Below, in pieces: positions 1-64,000 of a stretch of 64,000 nt of DNA (position 1 is the first letter of the stretch; every line of letters starts with the position of its first letter). The notes beneath the pieces are model-generated. The model ran no database searches. It worked only from the letters and a program-made list of their open reading frames with translations, and was not told the origin of the DNA. Origin of the DNA: Clavaria fumosa. Its lineage: Eukaryota; Basidiomycota; Agaricomycetes; Agaricales; Clavariaceae. The translations under genes were made by a program, and so were the position numbers. The stretch covers positions 3,162,001 to 3,226,000 of the forward strand of contig OX637801.1 in the NCBI GenBank assembly GCA_951802425.1, given 5' to 3'.

Positions 1-3000
1 TCGCACTACCCCATTCTACCTCGATCAGCATATCCGTCGAAGGTGTGGGTGAATTGGTGCCCGCCTGGGAAGCAAAACTCGGACTCACAGGTGACGAATT
101 CAGAGATCGCGTTGTACATTCAAAAATACAGATAACTACTTCTCCCGAGGATGTCAAACATTTCGACCGCGACATCTCTGGTGAATATTTGCTTCTGGAC
201 AAATGCGGGACCGCGAATGGCGCGTTGCACATCAAGGTCGAGGAAGCTGTACATCTTCCCCCACTTTTCCTGCTCCTGGACCCAACACGTTGTGGGACTC
301 CTGATCAAGATTCCTTCGTTGTGTCAATAGACAAAAGGAGATACCAGTATGGAGAGTCTAGACCGATCATCTGCAAATTCGACTCTACCTGGAGGCAATC
401 GAGCGATGGGGTGAAGCGACAGGTCAACTGTCAAATTCCTGTTAAGTGGGTTCAAGCGGAGCACGTCAAGCTTCAGGTACGCATTGAGTACAATTACCTT
501 TACTTCTGCTGATGACCCAAAGCCATCTCACGGTCGGGATGCCCAATACTGGGTTCCGAGGTCGACACTCAACGTCGTAGTCTCAAACGATGCTTGCGGC
601 GGCGCAAATGCTCTCCTTGTTTGTCGTGTTCCGCTTCATTCGCAGGCTAGCCCGTCTTGGCCGCGTGGAGTGTGGGGAGAAGTCGATAAAGTCCATGAAC
701 GTGCAACATTCAAGGAACTCACTTGGTTGCTGGAACGCATCCGTCACGTCGACGATTGTTTTTCCTCATGGCAAACTGTGGATCTGCCAAGCGAACACTT
801 GAGGTGTGAACGGTGTGCACCCACTCCGCCCAGTCTGCAGTGGCGCAGGGTGAAGAAGAAGGTCGTAGCGGTGGAGGACCATGTCCAAGCAGGGGAGTAC
901 GAGCGCAGCCTCAAACGCCGCCCTAGCCCCTTTGTCACCCAACTCAAGCTCGACGACGAAGGCAACGGAATTGTTCGCATAGGCATCAACCTTCCCTCGC
1001 TCATCCACCGAGCTTTATCCCGACTTCCCACACAAGATCGGCCAGAGTCTCCGACCGTTTCATGGCGCCTCAATACGGACTTCACTCCTATCGCCAAGCT
1101 TCATTTGCCCAAGTTTCGACTTTCCAGTAATAAGCTTGATGCCGAGCACGCGCAACCCCCGAGCTTCCGCATTCCCCTTCGGAAAGAGCAGCTGCGATCT
1201 TTGGAATGGATGCTCAAACAAGAGGAACCTCGTGCCGTGCCTTTCGTGGAAGAGGAAATATCTGAGGCGGTTCTCACCCCTCTTGGCTGGCGGGCGGAAG
1301 GAAGGGCGCAACGGAAAGTTTATGTCAGAGGTGGAGTTCTTGCCGATCAAGTTGGGTACGGCAAGACTGCAATCACCCTGGGGCTCATAGATTGCGCGTC
1401 AAAAGAAGTCGATAAAGAGTTCTCCAAGCTGAAAAACATGCATGGCAAAATTCCCGTCAAGGCGACACTAGTGGTCGTACCCCCTCATTTGACTCGGCAG
1501 TGGGCGTCAGAAGTGGCAAAATTCACGGGCAAACGTTTCAAGATTGTTGTTCTTTCCACTGCGACCAATCTTAATCCCCTCACTATCGAAGAGGTTCAGG
1601 AAGCCAACATCGTCATTGTAGCCTCAAACCTTTTCCATAGCTCCGTATACCTGGCCAATCTGGAATCTTTTGCAGGCGTAGGCGCGCTTCCCGCTCAGGA
1701 TGGTCGTTACTTCAATGCACGGCTGGAGCAAACCTTGGCTGGTCTGAGAAAGCAGGTGGATCGCCTTAGGCGCGACGGCTCACTTGAGGTCATGAAGGAG
1801 ATCCGAGAGGGGAGACGCCTAGGTCAGTAATTGCGAAGGATTATGACATATTAGTCCTGATACCGCCTCTCCCCAGACGACGAGGCCACCAAACTCGCTT
1901 TCGCTCCAACAAAGCGGTTGAAGGGAAAGCTTTACCGTGAAGCAGTTGGAAGCGAGTCGTCTAAGCCGAAACAGTCTTTGCCTGTCAACGTCGCAATCCG
2001 AAACCCATCTGGTCTCATTCCAGAGGTGGTCATTCCTGTTATCCCTATCCGCCGACCGTCTGTCAGCAACGCAACAACTCCGCCTTCATCGACCGTCGGA
2101 GACACAACTGATGACGCCGAAATGTCTGACGTGCCAAAACTCCGTCCGAGGCGCGCGGCGTCGAACAAGGCGCTCCTTATCGAGTCGGACGAGGAGGCAA
2201 ACGATGGAGCTACGTCCGAGAATGACAAAGAGGCCCTCCGCTTTAGACAAGAACCCGTGAAGTCAGAGCGCTCCAAGCCCAAACGGGCTAAAAAACGACT
2301 CCCTTCCGACGATGGTAGCTATTCGTCGGAAGTAAGCCCTCAGGAAGAGACGGACAACGAGAGCTGGCTTGTCTCCGATAATGACTCTGCTAGTGCTAAG
2401 TCCGGCTCGATGTCGGATTCGGAATCGAAATTACAGGCGAAGCCAGCGAAAACGAAGACAAAGGCGAAGGCGAAAGAACCTGAGAGTTCCAATCCCGAAA
2501 CGGATGATGCTTTGGTTGTCGATAATCGCAAGTCCAAAGGCACAGCCAAGAAGAATACGAACAAGAGAAAGGCTGACGATGACACCGAAGCACCCGCCAA
2601 GAAGCAAAAACGCCGTGAGGATACGGATCCATGGAAACTAGAGTCACGGAAAGTCCAGGCAGATTGGATGCAGATGCAGGCACCGCCTTTAGAGATGTTC
2701 CATTTCGCCCGCAAGGTTGTAGATGAATATACCTATCTGGATGGCAAGATTCTCTCTATGGTTACAAAGGTCACTGCCGAACGACATTGGGTACTTTCCG
2801 GAACGCCACCTATTCACGATTTTGGGGCTCTAAAAACAATTGCGGCATTCTTGAACCTTCATCTTGGCGTCGATGACGATGGCGAGGGGCAGTCTATTCA
2901 GGTCAAGAAGCGTCGCCGCGAGCAGACTGGTGAGATTTTTCAATGGATGGACTGGTGACAAGCCTTAACGTATCCATCAGCTGTGGAGAAATTTCACTCT

Positions 3001-4656
3001 TTCCGTGAAGTGCACACTCTGGAATGGCACGCGCATCGTCATGAAATTGGCCAGATTTTCTTGGATCGCTTTGTTCGTCAGGTATGTCTTCAACTTCTCA
3101 AACGGCAGAGTTGCATCAAGACATTGCATTGCACAGAATATCGCAGAGATAGACGAGATCCCATGGACCGACAAAATTGAGCCAGTGGTCCTCCCAGCCG
3201 CAGAGCGAGCTATCTATCTCGAACTTGAACACCATCTCCGAGCGTTGGACATGACTATCAAGCGAGGCAAGAAGACGGAGAGCGATCGCGAGAAGCGTTT
3301 GGCAAAATCATTGGGCGAGAGCAGGTGAGCAATCAACAGCTAACCGTCCAGAAATGGGTAGAAGGCTGAATTTCGTCACAACAGCACGGCGGAGGAAGCC
3401 CTCCTCAAGCGATGTTCCCACTTCGACCTCGAGACGAGCGACAATGACAATGCTATGAAAGCCTGCGACGTCATTGTGAAAGAAAGACAAAAGCAACTTG
3501 ACGACTGCAAAAACGAATTGCTCGCATCGCTCAAGGAAGGGGTGAAGACGGAGAAAAGGATTGGCAAGACGTCCGACGAGTCGATGTTCCAAGAGTATGT
3601 GAGAGTATCGCGGTCCGAGGGAGTGGGCGACAAGGAAGGTTCCGATATTGCGAACGAGCTTTTGGACGAGGCAGGAGTGGCGGCACCTTTCCGAAGTGCA
3701 ACGAATCGTACCCTTGATGCTTCTAAGTCAAAAGCGCGAGCGAAGGGTAGCGCCGATGATCAGTTGCCCAAAAATACAAGGGATCTCATGTGGGAACATC
3801 GAGAGAAGACACATGACATTCGCCGACTCACCAAGGAGCTAGTAGGCCGGGTCCGATCCTTACGCTATTTCAAGGTCGTTCGCGATCTGCAGAAGCAAGC
3901 CGACGTTCCTCCGGTCATTGACTGTCCTAGTTGTGAGCGACGGCACCTACCCATTGACGAGGTCGCCGTCTTGTCGTCTTGCGGTCACATGGGATGTTTC
4001 GATTGCGTCAAGGCTTGTGCGGAGAAGGAAGAGTGTGTGAATGCCGCGTCTGGCTTGTGCAAGTCGGCTGCTCGTGTGCTCAACGTGGTAAGGGCGGATA
4101 CACTGGGTGTAGACGATGAAGCCCGCCATGGACAAGGGAAACACTACGGCATCAAATTGGAGAAAGTCGTGCACATGATACGGTGAGTCCTCGCGTCATC
4201 ATCGCCTATTATTCCTAACTTCGTCGCAGGAGAGAAATCCCAAAGGAGGACCGTGTTTTGATCTTCGTACAGTTCCCCGACCTGATGAAGAAGGTGGCTG
4301 AGGCGTTAACCGCTTACAAGATCAAGTTCCTCGAGATCAAGGGGTCAGCCACGCAGAAGAGCAAGAACCTGGAGAAGTTCCAGAACGACAGCGAAGAACG
4401 CGTGCTCCTGCTCAATGTCATGGACGAGAGTGCTAGCGGAGCAAATCTAACTTCTGCGAATCATGCTGTCTTTCTTTCCCCTCTGCTTGCTCCATCCCAG
4501 GAAATCTACGAGGCTTGCGAGACTCAAGCTATTGGCAGGTTACGTCGGTATGGGCAAACCAAGCACGTGTACGTTTGGAGGTTTCTCACCACGAACACGA
4601 TCGACGAAGAGATCTTTGCACTGAGGAATCGTCGGAGCAATCGCGTAGAGACGTGA
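1..4656 (+). CDS. SNF2-family helicase/ATPase with RING-like finger (5' partial)
   Basis: The gene is open from the window edge, so its N-terminus is missing. Phase-consistent exons are <3-476, 523-1822, 1877-2929, 2981-3081, 3137-3324, 3385-4182 and 4230-4656, with introns of 46-60 nt. The SNF2 N-terminal lobe has a Walker A segment (LADQVGYGKTA, about 1340-1370), a DEYT-type Walker B (about 2720-2735) and the LSGTPP motif (about 2793-2810). A Cys/His cluster (CPSC at about 3922, then CGHMGCFDC) is a RING-like finger between the lobes. The C-terminal helicase lobe ends with a QAIGRLRRYGQ motif, the usual SNF2 motif VI. RAD5/RAD16/SHPRH-type proteins have this finger-between-lobes layout and act in DNA-damage tolerance or chromatin remodelling in the nucleus; the subfamily here is inferred. 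A Ser/Lys/Glu-rich, probably disordered insertion of about 230 residues (1920-2640) separates motif Ia from the DEYT box. Confidence 0.85.
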
Positions 4657-6097
4657 CAACGGAGAGTTAGAGTGTTTGTCTGCTTGGAGTTATAGAAGTG
4701 ACGTAAAATTCGGACACTTTATGTTCAATGTTGCTTGTTAGGATACCAAATTATCCGCTGAATATACCCAGTGACGCCGGAATCCACCCTAGAAATTTGT
4801 CGTCCTGTGATCCTTGAACAGTAAAATTCGCGCCACTAATACAGTAATTTGAGTCGTAGTTCCCTGCACTATCTAAAATTGTCTTACAGACAGCTTTTGG
4901 GAAAGAACGTAGACGAGACGGTAACAATACGTGACAGTCCAAGCATCAATAAAAAGTGCTCGGCAAGGATCAAAGGAGGTTTTCAAAGCTTCATTGCTTC
5001 ATCGCTTCAACACCAGCTGACACCCGCAACAACCAACAGGCGGCCAGTGCATAGGCCGCTTCAGGGCCACAAGCGCACCACCGTAGTCAAGCTTCCCATC
5101 CAGTTGCCGTTTTAAGTGCTTCATCTCCTCCCCCTTGTGCCACACAACCGTTCCGTAGCCCTTGGCAACTTTGCACCAGCCATAGCAGCAGCCCCCCTCC
5201 CAGATCAGCTTGCAACGGCGCCCCCTGAGCAACATCAAGGGGCGCAACGGAGGTGTACGTTTGCGCCCGTCGGCTTAGTGATTGGTTATGCCCCGTTGCC
5301 GAAAATTTCCCGCCCCTCATCTGCCATGCAGAGCGAGTTCTTGAGTGCCTTCGTGTCGTCAGCTCTCATATGGGCCTGTTCTAATCCTGTTTGCAGCCAA
5401 TACAGCACCCCAAGCTTCTCACTTCATGCGAGCTCTTATACCCCATTACTAAATGCCATGTCACTATGTATATAAATGCTGATTCAAAAAAAAAAAAAAA
5501 ATGCAGATCAAGTGATTTCAGTTTCTGCGTTGCAAGAATGATGCCATGGAGACAGTAATTGCATATACTGTGGCTGGTCAGGTACTCAGTCACACCAGGT
5601 AGTCAGTCAATGTTGAATTGCAAGTCTGGCATGCACTCCCTGCCCTCTTTTCTAGCTGGAACTGATTGACCACATGCCTACCTAGGCTGTGGATGTAGAT
5701 TGCTTGTAATAATTAGTAAGAACATGGAGTACAACTGCCATCTCTGTTGGTCAGAGCAAAATTCCCCAAAACACAGGTAGTCCAACTTGATAGGCATTGA
5801 TTTCATTGTTTAGTCTAATAATGTTCTGGGTTTTGGTTTCACACATAACTAGAGACATATCTAATTGGATTTAATCACAACAGAAGGTGGAAATAGTCTT
5901 GCTTCATGTAGAATATTGAGTGTGACCGAGTTCCTGATCAGAGCCAAATGTGGACACTCCACCACTGTCTCCAGTTCTACAAAGTTCACAGCAATACAAA
6001 CATTATTTATACTGCATCAATACATTATCAAGAAGTATGCCCAGCACCCTGAAAAGACCCTGTGTCATTACCTGTGAAATTGCGAGAGAATGAGGCC
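4657..6097. other. Intergenic region without a supported gene
   Basis: No ORF here has convincing coding character. An A-run at 5487-5501 follows a short tail reading TATATAAATGCTGATTC, which recurs with its own A-rich run near 21146-21180. This suggests the 3' end of a short poly-A repeat. The stretch forms the left flank of the chromovirus starting at 6103. Confidence 0.5.
5467..5501 (+). repeat. Possible 3' tail of a poly-A (SINE-like) repeat
   Basis: The sequence TATATAAATGCTGATTC followed by a pure A-run matches the tail near 21146-21180. No internal pol III box was recognised, so SINE identity is only a suggestion. Confidence 0.3.
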
Positions 6098-6102
6098 AAA
6101 AT
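6098..6102. repeat. Target-site duplication AAAAT (left copy)
   Basis: AAAAT directly precedes the 5' LTR and recurs at 15360-15364 directly after the 3' LTR. Five base pairs is the expected TSD size for Ty3/gypsy elements. Confidence 0.85.
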
Positions 6103-6939
6103 TGTAAGGATAATCGAATTTCCTTACATAATTATTACCGTGAAGCGCCTGGCATTTAGCGCCCACAACCTAAGCGCTCACTTTGAGCGCCTACCGGATT
6201 AAGCGCCCGTCTAGCGCGCAACCGCTTAGTAATAGGTCCGCGCTAATATGACTCTAAGCGCCCATATTAGCGCCGGTATTACTTAAGCATAATTGGTGCT
6301 TAGTAAAGCAAGGCTTGAGCATAGCTCGCCCACGTGGAACATCAAGCCACGTGACTAATGGCTCGCACGGACCATAGAACACCCGTGTACCTATTGGACT
6401 TAACTTGTCCTTAATCGTGCCGAGGCCCGGCTAGGTATGGCACCTAGTCCGAGAAGCCCAAGTGTTAGGCACACCCAAAATGGCAACTACCATAAGCGCC
6501 GAACCAGTGCTTAAGCCTACACGTGACCGGACCGACTCCCATGAAGTCCGGATCACAGGCAGTGACAATAACGAGGGAATTCCCACAGAGAGCTTCTGTG
6601 ACTGATGAAAGACCACACTAGGAAGGCACCCTGGTCTGTGTGCGCTGCGGACAGTCAGCAACCACGCTTCTTAGGCACATGTTCCCGTGCCTTGTGATAT
6701 AGAAGCAGTGTCGTACCGCATGGACCATGATAAGGAGATAAGGCCCATTAGTATAAGTAGTCAGTCGCTCAGACGTCTTAGTTCCTTCGTCTTCGACCTG
6801 GTCTATACCCGACCAGCTCCTGTCTGTAGTAGAGACTCCCAGTAGTTGCCTATAGATTTCGTTACCCCCGACTTCGACTCCGAGTACTGAGACTGAGTCG
6901 CACCGCAACCCCAGTAGAGCTGGTGGCCGGTCGCTGACA
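6103..6939 (+). repeat. 5' LTR of G1
   Basis: The repeat starts TGTAAGG and ends TGACA, 837 bp. A TATA-like GTATAAG lies at about 6751. A start site roughly 30-40 nt further on would place the mRNA 5' end near 6785-6790, where the PBS-complementary 11-mer begins. Confidence 0.93.
6745..6760 (+). promoter_or_regulatory. TATA-like box of the G1 LTR promoter
   Basis: AGTATAAGTAG lies about 35-40 nt upstream of the 11-mer that pairs with the PBS. The spacing fits a TATA box directing transcripts that start at that 11-mer. This is inferred from position only. Confidence 0.5.
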
Positions 6940-6941
6940 AA

Positions 6942-6952
6942 AGGTCGAAGAC
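6942..6952 (+). other. Self-priming primer-binding site of G1
   Basis: AGGTCGAAGAC starts three bases after the 5' LTR and is the exact reverse complement of 6789-6799 inside the LTR, where the transcript is predicted to start. Tf1/sushi-type retrotransposons prime reverse transcription with the folded 5' end of their own mRNA through an 11-nt match of this kind. No tRNA 3' end was recognised here. Confidence 0.65.
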
Positions 6953-8783
6953 CTCGCCGACGCACCGACCACGACGAAGTGGACGGCACTCGGGTTCTAA
7001 GCTGAACGAGAAAAAGAAAGGTAAGTCCTCTAGTCGCAGCCTGAGAAACTGACGACGCGCAGGATAGAGGCGGCATGCGCAGATGCGCCGAAACAGGCAG
7101 CGACCAACATGCGACGGCCAACGACGGCCAGCGGGAAGATCGACGCGTGCTGTACACACCCGGACGACAACCGCCCCACTCTCGCCCCCGACTAACTTAT
7201 GATTCCGGTTCACCCCAACCGAAGCGCCCACCGACCGCCGGCACGACTCGACTGCCATCGACATTTGACCGACGAAGAATCCGACCAACACGAGGACCTG
7301 GCCTCCCCGGCAGCGGAGGTTTCTAAGCTAAGTGTAGTAGGATTAGGAGGTGCGGTCCTGGAAAGACCAGCCGCCCTCTAATTTTGTATCGTAATATACA
7401 GGCCAAGAACGGGGCCCTGTAAATAATTAAATTAGTAGAATTAAATTCTGTAGACCTCCCCGCCTTCTGCCTCCCTTGAGGTGCAAAGAAGGGGAGAAGG
7501 GATCACTGGCCCCCTTAAGGGGTGGAGTTCCACCTGGACCACCATTCGGACCCAGGCTATAAAAAGTTTAGTAGTACTATTCGAATAGTTCTTGGATATA
7601 AGAAAAATTCGAATATATTACTATACTATAATAGGAAACTGTGGATCGCGATTCCAGCCCATTGAGTATGTGTGCCCGATGGACGCAGGGTCCGGAACGC
7701 TCTTTGCGCCTTAGGCTTTTTTGCCGGGGCCAGGGTTGCAATCCTATAAAACCCAATGCATAGCTCCAGGGTGTTTCACACAGAAATTTGTGGAAGGCCA
7801 AGGGAAATGTCGGAGCTCGGCTCAGCCGGCTTAAACCGCCCGACCGCTTACCTAAGGCAAGGTGGAGCAGCGCCAAGAGAGCTGGGGTGTCTACCTCGGT
7901 CCCTCTTTCCTATCAAGGATAAAGCTTATAGTGGAGCCCCCTGAAAAGGGAGGTCATGGGACTTATCCACCCAACGAAATTCAGGACTTGGGTAAACCGA
8001 GACAAATCCTGATCAAAGTCCACTATAAGATTTGAAGTAAAATAGTGACAGCTAGTTGCTAGCTTATCCGTGTAAGTGCGGCAGGTTCGCACCGAAAAGA
8101 TAAGGAGCTAGTGGCACTGACGTAGCAGAGGCTTAGTTTCGACTATGCTGATCACTATCCGGATTAGACTACTCCAGAGTTACCATGAAGTGAGCATAGT
8201 CCTGAGCTATTGGATCACTGTGCTTGTATTGTGCCCCTAAGACGGGTTTGCAGGCGGGTGCGCACTCCTTAGCTTCATAGGGCCGGGGTCCGGTCCGAAG
8301 GGAAATTTCCACTTGGTATGGTTCAGGGAGTAATCCCCCCTATAAAACTCTGGAGAGTAAACCGCTCTGTATGTGGAGACGAGCCCCACCGGCTCTCAGG
8401 GGTAATCTTACCCTGGGAAGCTGACCCCCGAAAGATAGTCACACCACCACCATACATGGACTAAAAATCACGGGACACACCGGGAGAACCACCTCCCACG
8501 GGACGATATTATTATCTATATTTACGCAAGACCAACGCAATAGACGCCAGCAGGACGATACCCGGAGCTGACGTCCACTATGACGTTAAACTGGACGTCC
8601 GCAACGACGAGAAACTAGTGGGGGACCTAGTCCCGCGGACTGCTTAACTGCAGCCCGCACCCACACCCCCCTTATATGAATACACCAGACAGCTCTACAT
8701 AACGAATAAAACCTGCCCCCCGGCGACCGCGTTGAGCCTTGCTCCGCACCCTCTTTTGTAAAGTCGCATTACAAAAGAAATAA

Positions 8784-9650
8784 AAGAGAAAAACGGAAAA
8801 CCTCTTTGTTCGACCCTTTGTGGGCAATTTTCCCTTCTTGGAAGATTGCCTACACATAAGGTCTTGCCCTGGGAAAGTTACCCTTTTCCCAAGAGAAGGC
8901 TACCCCCCATCAAGGGAAGAACAAGGAGCACACTGCTCTTGCTCCCAGCTGAGACACCGGCTAGGAGATAACAAACAAGGCGTCCTCCCCTACATCGACT
9001 TTCGTCTGGAAACAGCGAAAGCCGTTGAAACTATCTGTGGTCAACTCCAGAAGGAGTCTCACGACCACCACACACAAAATCACCTCTGGGAAGAAGAAGG
9101 TCCGTGGTTGGACTACTTCCCGGAGATACCCGAAATCACGGTAGATCCTCCGTGCTCCCCACCGGATCATTTACATATAAAAGTCCCTGCCCGTGGTTCC
9201 TTGTGGATTGTAGATTCACAAGGACAAATAAACATAGTCCCGGACCTAAGAAGCCAAGATGAGCTTCATGGGTCCAGGTGGTGGTCAACGTGGTGGTGCC
9301 GGCAAAGGCATCAGAGGCAAAGGGAAGCAGAGGGAGAATCCCGAGAGGCCACAAACACCTCTCCCACCCTTACCCCCTCGAGACCCTCCCCTTCCGCCTC
9401 GCTCTCGCCGTCCGTCCCGCGCCCCCTCACGGGCATCGCAGGGCGGACCACCCCCGCAACCACCACAACCACCACAGCCGGATCCCCAAGGATCCGGCCC
9501 AGAGCCAGAACACACACAACCGCCGCCGGATCCTCCTCCCGACGACGACGAAGAGTCGATGAGGACGGGTTCCCTATATGGGACCCCGCCCCATACGACG
9601 AGGGTCTCACCGACCCCAGCGCCAGCCCCCCGCCACCCTACGAATGGTGA
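8784..9650 (+). CDS. Leader ORF (ORF0) of G1, function unknown
   Basis: A reading frame without an ATG at its head (open from 8784) precedes gag and overlaps its first ~390 nt in another frame. The part from 8796 to 9290 is conserved at protein level with minus-strand 53689-53075 in the related element G3, including a LETAKAVE-x-ICGQLQKE segment and a Pro-rich PDHLHIKVP segment. The overlap with proline-rich gag is not clearly conserved. It may be a protein made by non-ATG initiation or splicing, or just conserved leader sequence. No known domain was recognised. Confidence 0.4.
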   Translation, partial: KRKTENLFVRPFVGNFPFLEDCLHIRSCPGKVTLFPREGYPPSREEQGAHCSCSQLRHRLGDNKQGVLPYIDFRLETAKAVETICGQLQKESHDHHTQNHLWEEEGPWLDYFPEIPEITVDPPCSPPDHLHIKVPARGSLWIVDSQGQINIVPDLRSQDELHGSRWWSTWWCRQRHQRQREAEGESREATNTSPTLTPSRPSPSASLSPSVPRPLTGIAGRTTPATTTTTTAGSPRIRPRARTHTTAAGSSSRRRRRVDEDGFPIWDPAPYDEGLTDPSASPPPPYEW

Positions 9651-10722
9651 AGGGAGGCTGAAACTCACACCGCCATCTCCATTTGATGGAGATAAGAAAA
9701 AATTCAAGGGCTTCCTTAGGAGGCTCAAGCTATACTTCGCAGCTGATGCGGTGCAGTTCGCGAACCCCGTCAACAGAGTCATCTTGACTCTGTCACTCTG
9801 CAGTGAGGGGTCTGCAGAAACCTGGGCTCAAAATATCCAGGATAAGTATGACTACGATGGCTGGCCATCGTGGGGACTTTTCCTGGAGCATTTTAAGCTC
9901 TGCTTTGAGGATAGGGGCAACCAGGAGGATGCCTTCATTGCCCTGAGCAACCTCAACTTCCGTTCTGGGAAAGCGGAAGAGTACTTCGACAAGTTCGAAG
10001 AACTAGCACTTGCAGCGGATATTGACCCCGGACTAATGGTCAATTTCCCTTTCCTAAAACAAATATTGGAGAGACAGGTCTCTCGCAATATTATAAAAAC
10101 AATTTATGCGATGGGATTGATTCCCGCTAGCTATACGCAGTACAAACTGCGTGTAACCAATATCGATGAGTCCGACACTCGGTTTAAAACCCAGATTGAA
10201 GGACTCGAAAGACAAGCGAGAGTGCGACTACCCCCTAGTGGGAAAGTCGCCGTGCCTACGAGAGTGGCACCCAAACCCCCTATGTGGAGCAAGCCTCCAC
10301 CTAGGTACGCTACCCCTGGTAGGCCAGCACCTCCAGCAGTAACACCCGCAGCTCCCCCCACCTATAAACAAGCAGTGAACCCACAAGGGACGCCCACTTG
10401 TCACAGGTGTGGGAAAACCGGACACTTCATCAAGAACTGTCCGGTACCAGGACCCCCTGGAGGGGTAAAAGCACGCGCCCTCGACGGCATTGACGAGGCC
10501 GAAGAGGAAGCTCCTCAGGAAGAACAACCTGAGGAGGAAGAGGATGAAACCCCTCAGCACGAGTACGCTGAGGAGGTAGACGTGGAAGAAGTCTGCGAAG
10601 AGAACGCAGCCCTGAAGGACCACGTACGGCTCCTTCAGGAACAAATCGCACAGCTGACCCAGGCGGTCAGAGAATTACAAGGAGCGGGCTCCCTACAGGA
10701 TTTTCGCGGAGCCAGGAAGTGA
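9259..10722 (+). CDS. gag: G1 Gag (capsid/nucleocapsid polyprotein)
   Basis: The 487-aa ORF has a Gly/Pro-rich N-terminus of about 115 residues and a retrotransposon Gag core at about residues 135-290. It has a CCHC zinc knuckle (CHRCGKTGHFIKNC, about residues 380-393) and an acidic tail ending in a short predicted coiled coil. It forms the virus-like particle and packages element RNA. The stop codon at 10720-10722 overlaps the start of the pol frame, so Pol is probably made by -1 frameshifting or reinitiation. The frame is intact. Confidence 0.92.
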   Translation: MSFMGPGGGQRGGAGKGIRGKGKQRENPERPQTPLPPLPPRDPPLPPRSRRPSRAPSRASQGGPPPQPPQPPQPDPQGSGPEPEHTQPPPDPPPDDDEESMRTGSLYGTPPHTTRVSPTPAPAPRHPTNGEGRLKLTPPSPFDGDKKKFKGFLRRLKLYFAADAVQFANPVNRVILTLSLCSEGSAETWAQNIQDKYDYDGWPSWGLFLEHFKLCFEDRGNQEDAFIALSNLNFRSGKAEEYFDKFEELALAADIDPGLMVNFPFLKQILERQVSRNIIKTIYAMGLIPASYTQYKLRVTNIDESDTRFKTQIEGLERQARVRLPPSGKVAVPTRVAPKPPMWSKPPPRYATPGRPAPPAVTPAAPPTYKQAVNPQGTPTCHRCGKTGHFIKNCPVPGPPGGVKARALDGIDEAEEEAPQEEQPEEEEDETPQHEYAEEVDVEEVCEENAALKDHVRLLQEQIAQLTQAVRELQGAGSLQDFRGARK

Positions 10723-13700
10723 GCGCACCCACCAAGGCGCCTGGCCCCCTATACCCAACTCACCATAGTGTCATGGACTACAATACTGGAAGTAGCTCGA
10801 ATGTAGACAATTTACTTACAAAAATTACAAAAAGCAATAGTGTAGTACAGAAGTATGCCAAAAAGGAAAGCAGCCACGCTTCCCTGAGTATGGTGAATAT
10901 TACTACACTCCGGAAAGAAAGCGAATCGGATTACTTTACGTATCATTTTCACCCAAATAATCTAGTTGAAATTCGTAGCATCTTCCACACACTTGGTGAG
11001 ACTGGTGCGAGAACCGAAAATCCTGTGAAACCCCCGAAAACAGACATAATACCCTGTGCTGGCAGGAAATGTCTGGAAGTAGAAATCAGCCTTCGGCAAG
11101 GGATAAATGCCACCCCAGTCAAAGTACTAGCCCTGATTGATTCAGGCTGTACTATCTCCATCATGGACCAGCAATGGGCTAAAGAGCAAGAACTCATCAC
11201 TACCCCATTAGCTAAGCCCATGAAAGCCCGACTGGCAGACGGAAGTTGGAGTGCAAATGAAGCCACCAATTCCGTAAGAACTACAGTGCTCATCGGCCAG
11301 CATCATGTTCAGGAAATGGAATTTCCTCTGTTCAATACTGGCTCGAGCAAAGTCTATTTGGGCTACGATTGGTTGAAAAATAACCACCCCCAAATAAACT
11401 GGGCAGAGCGCTGGATTGCACTCCCTAGATGGGACTCTTCTTTAGTGGCCACCATCGCAATAAACGTAATCGATGTTGACTTCCTTCCAGACCTAATGAA
11501 GGAATTCCCCACCGTTTTTAGCGATGCCATATTCAAAAAGGGAGCTATAAGCCGACCTGGCTTTGATATGCACATAGAGTTGAAGCCTGGTGCTCAACCC
11601 TTCAGGTCGAAACTGTACCCAATGAACCCCGAGCACACCCAGAAGTGCCGAGAGTATCTCGATCAGGCTCTCGCACGAGGACACATCGAAGAATGTAGAC
11701 ACACAGAATGGTCATCACCCTTCTTCTTTAAAAAGGAAATGCAAAGGGATGGATCTTATAGACTAAGACCCATAGTCGATTACACGAAGTTGAACGACTT
11801 AACTGTCAAGAACAGTTACCCCCTTCCTTTAATAAGAGACCTCGTCGATGGAATCGGCGACGATGACCTTTATACACTACTCGATGCGTTATGGGGGTTC
11901 CATAATATCCCTATGGATGAATGGTCACAGCTGCTTGCAGCTTTTTGCACAGTTTTCGGTAACTTTAAACCGAAAGTCATGCAGTTTGGAATGTGCAATG
12001 CGCCTAGCCAATTCCAAGGCATGATGAATAAGGCGTTAGAAAAGGAAATCGCTACTGGGCATGTGAAAGTATACGTCGATGATATACTAATTCACACTAA
12101 AAGTTCAGAAAAGGATTTCCACCGTTCTCTCGTGAGGCGAGTCCTCACAGCACTGCGAGAATTTAGTTTGTGCGTGAGACCAGAGAAATGTGAATTCAAG
12201 GTTAACAGGACTACATACCTTGGATTGATTATATCCAAAGGGAAGATTGAACTGTCACCAAAAAAGTGCAGTGGGATCCAGGATTGGCCCATCCCGAAAA
12301 ACCTCAAAGAACTCCAAAAATTCATAGGTCTCCTAAACTATTATAGGAGGTTCATCCCCAACTTCTCGAAGGTCGCCAAACCCTTGCATGAACTTACAGG
12401 GTTGGAACCTTGGGCCTGGACGCCCGTACGCCAGGCAGCCTTCGAAGAGCTTAAAAAGCTCTTGATGAACCCCCCAGTGCTCCGTTCCCCACTCGAAAGA
12501 GGCCAGTTCCGAATCGAGTGTGATGCTAGTAACTATGCTACTGGTGCTGTTCTTTCGCAGAAAGACGAAAACGGGAAATGGCACCCCATAGATTACTTAA
12601 GCCAGGGAATGTCCTCCGCTGAGCGGAATTATGAGATTTACGATAAAGAATTGATGTCGATCATCAGAGCTTTTCGTGAGTGGTCCAAGTGGCTTTTGTC
12701 ACCGCCAGACCCTGTAGAAGTCTGGACCGACCACCAGAATCTCCTATATTTCCGGAAGCCTCAGAACCTTAACGGTAGACAGGCCAGATGGATGATGGAG
12801 CTCCAAAACTATAACTACACGCTCCATCACATAAAAGGAAAGAACAACGGCCGTGCCGATCTTCTTTCCCGAAGGCCTGGACATGAAGAGGGACATAACG
12901 ACAATAAAGATGTCACCCTCATTAAACCTGAGCATCTGAGAGTCCGAAATATAGTATCGATTGGACCAGATTCCAATCTAGAAAAACAAATAAAAATTGC
13001 AACCAAGAAATCCCCTCCTACTGAGGTAGGACGCTACTGGTTGGAAACCAGTGAGGGTTTCTGGATGCACAAAAACAGACTGTGGATTCCTCCGGACGCA
13101 GCCCTCCGAGAGAGGATAATTCGGAGTCACCATGACACCCCGCTCGCAGGACATCCAGGTCCTGAAAGGACCCGTGAGCTAGTTGAGCGTAATTACTGGT
13201 GGCAGGAACTCTGCCAGGATACCCTCAAGTACGCACATGCCTGCGACTGGTGTCAGAGAAACAAGGTGGACCGGACTAAGCGAGCTAATCCGCTCCACCC
13301 GCACGCCATCCCACCTGGACCGTGGGAAGAAATCACATGGGACATAATTGGACCAATCCCTAAGTCCAAGTCCTATGATGGAATCTTAGTAATCGTAGAC
13401 CGATTCACTAAGCGCCTCATACTGCAGGCAGTAAAGATGAAGCTCACCACGGACGAGGCCTTGGCCATCCTCCGTGACAGAGTATTCAGGGAGCATGGAC
13501 TCCCTAAAAAGATAATCAGTGACAGAGACAGGAGGTTTACCTCCGCGCTCATCACTGCCTTTTATAAAGCCATGGGGATTCAGGCAAATCCCTCCACGGC
13601 TTATCGTCCGCAGACAGACGGACAGTCCGAGCGGACCAATCAGGAAATTGAGACTTTCCTGAGGCACTACATTACACACCGCCAGGACGATTGGACAACT

Positions 13701-14522
13701 TGGCTGCCTACAGCCGAGTTCTCCTATAATGACAAGGTGAACTCCGCAACGGGGTATACACCTTTCTACTTAGACTTTGGGAGACACCCTTGGAAAGGGG
13801 AAATCTCAAAGAAGTCCACCGACGTACCACATGTGGATAAACTCGTCGAGGACTTATTAGAGGCTAGAGAGAAAGCTAGACTTTCTCTTGAAAAGGCAGC
13901 GGAGCAAATGAAGCTCCAGTACGACCAACATAGGAAGACAGCCCTTGTATATAAAAAAGGAGATTTGGTCTGGCTAGATGCCAAGAACCTCAAACTCCCC
14001 AAGGGCCTAACCCCTAAGTTGGCAGGAAAAAGAGTAGGACCCTTCCCTGTTGAATCCAAAGTGGGAGAAGGAGCGTATCGTCTAACGCTCCCACCACAAT
14101 GGAAAATACATAACGTATTTTCGGAAGGGCTCCTCAAACCCTATGTACCGCCTGCGTTCCCTAGCCAGGAACGCGAACCTCCTCCACCCCCTGAAATCAT
14201 CGGTGATGAACCAGAATATAATGTCGAAAAAATTATCGACTCTAAACTCGAAGGACGGATAAAGAAAATAAAGTACTTGGTACTCTGGGAAGGTTACCCC
14301 AAAGAAGAAGCTACATGGGAACCCTTGGAAAATCTTAGGAACGCAAAAGAAGCCATCCAAGATTTCCATGATAAACACCCAGAGGCACCAAGGAAACTCA
14401 GGGCAATAGACCATGCCCAGCTATCTTTCCGTCCTTACGAGAATCTCACCGATTGGGAAGGGGAAGTCCAAGACTGGACTCAAGGACGCGTTCATGTGGA
14501 CATGAACCTGGGAGGGGGGTAA
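10719..14522 (+). CDS. pol: G1 Pol: protease, reverse transcriptase, RNase H, integrase, chromodomain
   Basis: This is an uninterrupted 1267-aa frame. In order, it carries an aspartic protease with an IDSG active site (about 11137-11148) and a reverse transcriptase with the catalytic YVDD box (12071-12082). These are followed by RNase H (IECDASN, about 12518-12540) and an integrase with an HHCC zinc region and DDE core (WDIIGP, ISDRD, then the Glu after QTDGQS). A chromodomain lies at about 14215-14385. The chromodomain tethers integration to marked chromatin and defines chromoviruses. All catalytic residues seen are present, so the element may be competent. Confidence 0.95.
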   Translation: MSAPTKAPGPLYPTHHSVMDYNTGSSSNVDNLLTKITKSNSVVQKYAKKESSHASLSMVNITTLRKESESDYFTYHFHPNNLVEIRSIFHTLGETGARTENPVKPPKTDIIPCAGRKCLEVEISLRQGINATPVKVLALIDSGCTISIMDQQWAKEQELITTPLAKPMKARLADGSWSANEATNSVRTTVLIGQHHVQEMEFPLFNTGSSKVYLGYDWLKNNHPQINWAERWIALPRWDSSLVATIAINVIDVDFLPDLMKEFPTVFSDAIFKKGAISRPGFDMHIELKPGAQPFRSKLYPMNPEHTQKCREYLDQALARGHIEECRHTEWSSPFFFKKEMQRDGSYRLRPIVDYTKLNDLTVKNSYPLPLIRDLVDGIGDDDLYTLLDALWGFHNIPMDEWSQLLAAFCTVFGNFKPKVMQFGMCNAPSQFQGMMNKALEKEIATGHVKVYVDDILIHTKSSEKDFHRSLVRRVLTALREFSLCVRPEKCEFKVNRTTYLGLIISKGKIELSPKKCSGIQDWPIPKNLKELQKFIGLLNYYRRFIPNFSKVAKPLHELTGLEPWAWTPVRQAAFEELKKLLMNPPVLRSPLERGQFRIECDASNYATGAVLSQKDENGKWHPIDYLSQGMSSAERNYEIYDKELMSIIRAFREWSKWLLSPPDPVEVWTDHQNLLYFRKPQNLNGRQARWMMELQNYNYTLHHIKGKNNGRADLLSRRPGHEEGHNDNKDVTLIKPEHLRVRNIVSIGPDSNLEKQIKIATKKSPPTEVGRYWLETSEGFWMHKNRLWIPPDAALRERIIRSHHDTPLAGHPGPERTRELVERNYWWQELCQDTLKYAHACDWCQRNKVDRTKRANPLHPHAIPPGPWEEITWDIIGPIPKSKSYDGILVIVDRFTKRLILQAVKMKLTTDEALAILRDRVFREHGLPKKIISDRDRRFTSALITAFYKAMGIQANPSTAYRPQTDGQSERTNQEIETFLRHYITHRQDDWTTWLPTAEFSYNDKVNSATGYTPFYLDFGRHPWKGEISKKSTDVPHVDKLVEDLLEAREKARLSLEKAAEQMKLQYDQHRKTALVYKKGDLVWLDAKNLKLPKGLTPKLAGKRVGPFPVESKVGEGAYRLTLPPQWKIHNVFSEGLLKPYVPPAFPSQEREPPPPPEIIGDEPEYNVEKIIDSKLEGRIKKIKYLVLWEGYPKEEATWEPLENLRNAKEAIQDFHDKHPEAPRKLRAIDHAQLSFRPYENLTDWEGEVQDWTQGRVHVDMNLGGG
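14510..14522 (+). other. Polypurine tract of G1
   Basis: GGGAGGGGGGTAA lies immediately before the 3' LTR and overlaps the pol stop. Its position and composition fit the plus-strand primer site. Confidence 0.75.
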
Positions 14523-15359
14523 TGTAAGGATAATCGAATTTCCTTACATAATTATTACCGTGAAGCGCCTGGCATTTAGCGCCCACAACCTAAGCGCTCA
14601 CTTTGAGCGCCTACCGGATTAAGCGCCTGTCTAGCGCGCAACCGCTTAGTAATAGGTCCGCGCTAATATGACTCTAAGCGCCCATATTAGCGCCGGTATT
14701 ACTTAAGCATAATTGGTGCTTAGTAAAGCAAGGCTTGAGCATAGCTCGCCCACGTGGAACATCAAGCCACGTGACTAATGGCTCGCACGGACCATAGAAC
14801 ACCCGTGTACCTATTGGACTTAACTTGTCCTTAATCGTGCCGAGGCCCGGCTAGGTATGGCACCTAGTCCGAGAAGCCCAAGTGTTAGGCACACCCAAAA
14901 TGGCAACTACCATAAGCGCCGAACCAGTGCTTAAGCCTACACGTGACCGGACCGACTCCCATGAAGTCCAGATCACAGGCAGTGACAATAACGAGGGAAT
15001 TCCCACAGAGAGCTTCTGTGACTGATGAAAGACCACACTAGGAAGGCACCCTGGTCTGTGCGCGCTGCGGACAGTCAGCAACCACGCTTCTTAGGCACAT
15101 GTTCCCGTGCCTTGTGATATAGAAGCAGTGTCGTACCGCATGGACCATGATAAGGAGATAAGGCCCATTAGTATAAGTAGTCAGTCGCTCAGACGTCTTA
15201 GTTCCTTCGTCTTCGACCTGGTCTATACCCGACCAGCTCCTGTCTGTAGTAGAGACTCCCAGTAGTTGCCTATAGATTTCGTTACCCCCGACTTCGACTC
15301 CGAGTACTGAGACTGAGTCGCACCGCAACCCCAGTAGAGCTGGTGGCCGGTCACTGACA
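14523..15359 (+). repeat. 3' LTR of G1
   Basis: The repeat has the same length and termini as 6103-6939 and differs at four CpG positions. It is followed by the right TSD AAAAT at 15360-15364. Confidence 0.93.
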
Positions 15360-15455
15360 AAAATAGCTAGTGTGACCGAGTACTAGGCCATGCACAGTAA
15401 TGGGACAACTTCGGCAGAATTTTAGACATCCAATTCATATTCCACCTGTGAAGTG

Positions 15456-15476
15456 ATGCACCTTAACCCCAAGCCA
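15456..15476 (+). pseudogene. 5' fragment of a secreted cysteine-rich protein gene cut by element A
   Basis: An ATG at 15456 opens seven codons that end in CCC AAG CCA exactly at the border of element A. The same nine bases recur at 39781-39789 beyond the far border and lead in frame into a hydrophobic signal-peptide core. Dropping one copy of the duplication gives one continuous reading frame with the 39790-40226 fragment. The gene is therefore split by about 24 kb of transposon. The promoter side is also crowded by chromovirus G1, which ends at 15359. Confidence 0.8.
15468..15476. repeat. Target-site duplication of element A (left copy, CCCAAGCCA)
   Basis: CCCAAGCCA occurs here and at 39781-39789. 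If the first C is chance, the TSD is 8 bp (CCAAGCCA) and element A starts with G at 15477 and ends with C at 39781. Zisupton-type relatives of KDZ transposases are known to make 8-bp duplications. Confidence 0.8.
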
Positions 15477-17790
15477 GCCCATTCAGTCACAAAAGGACGC
15501 TAATATCGTGCCACCCACAAAGTACACCAGTACGTATTTAGCGTTTCGGCCAGCCTCGGCCAAGATAACATAGATTGCACAATAAATATGGCTTGGGGCA
15601 ACAGAATGTGTAAACGATAATATCACCTTGGCCCAGATGTCAAGTACCACACAATAATTGAATAGGCCAGTGAGTGAAGCCTGCTGACAAGAATATTGCA
15701 TGGGCCAATTGGCTCATTGTAATGATGACCAAGCTTTTCATATCATCTTGGCCAAGATACAATGGTGAAAATATGATTCTGGCCAACATGGATAATATGC
15801 TGCAATATTCAGACTGGCCAACATGGATAATATGCCGCAATATTCAGACTGGCCAACATGGATGATATGCTGCAATATTCAGACTGGCCAATACTCATTG
15901 ACCTGGGATAGTAATTGATTCTGGCCAAGATATCTCCGCAATACCATCGGCCAAGATTCTTGTAATTCGTTTTGGCCAAGACAAGTCATGAATATTGTCT
16001 TGGCCAAGCATAGGCAACACAAATATAGTCCTGGCCAACATGCCAGGCATTCTGTAATATTAAGACTGGCCAATACCAATAACTGGACTCAGCCAATTTG
16101 TTTCGGCCAAGAAATATCATTAATATCCTCTTGGCCCAGCCTAGGCAACACAAATATAGTACTGGCCAATACCAATAACTGGACTCAGGTAATTCATTTC
16201 GGCCAAGATGGGTCATTAATATCCTTTTGGCCCAGCCTAGCCAACACAAATATAGTCCTGGCCAACATGCCAGACACGTTGTAATATTAAGACTGGCCAA
16301 TACCAATAACTGGAGTCAGGTAATTTGTTTTGGCCAAGAAATCTCATTAATGTCATCTTGGCCCAGCCTAGGCAACACAAATATGGTCCTGGCCAACATG
16401 CCAGACATGCTGTAATATTAAGACTAAGTCGTTTCGGCCAAGACCTTTATTAATGTCATCTTGGCCAAGATCTGTTATTAATGTCATCTTGGCCCAGCCT
16501 GAGCAACACAAATATAATCCTGGCCAACATGCCAGACATGCTGTAATATTAAGACTGGCCAATACCTATAACTAGACTCAGATAATTCGTTTCGGCCAGG
16601 ATTGGTCATTAATATCGTTTTGGCCCAGCCTAGCCAACACAAATAAAGTCCTGGCCAACATGCCAGACACATTGTAATATTAAGACTGGCCAATACCAAT
16701 AACTGGAGTCAGGTAATTTGTTTTGGCCAAGAAATCTCATTAATGTCATCTTGGCCCAGCCTAAGCAACATAAATATAGTCCTGGCCAACATGCCAGACA
16801 TACTGTAATATTAGGACTGGCCAATACCAATAACTAGACTCAGGTAATTCATTTCGGCCAAGATGGGTCATTAATATCGTTTTGGCCCAGCCTAGGCAAC
16901 ACAAATATAGTCCTGGCCAATACCAATAACTAGACTCAGGTAATTCATTTTGGCCAAGATGGGTCATTAATATTGTTTTGGCCCAGCCTAGGCAACACAA
17001 ATATAGTCCTGGCCAATACCAATAACTAGACTCAGGTAATTCATTTTGGCCAAGATGGGTCATTAATATCGTTTTGGCCCAGCCTAGGCAACACAAATAT
17101 AGTCCTGGCCAATACCAATAACTGGACTCAGGTAATTCGTTTCGGCCAAGATAGGTCATTAATATCGTTTTGGCCCAGCCTAGGCAACACAAATATAGTC
17201 CTGGCCAATACCAATAACTAGACTCAGGTAATTCATTTTGGCCAAGATGGTTCATTAATATCGTTTTGGCCCAGCCTAGGCAACACAAATATAGTCCTGG
17301 CCAATACCAATAACTGGACTCAGGTAATTCATTTCGGCCAAGATTGGTCATTAATATCGTTTTGGCCCAGCCTAGCCAACACAAATATAGTCCTGGCCAA
17401 CATGCCAGACACGTTGTAATATTAAGACTGGCCAATACCAATAACTGGAGTCAGGTAATTTGTTTTGGCCAAGAGATGTCATTAATGTCATCTTGGCCCA
17501 GCCTTAGGCAACACAAATATAGTCCTGGCCAACATGTAGTCATGGCCAATATGTAAGATATGCTGTAATATTCAGACTGGCCAAAAGTTATGGTTCTGTC
17601 GAAGTAATTCGTTTCGGCCAAGACATCTGTTCAACATCATCTTGGCCAGGATTGGCTAATAAAGATATAGTCCTGGCCAACATTTAAGCTATGCTGTAAT
17701 ATTCAGACTGGCCAATGCTCCAGGAACTACAATGGTAATTGGTTGTGACCAAGATATCATCAGCATTATCTTGGCCAAGATTTGGCTGAT
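15477..17790 (-). repeat. Left terminal inverted repeat/satellite of element A
   Basis: The unique outer part (to about 16010) is followed by degenerate units of about 98-131 bp rich in TTGGCC and GGCCAA. They run in the orientation opposite to those at 30340-39340. ORFs read here are artefacts of the repeat. Regularly spaced GGCC motifs could be transposase-binding sites, which is an inference. Confidence 0.85.
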
Positions 17791-18113
17791 ATTCCCAAAA
17801 TCCTATCTATGACACAATTAAAGGTTGGCCAACATGGCACTGCACTGCTAATGCAGTCACCAATACATACACCTTGGCCAATCCAGGGTGTAGATTTTGC
17901 AAATTTAAACTTGGGCCGACACTATATTTTCGTTCCTTACGTCTCTTGGCCAGTCTGTAGTTTATGGTGTCATCGATAAGGGCCTTACAATCTCGATCGG
18001 GCCATGGCAAAAAGTTCAACATCATGTGACTTCAAATCATTTTCGACTTGCCCGAGTTCTTGGCCCTTAAGTCGGCTCTTACGCTTCTCTTGTCACTCTG
18101 CCACTCACACACG

Positions 18114-20667
18114 ATGCAATTCACGCCATCTCAAGTCAAGATCCTTCAGCGGCATAGCATGGCCTACAAGGATGCCCATGGCAATGTTGCAAAACTAGGG
18201 ATTATTGCAGTTGCTGCAAGGGAGCTTGTCGATGCCCATGATGTATCCAAGACAACTAGACCATGTCCTGCAGATTTGCACAAGGTGAGTTGCTACTTAT
18301 CACTTGTGCACCCTTGAGCTACCCCAAAACTCTTAGAAAGTCGCGTATTGGTTCCGTAACTTCGCAAAACCTCAAAAACAGGCTGCTCAGCCTGATGAAT
18401 CAAACGACGAAGACTCGGTGTCCGAAAATGCCACTCCACCTGGCAAAAACAAGTACTGCAAGACGTACAAACCCCGAGACGCTGTAAATGTCCTTTATCA
18501 TGACCGTGTCATGGCGATTCTTGAGGCATCCAGTGCTGTCAAGACTGGCAGTAAACGGTTCATGGGCCTGTACCCAGCGGCACTTTCAGAGGTTGTCAAT
18601 GCGCTAACGGCAAATGAGCTCAAGGCAGCAGAGGAATTGGCATGCAAATGGAATTCAGATGGTGCGCCCCCAGAGCAGCAGAAACGGTCAGTGGCTTACT
18701 AACACATTAAACTACATTATTAACTTGAAACTTGAGGAACCGCAAGAAGCTCGCGACGAAGGTGTTAACATTCATGGAGGAGATTCGGAAAACGATGGGC
18801 ATTCAATTATTTGTCATGGCAGGCTATGGAATTGATGGCAACGTTGTCCAAACTAAGTGAATTCACATTTATCTCTAATGTTAAAATTCTAAAATTGAAC
18901 TGGAAGGTTTGAGTGTCAACCTCGTCAGGGACAGACCTTCACCAAAGCATTTCCAAATTGGAACAATGATACGTGGGAGCATTTTGGGACATATATTGTC
19001 CACCAATATCGTGCGTGTCAGCAATTCATTGTGTTCTTCATACAACCCTGACACCTCCTTCAAGCTGAGGCTGTTATTGGAGATGATGCTGAAAATGAGG
19101 ATGACGAGTCTGCTGATGAGGATGAACTGGAAATCGATGATGATGGCTATGCAATCCTGCCGGCACGAGGAGATCGCAGCCTTGTCGATTGCAAGGCAAT
19201 GATCCACAACTATGTCAAGATAAATTATAGTAAGCATAATAAATTAGCACATCCACGTCACTCACAGCATTTTAAGGAACCTTCTGTGGCAACAGACGTG
19301 CACGCGTTCGATGGGGGAATATATCTGGAGATCCAGACAAGTTTTTTGAGGTCGGGCACTTGCCCACAGGTGTGCATCTTCGAGATCCATCCCATCTCCG
19401 TCTGGAGGAGATCGCTGTGCTGTGGGATGCATGGGTGAAAAGGCAGAACAATGGGTTGGTGGGCTTGGTTTTTACAGGCTGTGACAAGAGAGATCGTCGG
19501 GACCAGTCAAAGAGGCAAGTGAAGGGGAAAAAGAAGGAACAGTATGTTGAGATTGACGAGGATGAGGACAACAATGACAATGACGATGACAACGACAACG
19601 ACGGCAATGACAACAACAACAACAACAACAACGACAAGGGCTGTGATGTCAAGCCTTTGGCCAAATCATGTCCTGGTTTGCCAACGAGAACAGCTGATGA
19701 GGATGCCCTGGCAAATGCGGCAGTTGATGACTCGGCCGAATCTATTGCTAACATCTTGGCTGAAGGCCTGACATCACCTGATGAAAGCACATTGGCCATC
19801 ACCGACGACAATGCTCTAGTGCCCCGTCCTACCACTCTTGCTTCTGTGCATCCAGCCAGCCCTGCCGCTGTGCCCCACAGCAAGGAGACTTGGATTGCGT
19901 ACTTGCGCCAATTGTCACAGGACCCCCGTTTCCAGGAAATGGTAAATTTTGTGGACAATACAAATGTAAGTACATACACTTTCCAATTTTTATGTGTTAA
20001 TATAGCCTTTCAGGGTGAGGCCGACTTTCTTGCGAAGACCACTCAGGCTCTCCCTGAGTGGTCTTCTTGGACCTTTGCTGGCAGCTACTTGCCCCAGACA
20101 TTCCACACATCTGCAGGTTTCGAGAAGGCCAAAGCTCTGCTGCATGCAGAGCTTGTCAACACCGCTGCTGCACCTTTGATTGTATTGGGAATCGGACTGG
20201 GGCTCCGTGACATTGCCCGCCAGCAGGAGATTGAACCGGGAACTCCGCCACCTGGAGTCCCTCAGTGGCTCCTTGATTCAGCACTTACGGTTGCTATCCA
20301 TCAAGACTCACTCATTGGTCGCCCACCTCTAGAGCATGTCCGGAAGAGGAAGCCAGGAGATGCACCCCCGAAACCACTGTAAGTCACCAATTATGTTCAA
20401 CGGGCACTGATCATATACTCGACCAGGAAAAAGCCTCGCAGGGCGAGGATCTTGCAGGTGGAGGGTGAGCCTCCCGTAGCAGGGCCAAGGTAAGTCTATT
20501 TGACATGGCAATCGAACAGCTCTGATTATGAGTTTGGTTTCAGCACTCAAATGACTGAGGACGTCGTCCTTGTCCCCAGAAAGCCACTCCCAAGGGCCCG
20601 GAAGATGACTGCAAAAGCAGTGCAGCAGATGGCAAATACTAACCATACTACTCGCTCGAGACGGTAA
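18114..20667 (+). CDS. Element A cargo: 716-aa acidic protein of unknown function
   Basis: Nine exons join in phase without a stop: 18114-18284, 18337-18686, 18737-18856, 18907-19010, 19065-19229, 19277-19965, 20014-20378, 20427-20489 and 20544-20667. The N-terminal half is helical and basic (for example a KLATKVLTFMEEIRKTMGIQ segment). It is followed by an acidic DDE-rich run, a conserved-looking block (RRARVRWGN...LPTGVHLRDPSHLRLEEIAVLWDAW, split here), an Asp/Asn-rich microsatellite tract at about 19560-19640 and a basic tail. The style resembles a lineage-specific, repeat-associated protein family of Agaricomycetes, but I cannot name a domain. The intact frame over nine exons suggests recent selection. 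It is the cargo gene nearest the left TIR. Confidence 0.7.
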
Positions 20668-20712
20668 TGATACATACATTACATACATTACAGTACTCAT
20701 TAGAGATTGGAG

Positions 20713-20835
20713 GCTTGTGGGATTGGCCTGTATATACCTTTGTCACCGTATAACATCTGATTATGTAAGCATCTATTGGGATTGGCCTGTATATACCTTG
20801 TCACCGTATAACATCTGATTATGTAAGCATCTATT
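20713..20835. repeat. Two-copy tandem repeat of about 60 bp
   Basis: A unit starting GGGATTGGCCTGTATATACC and ending TAAGCATCTATTG occurs twice in tandem just downstream of the 716-aa gene, probably in its 3' UTR. Confidence 0.85.
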
Positions 20836-20953
20836 GTTGAGGACTTAGACTAAAGGAAAAGCCCTACAGAAAATTCCACATACACCCCCCTACACAACTA
20901 TACCAACACTACAAATTCACATACATGTACAACCATATCATTGTTGTAGCTAC

Positions 20954-21180
20954 ATGTTGTTGGAGGTACGGAGACCTTAGTCGTCGTAGCATTAGATATT
21001 ACGTAATCTGGTTCACCGTAGTCGCACCACGTAGCGTAGTCATTCCTTACACGTTTGCGGAGCTCTGTCCAAACGCTGCTTGATACAGTCCTTTGCTATC
21101 TACTGCGGTCGCGAGCATACTCTCACTTCAACACATGTTGCGGTATATAAAATGCTGATTCAAAAAACAAAAACCAAAAA
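20954..21180 (+). repeat. Diverged LTR-like fragment with A-rich tail
   Basis: From TGTTGGAGGTACGGAGACC the stretch aligns loosely with the TGTTGGAAGTCCCTAGGAC repeat at 40342, sharing TTAGTC, GTAATC and GTTT-GAGCTC blocks. It then runs into a TATATAAAATGCTGATTC tail and an A-rich run. It is probably a decayed Copia-type LTR piece inside element A. Confidence 0.4.
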
Positions 21181-21346
21181 GACGCAGTCACATGACCATA
21201 AACGACCAGACTAACAGTTACAAACACGGTTGGTTCATTTTACGACACATCACGCGCTTGCTCTTTCCCTTCAACCACCACCATCTCAACCTCGTCACTC
21301 CCTCCCCTCTGCCCCCTCCCCTCTGCCCCCTCCCCTCAAGCCGGTC

Positions 21347-21417
21347 ATGACAACTAAGGGAAACATCCAGGCAATATATCTGCAGTATATTGCCTGGATG
21401 TTTCCCTTTGTTGTCAT
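21347..21417. repeat. Near-perfect inverted repeat (hairpin)
   Basis: Arms of about 32 bp reading ATGACAACTAAGGGAAACAT and onward pair with TATATTGCCTGG...TTGTTGTCAT around a CTGCAG centre, with one visible mismatch. It lies between the 716-aa gene and the tandem array at 21500. Confidence 0.85.
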
Positions 21418-21499
21418 CAGGTGTTGGGGTCGCATCGACTCCAACGCCTGCTAAGGTAAGTGCCCAGCCCATTCTCATAATACGTTTATGCGTTCCCTC

Positions 21500-22180
21500 C
21501 CCTGCAGAATGCGTCATGGAAGAGGGTGGCTATATGGGCCATGGGAGGAGGGGCTGCCATTATGCGGCGGTCATCCTCCCACCCTCTTCCTCTCTTTAGC
21601 CGGCCATTTGAGTTATTGACGGGGGTGGCCGTATGGGCCATGGGAGGAGGGGCCGCCACTATGCGGCAGTCATCCTCCCGCCTCCCTGCACTGGTGAGTT
21701 TTTTCTTTTCTGCACTGTGACGTGGGGTGGCCATATGGGCCATGGGAGGAGGGGCCACCACTATGCGGCGGTCATCCTCCCACCCTGTTCCTTTCTTTAG
21801 CCGGCCATTTGAGTTATTGACAGGGGTGGCCGTATGGGCCATGGGAGGAGGGGCCGCCACTATGCGGCGGTCATCCTCCCGCCTCCCTGCACTGGTGAGT
21901 TTTTTCTTTTCTGCACTGTGACGTGGGGTGGCCATATGGGCCATGGGAGGAGGGGCCGCCACTATGCGGCGGTCATCCTCCCACCCTGTTCCTTTCTTTA
22001 GCCTGCCATTTGAGTTACTGACAGGGGTGGCCGTATGGGCCATGGGAGGAGGGGCCGCCATTATGCGGCGGTCATCCTCTCACCCTGTTGCTTTGTTTAG
22101 ATCGCCGTTTGAGCGATTGGAGGTCATATGGGCCATGGGAGGAGGGGCTGCCGTCATGCGGTGGTCATCCTCCTCCTCCC
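21500..22180. repeat. Tandem array with 201-bp higher-order period
   Basis: Units of about 99 and 102 bp alternate to give a 201-bp period (starts at 21526, 21727, 21928). Each unit carries ATGGGCCATGGGAGGAGGGG followed by a complementary GCGGCGGTCATCCTCCCACC, so every copy can form an imperfect hairpin. Reading frames here (Met-Ala-x-Trp-Ala-Met-Gly repeats) are produced by the repeat and are open on both strands. Confidence 0.85.
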
Positions 22181-22789
22181 TAGCTACATCTTTCGTATTT
22201 ACTGCGCTCTAGTGGAGTGGGATTTGCCTGCTGGCACTTCCCCTTCGCTCTGGAGCATTTTCATCAGGCACTCGGGCGTGTTGGAGGTTGACTTGGCCAC
22301 TCAGCCTCCAACTTCGTGCCCTACATATTTTCTCGAATCTACTTAATTTTTTTGCTACTCTACTTTTTTGCTTGGACTTCGTCGTTTTTATTATTATTTT
22401 CAAGTAACCATTTACTTAGTTAGGTGAAATATTGATAGTTTGTCAGACCTAACCCTAACCTTAGTCATGGGCCAACGTGCTCTTTTCGACTCTGATGCCA
22501 CTTCGGCCAGACCACTTTCTTTGTTGAGGTAAATATCGGCCAGGTCGTTTTTATCAATTGCCTTACCTTCGGCCCATACGATTTATTAGTAAACATCAAC
22601 TATGGGCCCTGCTCTTTTTGACGCTGATACCACTTTGGCCATTGTCGGCCAGGACGTTCTTATTGAATAGCTGAACTTCAACCGATGTGATTTATTTGTG
22701 GTTCTAAAAATACAATCATCCCTGAACATGTGGGAAAGGCATGGCCACTCATTGATTGATCTATCGATAACACCTCTCTGACCCTCACA
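22181..22789. other. Upstream region of the H3-mimic gene
   Basis: No gene is seen. Several GGCC-containing motifs (TCGGCCAG, GGGCCAAC) recall the TIR satellite. A short CTAACCCTAACC string occurs at about 22450 but is too short to be telomeric. Confidence 0.5.
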
Positions 22790-24342
22790 ATGGCCCGAAC
22801 TAAACAGACACCAAAGAAGAGTACAGGTGGACGCGCTCTACGGGTAAACCCTGGCGTTGGATCACTCCCGCCTCCCCAGATTTTGCACAGTCATGAAAGT
22901 GGGGGTGAGCAGGTACGTATTCACTGCTTACCTGCCAAGCAACTGTGCTAACCAACCGTAGTATTGTTACATGTGTCTGAATGGCGGTCATCTCGTCATT
23001 TGTGACCGCTGCTCACGAGCACTCTGCAACAAGTGCATCGCAATTCCGCCGACAATTGAAAGCTATGAACAACTTAAGTTCCTTTGCCTTTACTGCCACT
23101 CGCAGGCGTTCAAAGGGCCCACGCTACAGCCCTATTACGTGCGTCCTTTACATTCATTTTCTCTGCCCAGCTGTTCTAAAATCAGACAGGGTTTCTACAT
23201 TCACAAAGGTCTTGAGCTTGTCGATGAAAAGCTCAATCCAAATTCGTTAAAACCAGCATTTCCTTCGCATCTCACTGTTGTCGGCAACTTCCAAATGACC
23301 GCTGCCTCCCATGTCAGCAACGGAGGTCTAACTGTCCTTCATTTTATTCTTCGTGGTTTGGACAGCGCAGGATCACCTGCTGTGATCCTGGTGGAGTATA
23401 TGCGAGCATATTTGGAGTCGTCGCTGTTGTTCTACGAAGAGATTGTATTCGATTTGGGTGACGATGCTGGCATCAAGGCTCATGTTGCCAAGATGCAAAG
23501 TCTATCCGATCGTATCAAGTAAGTCAATTTATGCTTCAAATGTGGTTGTACTAATCATTGTAGGCATACCCATCCCCGTGTCCTCATCTTCGTAACAAAC
23601 CACTCACACGAAGACACAGGCGACTTATTCCTGGCACCGTGTGCGGTTCTGTTAAACATGTGAGTGGTTCATTGCATGTGCAACGTGGTTGGCTGAAGTT
23701 AAGTGTAACAGGTCCTCAACTTGCTCCTTCCATCTCAATACACATCGTTTCTTAAAGAACGCGATACCACACTGTGGATGATGTCTTGCGGTGCTTTGGT
23801 CAGGAACGCCTCAAGCTATGCCGAGCTGGCTGAGATCACCAAGCAGTAAGTTATTGCAGCATGAAATTGGACATGTATTCACATGTTTCTGCAGACTTTC
23901 AGTCCTTAATGTCGTTGCATTTACTGCAGCTGAGTTACAGCCTTGCCTCACGGTGGGGTTTATCATCGGATATGCTCAGCAAGTCTTGGTCGAAAAATTC
24001 GCACTTGAGGACTGTTTCCGACGTCTGCTTCCGACTACCTCTGCGATTTGCCGACACACCGACATCGTTCATATCCGTACAGTAAATGGGCAAGTCCGAG
24101 GAAATTGCTACACATGGGTTCATCCTGATCTGCGACCATGGGGACACCAGCTCCCTGTGCAGTGCAGCCGGTGTGGGTGTATCAGAGCATGGGTCTCAGC
24201 CAGTGGCCCTGAACTTTCTCGATTATTCACATGTGGAAACCCGAAATGTTCCAACACACTGGTTTTCAATGCCCCCGAGGCCAGGGTATGGCTCGGTCCC
24301 GAAATTCTTGGCGGTCGTTGGCTACTAACTCAACATGATTAG
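22790..24342 (+). CDS. Histone H3-tail mimic fused to a PHD-like finger; possible CHAT-like protease
   Basis: Exon 1 (22790-22912) encodes M followed by ARTKQTPKKSTGGRA, a near copy of the histone H3 N-terminus. Exon 2 (22962-23518) opens with a Cys-rich finger CYMC-x9-CDRC-x4-CNKC...CLYC, PHD/ADD-like with Cys in place of the usual His. Further exons are about 23564-23645/59, 23712-23845 and 23895-24342. The middle has an NHSHEDTGDL segment and later MMSCGAL, spaced like the His and Cys of a CHAT/caspase-fold protease; this is inference. A second Cys2-Cys2 ribbon lies near the C-terminus. The strong GTGAGT donor at 23660 is out of phase with the next exon; a weaker donor at 23646 keeps frame and gives 447 aa. 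That junction is either non-canonical or a 1-nt frameshift. The role is probably nuclear, at chromatin. Confidence 0.7.
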
Positions 24343-25068
24343 ACCCCATGTATGTAGCCTTTCTCTGTAACAGTATATGTCTGGCAAAGCCCAGGGAAAC
24401 AATCAATTTTTTTGTCTCGGCCAGTAGATTGAGTGTTAACTTGAGTGTTTATCAAAGGGATCACAACCACAATACATACAATATTCACCTCCCCTCCCTC
24501 CTTAACTCACAACTGCGCAACACCTATGTACACCACATACAACTGTGTTTTTGTCTTAGATACGTGTTGTGATTCAAAAAAGTCACAAGACTTCGTTGAT
24601 TCAACAAAGTCATGTGACTTTTTGAGTCGCCCCATACCTTGATCAAAGAGTATATCTTGGTCCAAATTCTTTGACATTATTGGCCCACTCTATTTAGTTT
24701 GTCTCAGCCAATACATACCTGGATTGAAAGGTACATCTTGGCCTATCATTGTTGGTCTTTATTTGACATAATTGACTTTTCATCAGATTGTGTTGAAATT
24801 ATGGTCAAAACAACACAGCAACCCAATTCCTTGATTGGGTATGGCTATGTGTGATATCTTGTGCATATAGTTAATAGCAAGCCAGGCCCCTCACCTTGAA
24901 AGATACAATATGGAGTATGTTCAGGGAGACGTTGCACACCCATCGTCCTCATGCACAGCAAAAGGACCTCAAGACAAGGTCAGACATCTGACTTGGTTTA
25001 TACAGGTTGCCTGACTCTTTAATGTCAGGTTAAAGATTTGGGGTACCCTCCACGCTTTAAAAAACAAC
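24343..25068. other. Intergenic region between H3-mimic and TET/JBP genes
   Basis: No coding signal is seen. The stretch contains a strong inverted repeat at 24571-24628 and scattered TTGGCC/TTGGTC motifs like those of the TIRs. Confidence 0.5.
24571..24628. repeat. Inverted repeat (hairpin), 28-bp arms
   Basis: GATTCAAAAAAGTCACAAGA and onward pairs with the reverse complement ending CATGTGACTTTTTGAGTC. The arms are largely complementary with a few mismatches. Confidence 0.8.
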
Positions 25069-26228
25069 ATGGACGCCGAACCCTATCTTCCTGGCCAACA
25101 TGTTAGGGCTGATGAGCTGAGAAGAATCACACTGACTGTGGCCTATGCCATCCTGAACCCAAGTGAGTTAGTTCCTTATTTGCTACAACTAATTCTCAAA
25201 CTTTTGTAGTCCAAACCAGTTGGGACATAGAACGCTTCGCTGACAGCGTGAAGCAAATCAACATGGTGGCAAAGTATGGCATGTCTAGCCGTACAGAGAA
25301 TGAGCTGGTTAGGCTCAGCAAGTTCTTCGAGCAACCTCAAGACCTTGGAGGTCAAGAAGACCCATGTGTCCTCCTCGATAAGCATGGACGAATAGGTTTA
25401 TGGTATTTGCCTGGAATACTTTCTCCAAGCCAAGTGGTGAGTCATGGCCCCAAACCTGTCCTCCCTTACCCACACCATTCCAGAAGGATTACAATGGAGC
25501 AGTCAACATAATTGGAGCAGCACTAGAGACAGACGTACCCAGCAATGCAGGCGTTCTGCAGGTTTCATCACTCCAGATGGTGGGGGTGAGTTTGGAGCTG
25601 GAGTTCTTAGCTTCTCGCCAGGGTGGTTTATGCAAGCACAGGAGGCAAGTGCTCATTCACTCTGTTGTTAGCAAATATCTGACATTGCTTAGAGAATTAT
25701 TGATAAGCTGCATGCTTCGGTCAGTAGCAGCAGGAGTACACCACTCCATCTCTGCAGTCCATTGCACATGCCGAGGTCCTGTGCAATGCAACAATGAGCT
25801 TGACTGCCCCACATCTATATGACTTGGGGTGCTCAGCCATTGTGAAGCTGCAATCTGGAATGGAAATGAGCAAGCCATGCAAAAACGTCGAACAGTGGCC
25901 ATCCATTTTTTCTGCGATGCAGGTCATCGTTAACCGAAAGACAGGCCCACATCGAGACAAGGGGGGGTGCCCTTCACATTACGACCTCTTAGTGAGTGTC
26001 GGGACTCACAATTCTGCCACTTTCAAGTTACAAGAACTTGGACTTTCGTTGCTTTATAAGCCTGGAGCATTTGTGATTCTGGCGGGTAAGGTGTTCCTTC
26101 ATGAGGTGACGACATGGGAAGGGGGAGAGAGGATATGTGTGGCTCATTTCATGAAAGATGCAGTGCATAACCGTTTGCAGTTGCCAAGACCACAGTGGCC
26201 AATTCATAGCATGTACTTAGATGTATAA
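25069..26228 (+). CDS. TET/JBP-family 2OG-Fe(II) dioxygenase (5-methylcytosine oxidase-like)
   Basis: A phase-consistent model has exons 25069-25162, 25210-25436, 25543-25644, 25693-25719 and 25758-26228 (306 aa). One intron is GC-AG (25645-25692) and one is only 38 nt (25720-25757). The double-stranded beta-helix shows the iron ligands: the HxD motif (His at 25950-25952, Asp at 25956-25958) and the distal His (26100-26102). The 2-oxoglutarate-binding Arg is at 26130-26132. Upstream GRIGLWYLPG and LSFSPGWF segments match the fungal family as I know it. Family members oxidise 5-methylcytosine or thymine in DNA, in the nucleus. The region 25484-25542 may be coding in another frame, so a frameshift there cannot be excluded. 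The stop lies 19 bp from the convergent KDZ stop. Confidence 0.8.
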
Positions 26229-26247
26229 AGCTGACATGAATGGCAAA

Positions 26248-29200
26248 TCATTTGCCTATGCTTCTTTCCTGCAAGCAGTTCCACATCTCCACTTGCTTCC
26301 ATGCATAGCATGCATGACCTGGCTGACTCTTTCCTTCACTGGCCTCTGCCCTTCTAACCCAAAGTAACTTCTGGTGTCTGAACCACTGTGTTGTGCTTGC
26401 CATTTCAAAGTTAAGGACTTCCACCTCTTCTTCCCATCTCTTGAATCGAGCCTTGCTACGAAGCCAATTGACTCTGTGGACTATTCAATTGTCAGCTTAG
26501 GCTTGGGGTTGTTTAGAAGTATTATAACGCACACTCATCCATCCACCCATGTCTCCCATCTGCACTGAATTGACCAGCATTCCAAAACCAAGCCAATTTA
26601 TCTGTGCGTTGTCCAAAACGATTGGGTTGGGTGATATCTCCGCTTAACTTTAAATGCTCTCGAAGGAGTGGCTTGTAGATCTCTAGAACCACTTCACTGG
26701 CTCCCAGCCGTTCCATTGCACACCGGCACCGTCTATAAGCTTCAACTTGGATCCTGACCTTTGCTTCAATTCGTCTAACATTTTTCCATGCCCTTGATGT
26801 ATTCTTGGTGCCACATGCATGTCTGACCTATTGGTATGATAAGTATATTATATGTTAGAGCAGGGGCATTACATACGTCTGTTCGGAATAGTATGGCCTT
26901 GTGCCCTAGAAGAAGTCGAAGTCTTTCAAGAATGTCATTTGCCTGGCCTTTCCGAAGCTCAAGCTCCTGCTTTGCAAGTGCTAGGAAGCCCCCAGTCTCC
27001 AATGTACCAGGCTTGAGTGATGATGGCAATCGAATAACAGCATTCTCTGGTGTTGTGTCCATCTGTTTCCCATCTTCATCTTCACTGTCATGGGTGTCAT
27101 CACCCACCTCACTTCGGTCTGATTGGCTTTCATGTTCAACCACTGAAACAAGAACCAGGTTGCTGCACAGTGACCCTTCTCCCAATCCCAATAGAGAGGC
27201 CTTCTCATGGAAGGCATCAATTTGTTTCATAAGTCTGTGCCGCCGTTCTTGAATTGCAAGCTGCTCATCTGATGATGTGTGTTTGGACAATTTGTAGACA
27301 TCAGATCTAAGGGTGCTCCTGATAACATATTTCAGTTTTGTGAATTCAGGACATTCATAAACCTACTGGACTTGTTCAATGCATAGGCCTTCATTAAGCC
27401 AAGCCAGAGAGGAATGTGAAAAGCCATCAGCCTTGTCCATTTCCTCCAGTAAAAGCAGAATCTCTGCTTGTGTTGGAGCTGCATGACAAACTTGAGCACA
27501 AAAATAATGTGGGGTACTTGAAGAGTCCTAACCTTTTTGTATCTGCACATCGTAGATGTCGAGGGCATCTCCTCTTCTGGCCATGGCTTCATTTTCTTGA
27601 GCCAACCATTCCTGGATCCGATCAGGTGACATTGATGTCATCAAACTTTCATAGGCCTCTTTGGTCTCTTTATGTTGTGATTGGGCCACACTGAGCTTTT
27701 TCTGTAGTGCAGTGGCTGAACCCATGTCAGTTCAATCTTTTCACGCAGAAAGTGGGTCAACTAGCACATACTCATACCAACAAGTTTCTTCCAGTTTGAA
27801 TCTCACATATGGTCATCATACACCTCTGCACGATGGGCCTTGCTCATTGCTCTTGCACTTGTTGAGATTTTGTTAAATTCTGCCCATAAAGTCTCCAGGA
27901 TTTCGCCATCTTGTTGACCAGCCCCTTCAACGAAATTCAAGCTGTACCTTGCAAAACAGCTGGGAATATGAGCACTAAGATGCCACTTGCCAATGGCTGG
28001 AATAAACTCCTGCCATTCTCCAAGTCTCAATAAGCTGTTGTGCTCCACACGTGTGGAGAAATTTCGAAAGAATTGACAGGCAATATCATAGATTACCAAG
28101 GCACGTTGGAGACCATCTGTTCGGTATTGAAGTGCCTGGCATATGCTGTAGTCCATGTTCATATGCCTAATGAACATCATCATTAGAACCCATAGAAGAT
28201 GGTACAACAGACTGTGTACTTCTCTCCCTTTTGAAAATCCACGACACTGTGAGGAACAAAGCAACCATGCCTTGAACAAGCACAAGCCCCTATTCCAGTG
28301 GACTCGAGATCCTTTTGAGTGGATGATTGCTTGTTGTTCGCCCTATAATTATGACATGTTGATTTCTGAGAGACGCTAATTAATTTGGCAAGTCAGAACT
28401 GAAATTAGGTTTCATGCCTCGGATATGTCTGTTGCTGCATGGAGGTGTTGTTGATATGGATCTTTGGCAACCATATAGCCTAACCCATCTGTTAGCCAGA
28501 CGTCATCGCTGGGCTTCTTCATTCGGATGTGATCAGCATGGAAGTTTCCATCCACCACAAGGGAGCGAGTGAGCAAAAGCCTGTTGAATAATTGTCAATT
28601 ATACGAATTTCAAACACATGCTTGGCCCATTCTCCAACCACAGTGGATGAAGCCGAGTTTAACCATCAATTGCTCCTGGCCAGGGTGATTGCTCTGGCTG
28701 AAGTGGCACTGGGCCAAGCCAAAATAATCAGTTGTATGGCCAGGATAATCATTCTCTCCCAAGTGTCACTGGGCCAAGCCGAGAAAACATGTCATGGCCC
28801 AGATGAAGAATATGGTGAAAAGCTTCGGCCCATACGAATGCTTTTGCAAAAAAACCCTCCAATGCTCACCGATTACTGTCCCCTCCTGCTGGCAAATTAA
28901 CCCCAGGTTGAGGACAAGCAGGACAGAATAGTGCAAGGTCCCCATTTTGGGGGTGTCTTCCATCATGCCCAAAGCCAAATCTCTTCAATGCTAAGAGATT
29001 CCTCCATTGCCGAGAAACACGGAGCAATTCTCTGTATCGATTCTGTCATATTTTTTCAACAATTCATTCACAGGTGAAGTGCCCTGTTACTTACAGGAAC
29101 TCTTCCAGGGAGTGCATTGTCTGTAAAACATTGCAACTTCTGACAAAAACTCATTGCTGCTGTCTTGCATTCCATGGAATCCATGTAGAAGTGGTCAAGG

Positions 29201-30061
29201 ACATCAAATGTGAAAGCAGTTTTTGGTGTGGCAAGGCTGGCTGGAAAAAGACTCCTCTTGAAGAGCTGTAGATGTGGGGGACTAGCACCCACACACCCAC
29301 ACCAGCAGACACGGTGATAGAAGATGCCTGAGCTGTGCACAATGACAAGTTTAGATGTTCGGGAATTGTCCTCCACAAGTTCTGAGATGTTGCCATCAAT
29401 GTGCTTCTCTGTGTCACCATCACCAAGTTTTACATCCTCCCAAATATCCATGCCATCACATGTGCTGGGACAGGGGGCTCCACCATGGCCCATATAGAGG
29501 GTGAAACCCAGTTCAAATAGGGAAGATTTCAGGAAGCATCTACCATTCCAGACTTGAATCCGATGAAATGGTAAGGATTCATGAGTTGTGAGGATGCAGC
29601 TGTTGCAGAACAAGTTGCCTCCAAAGCAGTCAGAGCATCTGATAGATGGTTGCTCCGCAGCACATGTGGAGCATCTAGAGTTGGGTGGTGGAGCCTCTCC
29701 AGCAAGCAACTCAAAGAGATATTGTTCTCGGAATGGCAGCCAGTCTCTGAGGAAATCATTTTGTGACTTTGCCGTTGTGCCTCAGCAATGTAATCCAGAT
29801 GAACGGCACATGCCATACCTTTGTCTGTCTCGAAGGTCTGCTTGGAATATCACAACCTGGGTGGGGGTCTGTGTGATCTAAGGGAGGCAGGGAGTCAAAA
29901 CGGAATCGCTTTGTGGGGTGCTGGAGTGGAGATTTTGAGTATTTCACAGTCTTCTCTCGGTGGTGCCAATATCCCTGCCGATTTTGGTAAGGAACCCATT
30001 CCACATCTTGAAGCAGCACATGAGGTCGTTTAGCATGACTCTTTGATGATTTTCGGGCCAT
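26248..30061 (-). pseudogene. KDZ transposase of element A, 11 exons, one in-frame stop
   Basis: Eleven exons join in phase to exactly 1000 codons: 30061-29819, 29766-29095, 29042-28870, 28580-28418, 28365-28220, 28166-27778, 27715-27533, 27478-27367, 27318-26877, 26827-26575 and 26471-26248. Exon 2 holds a CxC2-type Cys cluster preceding the transposase core. The KDZ core has STCHNYRA, TGIGACAC-x-RHGCF, SVVDFQKGE, MNMDYSIC, VIYDIACQ and GAGQQDGEILETLWAEFN; the acidic residues in DIACQ and DGEILETLW are the likely catalytic ones. One in-frame TGA (27803-27805, codon 587) interrupts it. Using that GTGAGA as a splice donor would break the frame. The intron at 28417-28366 is GC-AG, and the 28869-28581 intron (about 290 nt) holds GGCC repeats. 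A single nonsense change makes this a near-intact, recently active transposase. Confidence 0.88.
28581..28869 (-). other. Unusually long intron of the KDZ gene with GGCC motifs
   Basis: This intron is about 290 nt, whereas the others in the gene are mostly 50-60 nt. It carries tandem GGGCCAAGCC and TGGCCAGG motifs like the element's TIR satellite. Confidence 0.7.
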
Positions 30062-30339
30062 TGTGGTGAATGGAGGAAGCAAGAAAGAAAGAAAATCAAC
30101 ACACAGCACGTGACTATGTGGATTAGACTTAAGTAATATGAGAATGATAATATGAATGGTTAGCATCATTGGCTGAGGCAGTAAAGCACATTCTTAGCTG
30201 ACATGAACCCCAAGGTGTAAATCTTGGCCAAAACTCTTATCTTGGAAAGATCAATGAATATTGGGAAGTCTTAATACCATGTCCAATCATAGTTTCAGTT
30301 TCTTGATTTCACCAAGATGATTTGAACAGTTTGATCATG
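30062..30339. other. Upstream region of the KDZ gene
   Basis: No gene is seen. The stretch grades into the right satellite, with the first TTGGCC motifs from about 30225. It is probably the transposase promoter. Confidence 0.5.
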
Positions 30340-33052
30340 CTGTCACCTTGGCCAACATGAACAGCATGAATCTTGGCCAAACTAATATGAGGTTAAAGAT
30401 GGAGTGTATTGGCCAGTCTGAATATTACAGCATCGCTTGCATGTCGGCCAGCACTATATTTTTGCTCTCCAATCTTGGCCAGGATGACATTAATAAAAGA
30501 TCTTGGCTGAAGCAAATTGGCCAGTCTGAATATTACAGCGTATGTACATGTTGGCCAGCACTATATTTTCATTGGCAAAGATGAAGTTAGAAAGACATCT
30601 CAGCTGAGACAAATTCAGCTGAGACAAATTCATGGGTATTATTGGCCAGTCTGAATATTACAGAATGTCTTGTATGTTGGCCAGGAATATATTTCCACTA
30701 TCCATGTTGGCCAGGACTATATTTGTGTTGCCTGGGCTGGGCCAAGATGATAATAAACGCACCTCTTGGCCGAAACGAATTACCTGATTCCAGTTATTGT
30801 CAAAGGCCAGTCTTAATATTACAGCATGTCTGGCATGTTGGCCAGGACTATATTTATGTTGCCTGAGCTGGGCCAAGATGATAATATACACCTCTTGGCC
30901 GAAATGAATGACCTGATTCCAGTTATTGCTGTAGGCCAGTCTTAATATTACAGCATGTCTGGCATGTTGGCCAGGACTATATTTATGTTGCCTGGGCTTG
31001 GCCAAGATGACATTAATAACAGATCTTGGCCGAAACGACTTACCTGAATATATTTATTGTCATAGGCCAGTCTTAATATTACAGCATGTCTGGCATGTTG
31101 GCCAGGACTATATTTATGTTGCCTGGGCTTGGCCAAGATAACATTAATAACAGATCTTGGCCGAAACGACTTACCTGAATATATTTATTGTCATAGGCCA
31201 GTCTTAATATTACAGCATGTCTGGCATGTTGGCCAGGACTATATTTATGTTGCCTGGGCTGGGCCAAGATGATAATAAATACACCTCTTGGCCGAAACGA
31301 ATTACCTGATTCCAGTTATTGTCAAAGGCCAGTCTTAATATTACAGCATGTCTGGCATGTTGGCCAGGACTATATTTGTGTTGCCTGGGCTGGGCCAAGA
31401 TGATATTAATGACACCTCTTGGCCGAAACGAATAACCTGATTCCAGTTATTGCCATTGGCCAGTCTTAATATTACAATATGTTTGGCATGTTGGCCAGGA
31501 CTATATTTGTGTTGCCTGGGCTGGGCCAAGATGATATTAATGACATCTCTTGGCCGAAACAAATTGGCAGAGGACAGTTATTGGTATTGGCCAGTCCTAA
31601 TATTACAGCATGTCTGGCATGTTGGCCAGGACTATATTTGTGTTGCCTAGGCTGGGCCAAGAGGATATTAATGACATCTCTTGGCCAAAATGAATTGGCT
31701 GAATCCAGTTATTGTCAAAGGCCAGTCTTAATATTACAGCATGTCTGGCATGTTGGCCAGGACTATATTTATGTTGCCTGGGCTTGGCCAAGCCGACATT
31801 AATACTAGATCTTGGCCGAAACGACTTACCTGAATACATTTATTGTCATAGGCCAGTCTTAATATTACAGCATGTCTGGCATGTTGGCCAGGACTATATT
31901 TATGTTGCCTGGGCTTGGCCAAGCCGACATTAATACTAGATCTTGGCCGAAACGACTTACCTGAATACATTTATTGTCATAGGCCAGTCTTAATATTACA
32001 GCATGTCTGGCATGTTGGCCAGGACTATATTTATGTTGCCTGGGCTGGGCCAAGATGATAATAAACACACCTCTTGGCCGAAACGAATTACCTGATTCCA
32101 GTTATTGTCAAAGGCCAGTCTTAATATTACAGCATGTCTGGCATGTTGGCCAGGACTATATTTGTGTTGCCTGGGCTGGGCCAAGATGATATTAATGACA
32201 CCTCTTGGCCGAAACGAATAACCTGATTCCAGTTATTGCCATTGGCCAGTCTTAATATTACAATATGTTTGGCATGTTGGCCAGGACTATATTTGTGTTG
32301 CCTGGGCTGGGCCAAGATGATATTAATGACACCTCTTGGCCGAAACGAAGAACCTGATTCCAGTTATTGCCATTGGCCAGTCTTAATATTACAATATGTT
32401 TGGCATGTTGGCCAGGACTATATTTGTGTTGCATAAGCTGGGCCAAGATGATATTAATGATATCTCTTGGCCGAAACAAATTGGCAGAGTCCAGTTATTG
32501 GTATTGGCCAGTCTTAATATTACAGCATGTCCAACATGTTGGCCAGGACTATATTTATGCTGCCTGGGCTTGGCCAAGACGACATTAATAACCTCTCTTG
32601 GTCGAAACGAATTACAGGAAGCCATTTATTGGTATTGGCCAGTCTTAATATTACAGCATGTCTGGCATGTTGGCCAGGACTATATTTGTTTGGCCTGGGC
32701 TGGGCCAAGATGATATTAATGTCACCTCTTGGCTGCAACAAATGACCTGATTCAAGTTATTGCTGTAGGCCAGTCTTAATATTACAGCATATCTGGCATG
32801 TTGGCCAGGACTATATTTGTGTTGCCTGGGCTGGGCCAAGATGATATTAATGACGCCTCTTGGCCAAAACGAATAACCTGATTCCAGTTATTGCCATTGG
32901 CCAGTCTTAATATTACAATATGTTTGGCATGTTGGCCAGGACTATATTTGTGTTGCCTAGGCTGGGCCAAAAGGATATTAATGACACATCTTGGCCGAAA
33001 TGAATTACCTGAGTCCAGTTATTGGTATTGGCCAGTACTCTATTTGTGTTGC
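30340..33052 (+). repeat. Right TIR satellite of element A, 131-bp tandem array (first part)
   Basis: From about 30640 the array repeats with an exact 131-bp period (for example 30948, 31079, 31210, 31341, 31472, 31603). The unit contains GGCCAGTCTTAATATTACAG, GGCATGTTGGCCAGGAC and CTTGGCCGAAACGAATTACC. The array resumes after the chromovirus insertion, at 38954-39340. Translated ORFs here repeat every 131 bp on both strands and are not genes. Confidence 0.93.
33048..33052. repeat. Target-site duplication GTTGC (left copy) of G2
   Basis: GTTGC precedes the 5' LTR and recurs at 38949-38953 after the 3' LTR, inside the satellite sequence TGTTGCCTAGGC. Confidence 0.9.
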
Positions 33053-33357
33053 TGTCAGGATCGCTTACATAAGCAGGTTGGAAAGGCCAAGAAAGGATCG
33101 CAAAAGAGTTGCGGGAAGTTTGCGGACGAGTCACGTGACCCGAACGGGTGGTGGCTTACATAATGGGAAAATCACGTGACCCGGGCCTGGACGCATCACG
33201 TGACGCACGGGGTCCGAGCGTGGGAACGCCGGCAACTCCCGAACCGCTCGCTATATATACTACGTCGCTTTCTTACTTGTACCCTTTTCCCCTTATGTTA
33301 GTATCGTCATCATCGACCTTACGTTAAGTTGTGTGAACCGTGAGACTAAGTCTGACA
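33053..33357 (+). repeat. 5' LTR of G2
   Basis: A 305-bp LTR with a TATATATA box at about 33250-33258 and four CACGTGA/TCACGTGAC motifs that may bind bHLH factors. Confidence 0.92.
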
Positions 33358-33359
33358 CA

Positions 33360-33369
33360 ATACTAACAT
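33360..33369 (+). other. Putative self-priming PBS of G2
   Basis: ATACTAACAT, two bases after the 5' LTR, is the exact reverse complement of 33295-33304 in the LTR, about 40 nt downstream of its TATA box. This is the same arrangement as in G1 and in Tf1-type elements. Confidence 0.55.
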
Positions 33370-34007
33370 CAACCCCTGTCTGCCCTAGCCCCGTGTCCTA
33401 ACCCGGCTAGCCTGGACCCCTATCTCAAACTGTCACACTCTGTGACAGCTTATCCCCCTCATCCTCTTTCTCTTTACCCTGCCCACGGTGTGCAACAGAA
33501 CCGTGTGAAATTTTTACTGTGTGTAGATACACGTGACCAGACCCGGAGGAAGTCTACTGTGACCCTCCCCAAGAGACACCGAGTGCCAAAGGCCTGGAAC
33601 TTTGCTTTACAGCTACGTACCAGTGAATCGTGTAGTGTACAGGGCACGGAAAGGCCCTATACATAGTTTTTCTGTAGTTTCCTGGTCCAGTGGACAGGGC
33701 CCTTGCTCTGTGACCATTGTCAGAAGGGCACACGGGCAACTCACTAGGAGTTGTGGAGTGACCACCTGGGACACCATTCGGGCCCCACGCTAGCAACAAG
33801 TTTTATAGAATAAGAGTTCTATAAGTACCTAGATACATAGAGAGCAGCCTGAGAGGACAGGACTGCTAAGAGATCGAAGAAATCCTGAGTGCCCAAGGCC
33901 CGGAATTCTATTTACAGCGTCTGCGTCCGAGACCGGGTCGAGCCCAGCTCCCCCCCGATTCCCCTGTTACCGACGTCCCCGAAACCCCATCACCACCACC
34001 AGGGTCT

Positions 34008-35012
34008 GTGATGGCTGACCACGTCGCCCCGCCTGAAGTCCATGCCACGAGGCTGGATTTAGTCGTTGCCCCATTCGATGGGCAAAAAAGAAATTTCCGT
34101 ACATTCCTCCGGTCGCTCCGCCTCCTGTTTATGGCGAATCCGATAATCTATGCCACGGACCTGGCAAAGGTCCTCTACACCCTCAGCAAAATTACTGGCG
34201 AGGGGTTTGCCGCAGAATGGGCAAATGTGAAGGGAGAGGAAATCCTGGGTAACAACGAGGTTGGAACCTGGGCAGAATTTGTGGAAGAGATGAAGCGAGC
34301 GTTCGATGACCCGAACGACCGTGCGACTGCCCTTGCAGATATTGCGAAGTTCAAACAGGGTGTCATGACGGCACCTGAGTTCTTCGCAAAGTTCGAAACA
34401 ATGTTCCGAAGAGCGGGGATGACAGAAGTGGCCAATTCGGACATCCTGGTCCATTGGCTGGAGTCGAATCTGAGCAGGAGGCTAGTGGGAAAGGTCTATG
34501 GTGTTTCGCCAATGCCAGAGACCTACGTGCAGTGGAAGGCACTTGCCGAAAAGCTAGACGCTCAGCAGCATCGCCTCGATGGAGTCATCGCACAACAGAA
34601 CTCTGTGCGTCCTGCTCTGCCCGCAACCAGCCGCCCCCTCCCTCAACAAACCCGCTTCGCCCCAGCCTCCCGTCCCTTCCTGGCCCAGCCTCTGGCCCGC
34701 ACCCCTGCCCCTCCCACCATGCCGCGTCCCACCAATGCCGGTGATGCCATGGTGGTGGATCGTGCCCGTGCCCCTGGAGTGTTGCGCACCTGCTTCCGAT
34801 GTGGCCAAGCTGGTCACATGGTGAGAGATTGCCAGCTCCAGGACACACGTCCGCAGATCCCGAGGCCGCAGATCCGCACCGTGGAAAGCCAGGCACGTAG
34901 TGCAGAGGACTATGAGAACGAGATCACACTGCTCCGAGACCGCCTGGATTTGCTCGAGAGAGAGAAGAGGGCTCCTGTTGAAGAGCCGGATTTTGGAGAC
35001 GAGGCCCAGTGA
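34008..35012 (+). CDS. gag: G2 Gag
   Basis: The 334-aa ORF has a retrotransposon Gag core (about residues 20-185), a Pro/Ala-rich linker and a CCHC knuckle (CFRCGQAGHMVRDC, about residues 263-276). The ATG at 34008 is the first of the frame after a non-coding leader. The stop at 35010-35012 overlaps the pol frame, which lies at -1, as in G1. Confidence 0.9.
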   Translation: MMADHVAPPEVHATRLDLVVAPFDGQKRNFRTFLRSLRLLFMANPIIYATDLAKVLYTLSKITGEGFAAEWANVKGEEILGNNEVGTWAEFVEEMKRAFDDPNDRATALADIAKFKQGVMTAPEFFAKFETMFRRAGMTEVANSDILVHWLESNLSRRLVGKVYGVSPMPETYVQWKALAEKLDAQQHRLDGVIAQQNSVRPALPATSRPLPQQTRFAPASRPFLAQPLARTPAPPTMPRPTNAGDAMVVDRARAPGVLRTCFRCGQAGHMVRDCQLQDTRPQIPRPQIRTVESQARSAEDYENEITLLRDRLDLLEREKRAPVEEPDFGDEAQ

Positions 35013-38000
35013 GTCTGAACTGGAGTCTCAGGAGTAGATACCCCAGCCCCCCTCCCGTCCCTGTACCCGCAGCTAGTATCCCAAAATACACTATCTTGCA
35101 GCGGAGACACACCCGGATTGGGGCTGAGGTGAAGGACAAAGCGGAAACGGAAACCGCTAAAAGTGAAATACCGAAAAGAGAAAAGGGGACTAGCAGCCAA
35201 GTGGAGCCAACAAAGCACCTTGCAGAGGTGCTGAAGGACACCCTATTGCGTATGCCCCGAGAGCTCTCCATCCAGGTGCACCTGGAGGCTCTCAGCACTG
35301 GCAAAGGGGCAACTATGAAAGCCCTTGTCAACTCAGGCTGCACCAACTGCTTTATGGACTTGGAGTGGGCAAAAAAAGTGGGATTGGAACCATCTCCCTT
35401 GCTGAATCCAATCACCATGTATAATGTGGATGGAACACAGAACAGAGATGGTAAGATCCGGTATGGGATGGAGCTGCTTGTGACGGTTGGCGACCACCAG
35501 GAGCGGATCCACTTCCTGCTAGGGAAGACTCAGTCCCACACGGCGATCCTTGGGCATGATTGGCTAAAGCGTCATAATCCAGAGATTGACTGGGTGAAAG
35601 CTGAAGTAAGGCTCACCCGCTGCCCCAACTCCTGTGCCTCCTCCCCACACAGCCACCGGTCCCCTGTTCGACCCTCAGGTCCACCAAAAGCGAGTACCCT
35701 GGCCTCGGCCAGTATCCCGGACACCCGTTTTCCCAACACTGGCCCTACCCCTGATTGGCCCAGCCGCTACCCTTTGGTTTTTAGTGAAGCAAAGTGGGAT
35801 GAGCTCCCCCGCTCCCGCCCTGACTTTGATATCAAAATCGAGTTTAAAACAGACCCTGGACACCTCTCCTCTAAGCTATACTCTCTGACGCGAGAAGAGA
35901 TGGTGGAAATGAATCGCTGGGTGGATGAGCAGCTAGCTTCTGGACGAATCCGACCTTCGAAGTCCCCGTATGCGAGCCCCTTCTTCTTCAAACGTGAGAA
36001 GGACAAGCTGCGGCCGATTATTGATTACTCTAGGCTGAACTCGTATCTAATCAAAGACAAGTACCCCCTCCCCCTCATACGAGACACTGTGGATGTGTTA
36101 AAGGGGGCGACCATCTATTCCAAGATTGATGCGAAGGGAGGTTTCCCATCGATGCAGGTCTGGCCAGAACATCAGCACCGCTGTGCTTTCCTAACGCCTC
36201 GTGGACTCTTTGAACCGGCAGTTATGTGGTTTGGGCTGCAGAATGCGCCTGCAACCTTCCAGCGCTTCATGAACCATGTGTTGAGAGAAGAGATTGCAGG
36301 GGGGCATGTCCGAGCCTATGTCGATGATGTTATAGTGTTTGCAGAGGATTTGGCTACACATCGGTATTGGATGGATCGGGTCTTGAAGAAGTTTGGGGAG
36401 AATGGCCTGTGTCTCAGACTCAGCAAGTGCGAGTTCGAGAAGAGTGAGGTTTTCTTCCTGGGGATGAAGATCTCCCACAACCGTCTAGAGCATGACCCAG
36501 CTAAAGGCGCGGCGATCCGTAACTGGCCCAGACCGAAAAATGTGAAAGAGGTACAAAGATTCAACGGGATGCTGAACTACCTCCACTGGCACATCCCAAA
36601 TCTCTCTGCCCGGGCAAAACCACTCTTCCGGCTGACAGGGAAAGTCCCGTGGAGATTGGAGGAGGAGGAGGAAGCAGCCTTCCAAGATCTCCGCCTGGCA
36701 CTAGTATCAGCCCCGGTCTTGGCTCTACCACAAGACAAAGGGAGATGGAAGGTAGAAACAGATGCGAGCAACTTGGCGACTGGAGGAGTTCTCTCACAGC
36801 AGCAGGTGGATGGGACTTGGAGAGTTGTAGACTACATCTCCAAAGCCCTCACTGCAGCTGAGAAGAATTACGATGTGTACGACAAGGAGTTCCTGGCTGT
36901 AATCCGGGCACTACGCGAGTGGCGGGCTTACCTGATTGGGGTGGAAGAGACTATCGAAATCTGGATGGACCATGCTAACCTCCAGTACTTCCGGAAGCCC
37001 CAGAAGTTGAAACCGAGGCAGGTCCGTTGGGTTGGAGAGCTCCAGTGCTTTGACTTCGAGATCAAGTACCGTACTGGGAAGTCAAACACGAAAGCGGATG
37101 CACTCTCACGGAGGCCAGATTATGGAGAGATGGTGGAGGAGGATGCACCAGTACAGGTCTTCCCAGAGGCTGAGACCCGCACATCGTTCACATCGGAGAT
37201 GGAGACGCTACTCCAGAAAAACAGTGCGGTATATGTGCAGAAGCCGGAGGAGCTTGATGATGAGTGGACGAGAGATCGGATGGGACTCTGGCGGAAGGCA
37301 GAAATCACTTGGGTGCCCCCAGAAGCACGTGAGGCAGTGCTCACCTTTGAGCATGACCTCCCCATCGCAGGACACCCTGGTCCACGGAAACTGAGGGCGG
37401 CTCTGCTGAGGTCCTATTGGTGGGTGGGCATGGTGAAGGATTCCAATCGGTATGCAGGTGGATGTGAGACATGCCAACGAATCAAGCCTGATCGTACCAG
37501 GCGCGCCGCTCCGCTCCATCCGCACCCTGTCCCTGAGAGCCCCTGGGCAGTCATCTCTTGGGACATTGTTGGACCTTTCCCCCTCTCACGTGGTCACAAT
37601 GCGATCCTTGTCATTGTCGACAAGTTTACAAAATGAACTCTCATCGAAGCTATTGGCCTTGACCTCACGGGACTTGGTGCTGCTCGGATCCTTCGAGACC
37701 GGGTCTTCCGCGACCATGGAGTCCCGCAGAAAGTTGTGAGTGACCGGGGAACCCAATTTGTGTCCAGATTCATGAGGGAGTTTTATGGGATGATTGGAGT
37801 TAAGGCGAACCCGAGCACTGCCTTCCACCCACAAACAGATGGACAGACAGAGCGGGTCAATCAGGAGGTTGAAGTGTATCTCCGGGCCTATGTTGACCAT
37901 CTGCAGGATGATTGGGCAGAGTGGCTATCCACAGCCGAATTCGCGCTCAATAACCGTGAGCACTCAGCCACTGGATTCACACCTTTCTATCTGGAGTATG

Positions 38001-38632
38001 GCCGGCACCCTTGGAATGGTGGTATCCGGCCGCCCTCTGAAGTGAACCCTGCAGCAGACGAGTGGATGGCCAAGCTCACGGAATCCCGAAGAGCAGCCAG
38101 GGATGCAATGGGGAAGGCGGCAGATGCGATGAAGGCTAGCTATGATAAAGGAAAGCGCCCGAGTCGTGAATACTCAAAGGGGGACTTAGTCTGGCTGGAT
38201 ACCCGGAACCTGAAAATGGATCGACCATCCAAGAAGCTTGACAACAAGCGGGCTGGACCCTTCACCATCGAAGAGAAGGTTGGACCAGCAGCATACCGAC
38301 TCAAGCTCCCCCGAGCATGGCGCATTCACCGGGTTTTCAATGAGTTGCTACTCACCCCGTATATTGCTCCCTCTTTCCCTTCCCAGAACTTGCCTCCACC
38401 CCCACCCCCCACGATTGACGATGACCACTTGGAGTATGAGGTGGAGGAAATTCTTGATGTCAAGAAGGTTGGACGGGGAGTGAAGTATTTGGTGAAGTGG
38501 TTAGGATACCCTGCAGAGGAGAACACCTGGGAACCTCGTCGCAACCTCACTAACGTTGCACTGTTGCTCCGGGACTTCTTCCAGCAATACCCTGACAAGG
38601 CGAAGTTGGCAGGTCGAGACGCCCAGCCTTAA
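35009..38632 (+). pseudogene. pol: G2 Pol with in-frame stop and altered protease site
   Basis: One frame encodes protease, reverse transcriptase (YVDD at 36317-36328), RNase H (ETDASN), an HHCC integrase and a C-terminal chromodomain (about 38430-38590). It is broken by a TGA at 37634-37636 in the integrase core, at a place where G1 has arginine. The protease active site reads NSG instead of DSG (AAC at 35330-35332). Both changes are explained by CpG transitions. Otherwise the frame is preserved to the end, so loss of function is recent. Confidence 0.92.
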
Positions 38633-38643
38633 GAGGGGGGTGA

Positions 38644-38948
38644 TGTCAGGATCGCTTACATAAGCAGGTTGGAAAGGCCAAGAAAGGATTGCAAAAGAGT
38701 TGCGGGAAGTTTGCGGACGAGTCACGTGACCCGAACGGGTGGTGGCTTACATAATGAGAAAATCACGTGACCCGGGCCTGGACGCATCACGTGACGCACG
38801 GGGTCCGAGCGTGGGAACGCCGGCAACTCCCGAACCGCTCGCTATATATACTACATCACTTTCTTACTTGTACCCTTTTCCCCTTATGTTAGTATCGTCA
38901 TCATCGACCTTACGTTAAGTTGTGTGAACCGTGAGACTAAGTCTGACA
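38644..38948 (+). repeat. 3' LTR of G2
   Basis: 305 bp, same termini as 33053-33357; a purine tract (AGAGGGGGGTGA) lies directly upstream. Confidence 0.92.
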
Positions 38949-38953
38949 GTTGC

Positions 38954-39781
38954 CTAGGCTGGGCCAAGAGGATATTAATAACATCTCTTGGCCAAAATGA
39001 ATTGGCTGAATCCAGTTATTGATATTGGCCAGTCTTAATATTACAGCATGTCTGGCATGTTGGCCAGGACTATATTTGTGTTGCCTAGGCTGGGCCAAAA
39101 GGATATTAATGACACATCTTGGCCGAAATGAATTACCTGAGTCCAGTTATTGGTATTGGCCAGTACTCTATTTGTGTTGCCTAGGCTGGGCCAAGAGTAT
39201 ATTAATGACATCTCTTGGCCGAAACAAATTGGCTGAATCCAGTTATTGGTATTGGCCAGTCTTAATATTACGGCATGTCTGGCATGTTGGCCAGGACTAT
39301 ATTTGTGTTGCCTATGCTTGGCCAAGATGATATTCATGACTTGTCTTGGCCAAAACGAATTACAAGAATCTTGGCCGATGATATTGAGGAGATATCTTGG
39401 CCAAAATCAATTACTGTCCCAGGTCAATGAGTATTGGCCAGTCTGAATATTGCAGCATATTATCCATGTTGGCCCAAATCATATTTTCTCCATTGTATCT
39501 TGGCCAAGATGATATGAAAAGCTTGGTCATCATTACAATGAGCCAATTGGCCCATGTGATATTCTTGTCAGCAGGCTTCACCAACTGGCCTATTCAATTA
39601 TTGTGTGGTACTTGACATCTGGGCCAAGGTGATATTATCATTTACACATTCTGTTGCCCCAAGCCATATTTATTGTGCAATCTATGTTATCTTGGCCGAG
39701 GCCAGCTGAAACGCTAAATACGTACTGGTGTACTTTGTGGGTGGCACGATATTAGCGTCCTTTTTGGACTGAATGGTGTGC
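38954..39781 (+). repeat. Right TIR of element A (second part and terminus)
   Basis: The satellite resumes after G2 and passes into the unique outer TIR. That part is the reverse complement of 15477-16020 and ends with GACTGAATGG near 39776. Confidence 0.9.
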
Positions 39782-40226
39782 CCAAGCCACTCTCCATATT
39801 CCTCGGCTTGCTTCTTAGCACACAGCCACTCCTGATCCAAGGTCAGGATGTGGGTTACGGAGACGCTGGGCCTTGTGCCATCGAGTGCTATTATTTAAAA
39901 ATCCAAGTGAATGGTGGCCGGATATGTCTCAGTGGCGCAAGGTATGAGAAGCATCATTGTTGCAATTTGGTTGTACTAACATGGAAAATTACAGCCCTGG
40001 AGCGGGACCCAGTCTGCAACCCGCCAACGGAATGACACTCAGTCAATTGGCACGATGCATTTGCCCTAGCTTCCAGCAGTACCCGTGGAAAATGGCGAGC
40101 TGTCTTGTTCCTTGCGCACAGAGACACCCTGGGTCTGAATGGGCAATGTTAAAAGGTTGCGGAGAGATTGTATCTAGTAGTCAGGTTGGTCCAACCAGCA
40201 CTGCCAGTATGCCATCCATCACGTAG
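39782..40226 (+). pseudogene. 3' fragment of the secreted cysteine-rich (CFEM-like) protein gene
   Basis: The fragment continues in frame from the 15456-15476 ATG fragment. Exons 39782-39941 and 39995-40226 flank a 53-nt intron with a perfect TACTAAC branch site. Counting the duplication once, the ancestral product is 134 aa: a short N-terminus, a hydrophobic signal core (about residues 8-25) and eight cysteines. These begin with PCAIEC and include CIC and CLVPC, an order that resembles CFEM domains. The aspartate typical of CFEM is not evident, so the family call is tentative. Such proteins are secreted or GPI-anchored at the cell surface. The gene is inactivated by element A unless expressed from another start. 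Confidence 0.6.
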
Positions 40227-40341
40227 ATAAATGCTATTTCCTAAAGCATAACATGGCCACACTCTATTGCGCATGCAAAGCTGCAAATACAGCTATTCTC
40301 GTAGAGGATGGCCTGGCTACAGGCAGATTAGGGGTCTTATT

Positions 40342-40482
40342 TGTTGGAAGTCCCTAGGACTCTTAGTCATCAACTATAGGACACTTATGTAATCGGGTAC
40401 TATACCATAGTGAGGAGTCCATAGGTGCTCCCTACGTGTTTACAGAGCTCAGCTAAACACAAATACTTTTTACTCTATTCTC
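40342..40482 (+). repeat. Copia-like LTR (left), older unit containing element B
   Basis: TGTTGGAAGTCCCTAGGACT opens a repeat ending near TATTCTC. The first 33 bp recur at 59144-59176 on the other side of element B in the same orientation. A TGTTGGA start and short length are typical of Copia LTRs. No Copia pol was seen between them once element B is removed, so this would be a non-autonomous unit. Confidence 0.45.
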
Positions 40483-40664
40483 ATGGTCCCGAGGCTGAGT
40501 TATTCCAACATAAACACGTTGCAGGTGGCTCCCACTCACCACAGCCATATCAACGGTTCTCGGGACCACCCCAAGTCGAGTACAAGTGATGATCACAATC
40601 ACCTCTGGCTCAAAAGCCCTGTCACCTCACCCCTATGGCCCATGGCGACATTCTCAATGGCAAC
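40483..40664 (+). pseudogene. ORF interrupted by element B (left part), function unknown
   Basis: An ATG frame from 40483 reaches the TSD ATGGCAAC and, with one TSD copy removed, continues open for about 50 further codons in 58616-58755. No domain was recognised; the protein is His/Ser-rich. It may be part of the LTR unit's internal region. Confidence 0.35.
40657..40664. repeat. Target-site duplication ATGGCAAC (left copy) of element B
   Basis: ATGGCAAC is repeated at 58608-58615, immediately outside the inverted TAGTGTGGCCAC termini. Confidence 0.88.
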
Positions 40665-41289
40665 TAGTGTGGCCACGGTCCGGTTCAGTCTGGTCCAGCA
40701 GCCAATCCCTCCGAACTCCAGACCAGACCTGGGGTCTGGTCTGGCACTTTCCTCAAACCTCAGACCAGACTCATAGTGGACGAGTTCAAGGGGTCCAGTT
40801 CTGGTTCAGTAAGGTGCGAACCAGAACCGGACCTGAAAAATTGTAAAGCCTGTGCAGGTACCTACAACAAATAAAAAATAGTGTGCAGAAGGCATTCTTC
40901 CACCCTATACTACCTCCTCAAGGTGATTTGCACCATCCTGCCCATCCATAAACATGGTAATATATGCCTCAGATTGTTCAGAGGTCTTGATATGGCCATT
41001 CTGATAGGCACTCTTCAAAATCTGCAGTGCCTCGAACATGGCAGGTGCACATCATTCAGTCAGATATTTCAATTACAGTTGCTGTACTGGAGGGTGAATA
41101 TCCTAGGGCAAAGAAGTAGCAATGGACTCCGGCAGAGATATTCACATTATGCAGTACAGTTGCAAGTGGCGGAAGGATATTGACTACAACAGACATGGCA
41201 CCCCCAGATCAGCCACAAGAGTGAGATGAATAATCCCTAGCAGTCAGCATCAGGTGCTGGACAACACAGGAATAATCTGTTGCCATCTG

Positions 41290-41660
41290 CACCCTATCTG
41301 CTGGAAAGTGAAGAATAATAATCATATGCATGGGCTCAGCTGTGCCAGACAATGCAAAAATATTCATTAGCCATCACAACAAGCTCTGCCAAACATTGCG
41401 AGAATATTCATCAACCATTAGGCATAGCTCCGCCAGACTATGCTAGAATATTCAGCCACCATTTGGCATAGCTCCGCCAGACATTGCCAGAATATTCATC
41501 AGCCATTAAACATGGCTCCACCAGACTATACCAGAATATTTGTTAGCCATCTTGCCCACCTCCACCAGACAATGGCAGAATATTCATCAGCCATTAGGCA
41601 TGGCTCCATAACTTTCATGAGCCATTAAGCATGCCAGACAATGCCAGAATAATCCTGAGC
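41290..41660. repeat. Subterminal AATATTC satellite of element B (left)
   Basis: About eight diverged copies of a roughly 45-55 bp unit containing GCTCCGCCAGACATTGCCAG, AATATTC and AGCCATTA. Related AATATTC/CCAGAC units recur on the right at 47930-48340 and 56325-56410. Confidence 0.75.
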
Positions 41661-41707
41661 AAATTCATTCACCCTTGATCTGCTAGACTGAAAAGGTATG
41701 AGAAAAT

Positions 41708-44700
41708 CTAGCCTCCTCCACTAACCATAGTGGTTGCCTTATCATATAAATCCTCTGCTTCTTGCTCAAATTGCTCCCATACATTTGCCTGCCTGAATGC
41801 ATAGCATGTCAAACCACTCTTTGCCTCTTCCATCTCTCCCAGTCTCATCTACTCCTCTTTCCTATGCCTGAAGAAGGCTACTGTCCATTGCATCTCATAT
41901 TTTAGCAAGTTGACTTCCTCATCCTATCTCTGAAATCGTGCACTTGCTCTCAACCAGTTGACTCTGTAGTTGACTCTGTAGACTAATCAAAGTTGCCAGA
42001 CATTTCATGCATATTAATGATTTGTCACTTACATTCCTTCATTTGCTCACTCTGCTCTCCTTCCACATTGACATCCAATCTCCAAAACCATGGTTGTTTG
42101 TCTGATCACTGTCCAAACCTATTTTCTTCTATGATATCACCTGGCATCTTCAAGTCTTCCTTGGTGATGTCATTGAATGTTGGCTCTGTAACTCCCAATC
42201 TGCATAAAGCAGACTTAGCCCACTTGTAATCTTGTACTGCCTGCTGGACTCTTGACTCCATCTGCTTCACCTGGCTCCATGCTCATGTTGAAGTTTTCTG
42301 GCTGCGAGCAAGGGCTGTTAGATCATCAATGACAGTGGAGCTAAAACATACATTTGCCCTATATATCATAGACTTCTCACCCAAAGCAATCCTGAGCTGC
42401 CGTAAAGCATCATTCATCTGCCCTACGTGAAACTTTGCCTCCCAGTTCCCCATCTCATCCAAGTTATGCAATTGCCGAACTTCTTTGGACAAATTAGAGG
42501 GCAGAAATAGTGTCACACAGCCTCGGGCTGTACTACTACATCTTCCTCATCATCAGAAGCAGCAACATTGACACTGACTTCTTCATCAAGCTGAGACGAA
42601 TGGTTTGCCTGCAGTTCAATGGCTTCTTCAAAAAGAGATAAAGTGGCCCATTTCTTCTCATATTTGCTGATCTCAATCTGGAGGTGCCTTCGCTTTTCCT
42701 CCAACTCCTTTTTATCAGAGAGTGAGGGTTGCCTCAAAGACTGTGTATAGGCAACCAAAGAGGCCCTATTTTGTTGTGAATGACAGGCAATGGAACTTTG
42801 CAATATGACTCACTGAGTGGCTTCTATGCTCAATCCTAGAGCCAAGAGATTAGATATGCCAGATAGATTTCCAGCAGCATGATGTTTTTGAGAAAGCTCC
42901 AGTAGAACCTCAGCACAACCTGGTTCTGTGTAAAAGTGTATGCCATTAGCCAGGCAATATAGCAACTATAGATATGTTTTCCAAGTACTGGCCTTTCACA
43001 TTTGTGACATCGTACACCGAAAGAGCATCTCCCTGTTGAGTCATTGCCTTCTCCTCTAGGTCCTTCCATTCTAATACCCATGTTGGTTCAAGCTGTTTCA
43101 TCAACTCATCCAGGGCTAACTTCTTGTCCTCTCTTTCAGCCATTGCTTTTTTTTAACTTGGTGACAATAGATTGTGCTGTGCCAAGTCATCAGCAAAGAC
43201 ACATGTGAGAATATGGGGATTTGCTTATGTGCTCTAGACATTTTCTTCCAATTGGAATCCTGCATGTAGCTGTCCAGTATCTCCTGCTGATGTGGTTGAG
43301 ACATGCCCCTTGTATGGCTTGCTGCCTTATTAAGTGATGACCAAAGGCTTTCCAATACTTCCCCATCCAACTGCCCCACACCTTGCACAAAGTTCAAAGA
43401 GAACCATGCAAAACATTTTTGGATGTGAGCACCTAAGTGGAATTTTCCAACTGCAGTTATCACTTCAAGATCCTCCCGCACATACGGGTGCCCACTGGCA
43501 TCAACTTGCTGCTGAAAATTGATGTGCCACTCACATCCAACATCATATACAAAAATGACTCTCTTGGCAAGTAAGACTTGCTTAAGAGCCTGACAGAAAG
43601 AATAGTCAATGTTCATCTGTCTTTGGCAATGTCAATTGGGAGAACAGAATTCAATGGCATTCCCCACACACCTCTCTCCTTTTTGGAAATCCACTACACT
43701 ATGAGGATAGAAACAGCCATGGCATCCACATGCAGATGCAGCCACTCCAGTAGCATGTAAATGGTCTCTTTGTAATCCACTGTGTCCATTTGCTTGGGAT
43801 ATTGCATGGTGGTTGTGACATTTAGACTTCTGAAAGTGAATTGTCAATAACCATAGAGGAAATAATGCAGGAAATTTGGACCTGTTTTATCTCAATAGAC
43901 ACCTTAATATGTTCCTGATATACTGCATCTTCAACCATATAACCTCATCCATCACTGAGATAGACATCCTCCTCTGGCTTCTTAGTTACAACATTTTCCA
44001 GTTTGAAATTGCCATCTGCAACAATTGACGGTTCATAGATGGATCTATATGCTCCTGTTACTCTGAACATCTTCACAAGATGTGAAATTACTTACGGGTC
44101 TTCTGCATGTTTGACTTCATGCTCTGAGACATTTATTCCAGGTTGAGGACAACTGGGACAAAAGAGTGCCAAATCTCCAGGTTTTTGCATCTGGTTGGGG
44201 TTATGTGCAAAGCCTGTCCGCTTCAAGGACTTGAGGTACCTCCACTCCCTTGATACCCTCATGAGTTCTCAGTAACAATCCTGGAAAAAGATAATCAATA
44301 ATTTTTCAAAGAGACTTTCCATGTGTGATATACATACTGGAACAAGTGAAGGAAGCCTGTTGTATGTCATCCTCTGCAGCTTGGTGTAGAAATTACAAGC
44401 TGATGTGTGGCACTCCAAAGTTTCAATATGAAACTGATCAAGGACATTGAAGGTAAATGCTGTGGAGGGCCTCTTGAGGGTAGATGGGAAAAATCACATA
44501 CAAAGCAGCTGCATGTGTGCTGGTAGGGCATCTTCACAATTACACCATTGCACTTGATGCTTGTAGATTCCTGAGGTAGTCACAAACACCATGCTTTTTC
44601 CCCTCTGAAATGCACCATCCTCAACATCTAGTTGTATGTCCCCTTCTGATTCTCCCTCTTGAACAAGATCATCCTCCCAGATGTCATCCCCAGGGGTGTG

Positions 44701-45149
44701 AACAGAACTGGCAAAGAGTGTTGGGCAAGGTTTCCCATCATGTCCAAAGTGAATAAGGAGTCCTAAATTTCCCAGGTCCTCTCTCTCAAAGAACTTCCCT
44801 GTCCATCTCCATATACAATGGAAAGGAAGATGTTGATGTTGTACCAGGCAACAGTTGTGACAAAGAACTTGTTGGCCCTGGCAACAGTCAAGACAACAAA
44901 ATAAGGCTAATGGTCCACCACAAACCACACAACTAGAGTCATGTGGGAGAGCCTCAAGTCCAACTATTGCAGAGAGGTGAAGACTGCATGCATCCTCTTT
45001 CCACTCTTGCAGGAAGTCATTTTGAGTCTAAATGATTTTGAGTAAGACATATGGTCATACAGTGTGTTTGATTTGCACACCTTTCCCTTCCGCAAACACT
45101 TGGGAGTAGGACCTTTTGGTGTCTCAAATTTCAAAGTCATTGAAGCCAA
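41708..45149 (-). pseudogene. KDZ transposase pseudogene of element B
   Basis: The reading proceeds from about 45149 down to 41708. It has an NDFLQEW start of the conserved region and a CxC2-like Cys cluster (about 44930-44500). It continues with MNIDYSFC, VYDVGCEW, GKFHLGAH, GVGQLDGEVLESLW (43616-43200), a coiled-coil C-terminal region and the terminal NWLRA-x-ARF block. Several in-frame stops occur (for example after NRFGQ at about 42110 and within the last exon near 41830 and 41930). It is clearly diverged from the element A transposase in sequence, so it represents a separate KDZ family, now dead. Confidence 0.8.
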
Positions 45150-45432
45150 GGCTTCAGGACTTATCTCTCTGCCTCATTTCTTGGAATACTGGCTGATCTC
45201 TCCCTACCACCTTCCTGCCCCTTGTCCTCTCCTTAACCTCAAAAACCCTCTCTATGGCTTGTGTTGCTCCTTTCTTGCGAATGACTGCATGCATGGTTGG
45301 TTTCACATTAAACAAAGTCACATGATCACATGAGGTGAGACAGGAATGTGACCAACGAAGCCTCATCACGTGCAGCCTTTGTCCTGAAGCTCACCACTCT
45401 CCTTTGTAGGAGAGAAGGGAGAAATTCCCCCT

Positions 45433-46236
45433 ATGAATCCGAAAGGCGACAGAGGTGCAGTGTCAGACCTGCGCTGCTGGGCTGCCGACATAAGGATGGG
45501 CAGAGCGGCCATCCTTGGGATTGATAAAGACAGGGACTCACCCCTGTCTTTTGCATGCAAGGTGGCCATCTGGCGCACCATAATGGCATGCACACCATCC
45601 CAGGCCTGAATGCAGCACCCATTCCTAGCTATGGCTGTAGCCCTCTTTGTGTCAAAGGGGGCGTATGTGCAGGCCATCAAAGGGAGAGTCCTCCCTGTAC
45701 GACATTCCAGGCACTGGAACACAAAGATAATGCCAACCATCACACAGACAATTGAGGCGCTTGTAGATGCTGGAGTCTCCGTTGGGGAAATGGAGCTCTG
45801 GGACAAATTCATACTTGTGTGCCCACATGAGTACGTGCGAAAGGGGAATGCCCCCTTGGACGATGATATCCAGCTAGTGCTGGGTGAACGGGAGAAGCCT
45901 CCCATACCTCCCCGGACATATGCACTGCTAGAGTGTATAGGGCATGGGGTGCATCCATGCCGTCTTCGGTTGAGCAAGAAGATGGGAGACGAACGGAGGG
46001 GCAATGTGCCCCTGGAAGACAGTGGAAGCCCATCCACCATTAGAAACCCCCTAGGACTACCTATTGGGGGTTTAACAATATCCCAGACAGAGGGTGTGGG
46101 GCCCTCTCAAAAACAAAAAAAGAAAGTGGCTAAGTCATCAGCCGCTAAGGCCGTGAAGAGGCCTGTTGTGTCATCACCTGACTGGAGCGACAATGAGGGC
46201 GAGCCGCTGTGCAACTACGAGCAGGGCTCGGACTAA
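45433..46236 (+). pseudogene. Partner ORF of element B, unknown function, one in-frame stop
   Basis: A frame from ATG 45433 runs to TAA-equivalent 46236 with a single TGA at 45607-45609. It would encode about 267 residues: a compact N-terminal region with many hydrophobics, a segment containing ELWDKFILVCPHEYVRKGN, and a basic, Ser-rich tail ending WSDNEGE. It is divergent (head-to-head) to the KDZ pseudogene. No family was recognised. Confidence 0.45.
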
Positions 46237-46561
46237 GCGTCCGAGCTCTTAACAATATGCCTACCACTTAGAACTATAACACTCAATATACTGTTGAGTC
46301 TGGTTCTTTTGAGGGATAGAAAGTATTACAGCAAATGAGTGAGAAGATGCATTCACTATCTCCCACTCCTGCCACTCCCACTCCTGCCACTCCTGCTGAA
46401 GGTTCTCCTGCTCCTGCTGAAAGCTCACCCGCCGCTGCTGAAGACCAACTTGCATACTTGTCGAAGCTCTCTGCACATGAAGGATGTACTCGTGCTGTCA
46501 AATTGTTGGACTATGTAGTATGTCCCCCATTCTATTCATGAATCAAGCCCTTATCCACACT

Positions 46562-46569
46562 CTCATAGC
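46562..46569. repeat. Target-site duplication CTCATAGC (left copy) of MITE
   Basis: CTCATAGC is repeated exactly at 46818-46825 on the other side of the MITE. Confidence 0.9.
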
Positions 46570-46817
46570 TAGGGATGCCACGGTCCGGTTAAGTCCAGTT
46601 CAGGCCAAATTCCGAACCTTAAACCTGAGTTCAGTCCAAGTCCGGTTCGTTGGACCGGACTTTTACTAAATAAGGTAATGGTTCGCCCAAATTTGGGCTT
46701 CTGAACCGAAATTTTGGTTCGGTTCACCCACTTGGCTGAACCTGAACCTCATTTTTGGTTTGGTCCAGTCCAGTTCAGGTTCAAACCAAAGTTCAGAACT
46801 GAACCATGGCATCCCTA
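46570..46817. mobile_element. 248-bp MITE with TIR TAGGGATGCCA and 8-bp TSD
   Basis: The element starts TAGGGATGCCACGGTCCGG and ends with the inverted TGGCATCCCTA, flanked by CTCATAGC. The interior is rich in GGTTC/GAACC words. Its first 21 bp match the element B terminus at 18 positions, so the same transposase probably moves both. There is no coding content. Confidence 0.88.
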
Positions 46818-46836
46818 CTCATAGCCACGCATTTCC

Positions 46837-47769
46837 ATGGATTATGTAATCACAGCTTCCTGGTGCCATTGGACATTCAACAAGCCAGTGCTCCCCAAGA
46901 CATTTTATGCCAAGAGCAAACACCCTGACAACCTGTATCAATTTGCCCATTCATTAAAAGGCCTCTTTGAGTCTAAAAATCCACTGAAGTCACATGCCCA
47001 CTTTGAGGAACTTTTACTCAGACTTGGTTTAGCACTAAGAGATGTGCACTTTGTACTCTTTATGGAACCTGAAGAACTCTCTGGCCAGCTTCCATCATAC
47101 TCTCAGGATATTGACCTTGCTGCATGGGATGTCTTGAATGCGACAGCAGATTATTTGGCAGCAGTAATTGAGAGGTGAGCCTTTCATATCAATCTCTTTC
47201 ACCATGCTCACATTTCAATTATATTAAGGCACTATCACAAACCCAAGCCAGCTAAACCAGTGTCCGTTAAGACTTACATGATGAGTCTCCTGCCAAGTGC
47301 AATGCAGAGATTATCACATGAGGTTGGTTTGGGATTTGAAGTCTCAGAAAACCTGGGAGCAGATTGGAAAGCCTTATGTGAAGCTTGGGTTGAAGCTGAG
47401 TCTGCCTTGATGACAGCTGGAAGACTGCCATTGGCACTGGAAAACTGTGGAGTCCCTGTTCCTCCTTCCCTCATCTGGTGGAGCCATACTTGGTTGGCAA
47501 AGAATGACAAGGATATTGACTATCCCTCAATTGGCATAGAGGTTGCTGAATGGTGGGAGAGGATCAGGCCTGAAGGTAATGAGTGAGATGCTGATATCTT
47601 GGCTAAGAAGGAGTGGTGTGGGGGTGGTTTGACAGGAATTGTTCTCCTGGTCATGGGGATGAAGGTATGGGGATTGAGTCTGGAAGAAGAAGAACGGGCT
47701 GCTTGGAGCCAAATGGTGAGAGAAGTGACTGATGTATTCAAGCTTATTCCATCTGCCCAAGTTCTGTAA
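46837..47769 (+). pseudogene. Partner ORF of element B, basidiomycete hypothetical family, one in-frame stop
   Basis: Two exons (46837-47174 and 47229-47769) join in phase. They encode about 291 residues with a TGA at 47584-47586. Helical, Leu-rich N-terminal blocks (FEELLLRLGLALRDVHF) precede a PVSVKTYMMSLLP motif and a C-terminal WWERI segment. The style resembles an uncharacterised repeat-associated family of Agaricomycetes; no function can be assigned. Its start lies only 12 bp beyond the MITE duplication, so the true N-terminus could be missing. Confidence 0.5.
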
Positions 47770-47929
47770 GTTAAATATTCCCTTAGTGACCAAGAACTAA
47801 CATTGATTTAGAAGGAGAGAAATGCAGGAGAGAAAAAGGAAGGATACAGGAGGGGTAAAGATGGGGCCTCCAGTGCAGAAACATAGGGGAGTCTAAAAGC
47901 AATAGGCAGTGTATTCAATGCCTGGTATG

Positions 47930-48340
47930 ACAACAATAATAATTATCCCAATTGCTTTGTCCAATGGATGGCCATTGGGCATCGAATATTCTATGTCCAG
48001 TGCACCAGACCAATAGTTATTAGGCAAAGAATATTTGCAGCCAGTGTGCTGGACAGATTGTTGTTGGTCATAGAATATTCTACAGTCAGTCCGGCAGACA
48101 GATGGCTGTTGGGCATAGAATATTCTATGGTCAGTCTGGCAGACAGATGGCCATTGGGCATAGAATATTCTATGGTGAGTCTGGTGGACTGATAGCCATT
48201 GGGCATAGAATATTCTACAGCCAGTGTGCCAGACAGATTGTTGTTGGTCATAGAATATTCTACAGCTAGTCTGCCAGACTGATAGCAATTTGGTGGAGAA
48301 TATTCTATGTCCTGTCTGGCAGACCAATGGTCATTAGGCA
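47930..48340. repeat. Subterminal satellite of element B (right, part 1)
   Basis: Tandem units of about 45-63 bp contain TTGGGCATAGAATATTCTA and CAGTGTGCCAGACAGA. The array stops at the truncated end of chromovirus G3 and resumes at 56325, showing that G3 landed in it. Confidence 0.85.
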
Positions 48341-51087
48341 GTGGTGAGTTTCATTTTTACTGCCTGCAGTATGAGGCGTTTAGTGAATCGGTCTATGATT
48401 ACTAAGATTCCATCATAGGACTTGGACTTAGGAATTGGTCCAATTATGTCCCATGTGATTTCTTCCCACGGTCCAGGTGGGATGGTGTGTGGGTGGAGCG
48501 GATTAGCTCGCTTAGTCCGGTCCACCTTGTTTCTCTGACACCAGTCGCAGGCATGTGTGTACTTGAGAGTATCCTGGCAGAGTTCCTGCCACCAGTAATT
48601 ACACTCAATTAGCTCACGGGTCCTCTCAGGACCTGGGTGCCCTGCGAGCGGGGTGTCATGATGACTCCAAATTATCCTCTCTCAGAGGGCCGTGTCCAGA
48701 GGAATCCACAGTCTGTTTTTGTGCATCCAGAAACCCTCACTGGTTTCCAACCAGTAACGTCCTACTTCAGTAGGAGGGGATTTCTTGGTTGCGGTTTTTA
48801 TTTGTTTTTCTAGATTGGAATCCAGTCCAATCGATACTATATTTTGGACTCTCAGATGCTCAGATTTAATGAGGGTGACATCTTTATTGTCGTTATGTCC
48901 CTCATCATGTCCAGGCCTTCGGGAAAGAAGATCGGCATGGCCGTTGTTCTTTCCTTTTATGTGATGGAGTGTGTAATTGTAGTTCTGGAGCTCCATCATC
49001 CATCTGGCCTGTCTACCATTGAGATTCTGAGGCTTCCGAAAATATAGGAGATTTTGGTGGTCGGTCCAGACTTCTACAGGGTCTGGTGGTGACAAAAGCC
49101 ACTTGGACCACTCACGGAAAGCCCTGATGATTGACATCAATTCTTTATCGTAAATCTCATAATTCCGCTCAGCGGAGGACATTCCCTTGCTTAAGTAATC
49201 TATGGGGTGCCATTTCCCACTTTCGTCTTTTTGCGAAAGAACAGCACCGGTGGCATAGTTACTAGCGTCACACTCGATTTGGAACTGGCCTCTTTCGAGT
49301 GGGGAACGGAGCACTGGGGGGTTCATCAAGAGCTTTTTAAGCTCTTCGAAGGCTGCCTGGCATATGGGCATCCAGGCCCAAGGTTCCAACCCTGTGAGTT
49401 CATGCAAGGGTTTGGCGACCTTCAAGAAGTTTGGGATGAACCTCCTATAATAGTTTAGGAGACCTATGAATTTCTGGAGTTCTTTGAGGTTTTTCGGGAT
49501 GGGCCAATCCTGGATCCCACTGCACTTCTTTGGTGACAGTTCAATCTTGCCTTTGGATATAATCAATCCAAGGTATGTAGTCCTGTTAACCTCAAATTCA
49601 CATTTCTCTGGTCTCACGCACAAACTAAATTCTCGCAGTGCTGTGAGGACTCGCCTCACGAGAGAACAATGGAAATCCTTTTCTGCACTTTTAGTGTGGA
49701 TAAGTATGTCGTCGACGTATACTTTCACATGTCCAGTAGCGATTTCCTTTTCTAACGCCTTGTTCATCATGCCTTGGAATTGGCTAGGCACATTGCACAT
49801 TCCACACTGCATGACTTTCGGTTTATAGTTACCGAAAACTGTGCAAAAAGCTGCAAGCAGCTGTGACCATTCATCCATAGGGATATTATGGAACCCCCAT
49901 AACACATCAAGTAGTGTAAAAAGGTCATCATTGCTGATTCCATCGACAAGGTCTCTTATTAAAGGAAGAGGGTAACTGTTCTTGACAGTTAAGTTGTTTA
50001 ACTTCGTGTAATCAACTATGGGTCTTAGTCTATAAGATCCATCCCTTTGCATTTCCTTTTTAAAGAAGAAGGGTGATGACCATTCTGTGTGTCTGCATTC
50101 CTCAATATGTCCTCATGCAAGAGCCTGATCGAGATACTCTCGGCACTTTTGGGTATGCTCAGGGTTCATAGGGTACAGTTTCGACCTGAAGGGTTGAGCA
50201 CCAGGCTTCAACTCTATGTGCATATCAAAGCCAGGTCGGCTTATAGTTCCCTTTTTGAATATGGCATCGCTAAAAACAGTGGGGAATTCCTTCATTAAAT
50301 CCGGAAGGAAGTCAACATCTACCACGTTTATTGCGATGGTGGCCACTAAAGAAGAATCCCATCTAGGGAGTGACATCCAGCGCTCTGCCCAGTTTATTTG
50401 GGGGTGGTTATTTTTCAACCAATCATAGCCCAAATAGACCTTGCTCGAACCAGTATTAAATAGAGGAAATTCCATTTCCTGAATATGATGCTGGCCGATG
50501 AGCACTGTAGTTCTTACGGAATTGGTGGCTTCATTTGCACTCCAACTTCCATCTGCCAGTCTGGCTTTCATGGGTTTAGCCAATGGGGTAGTGACGAGTT
50601 TTTGCTCTTTAGCCCATTGTTGATCCATGATAGAGATGGTACAGCCCGAATCAATCAGGGCTAGTACTTTGACTGGGATGGCATTTATCCCTTGCTGAAG
50701 GCTGATTTCTACTTCCAGACATTTCCTGCCAGCACAGGGTATTATGTCTGTTTTCGGAGGTTTCACAGGATTCTCAATTTTCGCACCAGTCTCACCAAGT
50801 GTGTGGAAGATGCTACGAATTTCAACTAGATTATTTGGAAGAAGATGATATGTAAAGTAATCCGATTCGCTTTCTCTCCGGAGTGTAGTAATATTCACCA
50901 TACTCAGGGAAGCGTGGCTGCTTTCCTTTTCGGTATACTTCTGTACTACACTATTGCTTTTATAGTTTTTTGTAAGTAAATTATTTACATTTGAGCTACT
51001 TCCAGTACTGTAGTCCATGACACTATGGTGAGTTGGGTATAGGGGGCCAGGTGCCTTTGTGGGTGCGCTCACTTCCTGGCTCCGCAA
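48341..51087 (-). pseudogene. pol: G3 Pol remnant (protease to integrase)
   Basis: One frame from 51087 to 48341, with TGA stops at 50113-50115 and 48682-48684. At both sites G1 has an arginine codon, fitting CGA-to-TGA transitions. Protease (IDSG), reverse transcriptase (YVDD) and RNase H (ECDASN) motifs persist; integrase is cut in its catalytic core. Confidence 0.92.
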
Positions 51088-53160
51088 AAATCCTGTAGGG
51101 AGCCTGCTCCTTGTAATTCCCTGACCACTTGGGTCAGTTGCACAATTTGTTCCTGAAGGAGCCGTACGTGGTCCTTCAGGGCTGCATTCTCTTCGCAGAC
51201 TTCTTCAACGTCTATTTCCTCAGTGTATTCGTGCTGAGGGGTTTCATTCTCTTCCTCCTCAGGTTGTTCTTCCTGAGGAGCTTCCTCTTCGGCCTCATCG
51301 ATGCCGTCGAGGGCGCATGCTTTTACCCCTCCAGGGGGTCCTGGTACTGGACAGTTCTTGATGAAGTGTCCAGTCTTCCCACACCTGTGACAAGTGGGTG
51401 ACCCTTTCGGGTCTACTGCCTGCTTATAGGTGGGGGGGGCTGTGGGTGCTACCTGTCGCGGCGACATCACGTGACCCTCAAAGGTCGCGGACACGTGACC
51501 TGTCACATGATCAGTAAGTCACGAGAGCTCACGTGACCACCACCGACAGTACGGCCCAAATCTGTGATGGCACATCAAGTGGGATGACATCACCCTGTCA
51601 ACGGGCTGGCATCTGACACCGCCCGTCAAGCTACCATTCCCAACGCGACCTTGTTCTCTCCCGCACCCCGCCTTTACCGCTATCCCGTCCCCTTGGCATC
51701 CCCATTTCCTTCCCACAACGACTTCCTGTTCCCCTGGCACCCTTGTACCTCTATCCCGTTCCCCCGCCAACCGACGCTTCCCTTCTTGGGACCATGACGA
51801 CTTCACGATCATTACCCGGATACTTTCATTCCTTCCCGACAGTCGTTCCTGTCATATATCTTCTCCTAACTACCTTGTACCAATATTGTCCCTATGGTCT
51901 TGGACTCCAGTATATATATGGGTAGACATTCTGCATGTATTCCTTAGACTTTGATATTCTTCAGAAATCGCCTCTTTCTACCTCCTCGTTGAGCCCTTAC
52001 GTCAGCTATCCACATGACCTTCGTGACCTTGTCACGACCTCACTGCAACCTTTGAGCTCCAGATTTAGGATCGACCGTGACACTACTGCTGGAGGTGCTG
52101 GCCTGCCAGGGGTAGTGTACCTAGGTGGAGGCTTGCTCCACATAGGGGGTTTGGGTGCCACTCTCGTAGGCACGACGACCTTCCCACTAGGGGCCAGTCG
52201 TACTCTCGCTTGTCTTTCGAGTCCTTCAATCTGGGTTTTAAACTGGGTATCAGACTCGTCGATGTTGGTTATTCGCAGTTTGTACTGCGTATAACTGGTG
52301 GGAATCAATCCCATTGCGTAAATTGTTTTTATAATATTGCGAGAGACCTGTCTCTCCAATATTTGTTTTACAAAAGGGAAATTGACCGAAAGTCCTGGGT
52401 CAATATCCGCGGCAATTGCTATTTCTTCGAACTTGTTGAAGTACTCTTCCACTTTTCCAGAGCGGAAGTTGAGGCCATCTAGGGCAATGAAGGCATCCTC
52501 CTGGTTGCCCCTGTCCTCAAAGCGGAGCTTAAAATGCTCCAGGAAAAGTCCCCACGATGGCCAGCCATCGTAGTCATACTTGTCCTGGATATTTTGAGCC
52601 CAGGTTTCTGCAGACCCCTCACTGCAGAGCGACAGAGTCAGTATGACTCTGTTGACGGGGTTCGCAAACTGAGCTGAGTCAGCTGTGAAGTATAATTTGA
52701 GCCTCCTGAGGAAGCCCTTGAATTTTTTCTTGTCTCCATCAAATGGAGATGGTGGCGTAAGTTTTAGCTGCCCTTCACCACTCATAGGGTGGTGGGGGGT
52801 CGGCCTGGGGGTCGGTGAGACCCTCGTCGTATGGGGCGGGGTCCCATATAGGGAGCCCGTCCTCATCGACTCTTCGTCGTCGTCGGGAGGAGGAGGGTCC
52901 GGCGGCGGCTGTGTTTGTTCTGGCTCTGGGCCGGATCCTTGAGGATCCGGCTGTGGTGGTTGTGGTGGTTGCGGGGCTGCTCCGGCCTGCAATGCCCGAG
53001 AGGGGGCGCAGGACGGATGGCGAGAGCGAGGCGGAGGGGGCGGATCTCGAGGGGGTAAGGGCGGTTGTGGCCCCTCAGGATTCTCCCTCTGCTTCCTCTT
53101 GCCTCTGGTGCCTTTGCCGGCACCGCCACGTTGACCACCACCTAGACCCATGAAGCTCAT
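51069..53160 (-). pseudogene. gag: G3 Gag interrupted by a solo LTR
   Basis: The N-terminal part (53160-52083) and the C-terminal part with the CCHC knuckle (51453-51069) match G1 Gag and are separated by the 629-bp solo LTR. The frame is otherwise open. Confidence 0.9.
51454..52082 (+). mobile_element. Solo LTR (629 bp) inside G3 gag
   Basis: The insertion starts TGTCGCGGCGAC and ends GACCGTGACA. The flanks CTACC and CTACT look like a 5-bp TSD with one change. It has repeated CACGTGAC motifs and a TATATATA box at about 51909. Comparison with G1 gag shows that exactly this block is extra. Confidence 0.8.
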
Positions 53161-53689
53161 CTTGGCTTCTTAGGTCTGGGACTATATTTATTTGTCCTTG
53201 TGAATCTACAATCCACAAGGAACCACGGACGGGGACTTTTATGTGTAAATGATCCGGTGGGGAGCACGGAGGATCTACCATGATTTCAGGTATCTCAGGG
53301 AAGTAGTCCAACCACAGACCTTCTTCTTCCCAGAGGTGATTTTGTGTGTGGTGGTCGTGACACTCTTTTTGGAGTTGACCACAGATTTTTTCAACGGCTT
53401 TCGCTGTTTCCAGGCGAAAGTCGATGTATTGGAGGACGCCTTGTTTGTTATCTCCTAGCCGGTGTCTCAGCTGGGAGCAGGGGCAGTGTGCTCCTTGTCT
53501 TTCCCTTGATGGGGGGTAGCCTTTTCGCGGGAAAAGGGTAACTCTCCCGGGGGAAGATTTTATGTGTAGGCAATCTTCCAAGAAGGGAAAATTGCCTACA
53601 AAGGGTCGGACAAAGAGGTTTTCCATTTTTATTATTTCTTTTTTTATTTCTTTTTGTAATGCGACTTTACAAAAGTGGGTGCGGAGCAA
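53075..53689 (-). CDS. ORF0 of G3, conserved leader ORF
   Basis: The 204-aa frame matches the G1 leader ORF (8784-9290) nearly residue for residue through LETAKAVE and PDHLHIKVP. Here an in-frame ATG exists where G1 has ACG. Function unknown. Confidence 0.4.
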   Translation of the reverse strand: MLRTHFCKVALQKEIKKEIIKMENLFVRPFVGNFPFLEDCLHIKSSPGRVTLFPRKGYPPSRERQGAHCPCSQLRHRLGDNKQGVLQYIDFRLETAKAVEKICGQLQKECHDHHTQNHLWEEEGLWLDYFPEIPEIMVDPPCSPPDHLHIKVPVRGSLWIVDSQGQINIVPDLRSQDELHGSRWWSTWRCRQRHQRQEEAEGES

Positions 53690-55476
53690 GGCTCAATGCG
53701 ATCGCCGGGGGGCAGGTTTTATTCGTTATGTAGAGCTGTCTGGTGTATTTCATATAAGGTGGGTGTGGGTGTGGGCTGCAGTTAAGCAGTCCACGGGACT
53801 AGGTCCCCCACTAGTTTCTTGTTGTTGTGGATGTCCAGTTTAACATCATAGTGGACGTCAGCTCTGGGTATCGTCCTGCTGGCGTCTATTGCGTCAGTCT
53901 TGCATAGATATTGATAATAATATCATCCCGCGGGAGGTGGTTCTCCCAGTGTGTCCTGTGATTTTTAGTCCATGTATGGTGGTGGCATGACTATCTTTCG
54001 GGGGTCAGCTTCCCAGGGTAAGATTACCCCTGAGAGCCGGTGGGGCTCGTCTCCACATACAGAGCAGTTACTCTCCAGAGTTTTATAGGGGGGATTAATC
54101 CCTGAACCATATTAAGTGGAAATTTCCCTTCGGACCAGACCCCGGCCCTATGAAGCTAAGGAGTGCTCACCCACCTGCAAACCTGTCTTAGGGGCACAAT
54201 ACAAGCACAGTGTTCCACTAGCTCAGGACTATGCTCACTTCATGGTAACTCTAGAGTAGACCTAATCCAGATAGTGATCAGCATAGTCGAAACTAAGCCT
54301 CTGCTACGTCAGCGCCACTAGTTCCTTATCTTTTCGGTGCGAACCTGCCGCACTTACACAGATAAGCTAGCAACTAGCTGTCACTATTTTGCTTCAAATC
54401 TTATAGTGGACTTTGATCAGGATTTGCCTCGGTTTACCCAAGTCCTGAATTTCGTTGGGTGGATAAGTCCCATGACCCTCCTTTTCAGGGGGCTCCACTA
54501 TAAGTTTTATCCTTGATAGGAAAGAGGAACCAAGGTAGACACCCCAGCTCTCTTGGCGCTGCTCCACCTTGCCTTAGGTAAGTGGTCAGGCAGTTTAAGC
54601 CAGCTGAGCCGAGCTCCGACATTTCCCTTGGCCTTCCACAAATTTCTGTGTGAAACACCCTGGAGCTATGCATTGGGTTTTATAGGATTGCAACCCTGGC
54701 CTCAGCAAAAAGCTTAAGGTGCAAAGAGCGTTCCAGACCCTGCGTCCATCGGGCACACATACTCAATGGGCTGGAATCGCGATCCACAGTTTCCTATTGT
54801 AGTATAGTAATATATTTGAATTTTTCTTATATCCAAGAACTATTCGAATAGTACTACTAAACTTTTTATAGCCTGGGTCCGAACGGTGGTCCAGGTGGAA
54901 CTCCACCCCTTAACGGGGCCAGTGATCCCTTCTCCCCTTCTTTGCACCTCAAGGGAGGCAGAAGGCGGGGAGGTCTACGAATTTAGTTCTACTAAGTTAA
55001 TTATCTACAGGGCCCCATTCTTGGCCTGTATTTTACGATACAAAATTTGAGGGCAGCTGGTCTTTCCAGGTCCGCGCCTCCTAATCCTACTACACTTAGC
55101 TTAGAAACCTCTGCTGCTGGGGAGGCCAGGTCCTCATGTTGGTCGGATTCTTCATTGGTTGAATGTCGATGGCAGTCGAGTCGTGCTGGCGGTCGGTGGG
55201 CGCTTCAGTTGGGGTGAACCAGAATCATAAGTTAGTTGGGGGCGAGAGTGGGGCGGTTGTCATCCGGGTGTGTACAGCATGCATCGATCTTCCCACTGGC
55301 TGTCGCATGTTGGTCACTGCCTGTTTCGGCGCATCTGCACATGCTGCCTCTATCCTGCGCATCGTCAGTTTCTCAGGCTGCGACTAGAGGACTTACCTTT
55401 CTCTTTCTCATTCAGCTAGAACCCAAGTGCTGTCCGCTTCGTCGCGGTCGGTGCGTTGGCGAGGTCTTCGACCTTT

Positions 55477-56314
55477 TGTCAGCAACCGGCCACCAGCTCA
55501 ACTGGGGTTGCGGTGCGACTTAGCCTCAGGTGCTCAGAGTCGAAGTCGGGGGTAACGAAATCTATAGGCAACTACAAGGAGTCTATTCTACAGACAGGAG
55601 CTGGTCGGGTATAGACCAGGTCAAAGACGAGGGAACTAAGACGACTGAACGACCGACTACTTATACTAATGGGCCTTATCTCCTTATCATGGTCCATGCG
55701 GTACAACACTGCTTCTATATCACAAGGCACAGGAACATGTGCCTAAGAAGCGTGATTGCTGACTGTCCGCAGCGCGCACAGACCAGGGTGCCTTCCTAGT
55801 GTGGTCTTTCATCAGTCACAGAAGCTCTCTGTGGGAATTCCCTCGTTATTGTCACTGCCTGTGATCCAGACTTCATGGAAGTCAGTCCAGTCACGTGTAG
55901 GCATAAGCGCTGGTCCGGTGCTTATGGTAGTTGCCATTTTGGGTGTGCCTAATGCTTGGGCTTCTCGGACTAGGTGCCGTACCTAGTCGGGCCTCGGCAC
56001 GATTAAGGACAAGTTAAGTCCGATAGGTGCACGGGTGTTCTATGGTCCATGCGAGCCATTAGTCACATGGCTTGATGTTCCATGTGGGTGAGCTGTGCTC
56101 AAGCCTTGCTTTACTAAGCACCAATTATGCTTAAGTAATACCGGCGCTAGTATGGGTGCTTAGAGTCATATTGGCATGGACCTATTACTAAGCAGTGGCG
56201 CGCTAGATGGGCGCTTAATCCAGTAGGCACTCAAAGCGAGTGCTTAGGTTGTGGGCACTAAATGCCAGGTGCTTCACAGTATAAATTATGTAAGGAAATT
56301 CGATTATCCTTACA
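55477..56314 (-). repeat. 5' LTR of G3
   Basis: 838 bp, homologous to the G1 LTRs, with many transition differences. The PBS-pairing 11-mer has lost its CpG. Confidence 0.9.
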
Positions 56315-56324
56315 ATAGCAATTA

Positions 56325-56481
56325 GGTGGAGAATATTCTATGTCCTGTCTGATGGACCAATGGTCATTTGGCATAGAATATTCTACAGCTAGTCCACTGG
56401 ACCCATGCTTTCAGGCAAAGGATACCCTCCACCAGTCTCATTACTAATGCATGATGTGAATATTTTTGCTGGACTCCGCTG
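56325..56481. repeat. Subterminal satellite of element B (right, part 2)
   Basis: One to two diverged units with GGTGGAGAATATTCTATGTC continue the 48260-48340 array after G3. Confidence 0.7.
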
Positions 56482-56659
56482 CATCAGCAAAACGTCAAAC
56501 TACTTAATCCAACTTAAACTGCTCTTAAACTGTCTTAAACAGCAGATTAAGACATTTTCAGACATTTTTGATTAAGGCAACATGACTTAGATTAAGACTA
56601 TTCGAGTTATGGATTTTACTTAAACTTGCCTTAAAATCAGTCTTAATTACCTTAATTTT

Positions 56660-57540
56660 GACTACCCTGCCACTGCTGCTGCTGCTGCCGCCGCTGGTTG
56701 CTGCCACCGCTGCTGGTGGTGCCGCCGCCGCCACTGGTTGCTGCCGCCGCCGCCGCCACCGCTGTTGCTATTGCTGCTGCTGCTGCCGCCGCCATCAGTG
56801 CTGTTGGTCGTGCCGCCGCCGCTGCTGCTGCTGGTGCCGCCACCGCTGCTGCTGCTGCTGGTGCCGCCGCCGCCGCTGCTGCTGCTGGTGCCGCCGCCGC
56901 TGTTGTTGGCAGTGCCGCCGCCGCCGCCGCTGCTGGTGCCGCCGCCGCTGGTTGCTGTTGGTGGTGCCGCAGCCGCCGCCGCCGCCGGTGCTGTTGGTCG
57001 TGCCGCCGCCGCTGTTGTTGGCAGTGCTGCCGCCGCTGCCGCTGGTTGCTGTTGGTGGTGCCGCAGCCGCCGCCGCCGCTGCTGCTGGTGCCGCCGCTGG
57101 TTGCTGCCGTCGCTGCTGCCGCCGCCGCCGCCGCTGTTGCTGTTGGTGGTGCCGCTGCCGCCGCTGTTGCTATTGCTGCCACCGCCGCCGCCGCTGTTGT
57201 TGGCAGTGCCGCCGCCGCCGCCGCTGGTTGCTGTTGGTGGTGCCGCCGCCACCGCTGGTTGCTGCCGTCGTCGCCGCCACTGTTGCTGTTGGTGGTGACG
57301 CCGCCGCCGCCGCTGTTGGTCGTGCCGCCGCTGCTGTTGCTGCCGCCGCCGCCGCTGTTGCTGTTGCTGCCGCTGCTGCTGCTGGTGGTGCTGCCGCTGG
57401 TTGCCGTTGGTGGTGCCCCCGCCGCCGCCACCGCTGTTGCTATTGCTGCCGCCGCCGCTGCTGCTGCTGGTGGTGGTGGTGCTGGTCGCAATCACCGCCG
57501 CCACTTGCTGCTAGTCGCTGCCGCCGCTCGCCGCTGGGTG
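56660..57540. repeat. CTG/CCG trinucleotide-rich arm
   Basis: About 880 bp of interspersed CTG, CCG and GTT triplets maintain a 3-bp period, so every frame is open. Confidence 0.9.
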
Positions 57541-57675
57541 CTGCAGCCGCCTTCAAGCAGTTCAGGTGTGGTGGGGAGCGAGCGCGACCAAACATCGAGA
57601 CGGTGGAGGGTTGGGCAGCGAGAGAGGATGGGGAAGAGAGAGGGAGTTTTGGACTTAGTGTGGCAACGAGCAAGT

Positions 57676-57742
57676 GTCGGACTTCAAAAAAGATCAACAT
57701 GGGATCATGTGATCCCATGTTGAAATTTCTTTGAAGTCCGAC
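57676..57742. repeat. 67-bp palindrome at the foldback centre
   Basis: GTCGGACTTCAAA at the left pairs with TTTGAAGTCCGAC at the right. The inner arms AACATGGGATCA and TGATCCCATGTT meet at a 2-bp centre. Confidence 0.92.
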
Positions 57743-57839
57743 GCGCCTCAGCCCCTTGTCTTGTTCTACCCGTCAGCAGCAACAACGACAGACGACAACC
57801 ACGGCGGCGGTGGCAGTGACCAGCAGGCAGCAATGGCGG

Positions 57840-58200
57840 CAGCGCTAGCAGCGAGGGCGGCGGCAGCAAGCGGCGGTGGCGGCAGCAAGTGGCAGTGGCG
57901 GCAGCATCCAGCAGCAGCGGCGGGTGGAAGCAACACCCAGCAGCGACCAGCAGCGGCGGGCGGCAGTGGCGGGCGGCAGCAACACCCAACGATCAGCAGC
58001 GGCGGGCGGCAGGCGGCGGTGGCGGCAAGTAGCAGCGGCGGGCAGCAGCGGCGGGCAGCAGCGGTGGCGGGCAGCAGCGGTGGGCAGCAGCAGTGGCAGG
58101 CAGCAGCAGTGGCGGCAGGCAGCAGCGGCGGGCGGCAGCAGTGGCGGTGGGCTGCAGCGGCAGTGGCGACGGCAGTGGCAGCGGTGTGGCAGCAGAGGTA
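57840..58200. repeat. CAG/CGG trinucleotide-rich arm
   Basis: About 360 bp of CAG, CGG and GGC triplets, complementary in type to the left arm. Confidence 0.9.
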
Positions 58201-58343
58201 CCACTTACAACTACTTAGTACGACTTAATAAAATGTGAACTAAGACAAGATTAAGGTGAGTGGTGTGACTTAGGTAACTTAATCAGCTTATTTTGAGAAT
58301 AAGTGTAATAAGTCACCCTAAGTGATTTGACGTTTTGCTGATG

Positions 58344-58607
58344 TGGTTCAAGTGAACTGGAGAATATTCACCATCTAGTATCCCATTTCTATTGGGGGAT
58401 TTTGACTGAATGGGTTGGCAGGTGAGAATCATTTGGTCCATTTCGGACGGGTTCAGAACCAGTCTGGGAAGGGTGAGCAGCCCCCGGACCTGAACTGCAC
58501 TTAAGGTTCAGGTTCAGCATGAGCTCGGAAATTGAACTGGACCAGGGTCCGGTTCAGCAAAGGTTCGGGTTCGAACCTTGGTCCAGAACCGGACTGTGGC
58601 CACACTA
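58344..58607. repeat. Right terminal region of element B
   Basis: GGTTC/GAACC-rich sequence ends in the inverted terminus GGACTGTGGCCACACTA at 58591-58607 and is followed by TSD ATGGCAAC (58608-58615). Confidence 0.8.
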
Positions 58608-58615
58608 ATGGCAAC

Positions 58616-59143
58616 GACATCGAAAAGAGGCTCAGCCCAAACGTATTGTGAATGCCGAACCCGAATGTGCGAAGGTGCCGAAAAACAGACTTACCGTGAC
58701 ACTTCTGGCAGCCCGACTGGAGCACTAAGGCCTCAGGTCCACTCCATCAAATGCTAAATGAGAAGGCACAAAACAAAACAAAAAAGAAACCGAGAAAGGC
58801 TGCAGAAACGAGTCCAAGACGCCGAGAGGCCCCCGCTTACCCATCTCGCCTCCTCAGCCCGGCCGAGGGCCCTGCGCCAACTCGACGGCTTAGAAACACC
58901 GATGAACGGGGCCAGCAACCCTCACAACAGCTATTGCAGACAGAACGAGGCACAGCCCACTGGCAACCTCTGCATGTCAGCCAAATGTGATGGCGACAAG
59001 GACCGAGAAGGAACTTTTAAGGACGAGCGAGAGTGCGTAGGGGGCCCCATGATACATCCATTCTTCCCATCTCATCTCCACATTCCTTACTTTACACCAT
59101 TCATTTTGCTTACATTTCACATCCTATACTTGCTGAGTGGGCG
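58616..59143 (+). other. Internal part of the LTR unit right of element B
   Basis: The first ~140 bp continue the open frame from 40483-40664. A further frame (58758-59156) is Arg/Lys-rich at its start. No domain was recognised. Confidence 0.35.
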
Positions 59144-59176
59144 TGTTGGAAGTCCCTAGGACTCTTAGTCATCAAC
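59144..59176 (+). repeat. Truncated Copia-like LTR (right)
   Basis: Thirty-three bases identical to the start of the 40342 repeat, then divergence into host sequence at the 3' end of the lectin gene. Confidence 0.5.
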
Positions 59177-59223
59177 CCCAGGAAGCGGGAGGGCAAGGTC
59201 ATGATGTATACACCGAGACGCCA

Positions 59224-59769
59224 TCACTGCTGATGGAACTTGGCCTCCTCCCGGGACCACCCTTTTCCCTGGCTGAATTTCTGCTCGAAAACTTTGCCAA
59301 ATGCATCTGCTGGCCCAGCTTGATACCCGACCCTAATAGACCCACTGGGTGTGGGGCCCACGGCATAGAGAAAGCCAGTATTCACTGCAGTCTTGATGCC
59401 AAGGGACGTAATTGCGACTTTGTCATGATGACCAATGTCGATCCGGGCCTCTTGGATGACATTCTCCTTGTCGATATAGAAGACAAGGATCTAGCGATGA
59501 TACACTGGCACACTTTATGAACCAGTCCATTTACTACGATAACTCACCACCTTGTGGTCCTTGTCGTAAACTGCCGCGATAGGCGTATTGATACGGCCGC
59601 CACGCGCAATAACTCTATCATCATAGCGGACAGTGGAAGCCTCCTTACTAGCGTGGTTGTTCGATTCGTGGATGGAGTAGTCAGCGCCTTGGTAATAAAT
59701 CCGGATATGGTCTGCCAAGACGGCAGCAGAGGTGGAACCTAAGTAAGCTTTCGAAGGTCCAGTGGACAT
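59224..59769 (-). CDS. Short fucose-lectin-like (AAL-type) protein
   Basis: Two exons (59769-59548 and 59490-59224) with a 57-nt intron join in phase to encode 162 aa. Repeated blade-like motifs (HIRIYYQGAD, ILVFYIDKEN, IRVGYQAG) resemble the six-bladed beta-propeller of fungal fucose-specific lectins, which bind fucosylated glycans. Full-length family members are about 310 aa, so this copy is about half size. Either it is a truncated gene or the missing half was lost where the Copia-like LTR sits (59144-59176). No signal peptide is seen, as usual for these cytoplasmic lectins. Confidence 0.55.
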
Positions 59770-60102
59770 TGTCGGTGGTGGTGGGTAGGATCCGGTTTCT
59801 TATCATCTACGAGCGCTAAGGTCAGAGGACCAATATTGTCACGAGATCGTCGTCTCTGAATGTCAAAGATCAGCCCTGCCCTCTTTCTAGTTTCACACCT
59901 AATTTGGAAGTGGGCAGGGAGAGCCTTTTTTGAACAGACATGTTTATTTCAATCCTTGCTCGAGTCAATGTAAATCTTTATACCCTGTAGGGGAGATTAG
60001 CAAAAGCCAAAGCCTCACGCGGAAGGCCAATCGCTTCCTACATCACGCAACCCCCCAGGATCACTGTTCCTCTCCCATCCTGCAAGCCCGGGTCGCTTCG
60101 AT
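59770..60102. other. Intergenic region, lectin promoter side
   Basis: Nothing coding is seen between the lectin start and the LtrA stop. Both genes are on the minus strand, so this holds the lectin promoter and the LtrA 3' region. Confidence 0.5.
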
Positions 60103-62100
60103 CTAACGTACAGAGTGAACATCCCGTACAGTCTCCACCGCCTCCTGGATGACCCCTTCTTCTTTCCCTTTCTCCTCATTCTCCTTTTCCTGCTCCTCCT
60201 GCACGGTTGATAAAAATGGGGGGTTATCATCCCTTACCCTTCCCAGCCTTGACAGGACCTCCTGCACGACGAGGAGCGACGTCGCCGCTACGTACACAGC
60301 CAAGAACACCGTTGCAGATAGTTGGCGCCGCGCGAGCGGCACGAACAGCATTAGCGTGCCCACCACGTATCGCGTGCCGACCACGATGGGCTTGGTGAAG
60401 TGGAAGAGACCACCCCTGCCCCCGTGCCCGAGTGAGCGGTGCAACAGGCTGAAGGTGGCGATGACGATGACGGATAGGCCAATCCCAACGCCAAAGAACC
60501 AGTATATACCAGAGGATGCAGCGAGAGCATCAGAAGAAGAGGGACCAACGACGGCAGTGCCGTCTCCGCTAGTCGTGCCGCCGGCAACGAGATGCTTCAT
60601 AGCGGCAGACGCAAGGAGTAAAGAGAGACAGAGCGGCAGGTGCAAAGTGGGGAACATGAACCCGGTGAACCAGTGCCGTCGAAGCGCATGCACGAAGCAC
60701 CGACACGTCTCCGAGTACGAAGGCTGCCAGGTCTGCCGACGCAACGTATGCATGAAACAGCGACAGTCCTCCGTATCAAAGTAGATCCAATTCAAGTTGA
60801 AGGCGATCATCAGTCCGAGGATTGAACGCCCGCACTCTCTGTATCATACATGTATATCAGTCCGGACGACCTTGTAGGTGCGACTTTCCCTGCACTCACG
60901 CGTTGAGACCGCTGGCTAATTTTGTCGTGAAGAATATATTGGCGACCATCTCGCCAAGCACGATGGTGACGAATGCAGCCATGCGCTCAACGTGGTGTTC
61001 GATGTTGATGGCAGGTAGACGGCTCATCCTGGCTGCCTCCACGTCTATCAGTTTGAACCCATCCACAGCGGGCGCATGGTCCACCAGCGACGCCGCCTTT
61101 TTCGAGGAACTGGGAGTCGACGCGCTCACGTGGCGGGCATTTCGGCGATCGGCCCATTTCACGATCAATATGCCGCTGAACTTGAGAATGTAGTCAAAGG
61201 AGATGGCAAAGGACATGAGCACGTAGATGGCTGGACTGTGCGCAAACATGGCTCCGAGGAACACGAAAGCGTAACAGAATGGAGTGATCGCGATGACCAG
61301 GAGAGGTCGACGGGAGAGGGGCAGGAAGACGGCGTAGAGTACGCTCAGCAGCACTACAATATATATATTCCAGCTTGTATACTCTGACCGTTAACATATT
61401 ATAACATACCTCTGGATAGTTTAGCAACGACAAAGAACCCGACCACCCAACGCAGCGCGGCGGTGCTTGTACTGGATAATTCTTCTGACACCTGGACAAA
61501 TTCAACGGCAGAGGCGTTGTTTGAGTATCCGACGAGGAGGGCCATGATCCAAAGAATGTAAATCCGCTGAGACACGTCATCGTTTCCGAATTGGTTGCCC
61601 AGATCTCGTACGTCACTCCAAACACTGAATGCAGGACAGAAGAACAAGATGAACTTGGCGAGCCCGAGTGCGGTGGGTTGCTCTGCTGCAGAGTCAGCGA
61701 GCTGGTGTATGATGCCAACAAACACGAGATCGAAGAAGAACTCGAACTTGGAGGAGATTCTGGTCCTAGGTGCCCGAAACAGTCTTCCATTCTGGATCCA
61801 TTGGTGGAGGATGGGACGTCTGGCTATCTCAGTGAAATTGTACTTGCTATAGAGAATATATGCTGTGCTGTGTGGGAGGTTATAATGAGGGTGATCGCGA
61901 TGGTCGTGGGGTAGTCGCCAATGCTCTTCCTCTGGATTGACGAAGATGATATTAGAGTGACCGAAGCGAGCAAGGTTAGCTGCTGCTTCCTGTAGGGAGG
62001 TCAGCACACAAAGTCGCGGGCGTACGCTATCAAACCCACTCACATGATGGCTTCCATGGTGCTGCTCGACGGTGTTCCCGGGAGGTGTAACGAGCACCAT
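60103..62100 (-). CDS. LtrA-family (low temperature requirement A) multispanning membrane protein
   Basis: Four exons (62100-62044, 61989-61410, 61353-60900, 60838-60103) join in phase to encode 608 aa. The family signature FEFFFDLVFVGIIHQLA lies at about 61745-61690 and is followed by several hydrophobic membrane segments through exons 2-4. Fungal homologues are uncharacterised integral membrane proteins; the bacterial name comes from a cold-growth phenotype and no reaction is established. A near-duplicate CRCF-x-H-x-LRR motif occurs twice within 25 residues (about 60680-60770). The C-terminus is charged (EEQEKENEEKGKEE). It is divergent to the GH16 gene. Confidence 0.8.
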
Positions 62101-62581
62101 TCTCTCTTACGCGTTGGAATCGTAGACCACGTGACATCTTTAGATAAGAAATATCACGTGATTATCTCGTGTCCTTATTTGGTGAGCGTTGTTTTCGCCC
62201 GCCTTGCGCCCATGTTCTCGCCGAGGGTTGCTCCCATCGTTCCCTTTGTCTCGCTTTTGGCAAGGCGTAGTCATGACGCACTTGTGAAATGCAGCGCTGA
62301 TTTCCCTTCCACGCCGTTTTAGAGGTTATTGCCGGTCGAGCCACCCTGAAGCCGCGTGGGCATGTGGACGGGGTTAGCACCCGAGGAAGTTTGAATAAAT
62401 AGCGCCACTGTTACCTTTGCTGCGTCTTGGATTCTCCCCTCCTCCTCCCAAGTCACTCCCGTCCTCCTACGTTGTGTCGTTTCTCCCAGTCGCCGCTAGC
62501 CGGTCGCCTGTGCTCTCATTTGTTGCTCTTTTTTGACTCTCCTTATCGTTTCAACACCTTTTCTGCTTATCAACGACTACA
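62101..62581. promoter_or_regulatory. Divergent intergenic region between LtrA and GH16 genes
   Basis: A 481-bp shared upstream region with two CACGTGA-type E-boxes (about 62131 and 62154) in opposite orientations close to the LtrA start. Pyrimidine-rich stretches precede the GH16 ATG, as is common at fungal promoters. Confidence 0.55.
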
Positions 62582-63796
62582 ATGCGCGGCCTTTACGCGA
62601 TGTTTGTTTTGTCTCTCCCGCTTGCTGGCCTAGCGGGTTCCTTCAGCTTCAGCGGCCTTCGTTCTCGCCCCCGTCATTCTTCGCTCAACATTAAGAAACG
62701 AAATGAACCATTCCAACTCAAAAAGCTCTATGAGGGCCAAAACTTTTTCGAGTACGTCCGCCTCGTGCTAGCTTATCGTGCATATCCCCATTATATTCTG
62801 CTCGCAGTGACTGGGACTTCTTCACTCAACCCGACCCAACGAACGGCTTGGTCGTCTACCAGTCACGCGAAGATGCTTTCAATAAGAAGCTCGCCTTCGT
62901 TCAGCCAGACAATACCGTCGTTCTTGCTGTCGATAATTCTACCTTCCTGGGAAAGAATGAACCGCGTGCCTCGTGAGTATTTTGGGATGTTTGATAAAAC
63001 AGTATAATTGACGAAGCATCCAGTGTTCGCATATCCACGAAAGATACTTTCAATGGCGGCCTCTTCATAGCAGATATCTACGCGATGCCACACGGATGCT
63101 CCACGTGGCCTGCGTATTGGAGCGTCTCAAGCACAGCTCCGTGGCCGAATGGCGGAGAAATCGATGTCATCGAAGGGGTTCACAATTCGGACCAAAATTC
63201 CATGACACTCCACACGGGACCAGGATGTAGAGTTGAAGCTCCGCCAATTCCAGACGATACCAATAAAATTCCTGGAACACTCGCTCTGCAGAGCAAGCTC
63301 CAGACCCCTAACTGCGATTCCAGCCGACCTCCCAATACAGGGTGTTCTTTCCTTGCCCAGCAAACCGACACCTATGGGCAAAACTTCAACGTGATTGCTG
63401 GAGGAATCTACGCACATCTGTGGCAGCCCGACTCTATCAAGATCTGGTACTTTCCCCGTTGCGAGATTCCTGACGATATCTTGATCAAGCGACCGGATCC
63501 CTCGACGTGGCCTGCGCCTATCGCTGTCTTCAACACTAACCAATGCGACATCCCCAGCCACTTCCACGATCACCAATTGATCTTTGACATCACGCTATGC
63601 GGCGACCTCGCAGGTGCTACGTACGGAGCAGCAGCCGAGTGCACGAGCAAGTTTCCTACTTGTGCAGACGCCGTCATGGACCCGAGCAACTTTCAGAGTG
63701 AGTCGCAGCCGTTCTCCTTCTGATGCCTGTTAATGACGAGGGTCTGTTGTCACAGCCGCGCAATGGAAGATCGGCTCTGTCGCTGTCTATCAATGA
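62582..63796 (+). CDS. GH16 endo-beta-1,3(4)-glucanase, secreted
   Basis: Four exons (62582-62751, 62808-62972, 63024-63697, 63756-63796) join in phase to encode 349 aa. An N-terminal signal peptide (about residues 1-19) is followed by the GH16 jelly roll. The catalytic motif GGEIDVIEG (about 63151-63177) supplies the nucleophile and acid/base glutamates, and MPHGCSTWPAYWSV is a typical upstream block. The enzyme cleaves beta-1,3 or mixed-linkage glucans and acts outside the cell in wall remodelling or nutrition. The length is close to that of basidiomycete laminarinase-type members. All expected residues seen are present. Confidence 0.9.
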
Positions 63797-64000
63797 GCAT
63801 CTTGTCCATTTCCGCCCGCCAATCGCCACGACACGACACATCAGCATTCACGAGGTTACATCCAATCACATTCATTTTTCGTCTTCCTGTACAATGTCTT
63901 GTAGTCCATCCTTGCATGTAGTAAAGTAGTTAGAAAATGTATCAATTTTCGAAATCGACATCCACGTGGTATTACATAAGCTGCTGTGCCACGACGATAA
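63797..64000. other. Downstream region of the GH16 gene
   Basis: No further gene is seen before the window ends; this is probably 3' UTR and intergenic sequence. Confidence 0.5.

Follow-up and report, generated by a model that had tools for sequence, protein, structure and literature searches.

Does the long insertion on contig C8 of Clavaria fumosa represent a working transposon that carries its own means of resisting silencing, as a preliminary description of the locus proposed, or the remains of one? The window, which is the whole stretch of 64,000 nucleotides that was analysed, corresponds to C8:3162001-3226000, in a genome of 48.76 Mb and 17 contigs. The joint reading favoured here, at a probability of about one half, is that of a conserved KDZ-transposon cassette, scarred at its CpG sites and dead in the window copy, which would have acted against silencing while the element was active. 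The 'self-contained anti-silencing system' of the earlier account is in itself plausible but unproven. The features on which the argument draws are the following, in window coordinates and with the strand where there is one.

15468..15474, left target-site duplication, CCCAAGC
15475..39780, whole KDZ element, window copy, 24306 bp with the nested retrotransposon and about 18.4 kb without it
15475..16376, plus strand, left terminal inverted repeat
15779..17558, left sub-terminal tandem arrays, rich in TTGGCC/GGCCAA
18114..20667, plus strand, gene1, 9 modelled exons, 711 aa, with an acidic/Asn tract; open in the window copy
22790..24342, plus strand, H3m gene modelled in 6 exons, giving 436 aa in sister copies; the window copy is frameshifted
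22790..22843, plus strand, H3-tail-like N-terminus MARTKQTPKKSTGGRALR
22962..23099, plus strand, eight-Cys PHD-type finger of H3m
25069..26228, plus strand, TET/JBP dioxygenase gene modelled in 4 exons, giving 339 aa in sister copies, with HxD, H, and R; the window copy is frameshifted
26248..30061, minus strand, KDZ transposase with CxC2, modelled in 11 exons, giving 1015 aa in sister copies
30703..33036, right sub-terminal array with 17.8 copies of a 131-bp unit, rich in TTGGCC/GGCCAA
33050..38948, plus strand, nested LTR retrotransposon of the Ty3/gypsy chromodomain type, with LTRs at 33050-33357 and at 38641-38948 (98.4%) and the 5-bp duplication GTTGC
38949..39780, minus strand, right terminal inverted repeat
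39781..39787, right target-site duplication, CCCAAGC

The long inverted termini that had been described are present, with 343 nt aligned at 96% and then 526 nt at 94% between 15475-16376 and 38949-39780, and the matching flanking duplication is found on both sides as CCCAAGC. The element and its ends are real, but the limits first proposed, 15477-39781, are not exact and are corrected to 15475-39780, with the 7-bp duplications lying outside. There are five copies with both ends in the genome, the window copy on C8 and others on C5, C10, C3, and C6. Each of the five has a perfect 7-bp target duplication, different in every case (CCCAAGC in the window; CCAGGAC, AGGATCC, GCTGTTC, and ACTATCT in the other four), and in each of them one terminus opens with CAGCC and the other with CACAC, after which comes CATTCAGTC or CGTTCAGTC. 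The four other copies enclose the same genes, including the C6 copy with its internal deletions, so that the search of the genome for copies with the same ends did not contradict the proposed unit. A sixth place, on C6, has kept one end and spans TET and most of the transposase, without gene1 or H3m, and C10 also holds a solitary right end. When the window flanks are joined without the element, the joined sequence aligns to two other places on C8, at 86% and 88%, each time as one unbroken match over the junction. Judged by these matches, the two places look like paralogous empty sites, and they did not contradict the proposed unit.

At five subtelomeric loci (L024-L028, on C4, C5, C2, C1, and C12) there is one right-end fragment of about 420 nt, which has an identical flank in all five and lies inside a duplicated block. 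Four of them have no further match to the window, while the C2 locus (L026) also matches array and gene1-side sequence.

The hexamer TTGGCC/GGCCAA is present at a density of 29-33 per kb in the sub-terminal arrays and the right end, at 2.6 per kb inside the element, and at 0.4-0.6 per kb in the flanks. The arrays are natural candidates for the binding sites of a protein of the element.

That a TET/JBP gene lies within a KDZ element was borne out, since the Tet_JBP domain is over its cut-off and inside the element ends. The protein of the C5 copy scores 61 bits against a cut-off of 34.9 (1e-16) and aligns at 2e-20 with the solved CcTet of Coprinopsis cinerea (PDB 7VPN, 7W5P, 8JKK), of the same 2OGFeDO fold family, with the metal and oxoglutarate residues (HxD, H, R) aligned. 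Unlike CcTet, the TET of the element is encoded inside a transposon, and methylated DNA is its putative substrate. The families of H3m in the genome were named A (that of the window element), B, C, C', and D, with relatives at about 50 places. Families A, B, and C all retain HxD, H, and R, a sign that the enzyme probably demethylates actively.

The transposase of the C5 copy matches KDZ (PF18758) at 163.1 bits against a cut-off of 26.6 (1e-47) and CxC2 at 78.7 bits against 27 (4.6e-22), and the exons of the window transposase also exceed both cut-offs. The sequences VVDGNF, IYDIAC, and DGEILETLW, which we take to be the candidate catalytic motifs of KDZ transposases, are conserved in family B save for one residue, which is not among the acidic ones. 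The transposase start MARKSSKS was considered as a second conserved mimic and rejected, as in the one family-B locus examined residues 1-67 are unmatched and there is no such start. The TET and KDZ models each require one intron that starts with GC rather than GT (25645-25692 on the plus strand and 28366-28417 on the minus strand).

The remaining gene of the element, gene1, has no Pfam match (C5 protein), and its first 382 residues have no PDB match. It had been called a large acidic protein; it is large and it has an acidic/Asn tract, but because the computed pI is 6.0 overall, 'acidic' fits the tract and not the whole protein. Nor is it supported that gene1 belongs to a general kit: its position upstream of the other genes is restricted to the five family-A copies. 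Four other TET loci have, at a distance of 8.1-8.4 kb, no more than weak and partial relatives of it, with 31-33% over some 58 residues.

The other three genes recur together. At 18 loci counted by hand (5 of family A and 13 others), H3m and TET share a strand and KDZ is convergent; H3m precedes the TET match by 1.7-2.8 kb and KDZ follows it by 2.0-2.5 kb. This order is therefore that of a conserved cassette. Within 9 kb of 65 TET places there are at least 39 with KDZ, at least 36 with H3m, and at least 32 with both, against 4.2% and 2.0% for KDZ and H3m at random positions. Among the matches listed, KDZ is lacking within 9 kb of 26 of the 65, and H3m within 9 kb of 29; the places that lack them include more distant TET relatives and fragments. 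The places used were 65 of 67 matches for TET (two pieces of listed loci being dropped), 50 of 108 for H3m, at least 116 among 219 for KDZ, and 48 of 124 for gene1, and these counts are approximate lower bounds because exons belonging to one locus were joined into a single place by visual inspection. The TET query used in the genome search carried one 62-residue piece duplicated at its front.

Reportedly, KDZ transposons linked to TET/JBP genes in basidiomycetes were described by Iyer and colleagues in 2014. Those elements are likewise reported to have a KDZ transposase with CxC2, adjoining TET/JBP, in many copies per genome. What may differ from them is that here the borders and the 7-bp duplications could be read, and that a protein with an H3 tail and a PHD-type finger is a recurrent third gene in a fixed place and orientation. 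We know of no report of such a protein as a conserved partner of KDZ and TET; the partner may be new, while the KDZ-TET linkage is already known.

The H3-mimic cargo is confirmed by the H3-like N-terminus MARTKQTPKKSTGG. In H3m the order is ARTKQTPKKSTGGRALR, a linker of about 22 residues, an eight-Cys PHD-type finger, and then about 330 residues with a zinc-ribbon-like Cys pattern at their end. The tail is identical to H3 at 13 of 17 residues. A DNA pattern for MARTKQT has 10 matches in 48.8 Mb, of which 5 are family A, 3 are family C, and 2 are H3 genes; with equal base frequencies about 0.05 would be expected, and the reversed pattern has none, which rejects a chance resemblance to H3.

A profile of five H3m family members matches PHD fingers in the PDB, with CHD4 at 5e-7 (single finger), PHF21A at 4e-6, and AIRE at 3e-4. 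CHD4 PHD2, PHF21A, and AIRE read unmethylated H3K4. The same list contains ADD domains of ATRX (0.007) and, which speaks against too narrow an identification, the FYVE-type fingers of ZFYVE19 (5.5e-4) and rabphilin (0.0014) and the methylated-H3K4 readers TAF3 (0.071) and Spp1 (0.14). The Pfam PHD model gives 15.1 bits, below its cut-off of 24, on an H3m protein that, like the H3m query of the genome search, included 17 residues modelled later as intron. The fifth ligand of the finger is Cys where PHD has His, giving eight Cys rather than Cys4-His-Cys3. Over tail and finger together the profile also matches 2L43 (E 0.065), an engineered H3.3-linker-BRD1 PHD fusion in which the H3 N-terminus, a linker, and a PHD finger are on one chain, as in H3m. 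In contrast to 2L43, H3m is natural, is carried by a mobile element, and has the extra domain of about 330 residues as well as the eight-Cys finger. For that domain a CHAT/caspase-like identity was rejected, the hhalign probability being 0.1 against four CHAT sequences of the genome; there are four weak PDB matches, none of them a peptidase, and the candidate Cys is present in families A and B only. Upstream of H3m there is a minisatellite of 201/99-bp units (window 21524-22173) that varies by whole units, with one more in the C5 copy and one fewer in the C3 copy.

The tail is shared by some families and not by others. Family B starts with MARNKQTAQRST in 10 of the 11 loci fetched, N replacing T3 and R replacing K9. 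All three of families A, B, and C retain R2 and K4, and A alone retains K9. No H3-like start was found in the six family-D loci fetched or at the single C' locus that was read. On C2, a relative at 77% carries an altered tail. The tail is therefore not essential to every cassette, being absent in family D and altered in the 77% relative. The tails of A and B share 13 of 17 residues and their linkers 5 of 22 (P 0.001). For A and C the corresponding figures are 10 of 12 over residues 2-13, a range that was picked after the alignment had been seen, and 70 of 279 over the post-finger stretch (P 6e-5). Compared with the whole protein (62% identity) the A-B tail is not more conserved (P 0.16). Silent changes account for 8 of the 12 nucleotide differences in the A-C tail. 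Although silent sites are saturated or nearly so, the proteins of A and B are identical at 62% of residues for H3m, 61% for TET, and 45% for KDZ, and these comparisons indicate that the three cassette genes are maintained at the protein level.

One region of family C (L062 and L064, C7:1324500-1340000) has two H3m-type genes, with an H3-like tail on the minus-strand one and no recognised tail on the plus-strand one. There are also four short H3m relatives (L057, C3:121654; L058, C9:162233; L066, C2:4591827; and C4:4138309), 92-93% identical over query residues 4-114, each with a gene1 relative at 4.5-16 kb along its contig and with no TET within 9 kb. These four may be deletion derivatives.

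On the joint reading, TET would oxidise methylated cytosine on the element during its activity. Removal of Met would expose the free Ala-Arg-Thr-Lys end of H3m, and the exposed tail could then dock into its own PHD finger or that of a neighbour, leaving the reader closed or chained, and could compete with real H3 for host proteins that bind H3K4. The TTGGCC arrays would be the likely landing sites of the transposase, and perhaps of gene1 in family A. A more specific form of this proposal is put forward tentatively, as a possibility that may well be wrong: H3m might be a natural histone-tail-PHD switch, in which an H3K4-type reader fused to its own H3K4 ligand is self-closed or joined head-to-tail, opens on unmethylated nucleosomes or host H3K4 machinery, and so brings TET to the element. 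If true, this would be a two-mark anti-silencing kit, for DNA and histone, on one mobile element, kept across families whose silent sites are saturated.

The same tail and finger could serve instead for targeting. The tail, modified at K4 by host Set1/COMPASS or read by host proteins, would tether the complex to chromatin that bears H3K4 marks, where the element could integrate or be expressed, and TET would clear the landing site rather than the donor. The conservation of R2 and K4 in families A, B, and C, unlike that of K9, and the similarity of the finger to H3K4-type readers are in its favour, but target sites are known from five copies only, and this alternative is considered unlikely.

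Whether TET has protected the element can be judged from the substitutions in its copies. Across 12.9 kb in five copies, 129 of the 217 substitutions private to one copy are CpG transitions. Private transitions affect 16.9% of CpG sites as against 0.53% of other C/G sites, an excess of CpG transitions of about 32-fold. Polarity was taken from the majority state, so that some changes may be wrongly assigned in C6a, the copy that has diverged most. The premature stop of the window transposase is itself a CpG-to-TpG change, and three of the five differences between the nested LTRs are also CpG transitions. Deamination of 5-methylcytosine would be the simplest reading of this pattern, although CpG-directed hypermutation would look alike. 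Such a strong signature of CpG decay means that the TET cargo has not kept the copies free of methylation, that it is no simple immunity of the element against methylation, and that the kit acts at most transiently. The ratio of observed to expected CpG is 0.50 in the element interior, 0.48 in a family-B locus, and 0.85 in a family-C locus with TET, and since the cassette loci vary in this way the loss of CpG is not uniform among TET-bearing elements. On the joint reading the kit would work in bursts and resting copies would be left methylated.

It has also to be considered that TET and H3m might keep the activity of the element low, perhaps through a self-bound-reader repressor, the cassette being a form of copy-number control. 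The heavy CpG scars on copies despite TET would fit such regulation, as would a tail that adjoins its own finger. The conservation of the TET catalytic residues across families, with the active demethylation it suggests, argues against it, and we regard regulation of this kind as improbable.

The window copy is a dead member of its family that has also been struck by a retrotransposon. The nested Ty3 element of 5.9 kb encodes reverse transcriptase, RNase H, integrase, and a chromodomain, and is absent from the four other both-ended copies. The calls of intactness are based on predicted exon models projected onto the copies. On these models gene1 is the only open frame of the four modelled genes in the window copy. 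The KDZ transposase that had been described as nearly intact, with 1000 codons, is there and has its KDZ and CxC2 domains, but a premature stop is present at codon 587 of 1015. Of the three cargo genes taken to be intact, gene1 is open, while TET and H3m are frameshifted. One exon of H3m measures 96 nt, whereas all four sister copies with H3m have 100. TET exon 3 measures 161 nt, where four copies have 162 and a fifth has 165. For exon 4 the window copy has 536 nt and four copies have 537, and a fifth carries a deletion there. All four modelled frames are open in the C5 copy; there is a stop in gene1 in the C10 copy and a stop in the transposase in the C3 copy, and H3m, TET, and transposase are all broken in the C6a copy.

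That many copies are broken, that of the window included, might suggest that the genes are passengers, captured cargo without function for the element. Three cassette genes conserved in protein where silent sites are saturated, in constant order at 18 loci, make this very unlikely already. The form in which the element was first described, as a complete, intact, autonomous unit of 24.3 kb at this place, was right in its termini, in its gene identities, and in having KDZ transposon ends that enclose TET/JBP, the H3 mimic, and gene1, but its completeness is refuted by the sequence, with a 5.9-kb LTR retrotransposon nested in the right part, the KDZ stop, and the frameshifts in TET and H3m, and barring assembly errors at each of these sites it is almost certainly wrong.

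The conserved cassette of the joint reading has parallels elsewhere. The VANC proteins of the Arabidopsis VANDAL elements are an element-encoded factor proposed to remove silencing marks, in elements with motif arrays. The TET gene, as a candidate for such a factor, and the motif arrays would be the counterparts here, whereas the enzyme in the present element is a TET dioxygenase accompanied by an H3 mimic, with no sequence relation known. Mobile elements that carry enzymes of the DNA-demethylation type are known. Viral histone mimics, such as influenza NS1, have a short H3-like tail on a protein of the parasite; in H3m, unlike NS1, the tail is N-terminal (residues 1-17), lies beside a PHD-type finger, and is borne by a transposon. 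A conserved H3-tail mimic beside an H3-type reader gives a testable idea of an element that handles DNA methylation and histone marks together, and the presence of tail-bearing (A, B, C) and tail-less (D) families in one genome allows a comparison that tests the role of the tail.

Other mobile elements are present in the window. A gypsy-type retrotransposon at about 6705-15362 has a 1316-codon open pol frame (10572-14522), and its segments 6705-6942 and 15125-15362 are 100% identical, as for young LTRs; the KDZ element begins about 110 bp to the right of it. Minus-strand gypsy-type ORFs at 48682-53692, split over several frames, are similar to those at 9250-14522. A second KDZ element, at about 41345-48340, has KDZ- and CxC2-like ORFs (43116-45027, minus strand) between 44/45-bp tandem arrays, and is strongly decayed, its ratio of observed to expected CpG being 0.20.
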